Assembly: GCF_022701295.1 (NCBI RefSeq)
Contig: NZ_CP033204.1
Coordinates: 2,728,001 to 2,792,000, forward strand
Origin: Sphingopyxis sp. YF1
GTDB lineage: Bacteria > Pseudomonadota > Alphaproteobacteria > Sphingomonadales > Sphingomonadaceae
Direction of reading: 5' to 3'
DNA: 64,000 bases
A program made the translations under genes and the position numbers. The notes below the pieces were generated by a model. That model was not told the origin of the DNA and made no database searches. It was given only the letters and a program-made list of their open reading frames with translations. This document shows positions 1-64,000 of the stretch, piece after piece. Each line of letters starts with the position of its first letter. Position 1 is the stretch's first letter.

Positions 1-320
1 AGGTGCATCGGCCCGCCCTTGCCCTTGCACGATCCGGTGGTGCGGCCGGCGAGTTCGGCCCACAGTTCGCGCAACGGAAAGCCCTTGCCGAGCATGTCGT
101 GGATGCCGCGATAGATGGTGCAGATCGTGTCGTCGTCGCGCAGCACTTCACCCATCACCGACGGGATGATCTCCTGCCCGCGATAGCTGTAATAGACCAT
201 CGCGATCTGGCCCGAGAGAATCACTTTCCGGGCGCGTTCGTCGTTCGCCTTCAGCAGCGCGGCGCTTTCGTAAATCGAACGCAGAACCGCGGAATCCGCC
301 ACAAACTGCTTGCCGGCCAT
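1..320 (-). CDS. Thiamine-diphosphate-dependent 2-oxoacid/acetoin dehydrogenase E1 component, alpha subunit (N-terminal part)
   Basis: The gene runs off the left edge; 106 codons from the start are present. The protein begins MAGKQFVADSAVLRSIYESA and reaches the family hallmark GSCKGKGGPMHL, the conserved stretch near the thiamine diphosphate site of E1 alpha subunits (pyruvate, acetoin or branched-chain 2-oxoacid dehydrogenases). These enzymes decarboxylate a 2-oxoacid or cleave acetoin and pass the acyl group to a lipoyl E2. The ATG is preceded by a GAGGGAG ribosome site. A copy of the TATATGATTA motif lies 45 bases upstream, so it may be co-controlled with the catabolic cluster. The exact substrate and the beta subunit lie outside what can be seen. 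Confidence 0.85.
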   Translation of the reverse strand, partial: MAGKQFVADSAVLRSIYESAALLKANDERARKVILSGQIAMVYYSYRGQEIIPSVMGEVLRDDDTICTIYRGIHDMLGKGFPLRELWAELAGRTTGSCKGKGGPMH

Positions 321-364
321 CCGTCACACTCCCTCGTACAGAGATTATTATCAGTGCAATTAGC

Positions 365-374
365 TATATGATTA
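365..374 (+). promoter_or_regulatory. TATATGATTA motif, copy 1 (exact)
   Basis: This exact 10-mer lies between the GntR gene end and the start of the E1 alpha gene. The same 10-mer occurs at four other promoters of the cluster. It is a candidate operator, inferred only from recurrence and position. Confidence 0.6.
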
Positions 375-408
375 CACTGCTTCTGTCGAGAGAATATGTC
401 GGTGAAAA

Positions 409-1203
409 TCAGTCGATCAGATCGACCACCGAATTGGGCCCGACCTGCGCCAGCCACACTTTGCCGGCGGCGATCATATGCGCCTTCCAGTGCCTCTCGG
501 CCCCCTCGGCGTCCTTGGCCTCGATCAGGTCGACCAGCTTCGAATGCGACTTCAGGCCGTAGCGCAGCTGGCGCATCGAGAATTCGGGATCGATATGCGA
601 ATTGCGGCGCTGGGCAAGATTGAGATGCTCGTCGGCCAGCCCGCGCAGCGCATTCGAAAACATGATCAGCGTCTTGTTGCCCGCCAGTTCGATCATCACC
701 TGGTGGAACTCGGCGATCTTCGCCGTCACCAGGAACCGGTCGCGGATGTTGGAAAGTTCCTCCTCGATCATCCGGCGCAGGATCGGCACCGCGACCTCGC
801 TGTTGCGCTGCGCCACGAGGCCCGCGGCGGGCGGCTCGATCAGCGTGCGCATCTCGTACAGGTCGCCGATGGTGACGCCCTTTGCCTGCAGCGTGATGCC
901 CGCCGCGCGCTCGATCATCTCGTAATTGGGCGAACTGACCCGTGCCCCACCGCGCGCGCCGCGCGCGACCGTCACCAGCCCTTCCGATTCGAGAATCCGC
1001 ACTGCTTCGCGGATCGTCGGGCGCGAGACCTCGAACTCGGCGATCAGGTGCGATTCGGCGGGCAGCGTGTCGCCATCGACCAGTTCGCCCCGGATGATGG
1101 CATTGCGGATCTGCTTCGCGACAAGTTCGGCCGTCTTGGGAACGCGCACGGCTTCAGCATTGCTGCGATTGCCGATGGGAATAGCGACAAAAGCGTTAGA
1201 CAA
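409..1203 (-). CDS. GntR family transcriptional regulator, FadR/FCD subfamily
   Basis: 264 residues. The N-terminal winged helix (about residues 25-95) shows the GntR pattern: AESHLIAEFEVSRPTIREAV, then LESEGLVTVARGARGG. The C-terminal part (about 105-250) is an all-helical FCD domain (MRTLIEPPAAGLVAQRN, then HSKLVDLIEAKDAEGAERHWKAH), which usually binds a small carboxylate and releases DNA. The start is a TTG, chosen because AAAAGGAATT sits 7 bases upstream and no ATG fits. It is transcribed away from the Rieske operon and is the best candidate for controlling it through the palindrome at 1354-1369 and possibly the TATATGATTA sites. The effector is unknown. Confidence 0.9.
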   Translation of the reverse strand: MSNAFVAIPIGNRSNAEAVRVPKTAELVAKQIRNAIIRGELVDGDTLPAESHLIAEFEVSRPTIREAVRILESEGLVTVARGARGGARVSSPNYEMIERAAGITLQAKGVTIGDLYEMRTLIEPPAAGLVAQRNSEVAVPILRRMIEEELSNIRDRFLVTAKIAEFHQVMIELAGNKTLIMFSNALRGLADEHLNLAQRRNSHIDPEFSMRQLRYGLKSHSKLVDLIEAKDAEGAERHWKAHMIAAGKVWLAQVGPNSVVDLID

Positions 1204-1302
1204 GTTTAATTCCTTTTTGGATTTTCGACCTTTTGCCTCGAAATCCGCGCGCGCGCAAGCAGGGTTGCCAACTCCCTCTTGCCAACAGTCATATTACCTA
1301 GT

Positions 1303-1312
1303 TAGATGATAA
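1303..1312 (+). promoter_or_regulatory. Degenerate copy of the cluster motif (TAGATGATAA)
   Basis: It has two mismatches to TATATGATTA and lies in the divergent region between the GntR gene and the Rieske operon. It is kept because it shares the TAxATGAT core seen at the other cluster promoters. Weak on its own. Confidence 0.35.
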
Positions 1313-1353
1313 AGACAGGCGCCCGGCAGTGGATGGCGTTGCGACGTCGGCCC

Positions 1354-1369
1354 ATTCAGTATACTGAAT
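1354..1369. promoter_or_regulatory. 16-bp perfect palindrome ATTCAGTATACTGAAT upstream of the Rieske operon
   Basis: The sequence equals its own reverse complement and ends 21 bases before the Rieske start codon, overlapping the expected promoter or leader. Its size and symmetry suit a dimeric GntR protein, and a GntR gene lies next door. The inner AGTATACT recurs at 34394-34401 before the phosphotransferase gene. That GntR binds it is inference. Confidence 0.6.
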
Positions 1370-1390
1370 TCCGACAAGGAGAGGAAATCG

Positions 1391-2734
1391 ATGAACGTTC
1401 AGACCAAGGACGGGCTCCAGCAGGATGGCGCGGGCTATGTCGTGGGGGCCGACCATTATATCTCGCCCGAATTCGCGAAGCTCGAAGCCGAAAATCTCTG
1501 GTATCGCGTCTGGCAGATGGCCTGCCGCGAGGAGGAAATCCCGAACGTCGGCGACTATTACACCTATGACATCGTCGACCAGTCGATCATCGTGATCCGC
1601 ATCGCAAAGGACGAGATCAAAGCCTATTACAACGTCTGCCCGCACCGCGGCAGGACGATCACCGAAGGTTGCGGCCACGCCGCGCGCCTGTTCTGCAAAT
1701 ATCACGGCTGGTCATGGAAACTCGACGGGACGATCGCCAAGGTCGTCGACCGTCACGAATGGCCCGCGGAATCGCTGACCGACGACGACCTCAACCTCGT
1801 CCCCGTCAAGGTCGGACGCTGGAGCGGCTGGGTCTATGTCAATCTCGACCCCGACAGCATCAGCCTCGAGGAGCATCTGGCGCCGGCCAAAGCCTATCTC
1901 GATCCCTATGACATCGGCGGGATGAGTTATCACTGGCGCAAGTCGACGGTCTTCGACTGCAACTGGAAGGTCGCACTCGAAGCATTCAACGAGGGTTATC
2001 ACGTCCAGACCACGCACAACCAGATGCTGCGTTACATGGACGACTGGACACAAAGCTATGCACGCGGGCGCCATTCGCACTTCGGTTACTGGGAATCGAT
2101 GCCCATGGGTTCGCGCTCGGCTCGACTGACCGACGGCAAGCCGACCGAAGACATCCGGCCCGGCATTCGCGACTATATGGAGGACATGGCGGCGACGCTG
2201 AACGCGGGTTCGTCGGTGCAGACCGTCTTTGCCGCGCGCCGCGTCGAGCAGGAGGTGCCACCGGGTACGCCGCCGATGGAGGTGCTCGCCAAGTTCGGCC
2301 AGTTCATTTATGAAAATGCCGTCTCGCAGGGTCTGCAATGGCCCAGCATCACCCCCGAACAAATGTATGCCGCGGGCGTCGACTGGCACCTGTTCCCCAA
2401 CCAGATCATGCTGATGGGGCCGACCGGCCTGCTCGGCTATCGCGCCCGCCCGTTCGGCACCAACCCCGACAAATGCATCTGGGATGTCTATTCGCTCCAG
2501 CGTTACGCCCCCGGGACCGCGCCGAAGGTCGAGCAGGAATGGAGTCAGGACCACGGCGACGTCGATTTCTGGGGGCTGATCCTGACCCAGGATTACCAGA
2601 ATATGGCCGAGGTCCAGAAGGGCATGAAATCGAAGGCGTTCAAGGGCGCCAAGCCCAATCCGCGGCAGGAGATCGCCGTGATCAATTTCCACCGCAGCCT
2701 CGATGACTTCATCGAAAATGGATATGGCGCATGA
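1391..2734 (+). CDS. Rieske non-heme iron oxygenase, large (alpha) subunit
   Basis: 447 residues. The Rieske [2Fe-2S] ligands are visible as C83-P-H85 and C102-K-Y-H105, followed by GW. The catalytic domain carries the mononuclear iron ligands H204 and H209 in NEGYHVQTTH. The residue that links the two metal sites, Asp in most ring-hydroxylating dioxygenases, is Glu201 here. The family inserts one or two oxygen atoms into aromatic or alicyclic substrates and needs electrons from a reductase with or without a ferredoxin; no such partner is encoded in the window. First gene of a four-gene operon, overlapping the next gene by 4 bases (ATGA). Substrate not predictable; the CKYH spacing argues against 3-ketosteroid 9-alpha-hydroxylase. 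Confidence 0.92.
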   Translation: MNVQTKDGLQQDGAGYVVGADHYISPEFAKLEAENLWYRVWQMACREEEIPNVGDYYTYDIVDQSIIVIRIAKDEIKAYYNVCPHRGRTITEGCGHAARLFCKYHGWSWKLDGTIAKVVDRHEWPAESLTDDDLNLVPVKVGRWSGWVYVNLDPDSISLEEHLAPAKAYLDPYDIGGMSYHWRKSTVFDCNWKVALEAFNEGYHVQTTHNQMLRYMDDWTQSYARGRHSHFGYWESMPMGSRSARLTDGKPTEDIRPGIRDYMEDMAATLNAGSSVQTVFAARRVEQEVPPGTPPMEVLAKFGQFIYENAVSQGLQWPSITPEQMYAAGVDWHLFPNQIMLMGPTGLLGYRARPFGTNPDKCIWDVYSLQRYAPGTAPKVEQEWSQDHGDVDFWGLILTQDYQNMAEVQKGMKSKAFKGAKPNPRQEIAVINFHRSLDDFIENGYGA

Positions 2735-4380
2735 GCGGCGGCTGGGACGAGAGCGCCGACTTCGTGATCGTCGGCAGCGGCGGCGGATCGATGCTCGCAG
2801 CAATCGAAGCCGTCGATGCGGGCAAGAAGCCGCTGATCCTCGAAAAGACCGATCGCGTCGGCGGCTCGACCGCGCTGTCGGGCGGGGTATTCTGGATTCC
2901 GAACCATCCGCTGCAGGCGCGCGAGGGCATCGAGGACAGCGACGAAAAGGCGCGCACCTATCTCGATGCGGCGGTGGGTGACGTCGGCCCGTCGACGTCG
3001 CGCGCGCGCAAGGACATGTTCCTTCGCATGGGGCCGCGGATGGTCCACTATCTCGAAGGCAAGGGTATGCCCTTCGTCCGCTACGGCGGCTGGTCGGACT
3101 ATCACGACGACCTGCCCGGCGGGCTCGGCGAAGGCCGGTCGCTCGGCGTCCAGATCTTCAACATCAAGTCGCTGGGCAAGGAATGGTATCCCAAGCTGCG
3201 CCGCGGCGAGTTCGGCGTCCCCGCCAAGCGTACGGAATCCAAGCATCTGACGCTGATGAAGGTCACCTGGGCGGGCAAGTTCGCAATGGTCAAGATCGGC
3301 CTCCGCATGATCCGCAACAAGCTTCTGGGCATCCACCAGGTCGGATCGGGCGCTGCGATCCAGGGCCGCATGCTCAAGATGGCGCTCGACCACCGTGTCG
3401 ACATTCGTACCGACATGGGCGTCACCGATCTGGTCGAGGAAGATGGCCGCATCACCGGTGTGGTCACCGAAAAGCATGGCAAGCCCTGGCGGATCGAGGC
3501 GCGCGACGGCGTGCTGATCAACGCCGGCGGCTTTGCGCGCAACGCCGAACTGCGGAAAAAATATGGCCCGCAGCCGTCATCGACCGAATGGACCAACGCC
3601 AACCCCGGCGACACGGGCGAGATGATCGAGATCGCCCGCGTGCACGGTGCCGCGCTCGACCTGACCGACCAGGCGGTGTGGATTCCAACCTCGGTCCCGC
3701 CCGACGGCCCGCCGCTGATGAACGTCCCCGACCTGCCCAAGCCGCACTGCATCCTCGTCGACAAGGCGGGCCGGCGCTTCGTCGACGAAGCGCAATCCTA
3801 TATGGCGAACGGTCAGGATTTCTACGCGCATGGCGCGGTGCCCGCGCACGCGATCATGGATGCCTCCTATTTCAAGAAATACAGCTGGGGTTTCCGTATG
3901 GGGGCGGTGCCGAAAATCTGGCACGAGAGCGGCTTCCTGAAGTCCGCATCGACGCTGCGCGAACTGGCGGAAAAGATCGGCGTCGACCCCGACGGGCTCG
4001 AGGCGACGGTCGCGCGCTTCAACGGCTTCGCCGCAGCAGGCAAGGATCTCGACTTCAGGCGCGGCGACAAGGCCTATGACCTCGTCTACGCCGACCGCAC
4101 GCACAAGCCGAGCCCCACGCTCGGCCCGATCGAGACCGCGCCCTATTATTCGATCGAGGTCTTTCCCGGCGACGTCGGCACCTTCGGCGGCATATTGACC
4201 GACGAATATGCCCGCGCGCTGCGCGAGGACGGATCGGTGATCCCCGGCCTCTATGCGACGGGCAATTCGACCGCGTCAGTGATGGGCAAGACCTATCCGG
4301 GCGCGGGGGCGAGCATCTCGCCCTCCTTCGTCTTCGGCTGGGTCGCGGCGCAGCACGCGCTGAACCGCATCCCCAACTGA
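2731..4380 (+). CDS. FAD-dependent oxidoreductase, 3-ketosteroid-delta1-dehydrogenase-like
   Basis: 549 residues. The N-terminal dinucleotide site is VIVGSGGGSM (residues 12-21), followed by EKTDRVGGSTALSGGVFWIP, a pattern typical of KstD and related flavoproteins of the fumarate reductase/succinate dehydrogenase group. The C-terminal FAD-binding stretch is GLYATGNSTASVMGKTYPG and GASISPSFVFGWVAA. Such enzymes introduce a double bond next to a ketone, or reduce one. It is translationally coupled to the Rieske gene, which suggests consecutive steps on a cyclic ketone. KstD activity on steroids is possible but unproven; the name marks a fold and motif match only. Confidence 0.85.
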   Translation: MSGGWDESADFVIVGSGGGSMLAAIEAVDAGKKPLILEKTDRVGGSTALSGGVFWIPNHPLQAREGIEDSDEKARTYLDAAVGDVGPSTSRARKDMFLRMGPRMVHYLEGKGMPFVRYGGWSDYHDDLPGGLGEGRSLGVQIFNIKSLGKEWYPKLRRGEFGVPAKRTESKHLTLMKVTWAGKFAMVKIGLRMIRNKLLGIHQVGSGAAIQGRMLKMALDHRVDIRTDMGVTDLVEEDGRITGVVTEKHGKPWRIEARDGVLINAGGFARNAELRKKYGPQPSSTEWTNANPGDTGEMIEIARVHGAALDLTDQAVWIPTSVPPDGPPLMNVPDLPKPHCILVDKAGRRFVDEAQSYMANGQDFYAHGAVPAHAIMDASYFKKYSWGFRMGAVPKIWHESGFLKSASTLRELAEKIGVDPDGLEATVARFNGFAAAGKDLDFRRGDKAYDLVYADRTHKPSPTLGPIETAPYYSIEVFPGDVGTFGGILTDEYARALREDGSVIPGLYATGNSTASVMGKTYPGAGASISPSFVFGWVAAQHALNRIPN

Positions 4381-4391
4381 CGGCGCGCGAG

Positions 4392-4964
4392 ATGGAACCC
4401 GCGCTGGAGGCCATGGTCCGCGAACTTTACGACAAGCAGAAGATCCGCGAGGTCGTCACCCGCTATTGCCGCGGGGTCGACCGGATGGACCGCGCGTTGT
4501 TCCTGTCAGCCTATCATCCCGACGCGATCGACGACCATGGTTTCGTCGTCGCGGGGCCGGAGGAATTCTGGACGTGGGTGAACCATTATCACACCACCGC
4601 CCAGTCGACCCACCAGCACATCGTCACCAACCACAGTTGCGAACTCGATGGTGACATCGCGCACGCCGAAACTTACTGGCTGTTTGCCGCACTCGACCCG
4701 AACGGGCAGAATCTGACCATCGGCGGCGGGCGCTATATCGACCGCATGGAAAAGCGCGGCGGCGAATGGCGGATCGCAGCGCGCAAATGCGTTCCCGACT
4801 GGGGCGGCCAGCCCGTGGCGACGCAGATCAGTCCCGAGGCACGCGCGATGCTTGCGCAAAGCGGCACGACCGCGCGCGACGCGACCGACTGCTCGTACGA
4901 ACGGCCGCTGACCATTCCCGCCGAACGGGTCGGCATCAACCTCGATATCCTCGCGGGCGCGTGA
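4392..4964 (+). CDS. NTF2-fold (SnoaL-like) protein, possible small subunit or isomerase
   Basis: 190 residues. The early stretch KIREVVTRYCRGVDRMDRAL and the later GGGRYIDRMEKRGGEWRIAARK are typical of SnoaL-like proteins. Members include steroid delta-isomerases, polyketide cyclases and, by fold and similar length, beta subunits of ring-hydroxylating dioxygenases. It follows the flavoprotein gene by 11 bases and precedes the MDR gene by 22, so it belongs to the Rieske operon. It could serve as the oxygenase beta subunit or act as a separate isomerase or dehydratase; sequence alone does not decide. Confidence 0.75.
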   Translation: MEPALEAMVRELYDKQKIREVVTRYCRGVDRMDRALFLSAYHPDAIDDHGFVVAGPEEFWTWVNHYHTTAQSTHQHIVTNHSCELDGDIAHAETYWLFAALDPNGQNLTIGGGRYIDRMEKRGGEWRIAARKCVPDWGGQPVATQISPEARAMLAQSGTTARDATDCSYERPLTIPAERVGINLDILAGA

Positions 4965-4986
4965 CACCGCGACGCGAGGCCGGCCG

Positions 4987-5994
4987 ATGAAGCTCTACCG
5001 CCTCCGCGATCACGGGTCGCTCGACAATCTGGCGGTCGAAGACGCGCCCGAACCCGCGGTCGCCCCCGATGAAGTGCTGGTCCGCATCCGCGCCGCTTCG
5101 CTCAATGCCCGCGATCTGATGATGGTCTTCGGTCCGTCGCCCTATGGCCCGAAACCGGGACTCGTGCCGCTGTCCGACGGCGCGGGCGAAGTTGTCGCGT
5201 GCGGATCGGCGGTGACCGACGTCGCGCCGGGTGCGCGCGTCGTCATTCCCTTCCGGCCGGGCTGGATCGACGGCCCGTTCGACCCCGCCGCGATCGCCAC
5301 CGATCTCGGCGGCGCGGTCGACGGGGTGCTCGCCGAGTATGTCGCGGTTCCCGCGCGCGCGGTGGTACCGATCCCCGACGCACTGTCGTTCGAACAGGCC
5401 GCGACGCTGCCCTGCGCCGGGGTGACCGCATGGGCGGCGCTCGACCGCGGCGCGCCGCTCCGCCCCGGGCACGGTGTGCTGATCATGGGCAGCGGCGGGG
5501 TTTCGCTGTTCGCCTTGCAAATCGCGCACACCTTGGGGTGCCGGGTGATCGCCACCACCTCGAGCGACGCCAAGGCCGACCGCCTGCGCGCGCTGGGGGC
5601 GAGCGACGTGATCAATTATCGCGAATATCCCGAATGGGACGCGCGCGTACGCGACCTGACCGGCGGGCGCGGGATCGAGCGCATCGTCGAAGTCGGCGGC
5701 GCGGGCACCCTGCCCCGTTCGATGGCGGCGCTGGCGCCCGAGGGCGAAATCGCGCTGGTTGGCCTGCTCGGCAATCCGACGCAGGCGATCAGCCCGCTCC
5801 CGCTGATGCGGACGACGGGCACGATCCGCGGCATTTCGGTCGGGTCGCGCGCCGACCTTGCTCGCCTCCTCGACCGCGCCGCGCACCATTTCGAGCCCGT
5901 GATCGACCGTGTTTTCGGCTTCGATGACGCGCGCGATGCCTTTGCCCACCTCGCCGCGCGGCGGCACTTCGGAAAAGTGGTGATCCGGGTCTGA
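4987..5994 (+). CDS. MDR superfamily NAD(P)-dependent oxidoreductase, zinc-free quinone-reductase-like
   Basis: 335 residues. N-terminal GroES-like domain, then a Rossmann domain with GVLIMGSGGVSLFALQIAHTLG (about residues 160-180) and YREYPEWDARVRDLTGGRGIE. The usual Cys/His catalytic and structural zinc ligands of alcohol dehydrogenases are not evident, so it fits the quinone oxidoreductase/enoyl reductase side of the family. Last gene of the Rieske operon; it ends 25 bases before the convergent SDR gene. It probably reduces an enone or quinone formed from the oxygenase product; this is inferred from context. Confidence 0.85.
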   Translation: MKLYRLRDHGSLDNLAVEDAPEPAVAPDEVLVRIRAASLNARDLMMVFGPSPYGPKPGLVPLSDGAGEVVACGSAVTDVAPGARVVIPFRPGWIDGPFDPAAIATDLGGAVDGVLAEYVAVPARAVVPIPDALSFEQAATLPCAGVTAWAALDRGAPLRPGHGVLIMGSGGVSLFALQIAHTLGCRVIATTSSDAKADRLRALGASDVINYREYPEWDARVRDLTGGRGIERIVEVGGAGTLPRSMAALAPEGEIALVGLLGNPTQAISPLPLMRTTGTIRGISVGSRADLARLLDRAAHHFEPVIDRVFGFDDARDAFAHLAARRHFGKVVIRV

Positions 5995-6018
5995 ACGACC
6001 CGGACCACCCTTCCCCCC

Positions 6019-6942
6019 CTATTTCCCGGTAAAGCGGTTGCGGATGTCCCACGTCAGCGCGCGTGTGGTTCCCTCGCTGCACAGGCCCTCGAACGTCCAG
6101 CCGTCGACCGCGAACTGGCTGCGCACATATTCGGGTTCCTGCACCAGCGCGACGTGGCCGCCGTTGATGAAGAGTTCGCGGCCGTTGAGATTTTCGGACC
6201 GGTCGGAGCAGAGCCACGCGGCCACGGCGGCGACATTCCACGGACGGCCGTCGGGGCCGCTGTTGCCCATCCAGTGGTTCGACAGCGGCGGAATCTTGAG
6301 CGTGTTCATCGCATAGCCGAGCGTCTCGTAAACCTCGGGAATATTCATGTTGCTCGGCCCCGAAATCGGGCGAATGACGTTGGTGCGCACGCCATATTCG
6401 GCGAGTTCGCGCGCGACGGTACGCGACATGCCGACCACGCCCTCCTTCGCGGCGCTGTAATTGACCATGCCGTAATGGCCGAAGCCCGAAGGCGAGGCGA
6501 AGTTGACGATCGCCCCGCCCTGTTTTTTCAGATGTTCAGCGCCCGCGCGCATTGTAGCGAAATAGCCCTTGAGATTGACCGCGAGGACGATGTCGAAATC
6601 CTCCTCGCTCATCTCGATCAGCCGCTTGGGCCGGATGATGCCGGCATTGTTGACCAGAAAATCCAGCCGCCCGAAATTGTCGATCGCGCAATCGACGACC
6701 GCCTGCCCGCCCGCCATCGAGGCGACGCTCGACGTTTCGGCGACGGCTTCGCCGCCCGCCGCCTTGATCTCGTCGACGACCTGCTGCGCGAAGCTCGCGT
6801 CGCCGCCGCCGCCCTGCGGCCCGCCGCCCAGATCGTTGACGACGATCTTTGCGCCTTCGCGCGCCATCAGCAGCGCGATTTCGCGCCCGATTCCGCGCCC
6901 TGCGCCGGTGATGACGGCGACGCGTCCCGCAAATTCTCCCAT
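6019..6942 (-). CDS. SDR family oxidoreductase, hydroxyacyl-CoA dehydrogenase type
   Basis: 307 residues. Cofactor motif TGAGRGIGREIA near the start, NNAGI in the middle, and the catalytic pair in MVNYSAAKEG (Y-x3-K). The insert VVNDLGGGPQGGGGDASF after beta-strand 2 is typical of SDRs related to the dehydrogenase domain of peroxisomal multifunctional enzyme 2 (HSD17B4), which oxidise 3-hydroxyacyl-CoA or 17-hydroxysteroids. Transcribed divergently from the SDR/ALDH/GMC operon across a region holding an exact TATATGATTA copy. A second SDR of the same type is encoded at 27460-28443. Confidence 0.9.
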   Translation of the reverse strand: MGEFAGRVAVITGAGRGIGREIALLMAREGAKIVVNDLGGGPQGGGGDASFAQQVVDEIKAAGGEAVAETSSVASMAGGQAVVDCAIDNFGRLDFLVNNAGIIRPKRLIEMSEEDFDIVLAVNLKGYFATMRAGAEHLKKQGGAIVNFASPSGFGHYGMVNYSAAKEGVVGMSRTVARELAEYGVRTNVIRPISGPSNMNIPEVYETLGYAMNTLKIPPLSNHWMGNSGPDGRPWNVAAVAAWLCSDRSENLNGRELFINGGHVALVQEPEYVRSQFAVDGWTFEGLCSEGTTRALTWDIRNRFTGK

Positions 6943-6996
6943 AGTCCGCTCCCACTTGTGCTTGCCGGCGATTCTCGCCTAATGGTATAAAAGGTT

Positions 6997-7006
6997 TATA
7001 TGATTA
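6997..7006 (+). promoter_or_regulatory. TATATGATTA motif, copy 2 (exact; extended form TATATGATTATA)
   Basis: It lies in the divergent promoter region between two SDR genes (starts at 6942 minus and 7136 plus). The extended 12-mer has TATA arms around a TGAT spacer, and flanking GG and CC extend the symmetry slightly. Candidate operator serving both directions. Confidence 0.6.
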
Positions 7007-7135
7007 TAGCCGTGATTCAACATGGCATGTCACAGGCCGGCGCACCAGCGCCGGACCGGAAATGGAGATGGGGTGCCTGGCCGGATCGCGTGGGATGCGA
7101 CGCGGCGGGGTATCCGACAGTCGAGGAAGAACAGC

Positions 7136-7948
7136 ATGACCGACACCGGAAATTCCACCAACGCCGCGCTCGCGCCCTTCGCCCTGACCGGAAAGGTCGC
7201 GCTGATCACCGGCGGCGCCTCGGGGCTCGGCAAGGCGACCGCCGCGCTGTTCCTCGACGTCGGCGCAAAGGTGGTGATCGCCGACCTCGACGCCGAAGGA
7301 GCAAAGGTGGCGGCCGCCGAACTCGCCGGCAAGGGCGAAACCTTGGGCGTCGGCATGGACGTTTCCGACGAGACGGCGGTGCAGGCGGGATTCGCTGCCG
7401 CAGCCGCCGCCTTCGGCGGCGTCGACGTGCTGGTGAACAACGCCGCCTATCGCGGCAAGGCGAACACAATGGATATGTCGGTCGCCGAATGGGACATCAT
7501 GCACGCGGTCTGCGCGCGCGGCAGCTTCCTGTGCCTGCGCGAAGCGGTGAAACAGATGCGCGGGCGCGGCGGCGGGTCGATCGTCAACATCTCGTCGATG
7601 AGCGCGCAGCACCCGACGATCTTTCCCAACATGCATTATGATTCGGCGAAAGCCGGGGTCGATGCGATCACCCGGCTCGCCGCGGTCGAGTTCGCCAGCG
7701 ACGGGATCCGCGTCAATTCGGTGCTCCCCGGCGGCATGGCGACGCCCGGCCCCGACAAGATGCGCGCGGCGCAGGCGGCGGGGGGCGCGGTGATCGCCGG
7801 ACCCGCGACGATCCCCGGCCGCAACCCGATGGGCCGCGTCGCCGACCCGATCGAGATGGCGCGCGCCATCCTGTTCCTCGCCAGCGACGCGGCGAGCTAT
7901 ATCAACGGCGCCGAACTGCTCGTCGACGCCGGCTTCACCAAGGGCTGA
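7136..7948 (+). CDS. SDR family oxidoreductase
   Basis: 270 residues from the ATG at 7136, chosen because GAGGAAG lies just upstream and the protein then begins shortly before the Rossmann fold. Cofactor site ALITGGASGLGKATA, NNAAYRG in the NNAG position, and YDSAKAG as the Y-x3-K catalytic pair. The C-terminus INGAELLVDAGFTKG is standard for the family. First gene of an operon with ALDH (4-base gap), GMC oxidoreductase and a further SDR, consistent with oxidation of a hydroxyl group. Substrate unknown. Confidence 0.9.
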   Translation: MTDTGNSTNAALAPFALTGKVALITGGASGLGKATAALFLDVGAKVVIADLDAEGAKVAAAELAGKGETLGVGMDVSDETAVQAGFAAAAAAFGGVDVLVNNAAYRGKANTMDMSVAEWDIMHAVCARGSFLCLREAVKQMRGRGGGSIVNISSMSAQHPTIFPNMHYDSAKAGVDAITRLAAVEFASDGIRVNSVLPGGMATPGPDKMRAAQAAGGAVIAGPATIPGRNPMGRVADPIEMARAILFLASDAASYINGAELLVDAGFTKG

Positions 7949-7952
7949 GCCG

Positions 7953-9401
7953 ATGTCGGACCTGCTTTCGGACAGCCGCCCGCTGATCGGCGCCACGCGG
8001 CCCGCAATGACCGGCCCCGACACGCGCGATCATGTCAATCCGACGACGGGCCAGGTGCAGGCGTCGGTGATGATCGGCGGCGCGGCCGAAATCGACGCCG
8101 CTGCCCGCACCGCGGTGGCGGGCCAGAACGCGTGGCAGGCGCTCGGCCCCGAGCGGCGCCGCGACTGCCTGCTCCGCCTCGCCGATCTGGTCGAGGCCGA
8201 CACGCCGCGCCTGCTCCAGATCGCCGCGCGCGAATGCGGCACGCCCGTCTCGAGCAATTCGAGCGGGCTCGCGCTGTCGTGGATCCGCTATTATGCCGGC
8301 TGGGCCGACAAGATCGAGGGCACGTACAGCGAGCCCTTCGGCATCACCGGCCTCGCATACGCCCGCCACGAACCGATCGGCGTGATCGGCGTCATCATCC
8401 CGTGGAATTCGCCGCTGGTCGCGATATCGATGACCGCGATCCTCGCGATGGCGGCGGGCAATGCGGTCGTCCTCAAGCCGCCGACGCAAACGCCCTTTGT
8501 CGCGCTGCGCTTCGGCGAACTGGCGCTCGAGGCGGGCATCCCGCCCGGCGTACTCAACATCGTCCCCGGCGATGCCGAAGCCGGCGAAGCGCTGATCGCG
8601 CATCCCGCGGTCGGCAAGGTCAGCTTCACCGGCGGCGACATCGTCGCCAAGGCGGTGATGCGCACCGCCGCCGAGCATCTGAAGCCCGTCGCGCTCGAAC
8701 TCGGCGGCAAATCGGCGAACCTGATCTTCGCCGACGCCGACCTCGACGTCGCGGCGACGATGGCCGCGACGTGCAGCCTCGTCCCGCTTGCGGGGCAAGG
8801 CTGCGTGCTGCCGACGCGCGTCTATGCGCAGGCGGCGATCTTCGACGAATTCGTCGATCGCGTGCGCGCGCAGGCCCAGGCGTTCACGCTCGGCGACCCG
8901 CTCGATCCCGCGACGGTGGTCGGGCCCGTGATCAACGAGGCCTCGGCACAACGGATCATCGGAGTGATCGAGCGCGCGAAAACCGAAAGCGGCGGATCGC
9001 TCGTCGCCGGCGGTCGGCGCGGTCAGGGCGCGCTCGCGGCGGGCAGCTTCGTCGAGCCCACCGTCTTCGCGGGCGTCGCGCACGACAGCCATCTCGCGCG
9101 CGAGGAAGTGTTCGGGCCGGTGCTGTCGATCGTCCAGTTCGACAATGAAGCCGATGCGGTCGCGATGGCCAATGACTCGCGCTTCGGCCTCGGCGCCTAT
9201 GTCCACACCCGCGACCTGTCGCGCGCGCACAGGGTCGCGGCCGAACTTGAGGCCGGATGCGTCGCGGTCAACGGCATGCTGCCGATGGCCGCCAACCAGC
9301 CCTTCGGCGGCGTCAAGCAGAGCGGCTTCGGGCGCGAGGGCGGCCGTCCCGGGCTCGAGGAATTCATGCAGATCAAACAGGTGCTGCTGCACCTGCGCTG
9401 A
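7953..9401 (+). CDS. NAD(P)-dependent aldehyde dehydrogenase
   Basis: 482 residues, normal family length. The cofactor region contains IGVIGVIIPWNSPLV and the strand SFTGGDIVAKAV. The catalytic glutamate lies in VALELGGKSANLIF and the nucleophilic cysteine in PLAGQGCVLPTR. C-terminal NQPFGGVKQSGFGREGG matches the oligomerisation and active-site segment. It oxidises an aldehyde to the acid. It sits between an SDR and a GMC oxidoreductase, which fits alcohol to aldehyde to acid oxidation, with CoA ligases downstream to activate the product. Confidence 0.93.
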   Translation: MSDLLSDSRPLIGATRPAMTGPDTRDHVNPTTGQVQASVMIGGAAEIDAAARTAVAGQNAWQALGPERRRDCLLRLADLVEADTPRLLQIAARECGTPVSSNSSGLALSWIRYYAGWADKIEGTYSEPFGITGLAYARHEPIGVIGVIIPWNSPLVAISMTAILAMAAGNAVVLKPPTQTPFVALRFGELALEAGIPPGVLNIVPGDAEAGEALIAHPAVGKVSFTGGDIVAKAVMRTAAEHLKPVALELGGKSANLIFADADLDVAATMAATCSLVPLAGQGCVLPTRVYAQAAIFDEFVDRVRAQAQAFTLGDPLDPATVVGPVINEASAQRIIGVIERAKTESGGSLVAGGRRGQGALAAGSFVEPTVFAGVAHDSHLAREEVFGPVLSIVQFDNEADAVAMANDSRFGLGAYVHTRDLSRAHRVAAELEAGCVAVNGMLPMAANQPFGGVKQSGFGREGGRPGLEEFMQIKQVLLHLR

Positions 9402-9412
9402 AGGAGCGCCGC

Positions 9413-11017
9413 ATGGAGGAAGAAACCGACTTCGTCATCATCGGCGGCGGCAGCGCGGGCTGTGTGCTCGCCGCGCGGCTGAGCGAGAACCCCGCACATC
9501 GCGTCATCCTGCTCGAAGCCGGGGGCGAGGGGCGCGATTTCCTGATCAACATGCCTGCGGGTACCGCGAAGCTGATGGGGCACCGGGATTTCGACTGGTG
9601 CCTGCCGACCGAGCCCGATCCCTCGATCAATGACCGCACGATGCAGTGGGCCGCGGGCAAGGCGCTCGGCGGCAGTTCGGCGATCAACGGTCAGGTCTAT
9701 ATGCGCGGCGAGCGCTCGGATTACGACCGCTGGGCGGCGATGGGCTGCGCCGGCTGGGACTATGACGCGGTCTTTCCCTATTTCCTGAAAGCCGAATGTT
9801 TCCATGGCGCTCCAACGCAGTCGCACGGACGCCACGGCCCGCTGAGCGTCTCGCCGATCCGCGATCCGCAGCCGATCGGCCAATATGTCATCGACGCCTT
9901 CGTCGCGGCCGGAATCCCGCTCAACGCCGACTATTGCAACGGCAGCCAGAGCGGCGTGTACCGGATCTTCGCGACGCAAAAGGACGGACAGCGCTGTTCG
10001 GTGGCGCGCGCCTATCTCGAACCCGTCCGCGACCGCCCGAACCTGACGGTGATCACAGGGGCCCATGTCGACCGGATCCGGGTCGAGAACGGCCGCGCGA
10101 CCGGCGTCGAGATGCGGGTGGACGGGGGTCCGCGGATCATCCGGGCGCGGCGCGAGGTGCTTCTGTGCGCGGGTACGATGGTATCGCCGGCCATTTTGAT
10201 GCGGTCGGGGATCGGTCCCGGCGCGCATCTCGCCGATCACGGCATCGCGGTGCACGCCGACCTGCCCGGTGTCGGACAGAATCTGCGCGAGCATAACAGC
10301 GTGTCGCTCGCCAAACTGGTCAGCGTCCCGACGATGAGCGCCGAACTCGGGCCGGTGAAGCTCGTGCGGCACATGCTGAACTATCTGCTGTTCCGCCGCG
10401 GACTGCTAACGACGCCGGCGGTGCAGGTAATGGCGGCGTTCCGGACCGATCCCGCGCTCGCCGATCCCGATATCATTCTGTCGATGCTGCCCGTCGCGGT
10501 GACCTTCAACGACAGGGGCGACGCGGTGGTCGAAAAACGCCCCTCCTTTTCCTTCGGCTTCCACGTCGCGCGCCCCGCCAGCCGAGGCGAGATTCGACTG
10601 CGCAGCGCCGATCCCGACACCAAGCCGGTGATCGATCACCGGCTACAGGGCGCACAGGAGGATGTCGACAAGCTGGTCAGGGCGCTCAGGATCGTCGAGG
10701 GCATCTGCCGCACCCGGCCGCTCGCCGACATCGTCACCGGCACGCTGCGCCCCGATCCGATGCCCGACGACGACGCCGGCTGGGAAGCCTATGTACGCCA
10801 ATGGGGCGGCATCGGCTACCATGCCGTCGGCACCTGCCGCATGGGGCCGGATGGCGACCCGATGGCCGTACTCGACCCGCAGCTTCGGGTCCGCGGCATT
10901 GCCGGGCTGCGCGTCGTCGATGCGTCGGTGATGCCCGAACCCGTGTCCGCCAACACCAACGCGCCGACGATCATGATCGCCGAGCGCGCCGCCGAATGGA
11001 TAGGAGCAAGCCAATGA
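9413..11017 (+). CDS. GMC family FAD-dependent alcohol oxidoreductase
   Basis: 534 residues. Start ATG at 9413, with AAGGAGCG upstream. The FAD-binding motif is DFVIIGGGSAGCVLAARLSE, followed by the second GMC signature around GKALGGSSAINGQVYMRG. The C-terminal catalytic region shows YHAVGTCRMGP (catalytic His) and VSANTNAPTIM (Asn as the second residue). The family includes choline dehydrogenase, polyethylene glycol dehydrogenase and related primary-alcohol dehydrogenases. The ALDH/GMC/ligase order recalls polyethylene glycol operons of Sphingopyxis, but the rest of the cluster does not. Overlaps the next gene by 4 bases. Confidence 0.92.
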   Translation: MEEETDFVIIGGGSAGCVLAARLSENPAHRVILLEAGGEGRDFLINMPAGTAKLMGHRDFDWCLPTEPDPSINDRTMQWAAGKALGGSSAINGQVYMRGERSDYDRWAAMGCAGWDYDAVFPYFLKAECFHGAPTQSHGRHGPLSVSPIRDPQPIGQYVIDAFVAAGIPLNADYCNGSQSGVYRIFATQKDGQRCSVARAYLEPVRDRPNLTVITGAHVDRIRVENGRATGVEMRVDGGPRIIRARREVLLCAGTMVSPAILMRSGIGPGAHLADHGIAVHADLPGVGQNLREHNSVSLAKLVSVPTMSAELGPVKLVRHMLNYLLFRRGLLTTPAVQVMAAFRTDPALADPDIILSMLPVAVTFNDRGDAVVEKRPSFSFGFHVARPASRGEIRLRSADPDTKPVIDHRLQGAQEDVDKLVRALRIVEGICRTRPLADIVTGTLRPDPMPDDDAGWEAYVRQWGGIGYHAVGTCRMGPDGDPMAVLDPQLRVRGIAGLRVVDASVMPEPVSANTNAPTIMIAERAAEWIGASQ

Positions 11018-11703
11018 CGCTCGACAGGATTTTCGGAGTCGCGGGACTGCGCGTGCTGATCATCGGCGCCACGCCGATCGGTCAGGCAACCGCCGCGATG
11101 TTCGGCGATCTGGGCGCGGCCGCCGAACTTGCGGACATCGTCCCCGACGAAGGCAGCATTGCAGCAACAGTGAGCAGCTTTGTCGAACGGCACGGCGGCA
11201 TCGACCTGCTCGTCTATGCGGTGACCCGCATCGGCACCTATGCCCTGCCGACGATGGCGCTCGATCAATGGGACGCGGTGCAGGACGCCAATCTGCGCGG
11301 CGCCTTCCTCGCGATGCGCGCGGTCATCCCCGCGATGCGCACGCAAGGTGGCGGCGCGATCGTCGCAGTCTCGACGATGGGATCGGTCCATCCGGTGCTC
11401 AAGGGCAATGGCGCTTATGGCGCGTCGAAGGCCGGGCTCAACGCGCTCGTCCGCGCCGCGGCGCTCGACCATGCCGAGGACGGGATTCGCGTCAACGCGG
11501 TCCTCCCCGGCGCCGTACCCGTCGGCGACCCGCCCGCGGACATGGAAAGACTCGGCGGTCCGGCCACGCAGCCGGGTCGGCTGACGCTCGGCATGGGCAA
11601 CGCCGACGATGTCGCGAGCGCGATCGTCTATCTCGCCTCCCCCGCCGGACGCTTCATCACCGGGCAGGCGCTGACACTCGACGGCGGATTCCTGATCGGC
11701 TGA
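11014..11703 (+). CDS. SDR family protein with an atypical cofactor loop
   Basis: 229 residues. The first glycine loop reads VLIIGATPIGQATA where most classical SDRs have TGxxxGIG, so the first Thr-Gly and the last glycine differ. The remaining signatures are present: serine in VSTMGSVHP, Y-x3-K in AYGASKAG, and ITGQALTLDGGFLIG at the end. It also lacks the usual residues after strand beta-2 (AAAELADIVPDEGS), so cofactor specificity is unclear. Coupled to the GMC gene by ATGA. Possibly still an NAD(P) dehydrogenase. Confidence 0.82.
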   Translation: MTLDRIFGVAGLRVLIIGATPIGQATAAMFGDLGAAAELADIVPDEGSIAATVSSFVERHGGIDLLVYAVTRIGTYALPTMALDQWDAVQDANLRGAFLAMRAVIPAMRTQGGGAIVAVSTMGSVHPVLKGNGAYGASKAGLNALVRAAALDHAEDGIRVNAVLPGAVPVGDPPADMERLGGPATQPGRLTLGMGNADDVASAIVYLASPAGRFITGQALTLDGGFLIG

Positions 11704-11716
11704 TGAAAGGCTTGCA

Positions 11717-11752
11717 AACGTCTAAATGATTCGTCTAAATCAGATAGACGTT
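11717..11752. promoter_or_regulatory. Repeat-rich operator candidate before the acyl-CoA ligase gene
   Basis: AACGTCTA at 11717-11724 pairs perfectly with TAGACGTT at 11745-11752, and CGTCTAAAT is repeated directly at 11719-11727 and 11732-11740 (period 13). Within it, TAAATGATTC (11723-11732) matches the TATATGATTA cluster motif with two mismatches. The block lies in the only sizeable gap of the operon (80 bases), so it may be an internal, separately controlled promoter. Confidence 0.45.
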
Positions 11753-11783
11753 AATATTGCAGACAGGTGAGGATTCCGGCTTC

Positions 11784-13280
11784 ATGCCCACGCTCAATTC
11801 GATCGTCCGCCAGGTCATGGCGATCGATCCCTCCGCTCCGGCGCTCGAGCATAAAAAACAGTGGCACAGCTGGGGCGAACTCAGCGCGGTCATCGACGCG
11901 GTGGATGCGATCCTCCTCGCCAACGGCATCGGCGCGGGCACGCGGATCGGCGGCATCCTGCGCAACACGCCGCAGATCGCAGCGGTGATCATCGGCACGA
12001 TCATCGGCGACCGCTGCGTCGTGACGCTGAACCCCGCGCTGCCCGATGAAAAGCTGGCGAACGACATTGCCAGCCTCAAAACTCCCGTGGTGATCGCCGA
12101 AACCGCCGACTGGCAACGCGCGGCGGTGATCGAAGCGGTTCGCCGCAGCGGCGCGCTGGGGATCGAAATCACCGGCGACACCGGCGAACCCGCACGGATC
12201 ATCGCCGCCATGACCGGGACCGATTTCCGCAGCGACGCCGAAGGCATCGGGATCGAGATGCTGACCAGCGGCACCACCGGCACCCCGAAGCGCGTGCCGC
12301 TGAAGGCCAGCAATTTCTCGAAAATGGTGCTCGACGCTGCGGTGTTCGAAAAGCGCGACGTCGATGCCCCGCCGAAGCTGTCGAAGGCCGTGACCATCTC
12401 GAACACGCCCTTTTCGCACATCGGCGGGATTTTCGGCCTGTTCGTCTCGCTGTCGGCGGGCCGCAAGTCGTGCATGCTCGACCGCTTCCGCGTCGAGGAA
12501 TTCGTCGACGCGGTGCAGCGTCACAAGCCCAAGGTCGCGGGTGCCCCGCCCTCGGCCTTGCGGATGATCCTCGACGCCGGGGTACCAAAGGAAGCGCTGG
12601 CGAGCCTCGTCGCCTTTCGCACCTCGACCGCGCCGCTCGACCCCGAGCTTGCCGATCAATTCTTTGAGCATTTCGGCATTCCGGTGCTGCAGAACTATGG
12701 CGCCACCGAATTCGCCGGCGGCGTCGCGGGCTGGACGCTTCCCGATTTCCTGAAATCGGGCCAGCTCCGGCGTGGCAGCGTCGGCAAGATGAATCCCGGC
12801 GTCGATGGCCGCATCGTCGATCCCGAAAGCGGCGAGCCGCTCCCCTATGGCGAGAAGGGGTTGCTCGAACTGCGCGCGCGCCATCTGGGCGACGGCCGAA
12901 ACTGGGTGCGCACCACCGATCTCGCGCGCATGGACGAGGATCAGTTTCTGTGGATCCTCGGGCGCGCCGACAATGCGATCATCCGCGGCGGATTCAAGAT
13001 CATCCCCGACGATGTGGTGAAGGCGATCGAGGCGCATCCCGCAGTGCTCGAGGCTTGCGTGGTTGCACTCGCCGACCCGCGGCTGGGACAGGTTCCCGCT
13101 GCGGGCTACCGAGTCAAATCGGGGCAGGCGGTCAGCGCCGACGAGCTGCGCGACTTCCTGCGTGAACGGTTGACCGCCTATCAGGTGCCGACCAAATTGC
13201 TGGAGGTGCAGGACTTCCCGCGCACCCCCTCGATGAAACCCAGCCAGCCCGAACTCAGGAAACTGCTCGAAGCCGCTTGA
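11784..13280 (+). CDS. AMP-forming acyl-CoA synthetase/ligase
   Basis: 498 residues from ATG 11784, with AGGTGAGG some 11 bases upstream. ATP-binding loop LTSGTTGTPKRVPLKA, the A5 motif NYGATEFAGG, the hinge WVRTTDLARM and ILGRADNAIIRGGFKI, and the catalytic lysine near the C-terminus in PRTPSMKPSQPEL are all present. The enzyme adenylates a carboxylic acid and transfers it to CoA. First of three ligases in the cluster. Short relative to long-chain FadD, so aromatic, terpenoid or medium-chain acids are plausible. Confidence 0.9.
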   Translation: MPTLNSIVRQVMAIDPSAPALEHKKQWHSWGELSAVIDAVDAILLANGIGAGTRIGGILRNTPQIAAVIIGTIIGDRCVVTLNPALPDEKLANDIASLKTPVVIAETADWQRAAVIEAVRRSGALGIEITGDTGEPARIIAAMTGTDFRSDAEGIGIEMLTSGTTGTPKRVPLKASNFSKMVLDAAVFEKRDVDAPPKLSKAVTISNTPFSHIGGIFGLFVSLSAGRKSCMLDRFRVEEFVDAVQRHKPKVAGAPPSALRMILDAGVPKEALASLVAFRTSTAPLDPELADQFFEHFGIPVLQNYGATEFAGGVAGWTLPDFLKSGQLRRGSVGKMNPGVDGRIVDPESGEPLPYGEKGLLELRARHLGDGRNWVRTTDLARMDEDQFLWILGRADNAIIRGGFKIIPDDVVKAIEAHPAVLEACVVALADPRLGQVPAAGYRVKSGQAVSADELRDFLRERLTAYQVPTKLLEVQDFPRTPSMKPSQPELRKLLEAA

Positions 13281-13305
13281 TCGGGAGCGACGGGCATCGC
13301 ATCGG

Positions 13306-15138
13306 GTGATCGTGGACTATATCGCCCTCCCTTTCCGGCCGCACGGCTGCCGTTTCGAATTTCGCGACGACGGCTCCGCGCTGATCACGCCGGGATATGC
13401 GCTGCCCGAGCTCTGGCCCTCGATCCCGCACCTGTTCATCGACCGCGCGCAGCGCTTTCCCGACCGGCCGTTCGTCGCTCGCCGCGAACGGTTCGAAGGC
13501 GGCAACCGCGGCGAATGGCGGCGGCTGACCTATGGCGACGCGCTGCACCGGTCGCGCGCACTGGCGCAGGCCCTCCTCGATCGCGACATCGGTCCCGATG
13601 CGTCGGTGATGGTGCTGTCGGGGGGCAGCCCGGACCATATGGTCGTCAACCTTGCGTCCCAGATGGCGCGCGCGCCCTACGCCCCCGTGTCGGTCAATTA
13701 TTCGCTGGCGGGCGGCGACTTTGCGCGGCTGCGCCACTGCTTCGCGACCTGCCGCCCCCGACTGGTCTACGCCGACGACTGGCGCACCTTCCTGCCCGCA
13801 ATGCGCGCGCTGCGCGAGGAAACCGAACTGATCCTCGTCACCGACGAAGCCGCCCCCGGCGGCGAGACGATCGCGCTTGCCGACCTGCTCGCGACGCCCG
13901 CAACCGACGCGGTCGACACCTCGATCGCGGCGATCACTCCCGATACCCACGCCAAGACCATCTTCACCTCGGGCTCGACCGGCAAGCCCAAGGGGGTCAT
14001 CCAGACTCAGCGCATCCTGACCGGCGTCGTGGCACAGCATCAGGCAATGTACGAGGAATCGGACCATTCGGCGCATGCCCGCGCCTTTCTGTCGTGGGTG
14101 CCGTGGAGCCATGTCGGGGGCAACAATATCCTGCCCGCCGATGTGCTCAACGAAGCCGCCTGCCTTTACATCGACGACGGCCGGCCGCTGCCGGGCCAGT
14201 TCTCCGAAACGATCCGCAACCTTCGGGAAATCCACCTCACCGAATATAATTCGACGCCGATCTTCTTTTCGGAACTGGTCATGGCGATGGAAACCGACCC
14301 CGCGCTGCGCGACCATTTTTTCCGCGACCTGCGTTTTCTGAGCTACGGCGCAGCGGGCCTGTCCGACGACGTGTTCCGGCGCCTGCAAGCGCTGGCGGTC
14401 GCCGCGACCGGACGCCGGATCCCGGTGATCACCAAATATGGCACGACCGAAACGCAGGGCACGACGATCGTCGGCCGCCCGCTCGAAAGCACCGGCGCGA
14501 TCGGCCTGCCCTTCGCCGGCAATGTCGTGAAGCTGGCGCCGGTCGGCGACCGGCTCGAAATCCGGGTCAAGGGACTGACCGTCACCCCCGGCTATCTCGG
14601 CGACCTAGGAGCGACCGCGGCGGCGTTCGACGAGGAAGGCTTCTATCGCACCGGCGACGCCGCACGCTTCGTCGATCCGGCACAGCCCGAACTCGGCCTC
14701 GCCTTCGACGGGCGGGTGACCGAGAATTTCAAGCTGGAATCAGGCACCTGGGTCCATGTCGGCGCGCTGCGCATGGCACTGCTCGATACGCTCGGCCTGC
14801 TCCACGACGTCGTGATCGTCGGCGAGGGCCGCGGCGAGGTGCGCGCGCTCGGCTGGCTGCGCACCGCCGACGCGCAGCGGCTCGCCGGCGCCGACCTCGA
14901 CGCGGCGGCGCTTGCGGCGCATCCGGCCGTGACCGCGCACCTCGCTACGCGGCTGGCGGCGCACAATGAAGCGGCGGGCGGCCAATCGCGGCAGGTCGCT
15001 GCGGTGCGGGTGCTGGTGGAGCCGGCCAGCGGTGACGAGATTGCAGACAAAGGCTATATCAACCAGCGCGAGGTGCAGCGGCGCCGCGCCGACGAGGTCG
15101 CGGCGCTGTACCGCGGCGAGGCGGTTTTCCCGGCCTGA
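13306..15138 (+). CDS. Feruloyl-CoA synthase-like AMP-forming ligase
   Basis: 610 residues. ATP loop TIFTSGSTGKPKGVIQTQ, A5 KYGTTETQGT, and YRTGDAARFV. The segment FKLESGTWVHVGALRMALLD replaces the usual GxxK hinge and is characteristic of the feruloyl-CoA synthase group, as is MVLSGGSPDHMVVNLASQMA. Feruloyl-CoA synthase activates hydroxycinnamates for retro-aldol chain shortening by an enoyl-CoA hydratase, but homologues act on other acids. Start is GTG (13306 or 13312), poorly supported by a ribosome site; 25 bases separate it from the upstream ligase. It ends 3 bases before the convergent P450 gene. Confidence 0.85.
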   Translation: MIVDYIALPFRPHGCRFEFRDDGSALITPGYALPELWPSIPHLFIDRAQRFPDRPFVARRERFEGGNRGEWRRLTYGDALHRSRALAQALLDRDIGPDASVMVLSGGSPDHMVVNLASQMARAPYAPVSVNYSLAGGDFARLRHCFATCRPRLVYADDWRTFLPAMRALREETELILVTDEAAPGGETIALADLLATPATDAVDTSIAAITPDTHAKTIFTSGSTGKPKGVIQTQRILTGVVAQHQAMYEESDHSAHARAFLSWVPWSHVGGNNILPADVLNEAACLYIDDGRPLPGQFSETIRNLREIHLTEYNSTPIFFSELVMAMETDPALRDHFFRDLRFLSYGAAGLSDDVFRRLQALAVAATGRRIPVITKYGTTETQGTTIVGRPLESTGAIGLPFAGNVVKLAPVGDRLEIRVKGLTVTPGYLGDLGATAAAFDEEGFYRTGDAARFVDPAQPELGLAFDGRVTENFKLESGTWVHVGALRMALLDTLGLLHDVVIVGEGRGEVRALGWLRTADAQRLAGADLDAAALAAHPAVTAHLATRLAAHNEAAGGQSRQVAAVRVLVEPASGDEIADKGYINQREVQRRRADEVAALYRGEAVFPA

Positions 15139-15141
15139 CGG

Positions 15142-16350
15142 TCAGTCCCAGCGCAGGTAGAGTTCGTCGAAGCCCGGCACCGACCCGCAATGCTCGACAT
15201 TGCGGCGGTCGGGGTCGAGACGGAATTCGGGGATTCGCGCGATAAATTCCTCGAGAAACACGTCGATCTCGGCGCGTGCGAGATGCGCGCCGACGCATTT
15301 GTGCGGGCCGTTGCCGAACGTGTTGTGCGACGGCGCGTTGCGGTCGAAATCGACCTCCATCGGCCGGTCGTACATCCGCTCGTCGATCCCCGACAGATTG
15401 TTGGGGACCATGATCATCTCGTCCTTCCTGAACAACACGCCCTTATATTCGAAGTCGCGGGTGAGGATGCGCCCGGTGTTCGAGAGGCCGAAGCGGCGGA
15501 TGAACTCCTCGCGCGCGGCGGGGATGATGTCCGGTTCCTCGCGCAGCCGGCGCTGCTGTTCGGGATGCTGCGCAAGGTAATGGACGATGTAGCTGAGTTC
15601 GGACGCCACCGTGTCGAGCCCGCCCGCGAACAGCAGGGTCGCCATCGACAGCACCTCTTCCTCCGACTGGAAGCGCGGATTGCGGCGCCAGCCCGCAACG
15701 CGGGTGAGAAGATCGTCGCCGTCGCCCCCGTCGCGCTCGTCGAGGATCGTCTTCAGATATTCGCGCACGCGCAGCTGCGCCGCCATCCGGTCGGCGGGAT
15801 CGTAGGAGGACATGATCGCGATGCCCCATTCGACGAACTCCTCGCGCCGGTCGAGCGGCAGGTCGACGATGCGCAGGAACATCGTCACCGGCATGACGCG
15901 CGCGAATTCGGACAGGAATTCGCAGCGGCCGTTGGGCTTCATCTTTTCGGTGAGTTCGATCGTCAGGTCGCGCGCATCGTCGCGCATCTTGGCCACCTTG
16001 CCCGGCATGAAGCCGGGGTTGATCACCGCGCGATAGCGCGCATGATTGGGCGGGTCGACCGCGAGCGGCAGCGGCTTCAGCGGCATCAGCGTGCGCGGAA
16101 TCATGAATTCCTCGTGGCTGAAAATCTCGTAATTTTCCTGTACGAAGCGGATATCCTCGGCGCGCGTCACCATCCAGTGACCGCCGTGGCGCGGCGACCA
16201 GATGATGTCGGGACCGTCGTGCAGCCGCTTGACGGCGTTGTAGACGCCGACCTCTTCCATGCCCGCCGGACGAATATAGTCGTAATCGACGACCAGTTCC
16301 TCCGGGACATGGTCAGGCCGCGGCGTGAGGACGGGGATGGGGCTGTTCAT
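15142..16350 (-). CDS. Cytochrome P450, soluble bacterial class
   Basis: 402 residues from the ATG at 16350, chosen for GGAG 6-7 bases upstream; an in-frame ATG at 16368 would add six residues. Heme-binding loop FGNGPHKCVG with C352 as axial ligand; I-helix oxygen-activation motif AGGLDT (242-247); ExxR as E282-F-I-R285 in the K helix. No membrane anchor. It resembles bacterial terpenoid and camphor hydroxylases in overall pattern, but substrate is not predictable. No ferredoxin or ferredoxin reductase is encoded nearby. Divergent from the hydrolase/ligase/hydratase operon. Confidence 0.93.
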   Translation of the reverse strand: MNSPIPVLTPRPDHVPEELVVDYDYIRPAGMEEVGVYNAVKRLHDGPDIIWSPRHGGHWMVTRAEDIRFVQENYEIFSHEEFMIPRTLMPLKPLPLAVDPPNHARYRAVINPGFMPGKVAKMRDDARDLTIELTEKMKPNGRCEFLSEFARVMPVTMFLRIVDLPLDRREEFVEWGIAIMSSYDPADRMAAQLRVREYLKTILDERDGGDGDDLLTRVAGWRRNPRFQSEEEVLSMATLLFAGGLDTVASELSYIVHYLAQHPEQQRRLREEPDIIPAAREEFIRRFGLSNTGRILTRDFEYKGVLFRKDEMIMVPNNLSGIDERMYDRPMEVDFDRNAPSHNTFGNGPHKCVGAHLARAEIDVFLEEFIARIPEFRLDPDRRNVEHCGSVPGFDELYLRWD

Positions 16351-16378
16351 TTCCTGCTCCGATTGCATTTTGTTGTAT

Positions 16379-16388
16379 ATATCATCTA
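16379..16388 (-). promoter_or_regulatory. Degenerate cluster motif between P450 and hydrolase genes
   Basis: On the minus strand it reads TAGATGATAT, three mismatches to TATATGATTA but with the same TAxATGAT core as the copy at 1303-1312. It lies in the AT-rich 94-base divergent promoter region. Weak alone; listed because every other promoter of the cluster carries a related site. Confidence 0.3.
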
Positions 16389-16444
16389 TCTGTTTATAGC
16401 GAAAAGCAAGCACCCTGCGCAGACGGGGCAAGAATGGGAAGAAG

Positions 16445-17293
16445 ATGGCGGATACGGGCTATCGCATCGGCGACCTGGCGCTGTCGGCGCGCGAACGCAG
16501 GCCTGCGGGGCGGCCGCGCGGAATCATCCTTGCGCTGCACGGCGGCGGATATGGTGCGGGATACTGGGATTTCCCGCCGACCTCGCTGCTCGACGTCGCG
16601 GCCGAGCGCGGCCATCTGGGCGTCGCGATCGACCGGCCCGGCTATGGCGCCGCCTTCGATCGCCCGATGCCGCTGGCCGAACAGGCCGATGCGATGCTCG
16701 ACCTTGCCGACGAACTGCGCGCGCGCGAGGGCGGCGTGCCGCTGCTGCTCGCGGGCCATTCGATGGGCGGCATATTGGCGCTGACCGCCGCGGCGCGACC
16801 GCGCGCCGCGACCGCCCTCGCCGCGATCGACGCGTGCGGCGTGCCGCTGCGTTACACCGACGCGATGCAGGCAGCGCTCGACGCACGCCGCTTGAACGCG
16901 GGCGAGACGCATTTCCCCTCGCTGGGCGATGCGCACGCCCGCCAGGCCTTTTTCGGCGCCGACGCCGATTTCGATCCCGCCGCGCTCGCTTATGATGCGG
17001 CGCTGCGCGCCCCGGTTCCCGGGGCGGAGCTTCCCGACGCCGCCGACGCCCCGCGGAACCTGCCCGCGCTGATGCGCCGAATCACCCTGCCCGTCCGCCT
17101 GAGCTTCGCGGCCGATGAGGCCAGTTCGGTCGCGGACGCGGCGGTCGCGGCCGAGGCGCGCGCGCACCTGGCCGCGAGCCGGCGCGCGCTGGTCCGTTTC
17201 GAAGCGCATAGCGGGCACAATATCAGCCTGCACCATGTCGGCCGCGCCTTTCATCACGCGACGATCGACTGGCTGGAGGAGGCCGCCGCATGA
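16445..17293 (+). CDS. Alpha/beta hydrolase fold protein
   Basis: 282 residues. Oxyanion-hole region LALHGGGYGAGYWDFPPTS, nucleophile elbow LLAGHSMGGILAL (G-H-S-M-G), and a late histidine in FEAHSGHNISLHH. No signal peptide, so cytoplasmic. It could cleave an ester, lactone or CoA thioester, or a carbon-carbon bond in a ring-opened intermediate. It overlaps the acyl-CoA ligase gene by 4 bases (ATGA), so the released acid is probably the ligase substrate; that link is inference. Confidence 0.88.
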   Translation: MADTGYRIGDLALSARERRPAGRPRGIILALHGGGYGAGYWDFPPTSLLDVAAERGHLGVAIDRPGYGAAFDRPMPLAEQADAMLDLADELRAREGGVPLLLAGHSMGGILALTAAARPRAATALAAIDACGVPLRYTDAMQAALDARRLNAGETHFPSLGDAHARQAFFGADADFDPAALAYDAALRAPVPGAELPDAADAPRNLPALMRRITLPVRLSFAADEASSVADAAVAAEARAHLAASRRALVRFEAHSGHNISLHHVGRAFHHATIDWLEEAAA

Positions 17294-18969
17294 CCACATC
17301 GTTCCCCGAACCCGGCTTTCCCGCCACCATCCCCGGGCTGATCCATGCCTTCGCCGCGCACCACGGCGAAGCCGAGGCGATGGTGCGCGACGGCGAGCGG
17401 GTGAGCTTCGCCGATCTCGACCGGCAGTCGGCGGCGGTCGCGCGGGCGCTGCTCGAACGCGGGGTCGGCAAGGGCGCGCGGATCGCCATCCTCGCCCCGC
17501 CCTCGCCCGAATTCGTCGTTGCGGTGCTCGCGGCGGGGCGCATCGGCGCGATCGCCGGACCGCTCAGCACGCTCTATCAGGCGCCCGAGCTGCGCTGGGT
17601 GCTCGCCAACGCCGAGTTCGACCATCTGATTGTCGCCGACGCCTTCCTCCGTCACGACTATCTCGCACGGCTCGAGGAAGCGCTGCCGGGGCTCGCCGAG
17701 GCAGGCGGCGGTCCACTCCATCTCGCCGCAGCGCCGCGACTGCGGCACATCCATGTCATCGGGGCGCCCGCCCGCCCCTGGTCGCAGCCCTTCGCGGCAC
17801 TGCTCGCGGGGAGCGAAGTCGTTGATGCGGCAATGCTGCGCGCGGTCGAGACGCTGGTGACGCCCGCCGATCCCTTTTGCATCATCCACACGTCGGGCAG
17901 CACCGCGCACCCCAAGGGGGTGATCCACGGCCACGGCCCGCTGGTCCGCCACAGCCGCCAGATGGGGCTGGACTTCACCCCCTTCGGCCCCGGCGACCGG
18001 GTGATCACGACGCGCGCGATGTTCTGGGTCGCGGGTTTCGTGGCCACCCTTTTCTACAGCCTCAACAACGGCGCCTGCCTGATCGTCACCGGCGACGGAT
18101 CGCCCGCCAATGTCGCGCGGCTGATCCGCGACGAGGGCGCCAACGCGCTGGCCGGCGATGCCGGCTGGTTCGACGTGCTGCGCGATTCGGCCGAGCTGCG
18201 CGCGGCGGGCTGCGACGTCGTGCGGCTGAACATGGACAGCGCCGGCATCGCACGCGCGGGACGTTTTGCGAGCGACCATCTGGACCGGCGCTGCGGCGCG
18301 GCAACGCCGGTGCCCAACGCCCGTTTCGCGCGCACCTTCGGCATGACCGAGACGCTGGGCGGGCATACGTCGGCGCGGTTCGACGAACTGCTGCCCGAAG
18401 ACCGCCCGTCGTGGCAGGGGCGCGCGGTGCCCGGGGTCGAGCTCAGGATCGTCGACCCCGACACGCGCCGTCCCCTGCCGCCGGGCGAGGTCGGCGAATT
18501 GCTCGTGCGCGGCTATTGCCTGATGCTCGGCCTCGCGGGGCGCGAGCGGCACGAGACCTTCGATGCCGACGGCTATTATGCGACCGGCGACCTCTGCCGG
18601 CTCGACGCCGAGGGTTATCTGAAGTTCGAGGCGCGGCTGGGCGAGATGATCAAGATCCACGGCGCCAATGTCGCGCCGCTGGAGGTCGAGCTGGCGATGA
18701 CCGGGCTGCTCGGCATCGAAAAGGCGGGCGTTGTCGGGATCGCGCAGGGCGACGACACGCAGCTCGTCGCGGCGGTGCTGATGGCCCCGGGGCGCACCCT
18801 CGACGAAGCCGCCGTCGTCGCCGAGCTGAAGCAGCGGCTGTCGTCGTTCAAGGTCCCGAAACGCATCGTCGCCCTTGTCGAAAGCGAGCTGCCCGCGACC
18901 GGATCGGGCAAGATCAAGAAGGCCGAACTCGCGACCCTGATGGCCGGAATGTTCCGCGGACAATCATGA
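17290..18969 (+). CDS. AMP-forming acyl-CoA synthetase/ligase
   Basis: 559 residues. ATP loop IIHTSGSTAHPKGVIHGHG, A5 TFGMTETLGGHTSA, the YYATGDLCRLDAEGYLKFEARLG hinge, and the C-terminal catalytic lysine context LPATGSGKIKKAEL. Activates a carboxylic acid as its CoA thioester. Between a hydrolase (ATGA overlap) and the hydratase genes, which places it at the entry to a beta-oxidation-like branch. Third ligase of the cluster; the three differ in motifs and probably in substrate. Confidence 0.92.
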   Translation: MTTSFPEPGFPATIPGLIHAFAAHHGEAEAMVRDGERVSFADLDRQSAAVARALLERGVGKGARIAILAPPSPEFVVAVLAAGRIGAIAGPLSTLYQAPELRWVLANAEFDHLIVADAFLRHDYLARLEEALPGLAEAGGGPLHLAAAPRLRHIHVIGAPARPWSQPFAALLAGSEVVDAAMLRAVETLVTPADPFCIIHTSGSTAHPKGVIHGHGPLVRHSRQMGLDFTPFGPGDRVITTRAMFWVAGFVATLFYSLNNGACLIVTGDGSPANVARLIRDEGANALAGDAGWFDVLRDSAELRAAGCDVVRLNMDSAGIARAGRFASDHLDRRCGAATPVPNARFARTFGMTETLGGHTSARFDELLPEDRPSWQGRAVPGVELRIVDPDTRRPLPPGEVGELLVRGYCLMLGLAGRERHETFDADGYYATGDLCRLDAEGYLKFEARLGEMIKIHGANVAPLEVELAMTGLLGIEKAGVVGIAQGDDTQLVAAVLMAPGRTLDEAAVVAELKQRLSSFKVPKRIVALVESELPATGSGKIKKAELATLMAGMFRGQS

Positions 18970-18979
18970 TAATCATATA
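18970..18979 (-). promoter_or_regulatory. TATATGATTA motif, copy 3 (exact, minus strand)
   Basis: It lies directly after the ligase stop codon and 77 bases before the hot-dog hydratase start. Its presence inside an apparently continuous operon suggests the hydratase and enoyl-CoA hydratase genes have their own regulated promoter. Confidence 0.55.
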
Positions 18980-19055
18980 ACGAATTTACTTGATTCAACC
19001 TCCCGGCGCCTGCATGGATTCGGAAACCAGAGGCAGAGGAAGCGAGAAGAGAGAG

Positions 19056-20309
19056 ATGGTAGAAGCCAGCACCAAGGAGCGGCCGGACACATACGGCATC
19101 CTGACCGACGAGGGCATTGCGAAGCTGCGCGAACGCGTCGGCATCCAGGTCAACAAGCCGACCCCGCCGCACAATTATGAAGTCACGTGGGACGGCACGC
19201 GGCATTTCGCCTTCGGCTATGGCGACGACAATCCCCTGTGGTGCGACAAGCATTATGGCGAGAAGACGCGCTGGGGCGGACTGATCGCGCCGCCCAATTT
19301 CCTCTATACCATGGGCGTGTCCGACGCGCCGCCGATCACCCCCGAGGTGAAGGCGATGATGAAGGGCGATCCGCTCGCCGGGCTCGGCTCCTATCAGGCG
19401 CAGATGGAATTCGAATGGTGGCGTCCGCTGCGCCTCGGCGACCAGCTCAAGCAGCGTTTTGCGCTGATCGGCGTGCAGGTGAACGACAAGAGCGGCTTTG
19501 CCGGGCGCACCGTGTCCGAAGTCAACGGCTACATCTATCGCAACCAGGACGACGAACTGCACGCGATCCAGCGCGGCACGTGGATCCGCGCCGAACGCCA
19601 TGCGTCGAAGGAGAAGAAGAAGGAATATGACCTTCCGACCCCCTACACCGATGCCCAGCTCGCCGAGATCGACGCCTGCTACGCCGCCGAAACGCTGCGC
19701 GGCGCCGAAACCCGCTATTGGGAAGACGTGATCGAGGGCGAGGAATTGCAGACGATCGTCCGCGGTCCGCTGCGCACCAGCGACATCGTCGTCTGGCACG
19801 TCGGCTGGGGCATGCAGCTCACCCCGCCGGGCGCGTTCCGCCAGAGCTGGAAGATCCGCGCCAAGGTCCCGGGCCTCTACACCCCCAACGAGCTCAACGT
19901 CCCCGACACGGTCCAGCGCCTGCACTGGGAAAAGGCATGGGCGAACGAACTCGGTATCCCCATCCCCTATGACTATGGCGGGCTGCGCGAAACCTTCCTG
20001 ACCAACATCTGCACCAACTGGATGGGCGACGACGGCTGGCTGTGGAAGATGTCGTGCCAGCACCGCAAGTTCGTCTACACCGGCGACACCTATTGGATCA
20101 AAGGCAAGGTCCGCAAGAAGGTGCAGGAAGAGGGCCGCAACGAGGTCCACCTCGACATCTGGGTCGAGAACCAGCACGGCACTGTCGTGTCGCCGGGCAA
20201 CGCCGTCGTCCTGCTGCCGACCCGCGACGCGCCGGTCGAGCTGCCGAAGCCGGCGAAGGAAAATATCGACGAGATGTACGCTTATGAAGTCGAGCGGCTG
20301 AAGCAGTAA
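19056..20309 (+). CDS. MaoC/FAS1-like double hot-dog dehydratase
   Basis: 417 residues from ATG 19056 (GAGAGAG upstream). The N-terminal half has the hydratase segment FAFGYGDDNPLWCDKHYG, as in the FAS1-like dehydratase domain of acyl-CoA hydratases. The C-terminal half repeats a hot-dog-like region containing HRKFVYTGDTYWIKGKVRKK. The family adds water to or removes it from CoA- or ACP-bound enoyl groups. Length and layout match the two-domain proteins found in catabolic clusters for steroids and terpenoids. Followed by an enoyl-CoA hydratase gene 54 bases downstream. The exact acyl substrate is unknown. Confidence 0.8.
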   Translation: MVEASTKERPDTYGILTDEGIAKLRERVGIQVNKPTPPHNYEVTWDGTRHFAFGYGDDNPLWCDKHYGEKTRWGGLIAPPNFLYTMGVSDAPPITPEVKAMMKGDPLAGLGSYQAQMEFEWWRPLRLGDQLKQRFALIGVQVNDKSGFAGRTVSEVNGYIYRNQDDELHAIQRGTWIRAERHASKEKKKEYDLPTPYTDAQLAEIDACYAAETLRGAETRYWEDVIEGEELQTIVRGPLRTSDIVVWHVGWGMQLTPPGAFRQSWKIRAKVPGLYTPNELNVPDTVQRLHWEKAWANELGIPIPYDYGGLRETFLTNICTNWMGDDGWLWKMSCQHRKFVYTGDTYWIKGKVRKKVQEEGRNEVHLDIWVENQHGTVVSPGNAVVLLPTRDAPVELPKPAKENIDEMYAYEVERLKQ

Positions 20310-20363
20310 TCCCGGCCTTTGACCGCGGCGCCGCGCGCGCCGCGGTCCAGACATGGACCGAGC

Positions 20364-21134
20364 ATGACATACGACCATATCCGGTACGAAAAGCGTGGGG
20401 CCGTTGCGGTCATCACCTATGACAAGCAGGAGCGGCGCAACGCGTGGAGCCCGCCGCTCTATCGCGAAACCGAGCGCGCGATCGAAAGCGCGAACGGCGA
20501 CGACGAGATCGGCGCGATCGTGCTCACGCACGAAGGGCCGATCTTCTGCGCCGGGACCGATTTCAAGGCGGGGCCGGAAGTCGACCCCGACACCGGCAAG
20601 AAGCTCAACATCGCGCAGATCTGCATGATGCAGGACACGGGCTGGATTCACCTGCTCGCACGGTCGAAGCCGATGGTCGGCGCGGTGCACGGCGCGGCGA
20701 TCGGGCTGGGGGTCACCCAGTTGTTGCCGATGGACATCCGCGTCGGCGGCGAAAGCTCGACGTGGAGCTTTCCCTTCCTGTCGCTGGGCTTCATGCCCGA
20801 ACTCGGCTGCACCGCCCTCCTTCCGCGGCTCGTCGGCTATGGCCGCGCGCTCGACATCTGCCTGACCTCGCAAAAGCTGACCGCGGCGGAGGCGAAGGAG
20901 ATCGGGCTGATCAGCCGCGTCGTGCCCGACGAACAGGTTCTCGACGAAGCGGTGGCCGTCGCGGAAAAGCTCGCCGGCGTACCCAAGCTGCAGATGCGGC
21001 TGACGCGCGGGCTGTTCGCGGCGAACGCGCTCGAGGCCGATACCAACGCCTATCTGCGGCGCGAGACCGACGCCTTCATCGAAATGCTGCGCGCCGCCAA
21101 ACGCGCGCGCGAGGCGGCGGCGGCCAAGCCCTAG
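20364..21134 (+). CDS. Enoyl-CoA hydratase/isomerase family protein
   Basis: 256 residues. Crotonase signatures: IVLTHEGPIFCAGTDFKAGP (CoA-binding and first oxyanion strand), HGAAIGLGVTQLLPMDIRV (second oxyanion hole) and MPELGCTALLPRLVG, which carries the usual glutamate. The enzyme hydrates enoyl-CoA, or in some members cleaves a hydroxyacyl-CoA by retro-aldol reaction. Start ATG 20364 has a weak ribosome site. Last gene of its operon, ending 14 bases before the convergent sulfatase gene. Confidence 0.92.
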   Translation: MTYDHIRYEKRGAVAVITYDKQERRNAWSPPLYRETERAIESANGDDEIGAIVLTHEGPIFCAGTDFKAGPEVDPDTGKKLNIAQICMMQDTGWIHLLARSKPMVGAVHGAAIGLGVTQLLPMDIRVGGESSTWSFPFLSLGFMPELGCTALLPRLVGYGRALDICLTSQKLTAAEAKEIGLISRVVPDEQVLDEAVAVAEKLAGVPKLQMRLTRGLFAANALEADTNAYLRRETDAFIEMLRAAKRAREAAAAKP

Positions 21135-21148
21135 GGCGGCGGCCGCGC

Positions 21149-23431
21149 TCAGCGCAGCAGCACCGTGACATCCTCGAGCTTCGCGTCGAACGCGAAGGGT
21201 ATGCGATAATCCTCGCTGACCGGGGTGCCGGTATCGACCCCGACGTCGAAGGTTTCGGAGAGCGGCATCAGCAGGCGGATCGTCGCGGGGACGCGCAGGC
21301 TGCGCGGCGGCGCGCCGTCGACCGACAGCCGCACCGTGCCGCCCTTGCCGAGCCCGCCGCCGTCATAGTCGAAGTCGACCCGGATCTCGTGGCGTCCCGG
21401 CGCCAGCGGACCGCTCCAGTCGAGCGTGCTGCGCTCGAGCCCCAGCCGGTTGTAGACGAAGCGCGGGACGCCCCCCCGGACATAGAGGCCGTAGCCGCCG
21501 AAGCGGCCGCCCTGCGTGACCAGCATGCCGTTGCCCCCGCCCGCGGGCACCTCGACCGTCGCGACGAGCGAAAAGGACCGGTTGAGCACCGCGGGCGCGA
21601 TCGCACCCGGGATGCGGCTGACCCCGGCGGGATAGGAAAAGCGCGTCCGCCCGCTGTTGATGTCGGGCGCCGGCAGCCCGCGCGGCGCGCGCGCGATCGG
21701 CAGTGCATGGTTGCGTTCGGCCTCGCGCCCGAACAGCGCCTTGAGCTCGGCGAGCTTCGCGGGGTGGCGCGCCGCAAGGTTGACCGACTGGCTGAAATCG
21801 CGCGACAGGTCGTAAAGCTCCCACGTCCGGTCGGCGAAGGGCACGTCCTTGAGACCGGTGAACTGCCACGGCATCGACACGGGGCGCGTGTTGGCGAGCC
21901 AGCCGTCGGCATAGATCGCGGCATCGGCCGACAGCTCGAAGAATTGCGTCCGCCGCGCCGGTGGCGCCGCCGCATCGCCGAGCGCATAGAGCATCGAGAC
22001 GCCGTCGAGCGTCATCTGCGGCACCCCGGCGACCGTCGCGGGCGCCTCGATCCCCGCCGCTTCGAGGATCGTCGGCACCACGTCGGTCAGATAGTGATAC
22101 TGGCTGCGCACCCCGCCGTGCGCGTCCGGCGCACCGCGCGGCCACGACAGCACCATCGCGTTGCGCGTCGCGCCGAGGTGCGAGGCGACGCGCTTGAAAT
22201 AGGGAAAGGGCGTCGACATCGCATGCGCCCAGCCGGTCGGGAAATGGCCATAGGTCATCGGGCCGCCGAAGCGGGCGATGTTCGCCAGCGCGACCGGATA
22301 ATCGGCCTCCCCTTCCTCGTTGAGCCCCGCGGTTTCGTTGAACAGGCCGTTGGCGCCGCCCTCGGCGCTCGATCCATTGTCGCCCTGGACGAAGATGACG
22401 AGCGTGTTGTCGAGTTCGCCCGCGCGCGCGATCTCGTCGAGCAGGCGCCCGATCTGGTCGTCGGCATAGGCGATCGCGCCGGCATAGGCCTCCATCATCC
22501 GGGCGTAGAGGCGCCGCTTTTCGGCGGGCAGGCTGTCCCACGCCGCGATCTCGGGCGGGCGCGGCGTCAGGCGCGTGCCCGCAGGGACCGTCCCCGCCGC
22601 GATCTGCCGCTTGAGCGTGCGGGTGCGCAGCGCGTCCCAGCCGATGTCGAACTGCCCGCGGAACCGGTCGATCCACCCCGGCGGCGCCTGGAACGGCGAA
22701 TGCGCGGTGCCCGTCGCATAATAGAGGAAGAAGGGCTTGCCCGGCTCGGCCGCGTGCTGACGGCGCAGCCACGTCACCGCGCGGTCGGCGAGATCCCTGT
22801 CGAGGATATAGCCGGGATCGTCGGCGGGCGGCTCGACGGGTTCGGTGCCGAGATAGAGCTGCGGCGCGAACTGGTCGGTGTCGCCGTCGAGAAAGCCGTA
22901 GAAATATTCGAAGCCGAGCCCCGTCGGCCAGCGATCGAACGGGCCGGTCGGGCCGGTTTCCCACTTGGGCGTCAGATGCGCCTTGCCCACCATCGCACTG
23001 TTGTAGCCGCCGTCGCGGAGGATGCGGGCGATCGTCGCGGCGCTCGCAGGCAGGATGCTGGTGTAGGCGGGGTGCGAGCTCGCCGCGTTGGTGACCCCCG
23101 ACATGCCGACGCGCCCCGGGTTGCGCCCGGTCAGCAGCGCGGCGCGGCTCGCCGAACAGATCGCGGCGGTGTGGAAGCGGTTGAAGCGCAGGCCGCGCTG
23201 CGCGAGCCGGTCGAGCGTCGGGGTCGGGATCGGCCCGCCGAAGGTCGACGAGGCCGCAAAGCCGATATCGTCGGTCAGCACGACGAGCACATTCGGGGCG
23301 TTCGCGGGGGCGGTGCGGCGTTCGGGCCAGGCGGGCCGCGGGTCGGCATCGGGCGCGGCGACGGCGGCGACGGGTACGACCAGCGCCGCGCAGGCCGTCA
23401 GCGCCGCCAGCGAGAGCGAGCGTCGGATCAT
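21149..23431 (-). CDS. Exported arylsulfatase (type I sulfatase)
   Basis: 760 residues with a signal peptide (MIRRSLSLAALTACAALVVP, cleavage near AVA-APDA), so periplasmic. Metal ligands D54/D55 in VLTDDIGF, and the formylglycine motif C92-S-A-S-R96 followed by AALLTGR. The canonical motif is C-x-P-x-R; here the proline is alanine. After the catalytic domain there is a long C-terminal extension (about 560-760). It would hydrolyse a sulfate ester once the cysteine is converted to formylglycine; no maturation enzyme is encoded in the window. Downstream of a TonB receptor gene on the same strand, suggesting uptake and desulfation of a sulfated compound. Confidence 0.9.
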   Translation of the reverse strand: MIRRSLSLAALTACAALVVPVAAVAAPDADPRPAWPERRTAPANAPNVLVVLTDDIGFAASSTFGGPIPTPTLDRLAQRGLRFNRFHTAAICSASRAALLTGRNPGRVGMSGVTNAASSHPAYTSILPASAATIARILRDGGYNSAMVGKAHLTPKWETGPTGPFDRWPTGLGFEYFYGFLDGDTDQFAPQLYLGTEPVEPPADDPGYILDRDLADRAVTWLRRQHAAEPGKPFFLYYATGTAHSPFQAPPGWIDRFRGQFDIGWDALRTRTLKRQIAAGTVPAGTRLTPRPPEIAAWDSLPAEKRRLYARMMEAYAGAIAYADDQIGRLLDEIARAGELDNTLVIFVQGDNGSSAEGGANGLFNETAGLNEEGEADYPVALANIARFGGPMTYGHFPTGWAHAMSTPFPYFKRVASHLGATRNAMVLSWPRGAPDAHGGVRSQYHYLTDVVPTILEAAGIEAPATVAGVPQMTLDGVSMLYALGDAAAPPARRTQFFELSADAAIYADGWLANTRPVSMPWQFTGLKDVPFADRTWELYDLSRDFSQSVNLAARHPAKLAELKALFGREAERNHALPIARAPRGLPAPDINSGRTRFSYPAGVSRIPGAIAPAVLNRSFSLVATVEVPAGGGNGMLVTQGGRFGGYGLYVRGGVPRFVYNRLGLERSTLDWSGPLAPGRHEIRVDFDYDGGGLGKGGTVRLSVDGAPPRSLRVPATIRLLMPLSETFDVGVDTGTPVSEDYRIPFAFDAKLEDVTVLLR

Positions 23432-23523
23432 CGCGATACCTCTTCTGGCAGCGGCGGGACGAATGCCGCCGCGGTTTCGGAACGAGGCGCGCGCGCCGCC
23501 CGGTTAAGGGCGGCGCGGCACGA

Positions 23524-26097
23524 TCAGCGGGCGTCGCTCCCGAACCGGTATTTCAGGCTGACGCCCCACATCCGCGGCGGTGCATAGATGGCGCCGCGCA
23601 CCCCCAGCGACGAGCGCTGGGTCAGATCGTTGCCGCCGATGCGATAGAGCTTGTTCGTCGCATTGGTCAGGAAGACGCCGAGGTCGACGGGCTGCCCCAT
23701 CACATCCTTCCAGTTGAGGGTGAAATCGAGCGTCGTGTAGGCGGGTTCGATCGCCGCGGGATTGAGGCGACTGGTGTCGGTAAGCGCGACATTCGACTGG
23801 TGATAGAGCCGGCCGCCGACGCTGACCTTGCCGATGCTGTCGTCGAGCGGCAGCACATAGTCGAGGTTCAGCGTATATTGCGTCTTGGGCACCGAGTTGA
23901 AGCGGTTGTCCGAACAGAAGCCGACGATCGACACCGAGGCCGGGTCGCACGGATTGCGGACTGCGTCGGGCGTGGTCCGGTCGAACTTGGCATCGGTGTA
24001 GGCAAAGGTTCCGCCCAGCGTCAGCCCTTCGACCGGGATCAGGCTGACCTCGAGCTCGATGCCCTTGATCCGGCCGTTGTTGACATTCTGCACCTGCGAC
24101 ACCGGCACCGCGCCGGGCAGCACGACATTTTTCTGAATGCCCTTGTAGCGGTCGGTATAGGCCGCAAGGTTGGTGCGCAGGAAGACGCCGTCGAAATCGA
24201 AATCGGCCTTGATGCCCGCCTCGATCGACACGTCGGTTTCGGGCGCATAGGCGGGATCAACCCCCGGGGGCGCCGACGAATTGACGCCGCCGGGGCGATA
24301 GCCCTTGCTGACCTTGGCATAGAAGAGCTGGCCCGCGTCGGTGTTGTACGACGCGCCGAAGGTCCAGGTCGTCGACTTGAACGATCCGCGCGTCTCGACG
24401 CAGCGCGCCGTGCCGAGGACATTGTTGAGCGGAACGACGCCGACGCCCGGGCCGAGGTCGAGCGAGCCGAAACCATAGTCGCGGCACTCGCCGTGCGGGA
24501 TCGGCGCAAAGGTCGAGGCGACCAGGACGTTGGCGAGCGGTTCGGGGACGTTGCCGCCGCCTGGTCCCATCAGGAACGCCTTCAGCGCCGCCTCGCCGCC
24601 GGGGAGCGGACTGAGATAGGTCGCCTGCCGCGACAGCACCTTGTCGTGCGTGTAGCGCAGGCCGCCGTTGATCTTGAAATTGTCGGTCACCGCGAATTCG
24701 AGCGAGCCGTAGATCGCCCGCGACTTGGTGGTCAGCTCGTTGACCCCGACGCGCTGGAGGACGGCGACGTTGATCGTCGCATTTTCGGACGGACCGCCGG
24801 GGCGCTGTTCGTCCATATAGCCGCCGAGCGCCCAGTTGAGGCGCCCGTCGATCGCGCGCCCCGACAGCCGCAATTCCTCGCTGAACTGTTCGGCGTTGGT
24901 GAACAGCACGTCGGTGTTCGGACAGGAGGAATGGCAGGTCAGCACCGCGGCACCGTTGGCGGCGCCGAAGTTCGATGCCTCGTCCTCCTTTTCGCGGATG
25001 TAGCCGAAGATGTTGGTGACCTGGATATCGTCGGTCAGGTCGGCGACCGTGCGGTTGACGATATAGAGATTCTTGCGCTTGCTGTAGAGCGGGTCGACCA
25101 GCGACACCGCGCGCGGACCGCGGGCGTTCTGCGCCGCGAGCTGCGCCTGTTGCGACGCAAGATAATTGGCGGCGGTGAAGGGCGTGAGCCCCGGCGCCAT
25201 CGCCTTGACGCTGCCGTTGGCGTCGATGCCATAACCACCCGCGAACAGCGCCGCCGGTCCGCCCACATTGGCGCCCAGCGCCGCCGCGTTGAGCCCGGTG
25301 AAGACCACCGCGGTGCCATTGTCGTGGGTGTTCTGGTACGACACGATCGTCGTATTCTCGAACGTGTCGGTCGGACGCAACGTCAGCGAACCGCGGAAGC
25401 CCTCATAGGCGATATTGTCGTGCCGCAGGCCGGTCGCAACATTGCGCGTGAAGCCGTCGCGCCGGGCGGTTTCGAATGCCCCGCGCAGCAGCACCTTGTC
25501 CTCGACGATCGGGATGTTGATCGCGCCGTTGACCGTGCGCAGCCCGTAGTTGCCGAGCTTGACCCCGATATAGCCGCCGAATTCATCCTTGGGGGTCTGC
25601 GGCGACACCATGACGTTGCCGCCGTCGGTGACGCGCCCGAAGTTGACGCCCTGCGGACCGCGCAGCACCTGGACGTTGGCGAGGTCGTAGAACTGGCCCT
25701 GCGTCAGCCGCGAAATCGGCACTTCGGCGAAATAGGTGATCACCGCCGGGAAGACGGTGCCGAACGAATAGCCCTGCCCGCGGATCGTGTAGGTCAAATT
25801 GTTGCGGTCGGAAACCGACGCCGACACCGCAAGCCCCGGCGTGGTCTGGACAAGGTCAACCGGATTGAAGGCGCCGCGCTGGTCCATCTGTTCCTGCGAC
25901 ACGACCGAGACCGCGACCGGCACGTCCTGCAGCCGTTCTTCCTGGCGGCGCGCGGTGACGACGATTTCGTCGAAGCCGCCACCGGCGGTTTCGGCTTCTG
26001 CGGGCGCCGATGCCGCGCCCCCGTCCTGCGCCAGGGCAGGCTGGGCGAACATCAGGCCGGCCGTGCCCGCGCACAGCATCGCTTTCCAGTTTTTCAT
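23524..26097 (-). CDS. TonB-dependent outer-membrane receptor
   Basis: 857 residues from the ATG at 26097 (GGAGAGG upstream). Signal peptide ends ALAQ; then GGFDEIVVTARRQEERLQDVP, the usual TonB-box-like start of sphingomonad receptors. Plug domain to about residue 170 (VQVLRGPQGVNFGRVTDGGN), followed by a 22-strand-type barrel ending in YRFGSDAR. It imports a large or hydrophobic ligand using TonB energy. Sulfatase gene follows 92 bases downstream. A good promoter lies in the gap upstream (26168-26212). Confidence 0.93.
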   Translation of the reverse strand: MKNWKAMLCAGTAGLMFAQPALAQDGGAASAPAEAETAGGGFDEIVVTARRQEERLQDVPVAVSVVSQEQMDQRGAFNPVDLVQTTPGLAVSASVSDRNNLTYTIRGQGYSFGTVFPAVITYFAEVPISRLTQGQFYDLANVQVLRGPQGVNFGRVTDGGNVMVSPQTPKDEFGGYIGVKLGNYGLRTVNGAINIPIVEDKVLLRGAFETARRDGFTRNVATGLRHDNIAYEGFRGSLTLRPTDTFENTTIVSYQNTHDNGTAVVFTGLNAAALGANVGGPAALFAGGYGIDANGSVKAMAPGLTPFTAANYLASQQAQLAAQNARGPRAVSLVDPLYSKRKNLYIVNRTVADLTDDIQVTNIFGYIREKEDEASNFGAANGAAVLTCHSSCPNTDVLFTNAEQFSEELRLSGRAIDGRLNWALGGYMDEQRPGGPSENATINVAVLQRVGVNELTTKSRAIYGSLEFAVTDNFKINGGLRYTHDKVLSRQATYLSPLPGGEAALKAFLMGPGGGNVPEPLANVLVASTFAPIPHGECRDYGFGSLDLGPGVGVVPLNNVLGTARCVETRGSFKSTTWTFGASYNTDAGQLFYAKVSKGYRPGGVNSSAPPGVDPAYAPETDVSIEAGIKADFDFDGVFLRTNLAAYTDRYKGIQKNVVLPGAVPVSQVQNVNNGRIKGIELEVSLIPVEGLTLGGTFAYTDAKFDRTTPDAVRNPCDPASVSIVGFCSDNRFNSVPKTQYTLNLDYVLPLDDSIGKVSVGGRLYHQSNVALTDTSRLNPAAIEPAYTTLDFTLNWKDVMGQPVDLGVFLTNATNKLYRIGGNDLTQRSSLGVRGAIYAPPRMWGVSLKYRFGSDAR

Positions 26098-26167
26098 GCG
26101 GTCCTCTCCCGTTCGGGCGCGTTGGCCCATCCTCTGCGAGTCTCCTTTGCGGAGCTATCGGGGGACG

Positions 26168-26212
26168 AGCGTAACGGCGAGCAAGCCTCTGTCAATATCG
26201 TATATATTATTC
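26168..26212 (-). promoter_or_regulatory. Promoter of the TonB receptor gene with adjacent degenerate cluster motif
   Basis: On the minus strand TTGACA (26195-26190) and TACGCT (26173-26168) are 16 bases apart, a good housekeeping-type promoter 71 bases from the start codon. Just upstream of the -35 box, TATATTATTC (26203-26212 on the plus strand) matches TATATGATTA with two mismatches, where an activator or repressor could act. Confidence 0.55.
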
Positions 26213-26248
26213 GGTAAATTGATATGAAAAATTCGACAGATCGACGGT

Positions 26249-27460
26249 TTATCGCGCTTCCTTTTCGAATTCGGGTGGCCGTCCGAGCGACAGAATCAGC
26301 CCCACGGCGATCGCGACACCGACGATCAGCACCATCAGTGTCGCGTGATAATTGCCCATGGCGTCGAACGCCTTGCCCGCCGCCCACGACGAGGTGCCGA
26401 CCGCAAAGCCATAGACGCTGATCAGGATCGCAAAGACCAGCCCGTAGCGGCGCAGGCCGAAATAGCGGCTGGACATATAGGCGACGACGTCGACCTCGCT
26501 GCCCATCGCGACCCCGATCAGCATCGCCAGCGCGACCGCGCTGCGGAAATCGAGCGGGACGAGCCACAGCCAGAGGCAGGCCAGCGCCGGCAGGCTGAAG
26601 GCGACCGCCGCCACGAAGCGCGTCGGCAGGATGTCGAACAGCAGGCCGGTGCCGAGGCGACCGACGATCATCGCAGGACCAAGGAAGAGCGCCACCGTCG
26701 CCGCATCGTCGCGGCTCAGCCCCGCATCGGCCAGCATCGGTTGCAGATGGACGATGAAGGTGCCGACGCACGAGGCGATGAACAGAAAGGCGATCGCCAG
26801 ACGCCACAGGATCGTCGACCCGACGACCTCGCGCCAATCCGCCCGGGGCACCGCCTGCGCCGCGACGCGCGCCGCCGCATCCTCGCGCGGCAGGAACAGC
26901 CAGCAGGGAATGAACATCAGCGCGAACGCGCAGGCCGCCATCGCGGGATAGACGCCGCCGAGCCCGAATGTGCGCTCGAAGCCGAGGACGATCGACGGGA
27001 TCGTGCTGACGAGCACGCCGGCGCCCGCGAGCGACGTCGCGAGCGCGAGCCCGCGCCGCTTGGAGAAATTCTGCACGATCAGCTTGGTGAAGACGATCGA
27101 GCTGGCCGCGAACCCGAGCAGGCTGAAGGCGATATAGCCCGCATACCAGGTCCAGACCGGTCCGCCGACCAGGCCGAGCAGCGCGGTCCCGATCGCCCAG
27201 CCCGCGATGCCCGGCAGCGCGATGCTGCGCGCGCTGTAGCGATCGACGAGCATGCCCAGCAGGATGTTGGTGAACGGGTGGATCACGCTGGAAATGGTCA
27301 GCGCAAAGGCGACCTCGCCGCGGGTCCAGCCATAGGCCTCGCCCAGCGGCTTCACCATCGCGCCGACGACGTGGAAATGCACGCCGATGATCGCGATCGA
27401 TATGGTGGCCGCGAACAGCACGCCCAGGCTGCGAAGCGATTGCGTGTCGAACGCCGGCAT
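26249..27460 (-). CDS. MFS transporter
   Basis: 403 residues with about 12 hydrophobic membrane segments, for example SLRSLGVLFAATISIAIIGV at the start and HATLMVLIVGVAIAVGLIL at the end. The loop LVDRYSARSIALPG after the second segment resembles the MFS signature; the pattern (YGWTRGEVAFALTISSVIHP) is like oxalate/formate and monocarboxylate antiporter relatives. Inner-membrane uptake of a cluster substrate or intermediate is likely. Its ATG shares one base with the stop of the upstream SDR gene (TGATG), giving translational coupling. Confidence 0.88.
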   Translation of the reverse strand: MPAFDTQSLRSLGVLFAATISIAIIGVHFHVVGAMVKPLGEAYGWTRGEVAFALTISSVIHPFTNILLGMLVDRYSARSIALPGIAGWAIGTALLGLVGGPVWTWYAGYIAFSLLGFAASSIVFTKLIVQNFSKRRGLALATSLAGAGVLVSTIPSIVLGFERTFGLGGVYPAMAACAFALMFIPCWLFLPREDAAARVAAQAVPRADWREVVGSTILWRLAIAFLFIASCVGTFIVHLQPMLADAGLSRDDAATVALFLGPAMIVGRLGTGLLFDILPTRFVAAVAFSLPALACLWLWLVPLDFRSAVALAMLIGVAMGSEVDVVAYMSSRYFGLRRYGLVFAILISVYGFAVGTSSWAAGKAFDAMGNYHATLMVLIVGVAIAVGLILSLGRPPEFEKEAR

Positions 27461-28443
27461 CAACGAATCTCCATATTCCCATATTCGCGGTCCAGCGCCG
27501 CGCGGACGATATCGCCTTCGTCGATCCCGCTTTGCGGTTCGTGCCAGAAGGCGGCGTCGCCGATGGCGCCGACATGCGCCGCGATATCTTCGGCCGACGG
27601 CGGCCCGCCATCGCGCGGGCCGGCCCAGCCCGCCGTGCGGCCGCTGAACATGCGGGCATAATGACCGCGCAGCACCGACCAGGTCTGTCCCGTCAGGTTG
27701 CACGCCGGGCTGGCGAGCCACGTCACCAGCGCCGCGCAATAGTCGGGCGCCGAACGGTCGGCATAGGCGTTGCCGCGCGCGAGGATCGCCGCGATGAAAT
27801 CCTTGTCGACGCGATCCTCGCCGGGCGCGCCCATGCGGCTGCCGCTGGCGTTCGGCATCACGCAATTGATCCGGATTTCGGGCGGTGCTTCCTGCACCAG
27901 CACGCGCATCAGGCCGATCACGCCCATCTTGGCGGCGCCGTAATTGGCGCGATAGGGATTGCCGAAGGTTCCCGACTGCGACCCGGTGAAGATGATGCGG
28001 CCATAGCCCTGCCGCTTCATCAGCCGATAGGCGGGCTGGGTGACGAAGAAGGCGCCCTTCAAATGGACCGCGAGCACCGCCTCGATATCCTCGTCGGTCA
28101 GGTCCTCGAACAGCGCGTTGCGCTGGTTGCCGGCGTTGTTGACCAGAATGTCGATGCGTCCGAAATGATCGAGCGCCGCGCGGGTGATCGCCTCGCCGCC
28201 CGCCCGCGTCGCGACCGTGTCGGCGCTGGCGACCGCGCGCCCGCCGCGCGCGCGAATTTCCCCGGCCACCGCTTCGGCAAGCGCCGTGCCCGTGCCCGCG
28301 CCGCGCGTGTCGCCGCCGAGGTCGTTGACCACGATCGCGGCGCCGCGCGCGGCGAGCGCGAGCGCATAGGCGCGGCCGAGCCCGCCCGCCGCGCCGGTGA
28401 CGATTGCGACCTGTCCCGACAGGTCGATCCGGCCATCACTCAT
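27460..28443 (-). CDS. SDR family oxidoreductase, HSD17B4-like hydroxyacyl-CoA dehydrogenase type
   Basis: 327 residues from ATG 28443 (an in-frame ATG at 28452 is the alternative). Cofactor site AIVTGAAGGLGRAYALALAA, the insert VVNDLGGDTRGAGTGTA, NNAGNQRNALF, and the catalytic pair in YRANYGAAKMG. The DLGG insert and layout match the SDR at 6019-6942; both resemble 3-hydroxyacyl-CoA dehydrogenase domains used on branched or polycyclic acyl-CoAs. Second gene after the TonB receptor gene (33-base gap) and coupled to the MFS gene. Confidence 0.9.
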   Translation of the reverse strand: MSDGRIDLSGQVAIVTGAAGGLGRAYALALAARGAAIVVNDLGGDTRGAGTGTALAEAVAGEIRARGGRAVASADTVATRAGGEAITRAALDHFGRIDILVNNAGNQRNALFEDLTDEDIEAVLAVHLKGAFFVTQPAYRLMKRQGYGRIIFTGSQSGTFGNPYRANYGAAKMGVIGLMRVLVQEAPPEIRINCVMPNASGSRMGAPGEDRVDKDFIAAILARGNAYADRSAPDYCAALVTWLASPACNLTGQTWSVLRGHYARMFSGRTAGWAGPRDGGPPSAEDIAAHVGAIGDAAFWHEPQSGIDEGDIVRAALDREYGNMEIR

Positions 28444-28476
28444 GCCATCCACCCGTCGACCCGGCGACGGCCGCGC

Positions 28477-30888
28477 TCATTCGCCCCCGAACCTGTAGGT
28501 CAGGCGGACGCCGTACATGCGCGGCAGGCCGGGCGAATAGGCGGTGACGCCGAGGCTGTTCTCGATCGCGAGCAGGCGCTGGATATATTTCTTGTTGGCC
28601 AGATTCTGCGCATAAACCGCCACCTCGACGTTCGGATTGTCGAGGCGATAGGCGATCTGGCCGTTGAGCAGGCCGTAGCTCGGGATCTTCGCCGTTTCCC
28701 GGAACTGTTCCTGATAGCCCGGGCCGACGAGCGGGCCGGTCGCATAATGCTTGCTGCGCCAGGCATAGTCGGCGCGCAGGTTGAGCTCGCCGCCGCCCAC
28801 CGGCACACTATAGTCGGCATAGAGCGAATAGGAGGTCTTCGACGTGAAGGAATAGGGCGTGTCGGACACGTCCTGGAAGGTCGTCGGGGTCAGCGGGATC
28901 GTGAAATCCTTGAACTTGGGATCGAGGAAGGTCGCCGAAACGCCGAGTTGCAGCCCCTCGGCCGGGAGCACGGTCAATTCGGTTTCGAGGCCGCGAATGC
29001 GCGCCGTCGCCGCATTGACGATCGTGTTCGACAGTATCCCGTTCACGATCGTCGGCACGGTGCGCTGGATATCGTCGTAATTGGTCTGGAACACCGCGGT
29101 GTTCAGGCGCAGGCGGCGATCGAGCAGGTCGAGCTTGAAGCCGAATTCATAATCGACGACCGTTTCGGGGTTGAAGACCAGCGGCGTCGTCCCCGTCGCG
29201 CGCGGATTGAAACCGCCCGCGCGGCTCGCCTTGCTCGTCTTCAGGTAGAGGAAGATATTGTCGTTCGGGCGCCAGTCGAAGCCCGCGGTGTACGACCAGT
29301 AATCGAACGACGCCCTGGTGAAATCCTCGCACGGCGCGCCCGCGGGGACGACGAGGCTGCACACGAAGGTGCCGTTGGGCAGCCCGGTCACCGCGTCGGT
29401 GTTCTCGGCGCGGTTGCGGCGCAGGATCGAGCGCTTGTCCTTCGTGTAGCGCAGCCCGCCGGTGAAGCGCACCTCGGGGGTGATGTTGAAGTTGAACTGG
29501 CCGAAGCCGGCGTAGCTCTTGTTGTGGATGTCGCCGTCGTTGTAGCCGAGGCGCGAGCCCAGCGGAAACGCCGAATAGCTCTTCGACAGGTCGGTGCCCT
29601 GTTCGGTGAAATAGAAGGCGCCGAGGATCAGCTGCAACCGGTCGTCGAACGCCGCGGTCGCGAGCTGCAGTTCCTGCGAGAACTGGGTCTGGCTGATGAT
29701 ATTGCCGTCGCCCGCGCGCAGCCCGCCGGTGAGCACATAGGGCGTCCCGTCATTGTCCGACAGCGAATTGGTGTCGACCCCGCGCCACGCGGTGATCGCC
29801 TTGACCGAGGTCGCGTCGCTGATCTCATATTCGCTCGTCACCCCGACGCCCCACGACTCGGCCCTGCTGAACGGGATCATGCTGACCGCGACGTCGTAGA
29901 AATTGTCCTTCCCGACGACGTCGATCGCGTAATTGCCGTAGGAATCGCCCGCCACCGGCCCCTTCACCGGACAGCGCGGGTTGGGCGTCGCGCCCGAACA
30001 GAGCCCGAGCACCGCCTGCGCCGTGCCGTTCAGATTGGCGCCGTTCGCGGGGTTGCGATAATAGCTTTTGAGCCCGGTGATCTGTCCCTGCCCCTTGCGG
30101 TTGGTATAGTCGCCGATCACCGTGATCGACAGGCCGCTGCCCCCGGGGGCGATGCGCAGCGTGCCGCGCAGGAAATCGACATTGTCGCCGCCGAGCGGCG
30201 TATCGAAGCTGAGGGTGCGGCCATAGCCGTCGTTCTGGACGTGCTGCGCGACCAGCCGCACGCCGATCTCGTCGCCCCGGATCGGCAGGTTGACGATGCC
30301 CGTCGTCTCCCAGCTGTCGTGATTGCCGTAGCGCAGCCGCAGGCTGCCGCCGAGATCGCCGGTCGGCTTGTTCGAGATGATGCTGACCGCGCCGCCGGTG
30401 GTGTTGCGCCCGAACAGCGTCCCCTGCGCCCCGCGCAGCACCTCGACGCGCTCGACGTCGACGAAGTTGAACAGCGCGCCCGACGAGCGCGCGATATAGA
30501 TGCCGTCGAAATATTGCCCGACCGCCTGGTCGAGCGCGAGCAGCGCGTCGGACGAGGACTGGCCGCGAATGCCGATGAAGGCCGAGGCCGGCTGGCCGGT
30601 GGTCGGCTGGACGACGATGCCGGGGACGAGCCGCGGCAGCGATTCGACCGACATCACCTGCGCGCGGTCGAGCGTGTCGCCGGTCGGCACGGTGACCGCG
30701 ACCGGGGTCGACTGCAGATTCTCCGATGTCTTGCGCGCGGTGACGACGATATCCTCGATCCCGACGCTTTCGCCCGCGGGCGCCGGCCCGGCGGTCTGCG
30801 CAAGCGCCGGTGCCGACGCCAGCGCCAGCGCCAGCGCCAGTGCGCCCGGCACGATCCCCGACATCAGCGACTGTTTCACGGTTCGCAT
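28477..30888 (-). CDS. TonB-dependent outer-membrane receptor
   Basis: 803 residues from ATG 30888 with GAGGAAG upstream. The signal peptide contains a Leu-Ala run (GALALALALASAPALA) coded by repeated GCCAGC units. Then IEDIVVTARKTSENLQSTPV, a plug domain (VERVEVLRGAQGTLFGRNTT) and a barrel ending VRLTYRFGGE. Heads a minus-strand transcription unit with SDR and MFS genes, opposite the CMD/ECH operon. The divergent promoter region carries two exact TATATGATTA copies, the densest control region in the cluster. Ligand unknown. Confidence 0.93.
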   Translation of the reverse strand: MRTVKQSLMSGIVPGALALALALASAPALAQTAGPAPAGESVGIEDIVVTARKTSENLQSTPVAVTVPTGDTLDRAQVMSVESLPRLVPGIVVQPTTGQPASAFIGIRGQSSSDALLALDQAVGQYFDGIYIARSSGALFNFVDVERVEVLRGAQGTLFGRNTTGGAVSIISNKPTGDLGGSLRLRYGNHDSWETTGIVNLPIRGDEIGVRLVAQHVQNDGYGRTLSFDTPLGGDNVDFLRGTLRIAPGGSGLSITVIGDYTNRKGQGQITGLKSYYRNPANGANLNGTAQAVLGLCSGATPNPRCPVKGPVAGDSYGNYAIDVVGKDNFYDVAVSMIPFSRAESWGVGVTSEYEISDATSVKAITAWRGVDTNSLSDNDGTPYVLTGGLRAGDGNIISQTQFSQELQLATAAFDDRLQLILGAFYFTEQGTDLSKSYSAFPLGSRLGYNDGDIHNKSYAGFGQFNFNITPEVRFTGGLRYTKDKRSILRRNRAENTDAVTGLPNGTFVCSLVVPAGAPCEDFTRASFDYWSYTAGFDWRPNDNIFLYLKTSKASRAGGFNPRATGTTPLVFNPETVVDYEFGFKLDLLDRRLRLNTAVFQTNYDDIQRTVPTIVNGILSNTIVNAATARIRGLETELTVLPAEGLQLGVSATFLDPKFKDFTIPLTPTTFQDVSDTPYSFTSKTSYSLYADYSVPVGGGELNLRADYAWRSKHYATGPLVGPGYQEQFRETAKIPSYGLLNGQIAYRLDNPNVEVAVYAQNLANKKYIQRLLAIENSLGVTAYSPGLPRMYGVRLTYRFGGE

Positions 30889-31040
30889 TTCAGCTTCCTC
30901 CCCAGATCCATTTGCTCTTCCCGCCCGCAGGGGGCGGCACGCGTCGTCGATGATGGGAACTTGCCGGCGCGGACCGCGTGCGCGGCCGCTGGCCCGACGG
31001 GCCGGGCCCGGCCTTTCGGATCGCTCTCCATCCTGTGTCC

Positions 31041-31059
31041 ATCCGGCTTGCAACCGGAT
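31041..31059. promoter_or_regulatory. Inverted repeat ATCCGG-N7-CCGGAT next to operator copy 4
   Basis: Perfect 6-bp arms around CTTGCAA, itself nearly self-complementary. It lies 9 bases from the TATATGATTA copy at 31068-31077, within the leader or promoter of the TonB receptor gene. It could be a second protein-binding site or a leader hairpin. Confidence 0.4.
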
Positions 31060-31067
31060 TTGTTATA

Positions 31068-31077
31068 TATATGATTA
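31068..31077 (+). promoter_or_regulatory. TATATGATTA motif, copy 4 (exact; extended TATATGATTATA)
   Basis: It lies in the 351-base gene-free region 30889-31239 between the second TonB receptor gene and the CMD gene, embedded in a longer AT-rich run. The 12-mer is identical to the one at 6997-7008. The rest of the gap shows nothing else I recognise apart from copy 5 and the neighbouring inverted repeat. Confidence 0.6.
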
Positions 31078-31162
31078 TATTGATCACCCTGATTTATGAG
31101 TCAATATGCTTCGAACCGACAGCCGCGGAAAACCAAGCTATCTGCCGGATGGCGCCGCGGAA

Positions 31163-31172
31163 TAATCATATA
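31163..31172 (-). promoter_or_regulatory. TATATGATTA motif, copy 5 (exact, minus strand)
   Basis: It lies 68 bases before the CMD gene start and faces the opposite way to copy 4, 95 bases away. Two copies in one divergent region could allow cooperative binding or looping. Confidence 0.6.
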
Positions 31173-31239
31173 TCTACGTTATTGGATACTTGCGTCGAGC
31201 GCGGTTCAGCGCCACGTTTTCGGGCAAAGGAGAGGATTG

Positions 31240-31812
31240 ATGAATCGCATTCCCCTGGTCGCGGTCGAGGACCTCACGCCGCAGCAGCGCGACGCCTATG
31301 ACAACAAGCCCGGCGGCAAGCTCAACCTTTCGCGCCTGCTCGCGCATGCGGTGACGATGCAGCCGGGCATCGGCCTCGCGGTGCAGGGCATGATGACGGG
31401 GATCGAGGTCCCGCCGCTCGAGCGCCAGATCTGCGTCCTCGCGGTGCTCCACCTCGACCGCGGCGCCTATGAATGGGCGCAGCATATCGAGGTGTCGAAG
31501 GCGATGGGGATCGCCGACGCCAAGGTCGCGGCGATCGCCGACGACCGCTTCGGCGACCCCGTCTTCGACGCGCGCGAACGCGCGCTGCTCGCCTTCACCC
31601 GCCAGGTCGTCAAGACCGTGCGCGTCGATGATTTCGTCTTCGCCGCGGTCGCCGCCTTCTATTCGCCGCGCCAGATCGTCGAACTGATCCACGTCATCGG
31701 CATCTACATGCTGTTCGCACGCGTGTCCGAGGTTGCCGAGCTCGAGATCGACGCCGTCGCCGGCGGCGATTTCTGGAAACAGGCCAACCAGCAGGCGGGG
31801 CTGGTCGAATGA
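31240..31812 (+). CDS. Carboxymuconolactone decarboxylase (AhpD-like) family protein without the redox cysteine pair
   Basis: 190 residues; ATG 31240 follows a strong AAAGGAGAGG site. The helical CMD core is visible in ICVLAVLHLDRGAYEWAQHI and REREALLAF-like ERALLAFTRQVVKTV, with the conserved E-W-A-x-H. The AhpD Cys-x-x-Cys is missing, so a peroxidase role is unlikely; decarboxylase, lactone-related or unknown roles remain. First gene of an operon, overlapping the enoyl-CoA hydratase gene by 4 bases. Such Cys-less CMD proteins are common in catabolic clusters, with unclear function. Confidence 0.82.
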   Translation: MNRIPLVAVEDLTPQQRDAYDNKPGGKLNLSRLLAHAVTMQPGIGLAVQGMMTGIEVPPLERQICVLAVLHLDRGAYEWAQHIEVSKAMGIADAKVAAIADDRFGDPVFDARERALLAFTRQVVKTVRVDDFVFAAVAAFYSPRQIVELIHVIGIYMLFARVSEVAELEIDAVAGGDFWKQANQQAGLVE

Positions 31813-32633
31813 CCGGGCCGGGCATCGAAACGATCGACTATGCCTTCGTGCGGCTGGCATTCGACGGCGCGCTGGCGGTCGTCACGCTCAACGACCCCGA
31901 CCGGCTCAACGCGATGGGCGACGAAATGGCCGAATCGCTCGCCGCGGCGCTGGCCGAGATCGTCAAGCCGCGGCGGCGCTGCCGCGCGGTGCTGCTCACC
32001 GGCGAAGGCCGCGCCTTTTGCGCCGGCTATAATCTGATGGTGAGCCGCAAGGCCCTCGCCGCGGGCCAGTCGACGATCCGCCCGCTCGGCGGCGCCGAGA
32101 CGCTCTATCACCCGATGCTCCGCCGCCTGCACGCGCTCCCCATCCCGCTGATCGCCGGGGTCAACGGCCTCGCGATCGGCATCGGGCTCGGGCTCGTCAT
32201 GGCCGCCGACCATGTCGTGATGGCCGACGAGGCGTGGATGCAGACGCCCTTCGCCAGGCTCGCCTCGGCGCCCGACTCGGGCCTGTCGTGGCTGCTCCCG
32301 CGTGCGATCGGGGTGCCGCGCGCCAAGCGCATGCTGATGCGCGCCGAACGGATCGATGCGGCGACCGCACTCGCGTGGGGGCTGGCGGCGGAGAGCGTGC
32401 CGGCCGCCGCCCTCCCCGATCGCGCCCGCACGGTGGCGCGCGAGTTCGCGGATGGCGCGACCCTCGCGCTCGGCGAGATCAAGGCGCTGGTCGCCGACGG
32501 CCTGCGGCAGGACCTGCACAGCAGCTTCGAAGCCGAGGCGCGCGCGGTCGCGCGAACCGCGCGAACCAAGGACAATCTCGCCGCGGTGCGCGTCTTCGCC
32601 TCGAAGGAGCAGCCCGTCTTCACCGGCGAATAG
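31809..32633 (+). CDS. Enoyl-CoA hydratase/isomerase family protein
   Basis: 274 residues. Crotonase motifs LLTGEGRAFCAGYNLMVSRK and LIAGVNGLAIGIGLGLVMAA form the two oxyanion-hole strands. The loop ASAPDSGLSWLLPRAIG has Asp where hydratases often carry Glu, as in several isomerases and aldolase-type members. Second gene of the operon (ATGA with the CMD gene), followed by a TetR regulator. It differs clearly from the hydratase at 20364-21134, so the two probably act on different intermediates. Confidence 0.9.
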   Translation: MTGPGIETIDYAFVRLAFDGALAVVTLNDPDRLNAMGDEMAESLAAALAEIVKPRRRCRAVLLTGEGRAFCAGYNLMVSRKALAAGQSTIRPLGGAETLYHPMLRRLHALPIPLIAGVNGLAIGIGLGLVMAADHVVMADEAWMQTPFARLASAPDSGLSWLLPRAIGVPRAKRMLMRAERIDAATALAWGLAAESVPAAALPDRARTVAREFADGATLALGEIKALVADGLRQDLHSSFEAEARAVARTARTKDNLAAVRVFASKEQPVFTGE

Positions 32634-32643
32634 GTGCACCGAT

Positions 32644-32678
32644 TTGACATTGTGACAAAAAACGTCATTGCGTTAATA
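32644..32678 (+). promoter_or_regulatory. Candidate promoter of the TetR gene
   Basis: TTGTGA (32650-32655) and TTAATA (32673-32678) are 17 bases apart; an overlapping TTGACA starts at 32644. TGAC-N7-GTCA inside the spacer is a short inverted repeat that could be the repressor's own site. Prediction from sequence only. Confidence 0.4.
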
Positions 32679-32719
32679 CCTGCGCCGCCCCAGCCCGGAC
32701 GGCGGACATCGGGGGCAGC

Positions 32720-33274
32720 ATGGCGTCGGAAACCAAGATCGATCGCGCGGTGGCGGCGGCGGCCGACCAGTTCATCCGCTACGGCTTCGCGCGCACGACG
32801 ATGGGCGACATCGCGCGCGCGGCAGAGATGTCGCGCCCCGCACTCTACCTGCTTTTCGCCGGAAAGGAAGAAGCGTTCGAGGCGGCGGTCGAGCATCTGA
32901 ACCGCATCCGCATGGCCGAAATCCGCGGCGCACTGGCCCCCGCGGCCGGGCTTGCCGACCGGCTGTCGATCGCCTGCGACCTGTGGCTGGTGCAGGTCTT
33001 CGACCTCCAGCAACGCACCCCCGACGCGCGCGACATGGACGATCTGTCGATCCCGGTGGTGCGCCGCGTCTATGCCGAACTCGAAGCGCTGATCGCCGAG
33101 CTGATCGCGGCCGGCGCGACCGGGCCGCTTCCCGCCGCCGCGACGGACCTCGCGCGCGGGCTCGTCTTTGCGGTGCGCGGACTGGGCGCCGCGACCGACG
33201 ATGTCTCGACCTTCCGTTCGATGATGCACCTGCAGGTCGACCTGCTCTGCCGCGCGGTCGCGCCGCGCGGCTGA
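32720..33274 (+). CDS. TetR family transcriptional regulator
   Basis: 184 residues. The N-terminal helix-turn-helix is standard: AAADQFIRYGFARTTMGDIA, then RAAEMSRPALYLLFAGKEEAF. The C-terminal ligand domain (about 60-184) is divergent, as usual. It follows the CMD/ECH pair by 86 bases and has its own likely promoter. It is the second regulator of the cluster and probably responds to a cluster metabolite, perhaps an acyl-CoA; ligand and targets unknown. Confidence 0.9.
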   Translation: MASETKIDRAVAAAADQFIRYGFARTTMGDIARAAEMSRPALYLLFAGKEEAFEAAVEHLNRIRMAEIRGALAPAAGLADRLSIACDLWLVQVFDLQQRTPDARDMDDLSIPVVRRVYAELEALIAELIAAGATGPLPAAATDLARGLVFAVRGLGAATDDVSTFRSMMHLQVDLLCRAVAPRG

Positions 33275-33281
33275 CGCGGCG

Positions 33282-34352
33282 TCAGACGCCCAGTGCGCCG
33301 AAGGTATCGAGGTCCGACACCGCGGCGCCGAAGCAGTCGCCCTCGGCGGTGACGATCTCGATCGGCTGCATCTCGAGCGGAGTGAAGGGCCACATGAACC
33401 CGTGCATCGCATGGCGCCGATACGCCTCCCACGCCTCTTCGCGGCTCGGCGGACGCGCGACGCCATGGGTGTTCAGCGCCGCCAGATAGCCCGCGAGCAG
33501 GTCTTTTTCGGCCGCGCGCCGGTCCTCGACCCGCAGGTTGCCGATAATCGAATAGGCGACGTCGTGCATATACGGCCCCTCCTGCCACGCCTGCCAGTCG
33601 AGGAAGCCCGGGCGCCCGTCGGTTTCGAAGAACATGTTCCCGAGATGCGCGTCGCCGTGCGAGAAGCATTGCGGGATTTCGGGCGAGCGCCTCCACTGCG
33701 CGCGCAGCCCCGCCATGATCCGCTCGCGGTCGCGATAGGGGCCGACATAGGCGGCGCAGCGGCGATGGTTGATGCAGGCTTCGAAATAGGCGGGTTCGAG
33801 CATCATCATCACGACGCGGTCGGCCGCCTGCCAGACGGTCGAGAAATTGCGCAGCGTCTTGAGTTCGGGCGACTGCCACCAGCGCGCGTGCATCCGCGCG
33901 AGCAGGTCGAGCGTCTGCGCCTGCTGGTCGAGGCTGATCGGCCGCGTGGCGTTGCCGAAGGCGATGTTGCGCGCGGCCAGATCCTCCATCAGCACCAGCC
34001 CCTGCACACCCTCGTGCCAGCCCGACCAATAGGCGCGCGGGATATGGATGGTCATTTCCGGCGCCCAGGCGGCGAAGAATTTGGCCTCGTTCACGAAGGA
34101 TTCGTCGAAGGTATAGGCGTGGCGGATAAAGCCGCCCTTGAGCCACATCGTCGGCGGCAGCCGGTGCGCATGCCCCGCGTCATTATAGGCAAGCAGCAGC
34201 CGCACCTTGGTCGCGGTGCCCGCGATGACGGTCCCGATATGCAGCTCGGTGACGACCGTGCCGGGAAAATTTTCGGCGAGGACCGACGTCAGCCAGTCGG
34301 CGGTGATCTCCTCGATGCGCAGCGGCAGGTGGCTCCGGGGTGCGTCGGCCAT
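33282..34352 (-). CDS. APH-like phosphotransferase family protein
   Basis: 356 residues. The kinase-like catalytic loop is FSHGDAHLGNMFF (H-G-D-x-H-x-x-N), followed by the metal-binding FLDWQ. The N-terminal lobe includes LRIEEITADWLTSVLAENFP and the nucleotide-site strand around GTATKVRLLLAYND. The family spans aminoglycoside, choline and homoserine kinases and hydroxyl-group kinases linked to lipid or hydroxyacyl metabolism. At the edge of a catabolic cluster, phosphorylation of a hydroxylated intermediate is more likely than antibiotic resistance, but this is inference. AGTATACT lies upstream at 34394-34401. Confidence 0.85.
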   Translation of the reverse strand: MADAPRSHLPLRIEEITADWLTSVLAENFPGTVVTELHIGTVIAGTATKVRLLLAYNDAGHAHRLPPTMWLKGGFIRHAYTFDESFVNEAKFFAAWAPEMTIHIPRAYWSGWHEGVQGLVLMEDLAARNIAFGNATRPISLDQQAQTLDLLARMHARWWQSPELKTLRNFSTVWQAADRVVMMMLEPAYFEACINHRRCAAYVGPYRDRERIMAGLRAQWRRSPEIPQCFSHGDAHLGNMFFETDGRPGFLDWQAWQEGPYMHDVAYSIIGNLRVEDRRAAEKDLLAGYLAALNTHGVARPPSREEAWEAYRRHAMHGFMWPFTPLEMQPIEIVTAEGDCFGAAVSDLDTFGALGV

Positions 34353-34393
34353 TGGCGGCTCCTCTCTCGTTCGATTCCTTGTATCGCTTATTT

Positions 34394-34401
34394 AGTATAC
34401 T
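34394..34401. promoter_or_regulatory. AGTATACT half of a GntR-like palindrome
   Basis: It is identical to the centre of the perfect palindrome before the Rieske operon, and it lies 42 bases upstream of the phosphotransferase start on the minus strand. Flanks (TT and CT) are only partly symmetric, so it would be a weaker site. Confidence 0.4.
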
Positions 34402-34729
34402 CTTTCAAGATTTGGCAAGCCGCCAAATGGAGCGTGCGATCGGCATGGGGCCGGCAGCGCGGAAGGTGGCTTTGGGGTGGGAAGCGGACGTTCGCTCAAT
34501 CTCTTTCGTCATCACGGACTTCGTGGGGACATCTAATGTTATAGAGAGTTGGAAGTCGCTATTTGAACCGCACTGCCCCCCATGCCGTTTCGTGGAAGCC
34601 TCAGACTACCGAGCACAAACCGGCAGTAGGACACGTCCCTTCGCACCTTATGTTTAAACACACCAGTCAGGACTACGTTTTTCCTTGCGCTAGCTGCGTC
34701 GGCCGGCCAGAATAATCCTCCTAATAGGT

Positions 34730-34739
34730 TATATAATTA
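34730..34739 (+). promoter_or_regulatory. Cluster motif with one mismatch (TATATAATTA) before the Gfo/Idh/MocA gene
   Basis: It ends 17 bases before the start codon, overlapping the likely promoter. If functional, it would tie this gene to the catabolic regulon even though its composition differs. Confidence 0.4.
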
Positions 34740-34756
34740 TTCTGAAGGATGTAGTG

Positions 34757-35920
34757 ATGTCGGATAGCTTGCAGTCGCTGCGCGTGGGAATGATTGGTGC
34801 CAACTGGGGAATCGTCGGCCACCTTCCAGCCTGGCGCAATCTGCCGGGCGTCGAGGTGACGGCGATCTGTACCGCTCAGGAGGAGACCGCGCGCGCTGCT
34901 GCCGATACCCACGGGATTCCCAACGCTTACCATGATTATCGACAGATGATTGACGAAGCACCTGTCGATATCATCGACGTCGGCACGCGCCCGGCCTTGC
35001 GATATGACATGGTTATGCACGCCCTCGCCGCTGGCAAGCATGTGATCAATGCCAATCCTTTTGCGCCCGACATCGCTGCGGCGCGTGCCATCCGCGCGGC
35101 GCAGCAGGCAGCGGGCGTCGTCGGTATGGTCGAAGCGCAATTCCAGTGGCTGCCGCAATTTCGTCAGATGAAGGCGCTGATCAAAGATGGTGCTCTCGGC
35201 GACCTGATTGGCGTCGAACTGCGATGCCACTTCCCGCTCATCCGCGACGGCGATGCGGTATTCCCATTCGTTACCCGGCCGGGCTATACCTCGAACTACA
35301 ATTGGCTCGGCATGACGGGCGAGGGCGCGAGCGCGCTGCGCAACCTTGGGGGGCATTGCCTCCACGCCCTGATATATCTCTTCGGCGACGTAGCCAGTGT
35401 GTCGGCGACGCTGGAGCGCGGGCTGCGGGAATGGCGCTTTGATGATGGCAGTCACTTTGAACCCCAAACCGTCGACACGGCCTTTTTGACGCTGCGTTTC
35501 CGGCATGGTGGCATGGCACAGATGAATATTGGCTGGAGCGTGGCCGGCGCGCGTGGGTTTGCGCTTGAAGCTTATGGGTCGAAGGGGCGGTTGCGGATCG
35601 AGGCGCCCTCGGGATTTCCCGATGCGGCCAATGCAACGTTATCCCATGCGCCTGCGGTCGCCCGAGCCGATCTAGGCAGGGCGGCACAGCCAGTCACATT
35701 ACCGAATTCGCTGACGCAGTTGCGCGGCGCCGACATCCCGATGCTCGATGACGCTCGTGTCATAATTCCGATGACGCTGATGCTGGACGAGATGGTTTCG
35801 GCCGTGCGCGAAAATCGTGACTGCCATCCGGGTTTCGAACAGGCGCTTCAGGTTCAAGCGATTTGCGAGGCGGCGGAGGAATCCGAACGCAGCGGACAGC
35901 GAGTCACCGTGGTCATCTAA
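34757..35920 (+). CDS. Gfo/Idh/MocA family NAD(P)-dependent oxidoreductase
   Basis: 387 residues from ATG 34757 (GAAGGAT upstream; the GTG just before is less likely). Rossmann part: LRVGMIGANWGIVGHLPAWR, TGTRPA-like DVGTRPALRYDMVMHALAAGKHV, where EKP of typical members is replaced by NANPFAPD. C-terminal domain carries GHCLHALIYLFGD, the place of the usual catalytic His. Family members oxidise or reduce sugars, inositols or dihydrodiols. Codon use is less GC-biased than in the cluster genes, suggesting different ancestry. The missing EKP lysine makes the chemistry uncertain. Confidence 0.85.
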   Translation: MSDSLQSLRVGMIGANWGIVGHLPAWRNLPGVEVTAICTAQEETARAAADTHGIPNAYHDYRQMIDEAPVDIIDVGTRPALRYDMVMHALAAGKHVINANPFAPDIAAARAIRAAQQAAGVVGMVEAQFQWLPQFRQMKALIKDGALGDLIGVELRCHFPLIRDGDAVFPFVTRPGYTSNYNWLGMTGEGASALRNLGGHCLHALIYLFGDVASVSATLERGLREWRFDDGSHFEPQTVDTAFLTLRFRHGGMAQMNIGWSVAGARGFALEAYGSKGRLRIEAPSGFPDAANATLSHAPAVARADLGRAAQPVTLPNSLTQLRGADIPMLDDARVIIPMTLMLDEMVSAVRENRDCHPGFEQALQVQAICEAAEESERSGQRVTVVI

Positions 35921-36172
35921 CCCTCCGTTGGCTAAGCATCCCCGGCGGCGTTCGCCGTCGAACTGGATCAGCAACGGTCTGGCCTGCTGCCGGTTTGATG
36001 GACGCCGAAATAGGGTGTTTCGACCTACAGGATGGTCGGCGAACGCGGGGTGACGATGGATTCGGGGTCTGCAATCGGTCGATAGCGGCCATGGGTGTCG
36101 CACCGACCGGCAACTTCCGAAACGGGGTGGTGAGTTCTGGGTCAGCTTTCAGGGCGAGCGGAGCATGACGGA
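35921..36172. other. Gene-free stretch inside the atypical patch
   Basis: 252 bases between the Gfo/Idh/MocA gene and a small minus-strand gene. I see no conserved frame, hairpin terminator or known motif. It contains a CGGCGTTCGCCG-type short inverted repeat near 35946 that could be a weak terminator. Confidence 0.3.
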
Positions 36173-36433
36173 CTAAGGCCGAACCTCATCGCCTGCGGCA
36201 TACCGTGGCAGATTGGCAACAGCTTCTCGAAACGCCGAGGTAATTTCGGTGACGCTAAAGCTGCGATCCCACAGCTCCGTGACCAAGGTGTTGATTGCTT
36301 GACCGAGAACGGGATTGTCCGGCCACGGGTTTGCCTTGTGAAGCTCGCTCACCGCGAGCGAATAACGGTAGGACGCTTCATACAGCGCCGTCTGCCAATC
36401 ATCGCGTGTAGCCTGCTCGCGCTCGTTATTCAT
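36173..36433 (-). CDS. Small protein of unknown function
   Basis: 86 residues from the ATG at 36433: begins MNNEREQATRDDWQTALYEA and ends with SAFREAVANLPRYAAGDEVRP. Predicted mostly helical, acidic, soluble, no signal peptide. Residue composition is protein-like, and the upstream in-frame extension (to 36550) is not. I do not recognise a family with confidence. It lies in the atypical patch between the Gfo gene and the AHSA1/ArsR pair, and may be a remnant of mobile DNA. Confidence 0.5.
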   Translation of the reverse strand: MNNEREQATRDDWQTALYEASYRYSLAVSELHKANPWPDNPVLGQAINTLVTELWDRSFSVTEITSAFREAVANLPRYAAGDEVRP

Positions 36434-36623
36434 CAGGCTCTGATGCCACCAACTCGCTACGTCCGCAATTAAGAAGCCTATTCCTCGGCTTAAACGGCAA
36501 AAAACGGTCGCTTCCTGACCTTCGTCATTCCGGACCTGAGCCAAATCCATCGGACCGACATCGGCCCGAAACGCCAGCCAGGTGGGCGGCGCAATCCGCC
36601 GCCACTGTCCAGGCGCGGCTCAG

Positions 36624-37106
36624 TTACCGGTACATGCCTTCGCGCAGGTTGATGCCATGCTCGAGCCAGGCCTTGAGCGCGCAGAGCATCTGCGACCAGC
36701 CCTGGCAGTTGCCGTAGCTCGCACCCAGCGCGCCCTGATTTTCGCGCCAGCCCTCCTCCGAAATCTCGACCAGCGTGCGGCCGTCGTCGAGCGCCTCGAA
36801 GCGCATCGTCACGCGCGTGCGGTAATCGGCGTCCTTGAGCTCGCCGCCCTCGACGTTGGGGGCCTCGCCTTCGCTCGCCTGCCATTCGAGCACGATCTTC
36901 TCGTCCGCGACCACCTCGATCACCCAGACCGGAAAGGCCCCGGGGAAATCGTGGAAATCCCATGTCACCGTCGCGCCGGTCGCGAGCCGCCCCTCGGCGC
37001 CGCCGGTGGTGAAATAGTGCGACAGCTGCGCGGGGTCGGCGACCGCCTCGAACACATCGTGCACCGGCTTGGCGATCCGCGCCGCGACTCGGAATTTCAG
37101 TTCCAT
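36624..37106 (-). CDS. SRPBCC/AHSA1 (START-like) domain protein
   Basis: 160 residues from ATG 37106 with GGAG 7 bases upstream. Typical AHSA1 features: VAARIAKPVHDVFEAVADPA at the start, GATVTWDFHDFPG, and the long C-terminal helix SQMLCALKAWLEHGINLR. These domains bind hydrophobic ligands in a deep cavity; enzymatic roles vary. Divergent from an ArsR gene with a perfect operator in between. ArsR/AHSA1 pairs are widespread and often regulated by the ArsR partner. Confidence 0.88.
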   Translation of the reverse strand: MELKFRVAARIAKPVHDVFEAVADPAQLSHYFTTGGAEGRLATGATVTWDFHDFPGAFPVWVIEVVADEKIVLEWQASEGEAPNVEGGELKDADYRTRVTMRFEALDDGRTLVEISEEGWRENQGALGASYGNCQGWSQMLCALKAWLEHGINLREGMYR

Positions 37107-37136
37107 CGACAATCTCCGCTTGATTCCCTTTTCATT

Positions 37137-37156
37137 ATGTTATATATTTATAACAT
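37137..37156. promoter_or_regulatory. Perfect inverted repeat ATGTTATA-N4-TATAACAT, ArsR operator candidate
   Basis: 8-bp arms with spacer TATT, overlapping the first two bases of the ArsR start codon and lying 31 bases from the AHSA1 start. Size and place suit a dimeric ArsR repressor controlling both genes. Confidence 0.7.
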
Positions 37157-37481
37157 GTCAATCCACGAAGAATATGACAATATTTTCAAGGCACTGGCAT
37201 CGCATGTCCGCCGCCAGATCCTCGACAATCTGAAAGACCAGCCGCTGACCACGGGCACGCTGTGCGGCAATTTCGCGCATCTGGACCGCTGCACGGTGAT
37301 GCAGCATCTGAAGGTGCTGGAGGATGCCGGGCTGGTGATCGCCGAACGCCGCGGGCGCGAGCGGTGGAATCACCTCAACGCGATGCCGATCCAGGATATC
37401 CACGACCGCTGGATCGGCCCGCACGCCGCCGCGGCGAGCGCGCGGCTGGCGCGGTTCAAACAGGCGATCGAGGCGGGCTAG
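37155..37481 (+). CDS. ArsR family transcriptional regulator
   Basis: 108 residues from ATG 37155 (M-S-I-H-E-E-Y). Winged helix: NIFKALASHVRRQILDNLKD, then FAHLDRCTVMQHLKVLEDAG as recognition helix region and VIAERRGRERWNHLNAMPIQ as wing. No metal-binding cysteine pair of the ArsR/SmtB kind is seen, so it belongs to the non-metal-sensing group usually paired with AHSA1 proteins. Another ATG at 37137 is in frame but lies inside the operator. Confidence 0.9.
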   Translation: MSIHEEYDNIFKALASHVRRQILDNLKDQPLTTGTLCGNFAHLDRCTVMQHLKVLEDAGLVIAERRGRERWNHLNAMPIQDIHDRWIGPHAAAASARLARFKQAIEAG

Positions 37482-37501
37482 GGTCCTGACCCTGACCGCG
37501 C

Positions 37502-38494
37502 TCAGCCCTTGCGATATTCGGCGAGGAAAATGGCATCGGGCGCGGCGCGGCACCGCGCCACGGCGTTGGTCCACGACGTGTCATGCCCCATGAAGCCCGC
37601 GGATGGTTTCGAACCCGCCGGGCGCGGCGGTCCCAGCACCTCGGGCACCAGCAGTTGCATCCCGCGCAGATAGGAATAGAGCGGAAACCGGGCCGGTTTT
37701 TCGCCACCGTGCACGCTCGTCCACCAGTCATATTCGCGCAGGAAGGTGTCGCAGCGGTAGCTGCGTATCGCGGCGAGATAATTGTCGCCGTCGCCCGCCG
37801 CCTGGTTGAATTCGAACTCGAATCGCACCTCGCGGCGCAGCGGGCGCCCTGCGAGATCCCTGGGCGGCGCATAGCGCCACGCCGCCATCGCGGCGAGCGT
37901 CGCCGCGTCGAGCAGGTCCGACCGAGTCGATTCCTCGACGTGCGGTTCGACGATGCGACCCGCCGCATCGATCGTCGCGCGGACCACGATCTTGCCATTG
38001 TGGCCGAACGCCTTCGCCGCGTCGGGAAATTCGGGGTTGGCGCCTTCGATCCGCCGGAGTCCGCCGACCGGAAGCGGGAATTTCGCCCGGACCGCAACCG
38101 GCTTGCCCGCCGCGTCGCGTCCCGGGGAGAGTTTCCATCCCTGCAGCGCCGCGATCGCCGCCCGATCGATGCCCGCGTCGCCCGACGGTTCGATCAGGAC
38201 GATATCGGACAGCGCGCCGTCGGCACCGACCGTCGCCTCGGCCAGCAGCCGCCCCATCCGCCCGTCGGCCACCGCGGCGGCGACCACCGGGTCGGCGCCC
38301 GGCATCTTGCCCGACAGATATTTGGGCGGCGACCGGACGGCGCTCCTGTCGACGATGACCGATACGACCCCCGCCGGCGCCGCCGAAGTCGTGCGCGCGG
38401 GTGCCGACGCACCGCCATCGGACTGCGCGACCGATACGGCGGGCGACAGCAGAAGCGTCGCCGCACCCATCGTCGGCCGGAGCGCGCGCTTCAC
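37502..38494 (-). CDS. Periplasmic protein with two TonB C-terminal-like domains
   Basis: 330 residues. The GTG start overlaps the stop of the upstream peptidase gene (GTGA), so expression is coupled. A signal-peptide-like start (ATLLLSPAVSVAQS) replaces the TonB membrane anchor. Two copies of the TonB-C pattern: LLAEATVGADGALSDIVLIE with AAIAALQGWKLSPGRDAAGK, then IVVRATIDAAGRIVEPHVEE with ATLAAMAAWRYAPPRDLAGR. The C-terminal third is unassigned. Without an obvious anchor it is not a classical energy transducer; periplasmic scaffold or partner of the peptidase is possible. Confidence 0.75.
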   Translation of the reverse strand: MKRALRPTMGAATLLLSPAVSVAQSDGGASAPARTTSAAPAGVVSVIVDRSAVRSPPKYLSGKMPGADPVVAAAVADGRMGRLLAEATVGADGALSDIVLIEPSGDAGIDRAAIAALQGWKLSPGRDAAGKPVAVRAKFPLPVGGLRRIEGANPEFPDAAKAFGHNGKIVVRATIDAAGRIVEPHVEESTRSDLLDAATLAAMAAWRYAPPRDLAGRPLRREVRFEFEFNQAAGDGDNYLAAIRSYRCDTFLREYDWWTSVHGGEKPARFPLYSYLRGMQLLVPEVLGPPRPAGSKPSAGFMGHDTSWTNAVARCRAAPDAIFLAEYRKG

Positions 38495-40350
38495 CACCCG
38501 GTCGGCTTGCCCTTGTTCTGCTCGTCGAGCCAGGCCTTGAGCGGCGCGAAATACTCGGCCATCGCCTTGCCCGACATCTCGCGCGTCCCGGTGAAGGCTT
38601 CGAGCGCGTCGGGCCAGGGCTTCGACATGCCCATTTCGAGCATCGCGTTCAGCTTCGCGCCGACCTCCTTGTTGCCATAGAAGGAACAGCGGTGCAGCGG
38701 TCCCGTCCACCCCGCCTGATCGCACGCAGCCTTGTAGAACTGGAACTGCAGCACGCGCGCGAGAAAGTAGCGCGTGTACGGCGTATTCCCCGGCACATGA
38801 TATTTGGCGCCCGGGTCGAACGCGGTCGCAGGCCGCTCGGCGGGGGGCGTGATGCCCTGATACTGCAGGCGGAGCTGCGTCCACGCCTTGTTGTAGTCGG
38901 CGGGCTTGATCGTCCCGTCGAACACCCCCCAGCGCCAGCGATCGATCAGCAGGCCGAACGGCAGGAAAGCGACCTTGTCCATCGCCTGCCGCAGCAGCAG
39001 ACCGATATCCTTGTCGGCGCTCGGCACCTTCGCCTTGTCGAGCAGTCCGATGTCGACCAGATATTGCGGCGTGATCGACAGCGCGACGAAATCGCCGATC
39101 GCCTCGTGGAACCCGTCGTTGGCGCCGTTGAGGTAAAGGAACGGCTGATCCTTGTAGGCACGCTGGTAATAATTGTGGCCCAGCTCGTGGTGAATGGTAA
39201 CGAAATCGTCGGCGTTCACCTTGATGCACATCTTGATGCGGATATCGTCCTTGTTGTCGATGTCCCACGCCGAGGCGTGGCACACGACCTCGCGGTCGGC
39301 GGGCTTGGTGAACAGGCTGCGCTTCCAGAAGCTCTCGGGCAGCGGCGCGAAGCCGAGCGAGGAATAGAAATTCTCGCCCGCCTTGACCATGTCGAGCGGC
39401 GCCTTGCCCTGCGCGGTCAGCAGGTCGCCGATGTCATAGCCGAGGTCGCCGGTTCCCGGCGGCGCGACGAGCGGATAGATATTGCCCCATTCCTGCGCCC
39501 ACATGTTGCCGAGCAGGTCGGCGCGGATCGCGCCGGTCTTGGGCTGCACCGCATCGCCATATTTCTCGTTGAGTTTCCAGCGCACATAGGTGTGAAGCGC
39601 CATGTAGAGCGGCTTCATTTCCTGCCAGATCGTCTCGGTCGTCTTCGCGAATTCGGCGGGCGGCATGTCGTACCCCGATCGCCACATCGCGCCGACGTCG
39701 GTGAAGCCGAGTTCCTTCGCGCCGCCGTTCGCGATGGTGACCAGCCGCGCATAATCCTCCTTCATCGGCGCGCCGACATTGTCGTGCCAGCTCGTCCACA
39801 TCTCGGCGAACTCGGCGGGCGTATGCTGGAGGTTGCCCATTTCGGCCTCGATGTCCGAGCCCGATATCTCCTTGCCGTTCAGCGTGCCGCGGCCCTTGCC
39901 ATATTGCGACTGGAGATCGGTCGCGATCTTGCTGAGTTCGACCGCCGCGCCCGGCTTGGTCGGCGCGGGGAGCACGATGCCCGTGCGCAGGATATCGAGC
40001 TTGCGCTGCGTGTCCGCGCTCAGCCCGGCGACATTCATATATTTGGCGGCTTCGAGTGCGTATTGGACCGACTTTTCGGTGCCGACCGCGTTGATCCGCG
40101 CCGCCATCGCGTCGGTGTCGTCGGTGATGTAGGTCGAATTGACCCAGTTCACTTCGCTCGCCTCGACCGTATAGTCGAACAGGTCCTTCTCGACCGCCGC
40201 GATGAAGGCGTCGGCATCGGCGGCGGTGGGGGCGGCGGCAGGAGCGGTACTCTTTGCAGCAGGGGCTTTCTTCGCCGGCTCGGCGGCAACGGCGGGGCCC
40301 GCGAGCGCGAGCGAAAGGGCAAGCGACAGGGTCGAAATCATGGCTTTCAT
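38491..40350 (-). CDS. M2 family metallopeptidase (angiotensin-converting-enzyme-like peptidyl-dipeptidase)
   Basis: 619 residues from ATG 40350. Signal peptide MKAMISTLSLALSLALAGPA ending AVAAE, then an Ala/Pro/Lys-rich linker. Zinc site HHELGH (HExxH, around residue 385) in DFVTIHHELGHNYYQ and the downstream glutamate in HEAIGDFVALSITP. Other M2 features include LLRQAMDKVAFLPFG and FLARVLQFQFYKAACDQAGW. Releases dipeptides from peptide C-termini in the periplasm. Coupled to a TonB-C domain protein, an unusual pairing. Confidence 0.92.
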   Translation of the reverse strand: MKAMISTLSLALSLALAGPAVAAEPAKKAPAAKSTAPAAAPTAADADAFIAAVEKDLFDYTVEASEVNWVNSTYITDDTDAMAARINAVGTEKSVQYALEAAKYMNVAGLSADTQRKLDILRTGIVLPAPTKPGAAVELSKIATDLQSQYGKGRGTLNGKEISGSDIEAEMGNLQHTPAEFAEMWTSWHDNVGAPMKEDYARLVTIANGGAKELGFTDVGAMWRSGYDMPPAEFAKTTETIWQEMKPLYMALHTYVRWKLNEKYGDAVQPKTGAIRADLLGNMWAQEWGNIYPLVAPPGTGDLGYDIGDLLTAQGKAPLDMVKAGENFYSSLGFAPLPESFWKRSLFTKPADREVVCHASAWDIDNKDDIRIKMCIKVNADDFVTIHHELGHNYYQRAYKDQPFLYLNGANDGFHEAIGDFVALSITPQYLVDIGLLDKAKVPSADKDIGLLLRQAMDKVAFLPFGLLIDRWRWGVFDGTIKPADYNKAWTQLRLQYQGITPPAERPATAFDPGAKYHVPGNTPYTRYFLARVLQFQFYKAACDQAGWTGPLHRCSFYGNKEVGAKLNAMLEMGMSKPWPDALEAFTGTREMSGKAMAEYFAPLKAWLDEQNKGKPTGW

Positions 40351-40424
40351 GGGGTCGTCCTCGATAGATTCATGCGGCGCTCTGCGGCGCGATGGCGGCA
40401 ATCTGAACCTGCCCGCAGGCGCGG

Positions 40425-41177
40425 TCAAGCGGCGAGGAATGCCGCCATCGCCGCGCCCATTTCGGGCTGCGTCACGCTCGACATGTGCGTGCCGGGGATC
40501 GTCGCGAGCCGCGCGTCGGCCAGCGCCTCCGCCAGTTCTTCGGCAGAGCCGTTGTCCTGGTCCTGATCGCCGCAGACGAGCAGCGTCGGCATGGTGATCG
40601 CGGCAAGCATGTCGGGCGCGGTGTCGGTGAAACTGTCGAGCAGATGCCCCGCGGCGATGCGGTCGACCTTCATCGTCTTCATGAACTGGATCGACAGCCA
40701 GGTGTCGTCGCCGCGCTTCGCGCTTTCATAATCGGCGATCACGCGCTTGAAGAACTGCCCGCGCTTGGCCCAGCCGGCAAGCCCCGCGAGCCCCATGCCG
40801 CCGAGGATCAGCCGCCGTGGCGCCATCCCCGCAACCACCGCGCGCACGCTCGTCCGCGCGCCGAGCGAGAAACCTCCGAGGTCGAAATCGGCAAGGCCGA
40901 GATGCGCGACCAGATCTTCGAGATCGCGCACAAGCACATCGGCGGGATAATATTCCGCCTCGTGCGGCGCCTCGCTCGACCCGTGGATCCGGAGGTCGGG
41001 CATGATCACGCGAAACCCCTCTTCGGCGATGCGCGCCGCTGTCCCGAACTTGATCCAGTTGACCTCCGCGCTCGAGAAGAGGCCGTGGAGCAGCACGACC
41101 GGCCGGCCTTCGCCCAGCTCGCGCCACGCAAGACGCGCCCCGTCGCGCGCCTCGAAAAATTGCGGTTCGATCGTCAT
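40425..41177 (-). CDS. Alpha/beta hydrolase fold protein
   Basis: 250 residues. Oxyanion region VVLLHGLFSSAEVNWIKFG, nucleophile elbow LGGFSLGARTS (G-F-S-L-G), acid in LLVCGDQDQDNG and histidine in TIPGTHMSSV. Cytoplasmic. Last gene of a three-gene operon with GFA and DsbA-like proteins; it overlaps the GFA gene by 4 bases. Esterase or haloperoxidase-like activity is possible; substrate unknown. Confidence 0.88.
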   Translation of the reverse strand: MTIEPQFFEARDGARLAWRELGEGRPVVLLHGLFSSAEVNWIKFGTAARIAEEGFRVIMPDLRIHGSSEAPHEAEYYPADVLVRDLEDLVAHLGLADFDLGGFSLGARTSVRAVVAGMAPRRLILGGMGLAGLAGWAKRGQFFKRVIADYESAKRGDDTWLSIQFMKTMKVDRIAAGHLLDSFTDTAPDMLAAITMPTLLVCGDQDQDNGSAEELAEALADARLATIPGTHMSSVTQPEMGAAMAAFLAA

Positions 41178-41635
41178 TCTCCTTGCGGCCCCAGCAACCG
41201 CATCCATTCGTCCGGCGACTGTGGCTGCGTGTCGAGCGCGACCACATCTTCGGGAAGCACGATCCACGGCTGCTTCGAGCGGATCCAGAAATGCGCCGCG
41301 GGCTCGATTTCCGGACTGTTGTCGAGCGTCCCGGCGCGCAGGTTGGCGAAGCCCGGTCGCTGGTCGTTGGTGGTCCACAACCGGGTAAGGCAGACAGGGC
41401 AGGCAAAAATGCCGGCGACCGCGCCGCTCGGCTGGACATGGCGCCCCTCGATCACCTCGCCTTCGACGACGAGATCGGCTTCGGCGACACCAAGCTGGAT
41501 CCCGAAGGCGCTGCCCGACCGGCGCTGACAATCGTGGCAATGGCACGCATAGGGTCGCATCCGGAAGCCGGGGCGCACGGTATAGCGGACCGAGTCGCAC
41601 AGGCAGCGCCCGGCGAGAGCCGAGAGCTCGGTCAT
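41174..41635 (-). CDS. GFA family (Mss4-like fold) zinc protein
   Basis: 153 residues. Zinc-binding cysteines appear as GRCLCDSVRY, ACHCHDCQRRSGSAFG and FACPVCLTRLW, the standard pattern of the glutathione-dependent formaldehyde-activating family. Most members have no proven formaldehyde function despite the name. Middle gene of a tightly overlapping operon (4-base overlaps both sides), so its role is probably linked to the hydrolase and the DsbA-like isomerase. Confidence 0.88.
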   Translation of the reverse strand: MTELSALAGRCLCDSVRYTVRPGFRMRPYACHCHDCQRRSGSAFGIQLGVAEADLVVEGEVIEGRHVQPSGAVAGIFACPVCLTRLWTTNDQRPGFANLRAGTLDNSPEIEPAAHFWIRSKQPWIVLPEDVVALDTQPQSPDEWMRLLGPQGE

Positions 41636-42279
41636 CGCGGCTCAAGCCCCTTCTGTTCCATGCGCCAGCGCGCCATTTCGATGCGGTCCTGTCCGAAGAA
41701 GGGTTCGCCGTCGAACACCAGCGTCGGCACGCCCCAATGGCCCGCGATTTCGAGCGCGACCTGGTTCGCGGCGATCTCGTTGTCGAGCGCCTCGGCGTCG
41801 CGCTCCGCCTCGGCATCGAGTTCGGCGAGGTCGAGCCCGGCGCGGCGCGCGGCGCCCGCGAGATGATCGCCCAGATGCCAGTCCTGCGCCCCGCCCCAGA
41901 TCAGCTGCGCCGCCTCGTGCGCGAAGGCCAGGCTGCGACCGCGGCGCGACGCCGCCTGGCCGAGCCGCGTCAGGCGATAGATGTACGGCTGTTCGGCGGC
42001 AATCTCGCGCGTCATCACATTCTGGACGATCGGGTCGGGACGCGGCGGGCCGAAGGGGATGCCGTGGAACTGCGCGACGCGGATCATGTCGCGCATCGTG
42101 TAGCTCAGCCAGTTCGGGTGGTTGCGCTCGAAAAAGTCGGGCTGGCGGATCGCGAGCGGATAGACCGGACGCAGGTCGATCTCGAGCCGGTGGCTGGCGG
42201 CGAGCGCGCGGTAGCGGCCGATGGCGAGGTAGGAATAGGGCGAGCGGAACGACCAGAAAAGGTCGGCGGTGAGTGTCAT
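41632..42279 (-). CDS. DsbA-like thioredoxin-fold protein, 2-hydroxychromene-2-carboxylate isomerase type
   Basis: 215 residues from ATG 42279. The start LFWSFRSPYSYLAIGRY carries Ser in place of the DsbA CxxC, as in HCCA isomerases and kappa-class glutathione transferases, and the C-terminal GVPTLVFDGEPFFGQDRIE is the cis-Pro loop region (V-P-T). HCCA isomerase uses glutathione in naphthalene and related arene breakdown, but relatives are broad. First gene of the operon, divergent from the MarR/efflux genes. Confidence 0.87.
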   Translation of the reverse strand: MTLTADLFWSFRSPYSYLAIGRYRALAASHRLEIDLRPVYPLAIRQPDFFERNHPNWLSYTMRDMIRVAQFHGIPFGPPRPDPIVQNVMTREIAAEQPYIYRLTRLGQAASRRGRSLAFAHEAAQLIWGGAQDWHLGDHLAGAARRAGLDLAELDAEAERDAEALDNEIAANQVALEIAGHWGVPTLVFDGEPFFGQDRIEMARWRMEQKGLEPR

Positions 42280-42350
42280 GCGGGCATAGTGCAACAGGCG
42301 CAGCGCTTTGTCGATGTTGGCGAAAGTGCCGCGCAGCGCGACATTGATTT

Positions 42351-42368
42351 TAATAGCAATTGCTATTA
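42351..42368. promoter_or_regulatory. 18-bp perfect palindrome TAATAGCAATTGCTATTA, MarR operator candidate
   Basis: The sequence equals its own reverse complement. It sits just before the MarR start and 72 bases from the divergent DsbA-like gene. Length and AT-rich centre are typical of MarR-family sites, so autoregulation and control of the efflux operon are likely. Confidence 0.75.
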
Positions 42369-42379
42369 TGTCGCATGCC

Positions 42380-42826
42380 ATGAGCGAGCATATCGGATTC
42401 CTGCTGAACGATACCGCGCGGATGTTCCGCCGCGCGTTCAACGCGCGCACCAAGGACAGCGGGATCACCGCGCTGCAGTGGCGCGTGCTCACCTATCTCG
42501 CGCGCTATCCCGGCATAAGGCAAGGCCCGCTCGCCGAACTGATCGAGGTCGAACCGATCACCCTGTCGCGGATGATCGACCGGCTGGCCGAGGCCGGACT
42601 GGTCGAGCGCCGCGCCGACCCGACCGACCGCCGCGCGTGGCTGCTCCACCTGACCGGCGCCGCCCAGCCGCTGCTCGACGACCTGCGCCAGACCGCGACA
42701 GCCGTTGTCGCCGAAGCCACCGAGGGGCTCGACGCGGGCGAACGCGAACAGCTCGCCGCGCTGGTCGAGCGCGTCCGCGCCAATCTGTCCCGCCGCGAAT
42801 GCCAAAAAGAAAAAGAGACCGCCTGA
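42380..42826 (+). CDS. MarR family transcriptional regulator
   Basis: 148 residues from ATG 42380; ATG 42368 is also in frame but its A is the last base of the palindrome, and neither has a clear ribosome site. Winged helix: GITALQWRVLTYLARYPGIR, LAELIEVEPITLSRMIDRLA, then the wing LVERRADPTDRRAWLLHLTG with the conserved D-x-R-A/R. Senses small phenolic or lipophilic compounds in known members. Its stop and the start of the efflux adaptor gene share one base (TGATG). Confidence 0.92.
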   Translation: MSEHIGFLLNDTARMFRRAFNARTKDSGITALQWRVLTYLARYPGIRQGPLAELIEVEPITLSRMIDRLAEAGLVERRADPTDRRAWLLHLTGAAQPLLDDLRQTATAVVAEATEGLDAGEREQLAALVERVRANLSRRECQKEKETA

Positions 42827-43950
42827 TGGACCAGCTCTCCCCCAGCCGCCCCGCCGCGGAAAATGCCGCGCCGAAGCGCGCGCCCAAGGCCGACCCCGTG
42901 CCCCCCGTCGCGGCCACGACCGCGTCCGAAGGGGCCACCGGGCCGACTTGGCGCACGCGCGCGCTGATGTTCGGACTGCCCCTCGCGCTGGTCGCGGCGG
43001 GCGGATATTACTGGCTGACCAGCGGCGGATCAGTGTCGACCGACAACGCCTATGTTCAGATGGACAAGGTGTCGGTCGCGGCCGAAGTCGGCGGGCGCAT
43101 CACCGAGGTCGCGGTGCGCGACGGCCAGCTGGTGAACAAGGGCGCGCTCCTGTTCCGCATCGACGGCGAACCCTATCGGCTGAACGTCGCGCAGGCGACC
43201 GCGGCGATCGACGCGGCGCAGGTCGAGGTCGGCAACCTGTCGGCGAGCGCGACGACGTCGCGCGTCGACATCGCCGCCGCGCGCGAGGATGTCGCCTTTG
43301 CCCAGATCAATTTCGAGCGCCAGGCGGCGCTGATGGAAAAGGGATTCACCACCCGCGCCGCCTATGACGCGGCGCGCCACGCGGTGACGCAGGCGCGCGA
43401 GCGCGTCCGTCAGGCCGAGGCCGCCGCCGCCGAGGCGCGCGCCAAGCTGGCCGCCGGCCCCGCGAGCGGGGTCAACCCGCAGGTCGAAGCGGCGCGCGTC
43501 CAGCGCGCGCAGGCCGAGGTCGACCTGGGCCGGACCGAGGTGCGCGCACCGAGCGCCGGCCGCGTCGCGCAGTCGGACCGGCTGCAGATCGGCCAGATGA
43601 TGGTCGCCGGGCTGCCCGCGGTGACGCTGGTCGACACCGACCATCCGTGGGTCGAGGCCAATTTCAAGGAAACCGACCTTGCCAACATGCGCCCCGGCCA
43701 GCGCGCCGAAATCCGCTTCGACGCCTATCCGAAGCTGAAGGTGCGCGGCCATGTGCTGACAATCGGCGCGGGCACGGGCAGCGAATTTTCGGTGCTGCCG
43801 GCGCAGAACGCCACCGGCAACTGGGTCAAGGTGACGCAGCGCGTCCCGGTGCGCATCGCGTTCGACGAAAAACCCTCGCGCGAGATGATCGCCGGGCTGT
43901 CGGCCGAGGTGCGGGTGTTTACCGGCAACGGGGCGGTGGCGGGGAAATAG
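42826..43950 (+). CDS. HlyD/EmrA family membrane fusion protein of a drug efflux pump
   Basis: 374 residues. Charged N-terminus, one membrane anchor (ALMFGLPLALVAAGGYYWL, about residues 46-64), then VSTDNAYVQMDKVSVAAEVG and ITEVAVRDGQLVNKGALLFR (lipoyl half), a coiled-coil hairpin rich in Ala/Arg/Glu (about 130-220), and VRAPSAGRVAQSDRLQIGQM (second lipoyl half). Works with the DHA2 transporter encoded next to it and an outer-membrane channel encoded elsewhere. An 87-base inverted repeat separates it from the transporter gene. Confidence 0.92.
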   Translation: MDQLSPSRPAAENAAPKRAPKADPVPPVAATTASEGATGPTWRTRALMFGLPLALVAAGGYYWLTSGGSVSTDNAYVQMDKVSVAAEVGGRITEVAVRDGQLVNKGALLFRIDGEPYRLNVAQATAAIDAAQVEVGNLSASATTSRVDIAAAREDVAFAQINFERQAALMEKGFTTRAAYDAARHAVTQARERVRQAEAAAAEARAKLAAGPASGVNPQVEAARVQRAQAEVDLGRTEVRAPSAGRVAQSDRLQIGQMMVAGLPAVTLVDTDHPWVEANFKETDLANMRPGQRAEIRFDAYPKLKVRGHVLTIGAGTGSEFSVLPAQNATGNWVKVTQRVPVRIAFDEKPSREMIAGLSAEVRVFTGNGAVAGK

Positions 43951-43980
43951 GCGTGATGCGCGGCAACGGATACATGAACT

Positions 43981-44067
43981 CCGTTCGTGCTGAGCTTGTC
44001 GAAGCACCGTTCTTCTTCTCCACCTTGCAAGGAAAGAACGGCCCTTCGACAAGCTCAGGGCGAACGG
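43981..44067. repeat. Long inverted repeat, family A copy 1
   Basis: Two 34-base arms (43981-44014 and 44034-44067) pair except at a few positions, around a 19-base loop. The core CTGAGCTTGTCGAAG and its complement occur again at 58015-58103. It lies between the efflux adaptor and transporter genes, so it would form a strong hairpin in the shared mRNA. Probably a REP/MITE-like dispersed repeat. Confidence 0.85.
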
Positions 44068-44110
44068 GTTTGATGCTGATGTCGGTGCTGATGTCGAAAA
44101 ACATGCACTG

Positions 44111-45703
44111 ATGGCCAGCCGTTCGCTCCCCCGCCGGGCGTCCGCCGCGGCGCTGCCCGCCGACGACGGACGGCCGCTGCACGAACGCGTGCGCTATCGC
44201 GGGCTGCTGATGGTCGCGGTGATGGGCGCGTCGATCATGCAGATCCTCGACACGACGATCGCCAATGTCGCCATCCCGCACATGCAGTCGGCGCTGGGCG
44301 CGACGAGCGAGACGGTGACGTGGGTGCTGACGAGCTACATCCTCGCATCGGCGGTCGCGATGCCGATCACCGGCTGGCTCGCCGACCGCATCGGGCGCCG
44401 CGAGCTGTTCCTCGCCGCGATCGCCGGCTTCATCATCACCTCGATGGCGTGCGGCGCGGCGCAGTCGCTCGAACAGATGGTCGTGTTCCGCTTCCTCCAG
44501 GGGGTCAGCGCGGCGTTCATCGGCCCGCTGTCGCAATCGGTGATGCTCGACGTCAACCCGCCCGAGCGCCACGCGCGCGCGATGTCGATCTGGGGCATGG
44601 GGATCATGATCGGACCGATCCTGGGGCCCGTGCTCGGCGGCTGGCTGACCGAACAGGCGAACTGGCGCTGGGTCTTCTACGTCAACCTGCCCGTCGGCCT
44701 GCTCACGCTGGCGATGATGTGGGCGCTGCTCCCCGCGACGCGCACGCGCGATCGCAGGTTCGACCTCTTCGGTTTCTCGATGCTCGCGCTCGGGCTCGCG
44801 GCGCTGCAGCTGATGCTCGACCGCGGCGCGCACGAGGACTGGTTCGACAGCATCGAGATCTGGATCGAATGCGGGGTCGCGGCCGCATGCCTGTGGATGT
44901 TCGCCGTGCACCTGTTCACCGCGCGGCGCGATACCTTGTTCAGCCGCACGATGCTCGCCGACCGCAACCTCGTCACCGCCATGCTGTTCATGATCGTGAT
45001 CGGCGTGGTGATGTTCGCGTCGATGGCGCTGCTGCCGCCGATGCTGCAGAATCTGTTCGGCTGGCCGGTGATCGACACCGGGCTGGTGCTCGCGGTGCGC
45101 GGGGTGGGAATCCTCGCCAGCATGTGGGTCGCGGGGCGCCTGCTCGGCAAGGTCGACGCGCGCTGGCTGGTCGGCAGCGGGCTGGCGATCGCCAGCCTGT
45201 CGCTGTGGCAGATGAGCCACTGGTCGCTCGAAATGGGGATGGAGCCGGTGATCGTCAGCGGGCTGGTGCAGGGGGTCGGCATGGGGCTGATCTTCATCCC
45301 GCTCAACACCATGGCCTTTGCGACGATCGCGCCGCAATATCGCACCGACGGATCGAGCCTGCTCAACCTGTTCCGCAGCATCGGCGCGTCGGTCGGCATC
45401 TCGATCGTCACCACGCTGCTGGGATCGAACATCCAGACGAGCCACGAGGATCTGGCGGCGCATGTCACCAACAGCTCGACCGCATTGCTCGACGCCTCGA
45501 CCGCCGACCGCTTCGGCATCGCGGGCGATACGGCGATGGCGATGGTCAATGCCGAGATCAACCGGCAGGCGGCGATGGTCGCCTATATCGACGATTTCTG
45601 GCTGATGATGTGGGTGACGCTGGCCGCGGTGCCGCTGGTGCTGTTGCTGCGCCCGCCGAAACCGGGTGGCGAAAAGGCATCGATGGCCGACATGGGGCAT
45701 TGA
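44111..45703 (+). CDS. DHA2 family MFS drug efflux transporter (EmrB type)
   Basis: 530 residues, about 14 membrane segments. Motif A appears as GWLADRIGRRELFLAAI, motif C as GMGIMIGPILGPVLGGWLTE, and LDTTIANVAIPHMQ in the first segment is typical of the 14-segment family. Exports hydrophobic compounds together with the upstream adaptor, in exchange for protons. The ATG has a poor ribosome site, and the repeat upstream may lower its expression relative to the adaptor. Confidence 0.92.
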   Translation: MASRSLPRRASAAALPADDGRPLHERVRYRGLLMVAVMGASIMQILDTTIANVAIPHMQSALGATSETVTWVLTSYILASAVAMPITGWLADRIGRRELFLAAIAGFIITSMACGAAQSLEQMVVFRFLQGVSAAFIGPLSQSVMLDVNPPERHARAMSIWGMGIMIGPILGPVLGGWLTEQANWRWVFYVNLPVGLLTLAMMWALLPATRTRDRRFDLFGFSMLALGLAALQLMLDRGAHEDWFDSIEIWIECGVAAACLWMFAVHLFTARRDTLFSRTMLADRNLVTAMLFMIVIGVVMFASMALLPPMLQNLFGWPVIDTGLVLAVRGVGILASMWVAGRLLGKVDARWLVGSGLAIASLSLWQMSHWSLEMGMEPVIVSGLVQGVGMGLIFIPLNTMAFATIAPQYRTDGSSLLNLFRSIGASVGISIVTTLLGSNIQTSHEDLAAHVTNSSTALLDASTADRFGIAGDTAMAMVNAEINRQAAMVAYIDDFWLMMWVTLAAVPLVLLLRPPKPGGEKASMADMGH

Positions 45704-45728
45704 CGGCGTCGCGCCGCCGGGGCGCGTC

Positions 45729-46439
45729 CTATTTTCGGGGGCCGCATTGGACGGTGCCGCTGCCGACGTTGCGCACTTTGCACACGGGTTTGCCGAGCAC
45801 CACCGTCTTGCCGATCCCGCGCGTCGTCACCGCGGCGCTCTTGACCGCGCGGAACAGATGATCGCCCGCGCCTTCGCTGTCGCTGACCAGTTCGCCGACC
45901 GCGAGCTCGCCGGCATCGACCGTCCCGGCGCCCGACAGCGTCATCTGCGCCTGTTTCGCAGTGCCGCCCAGCGTCATGCCGCCGTTGCCGATCATCGCAA
46001 CCGACAGCCGGTCGGCCGTCACGGCGCCGACGCTCAGCCGGCCGGGACCGCGCAGCCCGACCGCGACGCGCGCGCCCTTCAGCCGGTCGATCCGCAGCGA
46101 TCCCGCGCCTGCGACGGTCGCCTCGCGCAGGTTCGCGGCGTTGACGCGCACCGTCACGGGGCCGAGCGGAGCGCGGCGCTTGTCGTCGCCGACGAACTGT
46201 TTCTGCCCGATCACCAGCCGACCGTCGCGCGCCTCGACCGTCAGCCGGTCGAGTGCGTCCTGCGGCCCGCTCGCCACCGCGCTGACCGGTGCGCGCGTCA
46301 CCACTTCGACGGTGACGTCGGCCTGGAGCTCGATCGTTTCGAAGCTGGTAAGCCCGTAACGCTTTTCGGCCGCCGAGGCGGAACCGGGCATCATAAGCAG
46401 GGCGGCCGCCAGCAGGGCCGATCGCGGGATCAGGATCAT
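45729..46439 (-). CDS. Exported GIN-domain (DUF2807) protein
   Basis: 236 residues from ATG 46439, signal peptide ending SASAAEKR. The start YGLTSFETIELQADVTVEVV is the head of the putative auto-transporter adhesin GIN domain, followed by short beta repeats around GAG/GPG/GNG (VAGAGSLRIDRL, LRGPGRLSVGAV, MIGNGGMTLGG). Likely a beta-solenoid in the periplasm or at the outer membrane. Paralogue of the adjacent lipoprotein (42-base gap). Function unknown. Confidence 0.85.
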   Translation of the reverse strand: MILIPRSALLAAALLMMPGSASAAEKRYGLTSFETIELQADVTVEVVTRAPVSAVASGPQDALDRLTVEARDGRLVIGQKQFVGDDKRRAPLGPVTVRVNAANLREATVAGAGSLRIDRLKGARVAVGLRGPGRLSVGAVTADRLSVAMIGNGGMTLGGTAKQAQMTLSGAGTVDAGELAVGELVSDSEGAGDHLFRAVKSAAVTTRGIGKTVVLGKPVCKVRNVGSGTVQCGPRK

Positions 46440-46481
46440 GGTGCCGGCATAGCCCGGGAGGGCGGCCGGCACCAGAGCCGC

Positions 46482-47237
46482 CTATTTGCAGGTCGCGCTG
46501 CCCGATCCCATCTTCCGGGTGGTGCAGGTCGCGCCGCCGGTCAGTTCGACATCGCCCGACCCGAGGATGCTGATGTCGGCCTTGCCCGTCGCCTGCGCCT
46601 CGACATTGCCCGATCCGGTAACCGACACGTCGAGCGTCTCGGCGACGAGGCCGCCCGCGTCGATGTCGCCCGAGCCGGTGACACCGAGATCGCCCGACTT
46701 GACGGTACCGCCCGCGATCTCGATGTCGCCCGATCCCGACACCTTGATTTCGGCGCTGGTGCCCGTGAGCTTTGCGACCTTGAGGTCGCCCGAACCCGTG
46801 AGTACCGCCTTGACCGCGTCGCCGGCGACCGCATCGGCATCGAGCGAACCCGATCCGGTCAGCCGCACGCCGTCGAGTTTCGGCATGGTGATCGCGATCT
46901 TCACGCCCTTGCCGTTGCGGCTGAAGCTGAAGCCTTCGCGCTTACGCCCGATCGACAGCATCGTGCCGTCGAGCTTGATGTCGAGTTCGTCGATCTCCGA
47001 CTTCGGCCCGGTCGCGCTGATCGAGAAGGCATTGCCCTGGCGGATGGTCACGTCGTCGGGACCCGCGACCTCGACCGCGGTGAAACCGGTCAGCGCATAA
47101 TTCTGCGTCGTCTGCGGCCCCGCGTCGGCCGAACGCGTCTCGACCTTGTCGCTGTTCTCGGTCGTGACCGAACCGCTGCACGCCGTCACCGTCAGGGCCA
47201 AAGCCAGCGGCAACGCCGCGATCGTCCAGTTGCGCAT
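46482..47237 (-). CDS. GIN-domain (DUF2807) lipoprotein
   Basis: 251 residues from ATG 47237. Lipobox LTVTAC gives a probable lipid-anchored Cys near residue 20. The domain begins YALTGFTAVEVAGPDDVTIR and then shows about six GSG-centred repeats spaced near 20 residues (LTGSGSLDADAV, VSGSGDIEIAGG, VTGSGDIDAGGL, ILGSGDVELTGG), the signature of a beta-helix. Both GIN genes end in a Cys-containing tail (ATCTTRKMGSGSATCK here, CKVRNVGSGTVQC in the other). Structural or adhesive role suggested, unproven. Confidence 0.87.
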   Translation of the reverse strand: MRNWTIAALPLALALTVTACSGSVTTENSDKVETRSADAGPQTTQNYALTGFTAVEVAGPDDVTIRQGNAFSISATGPKSEIDELDIKLDGTMLSIGRKREGFSFSRNGKGVKIAITMPKLDGVRLTGSGSLDADAVAGDAVKAVLTGSGDLKVAKLTGTSAEIKVSGSGDIEIAGGTVKSGDLGVTGSGDIDAGGLVAETLDVSVTGSGNVEAQATGKADISILGSGDVELTGGATCTTRKMGSGSATCK

Positions 47238-47360
47238 CGTCAATCTCCTTTGTGTGTTGCCTGCATAACACACGCCGGCCGACCCTGTCCAGCGCGCTGC
47301 CATCTTGTCGCCACCTTCGCACGCCACAGGCCTCTTTCCCCTTCACCGAAAGCAAAGACG

Positions 47361-47837
47361 ATGAGCGTAGCGTTTCGCCGCGAGAGCGACGACGAGCATA
47401 TGGAACCCGCGTTCGAATGGCCGATCCCGATCGGTCCGAACCTCGTCACCCCGCGCGGGGTCCGGCTGCTCGGCGAAGAAGCGGCGCGGCTTGCCGATGC
47501 GATCGCGGCCGCCGCCGACGAGGATGCGCGCAAGAAGCTGCTGAAGCGCCAGCGCTATGTCCACACGCGCCAGTCGACCGCCGAGATGCAGCCGCCGCCC
47601 GCGGCCGACCGCGTCGGCATCGGCAGCCGCGTCACCTTCACCCTCAACGGCGCGACCCGGACCCTTTCCATCGTCGGCCATGACGAAGCCGATCCGGCGC
47701 AGGGAACGATCGCCTTTTCGGCGCCGCTCGCGCGCGCGCTGATGGGCGCCGAGGCGGGCGAGACGATCGAATATCAGGGCCGCGAGGATGCGATCACCAT
47801 CGTCGCCGCCGCGGCCGATCCGGAGACATTGGCATGA
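47361..47837 (+). CDS. GreA/GreB family transcript-cleavage factor-like protein
   Basis: 158 residues. Residues about 30-75 give a short helical region in place of the long GreA coiled coil (VRLLGEEAARLADAIAAAAD), then VGIGSRVTFTLNGATRTLSI and IAFSAPLARALMGAEAGETI, the typical Gre C-terminal FKBP-like domain. The acidic tip residues of GreA are not obvious, so it may bind RNA polymerase without stimulating cleavage, like Rnk or GreA-related proteins. Overlaps the next small gene by 4 bases. Confidence 0.8.
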   Translation: MSVAFRRESDDEHMEPAFEWPIPIGPNLVTPRGVRLLGEEAARLADAIAAAADEDARKKLLKRQRYVHTRQSTAEMQPPPAADRVGIGSRVTFTLNGATRTLSIVGHDEADPAQGTIAFSAPLARALMGAEAGETIEYQGREDAITIVAAAADPETLA

Positions 47838-48013
47838 AGGACAGGTTCGAACGCCACAAGCAGCCGTGGACCGCGGCCGAGATCGACAAGCTGCACACGC
47901 TCGCCAAGAAGGGCATGGCGCTGAAAGCGATCGCCAAGGCGCTGACGCGCAGCGAGGAATCGGTGAAGACCCGCGCCAAGGCCGACGGCCTGTCGATCGC
48001 AAAGCTGCACTGA
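47834..48013 (+). CDS. Tiny SANT/Myb-like helix-turn-helix protein
   Basis: 59 residues: MKDRFERHKQPWTAAEIDKL to LSIAKLH. PWTAAEIDKLHTLAKKGMAL followed by AIAKALTRSEESVKTRAKAD is the pattern of a Myb/SANT-type DNA-binding helix trio. Very basic. The ATGA overlap with the Gre-like gene makes co-expression certain if both are translated. Probably binds DNA, or modulates the Gre-like partner; function not known. Too short for many gene callers. Confidence 0.75.
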   Translation: MKDRFERHKQPWTAAEIDKLHTLAKKGMALKAIAKALTRSEESVKTRAKADGLSIAKLH

Positions 48014-48042
48014 GCGTGACGGAAATGTCTTCATCTCCTGCC

Positions 48043-48120
48043 CGTCATCCCGGCGCAGGCCGGGATCTCGCCGGTGAGTTAAACGGCGAGGTCGAGATCC
48101 CGGCCTGCGCCGGGATGACG
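48043..48120. repeat. Inverted repeat with 28-bp perfect arms, family B
   Basis: Arms 48043-48070 and 48093-48120 are exact reverse complements (start CGTCATCCCGGCGCAGGCCG), around a 22-base loop with a competing inner hairpin (CTCGCCG at 48067-48073, CGGCGAG at 48084-48090). A dispersed palindromic element of a kind I associate with many alphaproteobacteria. It ends 11 bases before the next start codon, so it could affect expression of the flavoprotein gene. Confidence 0.85.
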
Positions 48121-48131
48121 ATTCAACGGGT

Positions 48132-49310
48132 ATGACCACCCCCGATTATGACGCCATCGTGCTGGGTGCCGGCGCGGCCGGGCTGATGTGCGCCGCGATC
48201 GCGGGGCAAAGGGGGCGCCGCGTCCTGCTGCTCGACCATGCCGATGCGCCGGGCAAGAAGATCCTGATTTCGGGCGGCGGGCGCTGCAATTTTACCAACG
48301 TCCACACCACCCCCGACCGCTATATCTCGGCCAACCCGCATTTCGCCAAGTCGGCGCTCGCGCGCTACACGCCCGCCGATTTTATCGCGCTGGTCGACGC
48401 CTATGGCATCGCGCATCATGAAAAGACGCTGGGCCAGCTGTTCTGCGACGGGTCGGCGAAGCAGGTCGTCGCGATGCTGCTCGACGAATGCGCCAAGGGC
48501 GGCGTCGACCTGCGCTGCGGCCAGCCGGTGCAGGAGGTGGCGCACGCCGACGGGCGCTTCGCCGTCGGTTTCGGCGACCAGATTTTCGCCACGCCGAACC
48601 TGGTCATCGCGACCGGCGGCCCGTCGATCCCCAAGATGGGCGCCACCGGCTTCGCCTATGACCTCGCGCGCCGCTTCGGACTCAAGGTCGTCGAGCCGCG
48701 CCCCGCGCTTGTGCCGCTGACGCTTGGCGGCGACGATGTGCTGTTCCGCGACCTCAGCGGCGTCGCGACCCCGGTCGAGGCGCGCGCGGGCAAGGCGGCG
48801 TTCCGCGAGGCCGCGCTGTTCACCCACAAGGGGCTGTCGGGGCCCGCAATTCTCCAGATCAGCAGCTATTGGCGGCACGGCGAGGCGGTGACGATCGACT
48901 TCCTGCCCGATGCCGCGCCGGGCTGGCTCGCCGACACCAAGCGGATGCGCCCGCGCACGACGCTGCGCGCCGCGCTCGGCGTCCAGCTGCCCGACCGCCT
49001 CGCCGAAACGCTCGCCGACCGGCTCGCGCTGCCCGGCGAACTCGGGGCGCTGACCGACCGCAAGCTCGCCGAGGCCGAGGCGCGGCTGGCGCGCTGGGCG
49101 TTTCACCCCAACGGCACCGAAGGCTTCGCCAAGGCCGAGGTCACCGTCGGCGGCATTTCGACCGCCGGCCTGTCGTCGCAAACAATGATGGCCAAAAGCG
49201 TGCCGGGGCTGTATGCGGTCGGCGAAGCCGTGGACGTCACCGGGTGGCTGGGCGGCTATAATTTTCAATGGGCATGGGCCAGCGGATACGCGGCGGGCCA
49301 GGCCCTTTAG
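48132..49310 (+). CDS. HI0933/BaiN-like NAD(P)/FAD-dependent flavoprotein
   Basis: 392 residues. FAD site AIVLGAGAAGLMCAAIAGQR, then PGKKILISGGGRCNFTN, the signature of the HI0933/YhiN family, and a C-terminal GEAVDVTGWLGGYNFQWAWA. Members are conserved but mostly uncharacterised flavoproteins; one clade (BaiN) takes part in bile acid reduction. No operon partner; the family B repeat is directly upstream. Confidence 0.9.
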   Translation: MTTPDYDAIVLGAGAAGLMCAAIAGQRGRRVLLLDHADAPGKKILISGGGRCNFTNVHTTPDRYISANPHFAKSALARYTPADFIALVDAYGIAHHEKTLGQLFCDGSAKQVVAMLLDECAKGGVDLRCGQPVQEVAHADGRFAVGFGDQIFATPNLVIATGGPSIPKMGATGFAYDLARRFGLKVVEPRPALVPLTLGGDDVLFRDLSGVATPVEARAGKAAFREAALFTHKGLSGPAILQISSYWRHGEAVTIDFLPDAAPGWLADTKRMRPRTTLRAALGVQLPDRLAETLADRLALPGELGALTDRKLAEAEARLARWAFHPNGTEGFAKAEVTVGGISTAGLSSQTMMAKSVPGLYAVGEAVDVTGWLGGYNFQWAWASGYAAGQAL

Positions 49311-49435
49311 GAAAAACCAAAAAAATTCCTCGGGATGCTGGCGGGACAATGGCTCCGTCATTCAGGCATCGATGGCCATATGGCGGCGAGGGAACCCAAT
49401 AATACGGCACATCGCCGCACAGGATAAACAGAACA

Positions 49436-51301
49436 ATGGCTTTCGATCACCTTTCCCCCGTCCTTGCGGACGCCCTCACCGCGCGCGGCTATGAAGCGCT
49501 CACCCCCGTCCAGGCGCAGGTCGTCGAAGCCGACGCGGCGGGCCGCGACCTGCTCGTCTCCGCCCAGACCGGATCGGGCAAGACCGTCGCCTTCGGCCTT
49601 GCGATGGCCGAGCAGCTGATCGAGGACGGGCGCCTGCCCTTCGCGTCGTCGCCGCTCGCGCTGATCGTCGCGCCGACGCGCGAACTCGCGCTGCAGGTCA
49701 GCCGCGAACTCAGCTGGCTCTATGCCAAGGCCGGCGCGCGCATCGCGACCTGCGTCGGCGGCATGGACGCCAGCAAGGAACGGCGGAACCTCAATCAGGG
49801 CGTACAGATCGTCGTCGGCACCCCGGGGCGCCTGCGCGATCATCTCGAGCGCGGCGCGCTCGACCTCACCGCGCTGCGCGTCGCGATCCTCGACGAGGCC
49901 GACGAGATGCTCGACATGGGCTTTCGCGACGACCTCGAGGAAATCCTCGACGCGACCCCCGAGACGCGCCGCACCCTGCTCTTTTCGGCGACGATCCCCA
50001 AGCCGATCGCGCAGCTCGCCAAGCGCTACCAGCGCGACGCGCTGCGTATCTCGACCGTCGGCGAAGAGCGCGGCCACGGCGACATCGCCTATCAGGCGGT
50101 GACCGTCGCCCCCGCCGACATCGAGGGCGCGGTGATCAACCTGCTGCGCCTGCACGAGGCCGAGACCGCGATGCTGTTCTGCGCGACGCGCGACAATGTC
50201 CGCCGCCTCCACGCCAGCCTCGTCGAGCGCGGTTTCGCCGCGGTCGCCTTGTCGGGCGAGCATAGCCAGAACGAGCGCAACCACGCGCTGCAGGCGCTGC
50301 GCGATCGCCGCGCCCGCGTGTGCGTCGCGACCGACGTCGCCGCGCGCGGCATCGACCTGCCGAGCCTGAGCCTTGTCATCCACGTCGAAATCCCGCGCGA
50401 CGCCGAAACCCTCCAGCACCGTTCGGGGCGCACCGGGCGCGCGGGCAAGAAGGGCACCGCGGTGCTCATCGTCCCCTATCCGCGCCGCCGCCGCGTCGAC
50501 GGCATGCTGCGCGGCGCGCGCATCAACGCCGAGTGGATGGACGCCCCGACCGCCGCCGACGTGCGCGCGCGCGATCAGGAACGCTTGATGGAAAAGCTGC
50601 TCACGCCGCAGGAGCATGAGCCCGAGGATCTGGAACTGGCGCAGCGGCTGATGGCCGAGCGCAGCGCCGAGGATATCGCCGCGAGCCTCGTGCGTGCGCA
50701 CCGCGCGCTGATGCCCCCGCCCGAGGACCTGATCGACACCGGTCCGCGCCCGCGCGGCGAGCGCCCCGAACGCGGCGAGCGCTTCGAACGCGAGCACGGG
50801 GACCGCGGCGAACGCGGCCAGCACCGCGAGCAGTTCGACGACAGTGCGTGGTTCCGGATCAACATCGGCCGCCGCCAGAACGCCGACCCGCGCTGGATCC
50901 TGCCTTTGCTCTGCCGCCGCGGCCATGTGACCAAGCACGAGATCGGCGCGATCCGCATCGGGCCCAACGAGACGCTGTTCAATATCCCGATCGCGATCGC
51001 CGACCGCTTCGCCGAGGCGGTGATGCGCACCGCGAACCAGGACGGCGAGGACGACAGCGGCGTCGCGATCACCCCCGCCCCCGACGGCCCGACCTGGCCG
51101 CCGCGCCGCGACAAGGGACCGCACAAGGGCGGATCGCGCCACGACGGTCCGCGCGCCAATGGGCCGCGCCCCGACGGCCCGCGTCACGACGGCCCGCGCA
51201 AACCGCGCGGCCCCGGGGCCGGCGGCCCGGGCAGCGGCACCGACCGCTACAAGCCCAAGCCCTATGGCCAGCGCGGTCCGCGCAAGACCGGGAAATACTG
51301 A
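49436..51301 (+). CDS. DEAD-box ATP-dependent RNA helicase with DbpA-type RNA-binding domain
   Basis: 621 residues. Helicase motifs in order: Q motif ALTPVQAQVV, Walker A AQTGSGKT, VAPTRELALQ, VGTPGRLRDH, DEAD in VAILDEADEMLDMG, SAT in FSATIP, TDVAARGIDLP and HRSGRTGRAG. A DbpA-like RNA-binding domain follows (about residues 466-525, WFRINIGRRQNADPRWILP). The tail is disordered, Arg/Gly/Pro-rich with DGPR repeats. Ribosome assembly or cold-shock RNA remodelling is the usual role. The 125 bases before the gene are a leader without another gene. Confidence 0.95.
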   Translation: MAFDHLSPVLADALTARGYEALTPVQAQVVEADAAGRDLLVSAQTGSGKTVAFGLAMAEQLIEDGRLPFASSPLALIVAPTRELALQVSRELSWLYAKAGARIATCVGGMDASKERRNLNQGVQIVVGTPGRLRDHLERGALDLTALRVAILDEADEMLDMGFRDDLEEILDATPETRRTLLFSATIPKPIAQLAKRYQRDALRISTVGEERGHGDIAYQAVTVAPADIEGAVINLLRLHEAETAMLFCATRDNVRRLHASLVERGFAAVALSGEHSQNERNHALQALRDRRARVCVATDVAARGIDLPSLSLVIHVEIPRDAETLQHRSGRTGRAGKKGTAVLIVPYPRRRRVDGMLRGARINAEWMDAPTAADVRARDQERLMEKLLTPQEHEPEDLELAQRLMAERSAEDIAASLVRAHRALMPPPEDLIDTGPRPRGERPERGERFEREHGDRGERGQHREQFDDSAWFRINIGRRQNADPRWILPLLCRRGHVTKHEIGAIRIGPNETLFNIPIAIADRFAEAVMRTANQDGEDDSGVAITPAPDGPTWPPRRDKGPHKGGSRHDGPRANGPRPDGPRHDGPRKPRGPGAGGPGSGTDRYKPKPYGQRGPRKTGKY

Positions 51302-51311
51302 ACAAGACCCA

Positions 51312-51331
51312 CCCTCCCCTTCGGGGGAGGG
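51312..51331. terminator. Hairpin CCCTCCCC-TTCG-GGGGAGGG after the helicase gene
   Basis: 8-bp perfect arms with a stable TTCG tetraloop, 10 bases after the helicase stop codon. No U-run follows, and the flank (CCACC and GGGTGGGG, to about 51374) can extend it, so it may also be a dispersed palindromic element. Confidence 0.55.
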
Positions 51332-51503
51332 CAACGAGGCCGGGAAACCTATTTCCCGGTCCCGGCGGGTGGGGGGCTGACGTCTTGTGCAGGGCCGACG
51401 GCCCCGCCCTCACCCCTCCCCCGAAACCGAAGGGCTTTCGGCGCATCCCCCTTGCACCCCGCCTGCGCGCGTCCCAGATGGACCCGACAGCAGGAGAGCG
51501 GTG

Positions 51504-52490
51504 ATGCGAGCGATCGAAGCCTTTATCGAAAGCCAGGGCGGCCCCGAGGTCATCGACTGGCGCGAGGTCACGCTCGGCGAGCCCGGTCCCGGCCAGCTGC
51601 TCGTCCGCCACACCGCGGTCGGGCTCAACTATCTCGACACCTATCACCGCAACGGCACCTATCCGGTGCCGCTGCCGAGCGGGCTCGGCGTCGAGGCCGC
51701 GGGCGAGGTGCTGGCGGTCGGGGCCGATGTCCACGGCTTCAAGCCCGGCGACCGCGTCGCGACCTTCGGTCCGCAGCGCAACGCCTATGCCTCGGCGCGG
51801 ATCGTTCCCGCCGCGGGCATGTTCAAGCTGCCCGCCGGAATCGACGACGAGACCGCGGCGGCGGCGCTGCTCAAGGCGTGTACCGTCGAAGCGCTCGTCG
51901 AACGCTGCGCCAAGGTCGAGGCGGGCTGGCCCGTGCTGGTCCACGCCGCCGCGGGCGGGGTCGGGCTGATCCTCGTCCAGTGGCTGAAGGCGATCGGCGC
52001 CACGGTGATCGGCACCGTCAGCACCGAAGCCAAGGAAGCCGCCGCACGCGAAGCCGGCGCCGACCATGTCATCCGCTACAAGGAACAGGATGTCGCGGCG
52101 CACGTCCGCGAGATCACCGACGGCCAGGGCGTCCCCGTGACCTTCGACGGGATCGGCATGACGACCTGGAACGTGTCGCTGAAGGCGACCGCGCGGCGCG
52201 GGCTGATCGCGGTCTATGGCAATGCCGGCGGGCCGCTGACCGGGGTCGACATCAATATCCTCGCGCAGCATGGCGCGCTGTTCGTCACGCGCCCGTCGCT
52301 GTTCGACTATTATCTCGACCCCGGCGAGCGCGCCGCGGGTGCGGCGCGGGTGTTCGAGATGCTCGAAAGCGGTGCGGTGACGGTGCGGGTCGGCCAGCGT
52401 TACGCGCTCGAAGACGCGGCGCGTGCGCATGCCGACCTCGAGGCCGGGCGCACGACGGGGTCGAGCCTGCTGATACCCGAGCCGCGCTGA
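51504..52490 (+). CDS. NADPH:quinone oxidoreductase, zinc-free MDR family
   Basis: 328 residues; ATG 51504 after AGGAGAGCG. Start MRAIEAFIESQGGPEVIDWR and HTAVGLNYLDTYHRNGTYPV are typical of QOR (QorA) proteins; NADPH site VHAAAGGVGLILVQWLKAIG; C-terminal AHADLEAGRTTGSSLLIP. Reduces quinones by one or two electrons, or acts as an enoyl reductase. Separated from the OmpA gene by a bidirectional hairpin. Confidence 0.92.
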   Translation: MRAIEAFIESQGGPEVIDWREVTLGEPGPGQLLVRHTAVGLNYLDTYHRNGTYPVPLPSGLGVEAAGEVLAVGADVHGFKPGDRVATFGPQRNAYASARIVPAAGMFKLPAGIDDETAAAALLKACTVEALVERCAKVEAGWPVLVHAAAGGVGLILVQWLKAIGATVIGTVSTEAKEAAAREAGADHVIRYKEQDVAAHVREITDGQGVPVTFDGIGMTTWNVSLKATARRGLIAVYGNAGGPLTGVDINILAQHGALFVTRPSLFDYYLDPGERAAGAARVFEMLESGAVTVRVGQRYALEDAARAHADLEAGRTTGSSLLIPEPR

Positions 52491-52505
52491 CACGCCGGGC
52501 GATCC

Positions 52506-52526
52506 GGGGCGGGCCGGGCCCGCCCC
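52506..52526. terminator. GC-rich hairpin between convergent genes
   Basis: GGGGCGGGC-CGG-GCCCGCCCC: 9-bp perfect arms with a 3-base loop, 15 bases after the quinone reductase stop and 8 before the OmpA-like stop. No long U-run on either side (GTTCGTGTTT on plus), but position fits a shared terminator. Confidence 0.6.
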
Positions 52527-52534
52527 GTTCGTGT

Positions 52535-53410
52535 TTACAGGCCGTCGAGCCCCTTGCTCACCAGCACGTTCACCGCGACGCGGCGGTTCTGCGCCTTGCC
52601 CTCGACGGTTTCGTTGCTGGCGGCCGGATCGGCCTTGGCCATCCCCGTGGGCGTCAGCATGCGATAGGGCTTCCAGCCGCACGCCTGCTGGAGATAGTTG
52701 ACCACGCTGCCGGCGCGCTTTTCGCTGAGCACCTGGTTGAACTCGTCGGAGCCGGTCGAATCGGTGTAGCCGACGACAAGCAGCAACGCATTGTCCATGC
52801 CTTCGGCCGAGCTTGCGGTGGCGCACAGATCATTCTTCGCCTGCGCCGACAGCACCGCCTTGCCGGTGTCGAAGTTCACGTTCGTCGTGCTCTTGACATT
52901 ATACTGGTCGATGTCGCCGACGCGCCCGCGCAGCGCTTCGGTCGCCGCGGTCTGTTCGGCGAAGCGCTGGTCGGTGCCCGTGCGGATCATCGACGCGGTG
53001 CGCAGGTCCTTGCTCTTGAGGTCGACCTCGCTCGCGACGAGGCCGCCGCTCCACTGCAGCGTCTCGACCGCGACCGGCAGGCCGTTGAGCAGCGAATCGG
53101 CGGTGAGCTTGTTGCGGTTGAGGCCCAGGAAGCCGCCGCTGGACTTGATCCGCGTCTCTTCGGTGATCGCGAGGATCGTGGTGTTGCCGTCGGCGGTCGT
53201 AACCTGCATCCGGCCGTCGCTGCGCGCCGAGATGATGCCCTCGACCTCGGGTCCCTTGGTCATCTCCGACGCCGGCGGAATCGTGCCATAGACGGTCGTC
53301 ATGACCTCGCCGTCGGACGTGTCCTGCGCCTGTGCGGCGAGGCTGATTGTCACCGATCCGGCCAGCATGGCCGCCAGCAACATTCTGGAACGGGGGGAAA
53401 CGGAACTCAT
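52535..53410 (-). CDS. OmpA family peptidoglycan-binding outer-membrane/periplasmic protein
   Basis: 291 residues. Signal peptide MSSVSPRSRMLLAAMLAGSV ending AAQAQ. The N-terminal part (about 30-150) is a beta-rich domain (EGIISARSDGRMQVTTADGN). The C-terminal OmpA domain shows VNFDTGKAVLSAQAKNDL, VVGYTDSTGSDEFNQVLSEK and the NRRVAVNVLV end, with the residues that hold diaminopimelate in peptidoglycan. Anchors or stabilises the cell wall. No operon partner. Confidence 0.9.
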   Translation of the reverse strand: MSSVSPRSRMLLAAMLAGSVTISLAAQAQDTSDGEVMTTVYGTIPPASEMTKGPEVEGIISARSDGRMQVTTADGNTTILAITEETRIKSSGGFLGLNRNKLTADSLLNGLPVAVETLQWSGGLVASEVDLKSKDLRTASMIRTGTDQRFAEQTAATEALRGRVGDIDQYNVKSTTNVNFDTGKAVLSAQAKNDLCATASSAEGMDNALLLVVGYTDSTGSDEFNQVLSEKRAGSVVNYLQQACGWKPYRMLTPTGMAKADPAASNETVEGKAQNRRVAVNVLVSKGLDGL

Positions 53411-53633
53411 ACGCTACTCCTTCAACGAGCCGCCCCCGCGTCGTCGCCCCGACCTTTCCTGCACCGGCCGCTTTCCTGCAAGAGCGCCACCGCCGCCAAG
53501 CCGGTAATTGGAGCGCATTGTGCGGCGAACCGAGCCGCGCCCGTCCGCGACGCGTGCGTCGGACGCCGCTCGCGGCGGCGCAATTCCGCGCCGGCGAACA
53601 CCCGGTCGCCGCCGGCGGATATCCTGTCCGCCG

Positions 53634-54497
53634 CTATGCCTTCAGCCGCTCCGCGTGCCAGCCAATATGCTCGGCCATGAAGGTCGAGATGAAATAATAG
53701 CTGTGGTCATAGCCCGGCTGCATCCGGATTTCGGCTTTCTGCCCGGCCTTCTCGCATGCTTCGGAGAGCAGGTGCGTCTTGAGCTGTTCGGCAAGGAACC
53801 CGTCGGCCTCGCCCTGATCGACAAGCAGGTCGGCGACGCGCGCGCCGCCCGCGAGCAGCGCACAGGCGTCATAGGCGCTCCACGCCTCGCGATCGGCGCC
53901 CAGATAGTTCGACAGCGCCTTTTCGCCCCACGGGCATTGCAGCGGCGCGACGATCGGCGAAAAGGCCGACACCGACCGGAAGCGGTCGGGGGTGCGCAGC
54001 GCGACGGTCAGCGCGCCGTGCCCGCCCATCGAATGGCCGGTGATCCCCTGCCGCGTCAGGTCGGCGGCGGGAAATTCGCGCAGGATCAGCGACGGCAGTT
54101 CGTCCTCGACGTACGAGCGCATGCGGTAGTTGGCGGCCCACGGCGCCGCGGTCGCATCGACGTAGAAGCCCGCGCCCAGCCCGAAATCCCACGCGCCGTC
54201 GGGATCGTCGGGCACCGCGTCGCCGTTGGACGCCGGGCCGCGCGGGCTGGTGTCGGGGGCGACGAAGATGATGCCATGTTCGGCACAGGCGGCGCGATAC
54301 TCGCCCTTTTCCATGACGTTCGCATGGGTGCAGGTCAGCCCCGACAGATACCAGAGGATCGGCAGTTTCGCCCCCGGCGCATGGTCGGGAACGAAGACCG
54401 CGAAGGTCATGTCGGTGCCGGTGGTGGCGCTGGCGTGCCGGTAGACGCCCTGCATGCCGCCATGGCTGCGGTTGGTGGAGAGGGTTTCGAGGGTCAT
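53634..54497 (-). CDS. fghA: S-formylglutathione hydrolase
   Basis: 287 residues. Esterase D-type sequence: LPILWYLSGLTCTHANVMEK, nucleophile elbow ITGHSMGGHGALTVAL, acid and base in DQGEADGFL and GYDHSYYFISTF. Hydrolyses S-formylglutathione to formate and glutathione, the second step of glutathione-dependent formaldehyde oxidation. The first-step enzyme gene (58118-59230) lies 3.6 kb away rather than adjacent. The 223 bases upstream of the OmpA-like gene start hold nothing else I recognise. Confidence 0.95.
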   Translation of the reverse strand: MTLETLSTNRSHGGMQGVYRHASATTGTDMTFAVFVPDHAPGAKLPILWYLSGLTCTHANVMEKGEYRAACAEHGIIFVAPDTSPRGPASNGDAVPDDPDGAWDFGLGAGFYVDATAAPWAANYRMRSYVEDELPSLILREFPAADLTRQGITGHSMGGHGALTVALRTPDRFRSVSAFSPIVAPLQCPWGEKALSNYLGADREAWSAYDACALLAGGARVADLLVDQGEADGFLAEQLKTHLLSEACEKAGQKAEIRMQPGYDHSYYFISTFMAEHIGWHAERLKA

Positions 54498-54565
54498 GTT
54501 CTTCGTCCTGCTTGTCTTTTCGCAAGCCTAGTTCATGCTGGCGCAAAAGCAAAAGGGAGGGGCTG

Positions 54566-55699
54566 GTGTTCGACGATAATATCCGGGGGACGTGTCCGGA
54601 TCGCTTTGGTGCCGTCCGCCTCGCGATGGCGGCGAGCCTTGCGAGCGGTGCCGACATCGGCCTGTCCTTCTGCGCGACGATCGGGGGCGAAACGGTGGTC
54701 GACCTGTGGGGCGGCCATGCCGATGCGGCAAAGACCCGGCCCTGGCAGGCCGACACGATCGTCAACGTCTATTCGACGACCAAGACGATGACCGCGCTCA
54801 CCGCGCTGCTGCTCGCCGACCGCGGCGACCTCGATTTCGCGTCCCCGGTCGCGCGCTACTGGCCCGAATTTTCCGCCAACGGCAAGGCGGAGATCACGGT
54901 CGCGCAAGTGATGAGCCACAGCGCCGGCCTGTCGGGGTGGGAGGTCCCGGTCACGACCGAGGATTTCTACGACTGGGACAAGATGACCTCGTTGCTCGCG
55001 GCGCAGGCGCCCTGGTGGCAGCCGGGCAGCGCACCGGGCTACCATGCGATCACGCAGGGCTATCTGGTCGGCGAGGTCGTGCGGCGGATCACCGGCAAGT
55101 CGCTTGGCACCGTCTTCCGCGAGGAGATCGCCGAACCGCTGGGTGCCGATTTCCACATCGGCCTGCCCGCATCGGAGGATCACCGCGTCGCCGACCTGAT
55201 CCCGCCGCCCGAAATGACGATCGATTTCGCCAGCGACATCCATCGCAAGACGCTCGTCAATCCCGGTATCGACGTGTCGGCGACCCGCACCCGCGCATGG
55301 CGCGGCGCCGAAATCCCGGCCGCCGGCGGCACCGGCAACGCGCGCAGCGTCGCCGAAATCCATGCCCTGCTCGCCAATGGCGGCGTCGCGAAGGGCAAGC
55401 GCCTGCTCTCCGAAGCCGGGTGCCGCAAGGCGCTCGAGCTCCAGATCGCGGGCGCCGACATGATCCTCGGCGTGCCCATCCGCTACGGCATGGGTTTCGG
55501 CCTGCCCGGCGACATGCTGCCGCTGCCCAATCCGAACACGATCTTCTGGGGCGGTTATGGCGGCTCGCTGATCATCATCGACATGGATGCCCGCGCCACC
55601 TTCAGCTATGTGATGAACAAGATGGACGTGGGGCTGACCGGCGACCCGCGTTCCTTCACCCTGATCGGCGCGATGTGGATGGCGATGGCCGCCGCCTGA
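54566..55699 (+). CDS. Serine hydrolase, beta-lactamase class C/EstB-like
   Basis: 377 residues from GTG 54566 (GGGAGG upstream). Active-site S-x-x-K in VNVYSTTKTMTALTALLLAD and second motif Y in GSAPGYHAITQGYLVGEVV; the late FWGGYGGSLIIIDMDARATF is the position of the KTG-like motif. No signal peptide, so probably a cytoplasmic esterase of the EstB type rather than a secreted beta-lactamase. Confidence 0.88.
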   Translation: MFDDNIRGTCPDRFGAVRLAMAASLASGADIGLSFCATIGGETVVDLWGGHADAAKTRPWQADTIVNVYSTTKTMTALTALLLADRGDLDFASPVARYWPEFSANGKAEITVAQVMSHSAGLSGWEVPVTTEDFYDWDKMTSLLAAQAPWWQPGSAPGYHAITQGYLVGEVVRRITGKSLGTVFREEIAEPLGADFHIGLPASEDHRVADLIPPPEMTIDFASDIHRKTLVNPGIDVSATRTRAWRGAEIPAAGGTGNARSVAEIHALLANGGVAKGKRLLSEAGCRKALELQIAGADMILGVPIRYGMGFGLPGDMLPLPNPNTIFWGGYGGSLIIIDMDARATFSYVMNKMDVGLTGDPRSFTLIGAMWMAMAAA

Positions 55700-55791
55700 C
55701 CCCGGCCGTCCCCCGCCCCTTGCCCCGCGGCTCGGTTCGCCCTGCATTTGGGTGCGTTCGCCCCGCAAACGGACCGAACCGACAAGCCTCT

Positions 55792-55817
55792 GGAACTTTT
55801 CCATAATTTTGCAGGTT
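55792..55817 (+). promoter_or_regulatory. Possible EcfG (general stress) promoter
   Basis: GGAAC (55792-55796) and GTT (55815-55817) are 18 bases apart, close to the GGAAC-N16/17-CGTT pattern of alphaproteobacterial EcfG promoters but with G for the C. It would give a leader of roughly 85 bases before the small exported protein gene. Weak. Confidence 0.3.
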
Positions 55818-55908
55818 GCGCCCAAACCACAGTCCGCGGCGAACAGCGGACATGGTGTTTCCGGGTCGATGCCTCGACCCCTCACGATTTTCCAGCATAG
55901 GGGAATTT

Positions 55909-56121
55909 ATGCGCAAGACTTCGATTATGGCCGTCGCGGCGGCAAGCTTCTTCATCGCTCCGCTGGCGGCTGCCCAGCCGCAGCCCGAGGCCCCGGCGCC
56001 CACCGAGGAACCGGCTCCCACCCCGCCCTCGACCGAGCCGACCGACGAGCCGGCGCCCGCGCCCGCCCCGTCGGACGAGCCCGCACCCAAGGAAGAGCCC
56101 GCGCCCGAACCGCAGGCCTGA
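55909..56121 (+). CDS. Small exported Pro/Glu-rich protein
   Basis: 70 residues: a clear signal peptide (MRKTSIMAVAAASFFIAPLA, cleavage after AAA-QPQ), then about 45 residues of Pro, Glu, Ala, Thr and Asp repeats (EEPAPTPPSTEPTDEPAPAP). The mature peptide is acidic and disordered and has no Cys. It has its own leader and a strong terminator, so it is a stand-alone transcription unit. Function unknown; periplasmic spacer or envelope stress peptide are possibilities. Confidence 0.75.
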   Translation: MRKTSIMAVAAASFFIAPLAAAQPQPEAPAPTEEPAPTPPSTEPTDEPAPAPAPSDEPAPKEEPAPEPQA

Positions 56122-56147
56122 TCCACCGGGCCCACCGGTAAAAATCG

Positions 56148-56179
56148 CCGCCGAAGCGTCCGCGCTTCGGCGGTTTTTT
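56148..56179. terminator. Strong bidirectional intrinsic terminator
   Basis: CCGCCGAAGCG-TCCG-CGCTTCGGCGG: 11-bp perfect arms and 4-base loop, followed by TTTTTTATT on the plus strand. On the minus strand the stem is followed by GATTTTTAC, so it can serve both the small exported protein gene and the convergent YbaK-domain gene, whose stop codon lies inside the T-run. Confidence 0.9.
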
Positions 56180-56672
56180 ATTGGACGGGGATCGCCGCCG
56201 TCAGCGGCGCATGCCCCCAGTGGCGCAGCAGGTCGAGGATCGCCCCGCCCGTCAGCCCGAGCGTCGCGGTGTTGCGCAGCGGGTGGACGTTGACCCGATC
56301 GGCGGCGGCCAGCCCCGCGTCGAGCACCACGGTGATGCTGCCCGGCGCCGCGTTGATCGCGGCGAGCGGCGTCACCGACCCCGGCAGGATGCCGAGCAGC
56401 CGCGCCATGTCGTCGGCCTTGCCGAAGCTCACGCGCTTGCAGCCGATCGCGGCGGGCAGCGCTTTCAGGTCGACGCGCGCCTCGCCCGGGACGGTGACGA
56501 GCCAGAAGGCCCCCGCCGTGTCCTTGAGGAACAGATTCTTGGTATGCGCGCCGGGGATCGCGGCGTTCACCGGTTCGCTTTCGGCGACGGTGAACACCGC
56601 GACATGCTCGTGCGCGGCAAAGGGGATGGCGAGCGTTTCCAGATCGGCCAGCAATCCCGTTTCGCCGCGCAT
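56178..56672 (-). CDS. YbaK/ProX-type aminoacyl-tRNA deacylase domain protein
   Basis: 164 residues from ATG 56672 (TTG 56681 also in frame). YbaK fold: IPGAHTKNLFLKDTAGAFWL, with the lysine-bearing KNLFL segment used in prolyl-tRNA editing, and LLGILPGSVTPLAAINAAPG, the conserved G-x-x-x-P loop. Stand-alone members hydrolyse mischarged tRNA (Ala-tRNAPro in ProX). It starts 13 bases after the stop of the VOC gene, so the two may be co-transcribed. Confidence 0.9.
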   Translation of the reverse strand: MRGETGLLADLETLAIPFAAHEHVAVFTVAESEPVNAAIPGAHTKNLFLKDTAGAFWLVTVPGEARVDLKALPAAIGCKRVSFGKADDMARLLGILPGSVTPLAAINAAPGSITVVLDAGLAAADRVNVHPLRNTATLGLTGGAILDLLRHWGHAPLTAAIPVQ

Positions 56673-56685
56673 GAGGATCAACCGC

Positions 56686-57063
56686 TTACAGGCGGTGCAG
56701 CGCGCACAGCTTGTTGCCCGACGGATCGCGCAGATAGGCGAGATACATCTTCATCGCGCCGCCGTCGCGGACGCCCGGCGGGTCCTCGATCGCGGTGCCG
56801 CCGTTCGCGACGCCCGCCGCGTGCCAGGCGTCGGCCTGTTCGGGATTGTCCATCGCAAAACCGATGGTGCAGCCGTTGCCCGCGGTCGCCGGCGCGCCGT
56901 CGATCGGCGCGGTGACGAGGAACAGGCCGCCGTTGTGGACATAGATCAGGCGGCCCTTGTCGTCCTGGATCCCCGGCTTGCCGCCGATCGCCTGAAAGGT
57001 CGCGTCGTAGAATTTCTTCGATGCCTCAAGGTCGTTCGACCCGACCATATTGTGACTGTACAT
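56686..57063 (-). CDS. VOC (glyoxalase) superfamily protein
   Basis: 125 residues. MYSHNMVGSNDLEASKKFYD, the first half-domain start, then GCTIGFAMDNPEQADAWHAA and YLRDPSGNKLCALHRL, the end of the second. Possible metal ligands are His5 and the late acidic or His residues, but the pattern is not specific. Could be a lactoylglutathione lyase relative or a small-molecule binding or resistance protein. Precedes the YbaK gene. Confidence 0.88.
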   Translation of the reverse strand: MYSHNMVGSNDLEASKKFYDATFQAIGGKPGIQDDKGRLIYVHNGGLFLVTAPIDGAPATAGNGCTIGFAMDNPEQADAWHAAGVANGGTAIEDPPGVRDGGAMKMYLAYLRDPSGNKLCALHRL

Positions 57064-57113
57064 CGCCTTGGCTCCTCCTGATTTTGGTTGCGAATCGATA
57101 CCTATACCCTGCG

Positions 57114-57974
57114 TCAGCGGAACACCACCGTCTTGCGTCCGTCGATCAGGACGCGCTGTTCGGCGACCCAGCGGACCGCGCGCGCGAGCACCTGTGCCTC
57201 GATGTCGCGGCCGGTGCGGATCAGGTCCTCGACCGAATCGCGGTGATCGACGCGCTCGACCGCCTGTTCGATGATCGGTCCCTCGTCGAGGTCGCTGGTC
57301 ACGAAATGCGCGGTCGCGCCGATCAGCTTGACTCCGCGCTCGTGCGCGCGGTGATAGGGCTTGGCGCCCTTGAAGCCGGGCAGGAAGCTGTGGTGGATGT
57401 TGATGCAGCGGCCCGCGAGCGCCGCCGAAAAATCCTGCGACAGGATCTGCATATAGCGCGCGAGCACCAGATACTCCGCCCCGCCGCGCGCCATCACGTC
57501 GAGGATCGCGGCTTCCTGCGCCGCGCGGTTGGCGTCGCTGACCGGCAGGTAGTGGAACGGCACGCCGTGCCATTCGCTGAGGCGCCGCTGCGCCTCATGG
57601 TTCGACACGACGCCGACGATGTCGATCGCCAGATTGCCCGTCGACCAGCGGTGGAGCAGGTCGTTGAGGCAATGGCTGCCCTGCGACACCGCGATGACGA
57701 AGCGCGGCTTCGCGGCGCGGTCGCGGATGCGCGCGTCCATCGCGAAGCGGGTGACGATCGGCGCGAAGGCTTCCTCGACGCCGGCGAGCCCTGCGGGAAA
57801 GCGCGGACCGGCACCGCGGAATTCGACGCGCATGAAAAAGCGCCCCGAATCGAGGTCGGCATATTGCTGGCTGTCGAGGATGAAGCCGTCGCGCTCGGCG
57901 AGCAGCCCCGTCACCGCGGCGACGATCCCCACCGCGTCGGCGCAGCTGAAGGTCAGGACATAGGGTCCGGTCAA
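57114..57974 (-). CDS. purU: Formyltetrahydrofolate deformylase
   Basis: 286 residues. N-terminal ACT domain (YVLTFSCADAVGIVAAVTGL), then the formyltransferase-like domain with RCINIHHSFLPGFKGAKPYH and VTSDLDEGPIIEQAVERVDH, including the catalytic Asn-Ile-His and the downstream Asp. The start is a TTG at 57974, chosen because GGAGGGAG lies 8 bases upstream and the length then equals known PurU; no ATG or GTG fits. Releases formate from 10-formyl-THF. Downstream of adhC on the same strand, with a family A repeat between. Confidence 0.93.
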   Translation of the reverse strand: MTGPYVLTFSCADAVGIVAAVTGLLAERDGFILDSQQYADLDSGRFFMRVEFRGAGPRFPAGLAGVEEAFAPIVTRFAMDARIRDRAAKPRFVIAVSQGSHCLNDLLHRWSTGNLAIDIVGVVSNHEAQRRLSEWHGVPFHYLPVSDANRAAQEAAILDVMARGGAEYLVLARYMQILSQDFSAALAGRCINIHHSFLPGFKGAKPYHRAHERGVKLIGATAHFVTSDLDEGPIIEQAVERVDHRDSVEDLIRTGRDIEAQVLARAVRWVAEQRVLIDGRKTVVFR

Positions 57975-58014
57975 ATCAAATGCTCCCTCCGAATGGAAGC
58001 ACCCACCCCAAAGC

Positions 58015-58103
58015 CCGTTCGTGCTGAGCTTGTCGAAGCACTGTTCTTCCTTCGCGCGCCGCATGAAGGAAGAACAGCCCTTCGACAAGCTCAGGGCGAA
58101 CGG
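58015..58103. repeat. Long inverted repeat, family A copy 2
   Basis: Two arms of about 39 bases (58015-58053 and 58065-58103) around an 11-base loop. The outer 27 bases match copy 1 at 43981-44067 in both arms and carry the same characteristic mismatches (TG against CC, CA against GG). It lies in the adhC to purU gap. Confidence 0.88.
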
Positions 58104-58117
58104 ACAAGGAAATTAAA

Positions 58118-59230
58118 TCAATAAACCACCACCGAACGAATGCTCTCGCCCGCGTGCATCAGGTCGAATCCCTTGTTGATCTCCTCCAGCCCCATGACAT
58201 GGGTGATCATCGGGTCGATCTCGATCTTGCCCTGCATGTACATGTCGACGATCTTCGGCACGTCGGTGCGGCCCTTGGCGCCGCCGAACGCGGTGCCGCG
58301 CCAGTTGCGCCCGGTCACGAGCTGGAACGGCCGCGTCGCGATTTCCTTGCCCGCTTCGGCGACGCCGATGATGATCGAGGTGCCCCAGCCGCGGTGGCAG
58401 GCCTCCAGCGCGATCCGCATCACCTCGGTATTGCCCGTCGCGTCGAAGGTATAGTCGGCGCCGCCGTCGGTCATCGCGACGATCGCCGCGACGACATCCT
58501 CGCGGCTCATGCCCTTCGAATTGAGGAATTCGGTCATGCCGAACTTGCGGCCCCATTCCTCTCGGGTTGGGTTGATGTCGACGCCGATGATCTGGTTCGC
58601 GCCAGCGAGCCGCGCGCCCTGGATCACGTTGAGCCCGATCCCGCCGAGTCCGAAGACGACGACATTGTCGCCGACCTGCACCTTCGCCGTGTTGATGACG
58701 GCACCGACCCCGGTCGTGACGCCGCAGCCGATGTAGCAGCTCGACTGGAACGGCGCGTCCTGACGGATTTTCGCGACCGCGATTTCGGGCAGCACGGTGA
58801 AGTTCGAGAAGGTCGAGCAGCCCATATAATGGAAGATCGGCTGGCCCTTGTACGAAAAGCGCGTCGTGCCGTCGGGCATCAGCCCCTTGCCCTGGGTGGC
58901 GCGGATCGCGGTGCAGAGGTTGGTCTTGCCCGAAAGGCAGCTTTTGCACTGGCGGCATTCGGGGGTGTAGAGCGGGATGACATGATCGCCGGGGACGACG
59001 CTGCTCACCCCCGCGCCGACCTCGCGCACGACGCCCGCGCCCTCATGCCCCAGCACGCTCGGGAAGATGCCCTCGCTGTCGAAGCCGTCGAGCGTGTACG
59101 CATCGGTGTGGCAGATGCCCGTCGCCATGATCTCGACCAGCACCTCGCCCGCCTTCGGGCCTTCGAGGTCGAGTTCGACGATTTCGAGCGGCTTCTTCGC
59201 TTCGAACGCAACGGCGGCGCGGGTCTTCAT
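58118..59230 (-). CDS. adhC: S-(hydroxymethyl)glutathione dehydrogenase / class III alcohol dehydrogenase
   Basis: 370 residues. Catalytic zinc ligands in [21 protein letters not shown] and [11 protein letters not shown]; structural zinc cysteines in [20 protein letters not shown] site [20 protein letters not shown]; and the class III marker region [18 protein letters not shown]. Oxidises the formaldehyde-glutathione adduct to S-formylglutathione, feeding fghA. Divergent from a LysR gene with a shared control region, so the LysR protein may regulate it. Confidence 0.95.
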
Positions 59231-59309
59231 GGGGATGCTCCTCACGGACAATGGATTGCGCCCGCTGTACACCGATCGAAATGCGGATAAAGGGGCCAAT
59301 CGGCAATAT

Positions 59310-59331
59310 ATTATCCCAAAGGTGAGATAAT
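59310..59331. promoter_or_regulatory. Inverted repeat ATTATC-N10-GATAAT at the LysR/adhC divergent promoter
   Basis: 6-bp perfect arms (59310-59315 and 59326-59331), overlapping the LysR start codon and 80 bases from the adhC start. Spacing resembles a LysR-type T-N11-A box. Likely autoregulatory site. Confidence 0.5.
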
Positions 59332-60220
59332 GGGCGCATGGGAGGGCATCGACGAGATCGTCGCGATCGCCGACGCGGGCAGCTTCGTCGCCGCGGCGGC
59401 GCGGCTCGGCACCTCGACCTCGCACATCAGCCGCGCGGTGATCCGCCTCGAAAACCGCATCGGCGCGCAGATTTTCGTGCGCACGACGCGCCGCGTCGTC
59501 CCCACCCCGGCGGGCCGCACCCTGATCGAGCAGTTCCGCAGCCTGATCGCGGCGCGCAACGACGCGCTCTCGGCGGTCAGCGACGACGGCGCGCCGCGCG
59601 GCGAGGTGCGGATGACCTGCTCGATCGCGATGGGCGAGCGTTTCGTCGCGCAGATCGCGCGCGATTACGCCTTCGCCTTTCCCGACGTGACCGTGACGCT
59701 CGAACTCACCAACCGCGTCGTCGACCTGCTCGCCGAGGGATTCGACCTCGCGATCCGCACCGGCACGCTGCCGGACTCGGGGCTGGTCGCAACGCGCATC
59801 GCCTCACGCAGCCTCTACCTCTGCGCCGCCCCCGCCTATCTCGCGCGCGCCGGAACGCCCGCGTCGATCGACGACCTCGCGCGCCACGAATGCCTGCTCG
59901 GCACCGCCCCCGCCTGGCATTTTCGCGCGCAGGGCAAGGAGATCACCCACCGCCCCGCAGGCCGCTGGCGCTGCAACAGCGGCACCGCGGTCACCGAAGC
60001 CGCGCTCGCGGGTCATGGCGTCTGCCAGCTTCCCGATTTCTATGTGATGCCGCACCTGCAAAGCGGCGCGCTCGTCTCGCTCCTCGACCCGCTCCGTCCG
60101 CAGGAGGAACCGATCTGGGCAGTCTATCCGCAGCGCCGCCACCTGCTGCCGAAGGTGCGGCTGCTGATCGACAAATTGCGCGAGGAATTGCCGGGGGCGT
60201 TGTCGCGGAGTGGGGCCTAG
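59330..60220 (+). CDS. LysR family transcriptional regulator
   Basis: 296 residues. Helix-turn-helix [40 protein letters not shown], then [20 protein letters not shown]. Effector domain from about 90, with [20 protein letters not shown] typical of the CrgA-like group. Divergent from adhC; may sense an aldehyde, thiol adduct or quinone. AGGTG lies 5 bases before the start. Confidence 0.92.
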
Positions 60221-60280
60221 TGCTCCAAATTTTGGCTTGAACAAGATCATTAACCGCTCTCAAGTTGCGGACTGATTTTC

Positions 60281-60293
60281 GGGGGGGGGGGGG
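60281..60293 (+). repeat. Run of 13 G directly before the immunity-like gene
   Basis: An uninterrupted 13-base homopolymer ending 4 bases before the ATG at 60298, exactly where the ribosome site should be. Such tracts vary in length by slippage and can switch translation or promoter spacing. The count comes from the assembled sequence and could be off by one or two. Confidence 0.7.
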
Positions 60294-60297
60294 ACGT

Positions 60298-60711
60298 ATG
60301 GCAGTAGGGATCAAGGTCGGCAGCATTACCGATGAAATCGGCACCGCCGACTTCTTTCACGCTTTCTTCTCAACAATATCGGCGACACTCGAAGATCGCT
60401 GGGGCGCAAGGTTTCCGGTCTTGCTCAACCAGCTTTATCAAGGCTCGCTCCCGCACTCACAAGCTGCGACTGCACTCAGCGAGCTTGCGCAAATAAGCAG
60501 CGAACTGGCCGCGTTTCCGCCCTCTGCGGTCGTTTGGGATATCGATGATCGTACCAAACAGCCACCTTGGGGCGACAATATCAGTGAAGATATCACCAAT
60601 CTCGCCAACTATTTCGTAACATCAACCGGCCGTGATTTGATTGTGACCGTTACGGAAGCGCTCGACGACCTGCACAGCATTGGAGGCAGTGCCGAAATCG
60701 TGCAATGTTGA
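60298..60711 (+). CDS. Imm70-like immunity protein (orphan)
   Basis: 137 residues from ATG 60298. The middle carries LEDRWGARFPVLLNQLYQGS and VVWDIDDRTKQPPWGDNISE, followed by NLANYFVTSTGRDL, a pattern I recall from the Imm70 family of polymorphic-toxin immunity proteins. No toxin gene lies within the window; neighbours are LysR and sdaA. It may protect against toxins of rivals (orphan immunity) or mark a lost toxin locus. Family assignment is from memory and should be treated as likely, not certain. Confidence 0.6.
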   Translation: MAVGIKVGSITDEIGTADFFHAFFSTISATLEDRWGARFPVLLNQLYQGSLPHSQAATALSELAQISSELAAFPPSAVVWDIDDRTKQPPWGDNISEDITNLANYFVTSTGRDLIVTVTEALDDLHSIGGSAEIVQC

Positions 60712-60717
60712 AGCCCC

Positions 60718-62097
<1,380 letters not shown>

Positions 62098-62110
62098 GGC
62101 CGAGATTCTT

Positions 62111-63550
62111 CTAGGGTGCCGGGGCAATCGCTTCGAGAGGGAGCGCCGCGACGATCTGGCGCGACGCGGGCAGCGTATAATGGCCATAGTCAAAATGGAA
62201 AGGCGAACCATCGGGCGCGAACAGCGGACAGACGCCCGCCGCCGGGCATTCGAGGTCCTGCATCGAGATATAGGTCGCGCCCGCAGCGCGGACCTGGGGC
62301 GCCATCAGCCGGTCGAGCGCGACCGGTCCCTGCGCGCGGCCGGCGCGCGCCACCGCGAGGTCGTCACGCGCGACCGCGCGGGCGAGCAGGCGCGGCAGCG
62401 GTTCGTCATATTCGACCGACGGCCCGAGCACGGTCACCGCGATGCCGCGGTCGCGGAAACGGCGAATGGCGCGGAGCACGCCGGCCATCTCCCCTTCCTG
62501 CCAGCGCGCCGACAGGATGACGCGGTCGAGCCGCCCTTCGCCGGGCAGCGTGCCGAAACCGATCTCCATCACCTCGGTACAGCGTTTTGCGCCCGCAGTC
62601 GGCCAGACCGGCCGGCACCCCGACCCGTTGACCTGCATCACATGCACGTCGGGCAGGCGTTCGGCGATCGCCTGCACCACCTGTCCGGCGTGGCTGTCGC
62701 CGAGGATCATCACGTTCGGCCGGTCGGGGCGCAGCGTCGCGCAGCGCGCCACGTCGAAGCGCGGGTTGATGCTGTCGGCCATGCACAGCCCGCTCTTGAA
62801 CTGCAGCTTCGCGGCCGGCGAGAAATCATAGTCGAGATAGGTCAGGATGCGTTCGATCTTCGGGTCGGCGATGCGCGCCGCCGACGCCTGCATCGCGAGA
62901 ACCGCCGCGGCGCCCGCGACCGCCAGCATCGCGACCAGCGCCGACCACAGGATGCGCGGCGTCGCCCAGCCGCGGCCGCGATCGAGGAAGGGGCGCTCGA
63001 TCAGGCGGTAGCTGAGGATCGCCAGCACGAAGGACAGCGCGATCGTCGCCGCCATCTCGCCCGCGTCGAGCGTCATGCCGCGTTCGAAGCGCCAGAAGCT
63101 CATCACCGGCCAGTGCCACAGATAGAGCGAGTAGCTGATGTCGCCGACGAAACGCATCGGCGCGAGCGAGAGCAGCCGCGCCGTGCCGCCGCTCTCGCCA
63201 TAGGCGATGAGCAGCGCGGTGCCGATGCACGGCAGCAACGCCCACGGCGCGGGGAAGCTGCTGTCCTCCGTGATCACGAACAGCCCCGCGATCACGAGCG
63301 CGAGGCCGGTCCACGCCGCGGCGACCCTGATCCGGCCGGCCAGAGCGGGAAAGCCCCCCGTCGCGACAAGCGCGCCAAGTCCCAGTTCCCATGCACGCGT
63401 CGGCAGCAGGTAGAAGGCGAACGCCGCCTTGTTGATCATCGTGAAGGCAAAGGCCAGCCCCAGCGACGCCGCGACAATCGCCCACAGCGCGGGCACGATC
63501 CGCTTCGGCAGCCAGCGATGGAGCGCGAGCAGCAGCAGCGGATAGATGTT
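62111..63550 (-). pseudogene. OafA/YrhL-type acyltransferase with C-terminal SGNH domain, N-terminus missing
   Basis: 480 codons of homologous frame remain. Homology begins abruptly at NIYPLLLLALHRWLPKRI, which in full-length members follows WSLGVEEQFYL about 150-170 residues in; directly upstream the frame meets a TAG stop at 63559-63557. The missing part holds the first membrane helices and the catalytic His, so O-acylation should be lost. The remaining membrane segments and the SGNH esterase domain (NVMILGDSHAGQVVQ, late DYGHY) are intact. A GTG at 63496 could still start a shorter protein. The break marks a recombination or insertion junction. Confidence 0.8.
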
Positions 63551-64000
63551 AGGGGACTAGAGGTTCCAGAACGCCGGGATTGAGCGGCATATTGTGGGAT
63601 TGCGCGGGACGAAGGGCGGAAAACCGGGCGTTTCGGCACATTCGGGGCGCTCCGTGGAAGTGGGACCGTTATCTAGATTAACCACCGTAATAGACATCGC
63701 TCGGACAGGATCAACCAGAGTCGGGCGCGAGCTTCTTAGAAGCGCGTGAGACGGCGCTGAGCGGGCTCTCAGGCGGCTTTCAGTCGGGCGATGACGGCGG
63801 GGCGGCCCGAAAACGAGCGCGGTAAGTGGGACCGGAAGTGGGACCCTGGGCAAAAATGGGTCGTTTCAGGTCCCACTTAGCATTTGGCGCGGAAATCCGG
63901 GCGTTTTGACGCGGCGAATGGCACGCACCGCCTTGCAGTCAAAGACTTAAGTGGGCCGGATCAAATCAGCTGTCGACGGCGTTTGCCATGCGACAATCTT
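63551..64000. other. Non-coding junction sequence with repeated AAGTGGGACC
   Basis: 450 bases with no convincing gene; a 98-residue minus frame (63853-63557) has no protein-like features. The 10-mer AAGTGGGACC occurs at 63658-63667, 63824-63833, 63836-63845 and, on the minus strand, 63878-63869; AAGTGGGCCG at 63949-63958 is a near copy. CCGGGCGTTT is repeated at 63624-63633 and 63897-63906. Repeated short sites at the edge of a truncated gene fit the terminal binding sites of a transposon or other integrated element whose body lies beyond the window. Confidence 0.5.

What the first reader, a model, noticed from the sequence alone, without database searches (positions are those of the whole stretch)
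365..34739. One AT-rich motif (TATATGATTA) recurs at nearly every promoter of the catabolic cluster
Exact copies lie at 365-374, 6997-7006, 18970-18979 (minus), 31068-31077 and 31163-31172 (minus). Related sites sharing a TAxATxAT or TAxATGAT core lie at 1303-1312, 11723-11732, 16379-16388 (minus), 26203-26212 and 34730-34739. In about 65% GC DNA a given 10-mer with nine A/T is expected far less than once in 64 kb on both strands, and all copies fall in intergenic control regions. This suggests a single regulon of 25-odd genes under one protein, most simply the FCD GntR at 409-1203 or the TetR at 32720-33274. The extended form TATA-TGAT-TATA has short symmetric arms.
Basis: partly seen in the sequence, partly recalled or inferred. 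Interest (0 to 1): 0.8.

Follow-up and report, generated by a model that had tools for sequence, protein, structure and literature searches.

The report
Operator of one catabolic-cluster GntR regulator
A short AT-rich DNA word repeated in front of the genes of a bacterial degradation cluster is half of a 27-base palindrome that is most probably the switch site of the cluster's own GntR-type repressor, and it also marks pieces of the cluster that lie elsewhere in the chromosome.

Summary
TATATGATTA occurs 6 times in the 4.37-Mb Sphingopyxis genome. Five copies are the ones listed; the sixth precedes an E2 gene in a displaced piece of the same cluster. The word read backwards occurs 0 times. It is the stronger half of an imperfect 27-bp palindrome (consensus TAATCATATAACTAATTTANATGATTA), not the TATA-TGAT-TATA element proposed. 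A matrix trained on relatives' sites, without window sequence, recovers all ten reader sites.

Best reading: operator of the FCD-GntR at 409-1203, an autoregulated repressor. The dyad is in the gntR promoter, or just upstream of SDR1-gntR, in 13 of 13 cluster-bearing assemblies held. It also stands at two promoters around a 54% GntR in another genus with different neighbouring genes and no full-length TetR relative. Among 80 genus genomes the profile hits the seven with a GntR ortholog, plus one single hit. The TetR at 32720 has its own, different palindrome. The cluster, one stretch in two relatives, lies in three chromosomal blocks here, each with operators.

Atypical: no canonical FadR-subfamily TKGT-N3-ACMA core. 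Binding, sign of control, effector and substrate are inferred.

The parts
348..374 (-). operator in front of the E1 dehydrogenase gene (start 320, minus); contains exact copy 365-374
   Evidence: score 27.8; same place in relatives; 27 nt from start codon
409..1203 (-). FCD-domain GntR regulator, proposed binder and autorepressor
   Evidence: Pfam GntR and FCD; 11 named orthologous loci
1286..1312 (.). operator between divergent gntR and Rieske oxygenase genes (proposed autoregulatory site)
   Evidence: score 29.7; footprint conserved in 10 of 12 aligned upstream regions
1391..5994 (+). Rieske oxygenase, KstD-like flavoprotein, SnoaL-like, Zn-ADH: probable operon
6980..7006 (.). operator between divergent SDR genes; contains exact copy 6997-7006; 10 of 13 pairs symmetric
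   Evidence: score 37.7; pairs
7136..11703 (+). SDR, ALDH, GMC oxidoreductase, SDR: probable operon
11728..11754 (.). operator-like site before acyl-CoA ligase 11784; also terminator-like hairpin
   Evidence: score 23.5; counterpart sites in G215, G223, G259, G269, G275
11784..15138 (+). two AMP-binding (acyl-CoA ligase-like) genes
16370..16396 (.). operator between divergent P450 and alpha/beta-hydrolase genes
   Evidence: score 28.0; 19 nt from the P450 start codon
15142..16350 (-). cytochrome P450, CYP101 (camphor 5-monooxygenase) type
   Evidence: nearest solved structures
16445..18969 (+). alpha/beta-hydrolase and AMP-binding (ligase-like) genes
18970..18996 (-). operator before the FAS1-type dehydratase and ECH genes; contains exact copy 18970-18979
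   Evidence: score 33.3
19056..21134 (+). dehydratase-like and enoyl-CoA hydratase-like genes
26195..26221 (.). weaker operator upstream of TonB-dependent receptor 23524-26097 (minus)
   Evidence: score 18.7; counterpart sites in G215, G259, G269
31051..31077 (+). operator at the TonB-receptor side of the divergent promoter; contains exact copy 31068-31077
   Evidence: score 26.7
31163..31189 (-). operator 50 nt before CMD-like gene 31240; contains exact copy 31163-31172
   Evidence: score 29.2
31240..32633 (+). CMD-like (below cut-off) and enoyl-CoA hydratase-like genes
32653..32667 (.). separate palindrome TGACAAAAAACGTCA in the TetR promoter, proposed TetR autoregulatory site
32720..33274 (+). 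TetR regulator, not the proposed binder of the AT dyad
34713..34739 (.). operator 17 nt before the GFO/IDH/MocA gene (start 34757)
   Evidence: score 30.2

Best explanation
The recurring word is one half of a 27-bp imperfect palindromic operator (half-site TAATCATATA, 7-nt gap, opposed half-site) bound by a dimer of the FCD-GntR protein encoded at 409-1203. Without its effector, probably an acidic or CoA-linked intermediate of the pathway held in the FCD pocket, GntR represses its own gene and the promoters of the catabolic cluster (oxygenase, P450, dehydrogenases, acyl-CoA ligases, TonB receptors, and the E1 and E2 genes of an oxo-acid dehydrogenase). The effector releases it. Because the control is in trans, pieces of the cluster that lie at 634-660 kb and 2.86-2.88 Mb also carry the operator. 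Shown by sequence: the operator, its distribution, its symmetry and its linkage to gntR. Inferred: binding, repression, effector.
For: Six genomic copies, all in the cluster or its displaced block. Dyad at gap 7: mean 4.58 of 10 matches in 38 non-redundant sites (from 73), against a shuffled best-gap value of 3.02 +- 0.11, largest 3.55. Operator in the gntR promoter in 11 of 13 cluster-bearing assemblies held, and about 25 nt upstream of SDR1-gntR in the other 2. All 13 distinct gntR genes (18 loci) whose DNA-binding domain is at least 86% identical have a dyad within 1.5 kb; 1 of 32 loci with a domain at most 72% identical does. G056, a 26-kb contig of another genus with a 54% GntR and different neighbours, has two dyads at promoters on either side of gntR; it has no word within one mismatch, so it gave no training site, and 0 of 100 local shuffles reach two. 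Profile R1 over 80 genus genomes: matches at E<=1 in the 7 genomes with a GntR ortholog of 63% or more (6-8 each), one in one other, none in 72; in the window's genome 7 of 7 lie in the three cluster blocks. Operators lie 17-37 nt from the start codon at five genes, which fits repression.
Against: None of 10 window operators has the FadR-subfamily core GT-N2-4-AC, and 0 of 40 aligned sites has TKGT-N2-4-ACMA, though 5 of 40 have a bare GT-N2-4-AC (consensus from PMC4494728, passages). The second half-site is poor in several sites (6 of 13 pairs at four sites; 4 of 13 at 26195). G031, with a GntR of 52-53%, has 0 sites in 40 kb. In G056 no site lies within 1.5 kb of gntR. L077, a distant GntR (39%), has two dyad-like sites nearby. 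Two profile matches in relatives (G215:C30, G223 at 1.82 Mb) lie in stretches without cluster genes, and so does one score-23.4 site of the window's genome (2334449). GntR, TetR and the cluster co-occur in the genus, so co-occurrence there does not separate them. The matrix and R1 were built from the same assemblies, including some gntR-promoter sites. No binding or expression data.
Confidence: 0.82

Rival explanations
1. The dyad is bound by the TetR at 32720-33274, which controls the cluster.
For: TetR lies in the cluster and its orthologs are in the same 7 genus genomes as GntR, and as long matches of 42% or more in 7 of 10 genomes tested by handle, two of which are G238 and G242 again. Long palindromes suit TetR proteins (recalled).
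Against: TetR has its own palindrome beside 8 of 12 orthologs, one exact copy in this genome. No TetR relative passed E<=1e-5 in G282, whose gntR promoter has an exact half-site, but G282 is a 2.3-Mb metagenome assembly and may be incomplete; in G056 only a 62-residue partial hit. In the window the TetR promoter itself scores no more than 8.1.
Confidence: 0.06
2. Another regulator (the tandem-HTH GntR at 650 kb, the LuxR-like protein at 2.87 Mb, or an unlinked protein) binds the dyad, and gntR is only one of its targets.
For: Both lie in displaced blocks of the cluster. The operator is non-canonical for an FCD-GntR. A different GTATAC palindrome, TTCAGTATACTGAA, lies between gntR and the Rieske gene.
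Against: In the stretches held, the tandem-HTH GntR has full-length relatives in 4 other assemblies (G223, G275, G277, G279) and the LuxR-like protein above 40% in 3 (G215, G259, G269), while GntR is in all 13; but the stretches were chosen around gntR, so this is partly by construction, and whole genomes were not searched for these two. TTCAGTATACTGAA is not found within 3 mismatches at that place in G259 or G269. G056 ties the dyad to GntR outside this cluster.
Confidence: 0.09
3. The words are merely AT-rich core promoter (-10) sequences of a GC-rich genome.
For: They lie just upstream of genes and resemble TATAAT; one overlaps a sigma-70-like hit (31048-31075).
Against: Six copies in the genome, all in the cluster blocks, and 0 of the reversed word; 27-bp dyad; 0 sites at score 20 in 63.5 kb of neighbouring DNA with its own promoters; shuffled intergenic DNA rarely gives them.
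Confidence: 0.03

Closest known systems
FadR/FCD subfamily of GntR repressors (PdhR, LldR, GlcC, ExuR type)
   Same: GntR wHTH plus FCD domain; AT-rich palindromic operators at catabolic genes (PMC4494728, passages).
   Different: Operator is 27 bp with outer arms TAATCA..TGATTA and, in 12 of 40 aligned sites, an AC-N3-GT centre; no TKGT-N3-ACMA core.
NanR of E. coli
   Same: Best solved-structure relative by sequence (6on4, E 3.1e-16); some residues before the HTH; non-canonical operator.
   Different: NanR binds (GGTATA)3 direct repeats (PMC8012715, abstract and passages); here an inverted repeat. NCBIfam NanR model 108 bits against a cut-off of 260.
BioR (FadR subfamily, TTATMKATAA; PMC4494728, passages)
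   Same: AT-rich palindrome without the GT/AC core.
   Different: 10-bp site; no homology test made here.
Regulons reconstructed by comparative genomics (PMC4494728, passages; RegPrecise papers, listing only)
   Same: Same kind of inference from orthologous promoters.
   Different: No paper in the library holds GntR, FCD and Sphingopyxis together; the half-site words gave only unrelated titles among the 20 of 53 papers listed.

Membership tests
FCD (FadR-subfamily) GntR regulator, for the protein 409-1203 | N-terminal GntR wHTH | tested here: met
   PF00392 E 2.1e-18, above cut-off
FCD (FadR-subfamily) GntR regulator, for the protein 409-1203 | C-terminal FCD domain | tested here: met
   PF07729 E 1.6e-15, above cut-off
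FCD (FadR-subfamily) GntR regulator, for the protein 409-1203 | metal-binding histidines of the FCD pocket (recalled) | tested here: inconclusive
   H167, H220, H242 invariant in the 11 aligned sequences; structure job did not finish (last asked)
Canonical FadR-subfamily operator | TKGT-N3-ACMA palindrome | tested here: not met
   0 of 10 window sites, 0 of 40 aligned sites
NanR | GGTATA direct repeats and NanR model score | tested here: not met
   inverted repeat; 108 of 260 bits
Single autoregulated regulon | same operator at regulator and target promoters, rare elsewhere | tested here: met
   few unexplained copies elsewhere
Single autoregulated regulon | direct binding and expression change in a mutant | not testable with these tools
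   needs EMSA, DAP-seq or RNA-seq
TetR-controlled regulon (TetR 32720) | regulator's own promoter carries the motif | tested here: not met
   a different palindrome there; best dyad score in that promoter 8.1

The most novel reading that the evidence does not exclude
An FCD-GntR lineage of sphingomonads reads a new operator class (27 bp, TAATCAnnTA-AC-N3-GT-TAnnTGATTA geometry, without the GT-N-AC core of its subfamily) and holds a dispersed regulon together: in the window's genome the cluster lies in three chromosomal blocks, and each block, including the 140-kb-separated E1 and E2 genes of one presumed dehydrogenase, keeps its operators.
Probability: 0.6. Interest if true: 0.55.

Novelty: new member of a known kind. 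Interest (0 to 1): 0.45.

Why it matters
It gives a testable operator, a regulator and a gene list for a catabolic regulon, for which I found no description, in Sphingopyxis, Novosphingobium and Sphingorhabdus records. Operator presence can be used to pull in displaced pathway genes, as it did here for an E2 acyltransferase and an acyl-CoA dehydrogenase. If binding is confirmed, it adds a non-canonical operator to the FadR-subfamily specificity code, and it is a clear natural case of a dispersed cluster with its regulon kept.

Tried and rejected
TetR as binder: rejected because of its private palindrome. Simple AT-rich promoter: rejected by the reversed control, shuffles and dyad. TATA-TGAT-TATA symmetry: not the dyad found. 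TTCAGTATACTGAA (1355-1368) as the real GntR site: one copy near gntR, not found at that place in G259 or G269. Core AACYNRGTT in the promoters of GntR homologs: a strict pattern gave no hit in any locus scanned, true orthologs included, so it was too strict to inform. First matrix drifted towards AT-richness because gene calling failed in lower-GC relatives; replaced by one trained without the window and without iteration. Mann-Whitney used a hand-copied list lacking one zero (74 of 75 genomes); not relied on. Sigma-70 scan: 2 found against 2.2 expected, and 6 against 2.6; uninformative. Site 37135-37161: scores 22.3 but is a separate palindrome at an ArsR-like gene. Site at 2334449 (23.4): no cluster genes near it; left unexplained. 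In the count of one-mismatch sites inside intergenic DNA I used nine Sphingopyxis stretches; of the eight others, L032 had 2 of 2, five had failed or doubtful gene calls, and L043 and L044 had no site; L033 had one reversed-word hit. Structure prediction never finished, so no fold search was run. Paper searches for a known regulator of this cluster gave none.
Full report
OBSERVATION. In the whole 4,367,405-bp contig the word occurs six times, five in this stretch, and the word read backwards not at all. For a given copy, the chance that at least four of the other five fall within 30.8 kb of it is about 2e-7, not corrected for which copy is taken. With up to one mismatch there are 42 sites against 11 for the reversed word. 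Of the 36 one-mismatch sites, 23 distal ones were read as loci; four of these, at three promoters, reach score 20 with the 27-bp matrix: 640 kb (two sites), 659 kb and 2.33 Mb, and only the last is outside a cluster block. In nine cluster-bearing Sphingopyxis stretches (seven genomes) 43 of 45 sites with up to one mismatch are intergenic, although intergenic DNA is about 6-24% of them; the reversed word has 1.

WHAT THE MOTIF IS. 73 sites from the window and relatives were oriented on TAATCATATA and reduced to 38 non-redundant ones. The opposed half-site appears at a gap of 7 nt: mean 4.58 of 10 matches, against 3.02 +- 0.11 for the best gap in 500 shuffles, largest 3.55. Peaks at negative gaps in that table overlap the word itself; no other gap of 0 or more exceeds 3.55. 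The operator is therefore about 27 bp. Alignment of 40 sites, picked by hand from the 125 listed, gives TAATCATATAACTAATTTANATGATTA. The ten window sites average 6.8 of 13 symmetric pairs, against 3.5 for 4439 other intergenic 27-mers; they were found with a symmetric matrix, so this is descriptive. A matrix from 43 relatives' sites, window excluded, finds all ten reader sites (18.7-37.7) and an eleventh at 37135-37161, which I read as an ArsR-type palindrome. The 11728 site overlaps a terminator-like hairpin and the 26195 site is weak, so these two are less certain.

WHOSE SITE. (a) Aligning gntR upstream regions of 12 orthologs shows a footprint, TTATCATCTAACTAGGTAATATGAC, in 10. The other two (G277, G279) have a dyad about 25 nt before SDR1, which precedes gntR on the same strand. 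With G223 this makes 13 of 13 cluster-bearing assemblies held. (b) All 13 distinct gntR genes with a DNA-binding domain at least 86% identical have a dyad within 1.5 kb; 1 of 32 more distant loci does (L077), which I cannot explain. Many of the close sites were in the training set. (c) An independent case is G056, another genus, GntR 54% identical. Its neighbours are a thiolase, short-chain dehydrogenases, a FadB-like fusion and a ligase; window proteins match this contig at only 29-35% apart from the GntR, and its TetR match is a 62-residue partial hit. It has two dyads at score 20 or more. One is in the divergent promoter of the thiolase, whose same-strand gene run ends with gntR. The other is upstream of the FadB-like gene on the other side of gntR. 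0 of 100 local shuffles reach two, and it gave no training site. Against this, G031 (52-53%) has none in 40 kb. (d) The TetR promoter has another palindrome, beside 8 of 12 orthologs and not seen at the other four (G238, G242, G277, G279) with the patterns used; one exact copy in this genome. (e) Two other regulators in the displaced blocks are found in fewer of the held stretches, but those were chosen around gntR.

GENOME-WIDE DISTRIBUTION. Over 80 genomes of the genus, a profile of 40 sites matches at E<=1 in the seven genomes that carry a GntR of 63% or more (6-8 each, 47 in all, three places being counted on both strands) and once in G211; the other 72 have none. This search used stricter filters that lose weak matches. 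Positives are partly circular because their sites built the profile; the silence of the 72 is the informative part, though they also lack GntR orthologs. Two matches, G215:C30 and G223 at 1.82 Mb, lie in stretches where no cluster gene was recognised. Exact words: 6, 5, 5, 6 and 4 in the five genomes with the closest GntR, 42 in all in the other 75 (at most 4, in G246, counted by hand).

A DISPERSED CLUSTER, A KEPT REGULON. In G223 and G215 the genes form one stretch, about 80 kb and at least 65 kb. In the window's genome they lie in three blocks: 634-660 kb, the window block, and 2.86-2.88 Mb. The profile's seven matches in this genome all lie in these blocks. I read this as a cluster that was split; no tree was made to fix the direction. 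The sixth exact word lies 93 nt before a catalytic-domain-only E2 acyltransferase gene, while the window block has the E1 gene behind another operator; as a full dyad the E2 site is weak (16.2).

MECHANISM. Operators end 17, 19, 27, 29 and 37 nt from the start codons of the GFO, P450, E1, ACS1 and SDR1 genes; at seven other genes the distance is 48-129 nt. Close sites suit blocking RNA polymerase; hence a repressor, by inference. [quoted passage not shown] three histidines that may hold a metal are invariant. The cluster contains a CYP101-type P450, a KstD-like flavoprotein (best model just under its cut-off), a Rieske oxygenase and acyl-CoA ligase-like genes, so an alicyclic terpenoid or steroid-like substrate is likely; this is not shown.

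COMPARISON. The protein meets the two domain criteria of the FCD-GntR family. Its presumed operator does not meet the canonical core of that subfamily; PMC4494728 lists NanR and BioR among exceptions (passages). Papers were seen as search listings (one search was empty) and as passages for PMC4494728 and PMC8012715; none was read whole.

VERDICT. The kind is familiar; the operator form and the regulon kept across a dispersed cluster are the interesting parts.

Noticed in passing
L168:166-1341 (genome 650166-651341): A 391-aa GntR with two GntR HTH stretches and one FCD domain in a single chain, like a fused pseudo-dimer; relatives in G223, G275, G277, G279.
   Followed up: partly
window 32653-32667: Private palindrome of the TetR promoter; a second copy stands near the P450 module operator in G223 and G259.
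   Followed up: partly
window 1355-1368: Perfect palindrome TTCAGTATACTGAA between gntR and the Rieske gene, weakly conserved.
   Followed up: partly
window 37135-37161: AT-rich palindrome ending at the start (about 37155) of an ArsR-like gene; probably that regulator's own site.
   Followed up: partly
window 1-320 and L126:9807-10520: E1 and detached E2 subunit genes of a presumed oxo-acid dehydrogenase lie about 140 kb apart, both with the motif in front.
   Followed up: partly
L077: A 39%-identical GntR in another Sphingopyxis genome has two dyad-like sites nearby despite a different DNA-binding domain.
   Followed up: no
L126:11761-12852: 363-aa protein without Pfam match, conserved in three relatives, ending in what looks like a LuxR-type HTH, in the displaced block.
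   Followed up: no
G215:C30:3768 (L172) and G223:C1:1820834 (L173): Profile matches in relatives with no recognised cluster gene nearby: further regulon members or chance.
   Followed up: no
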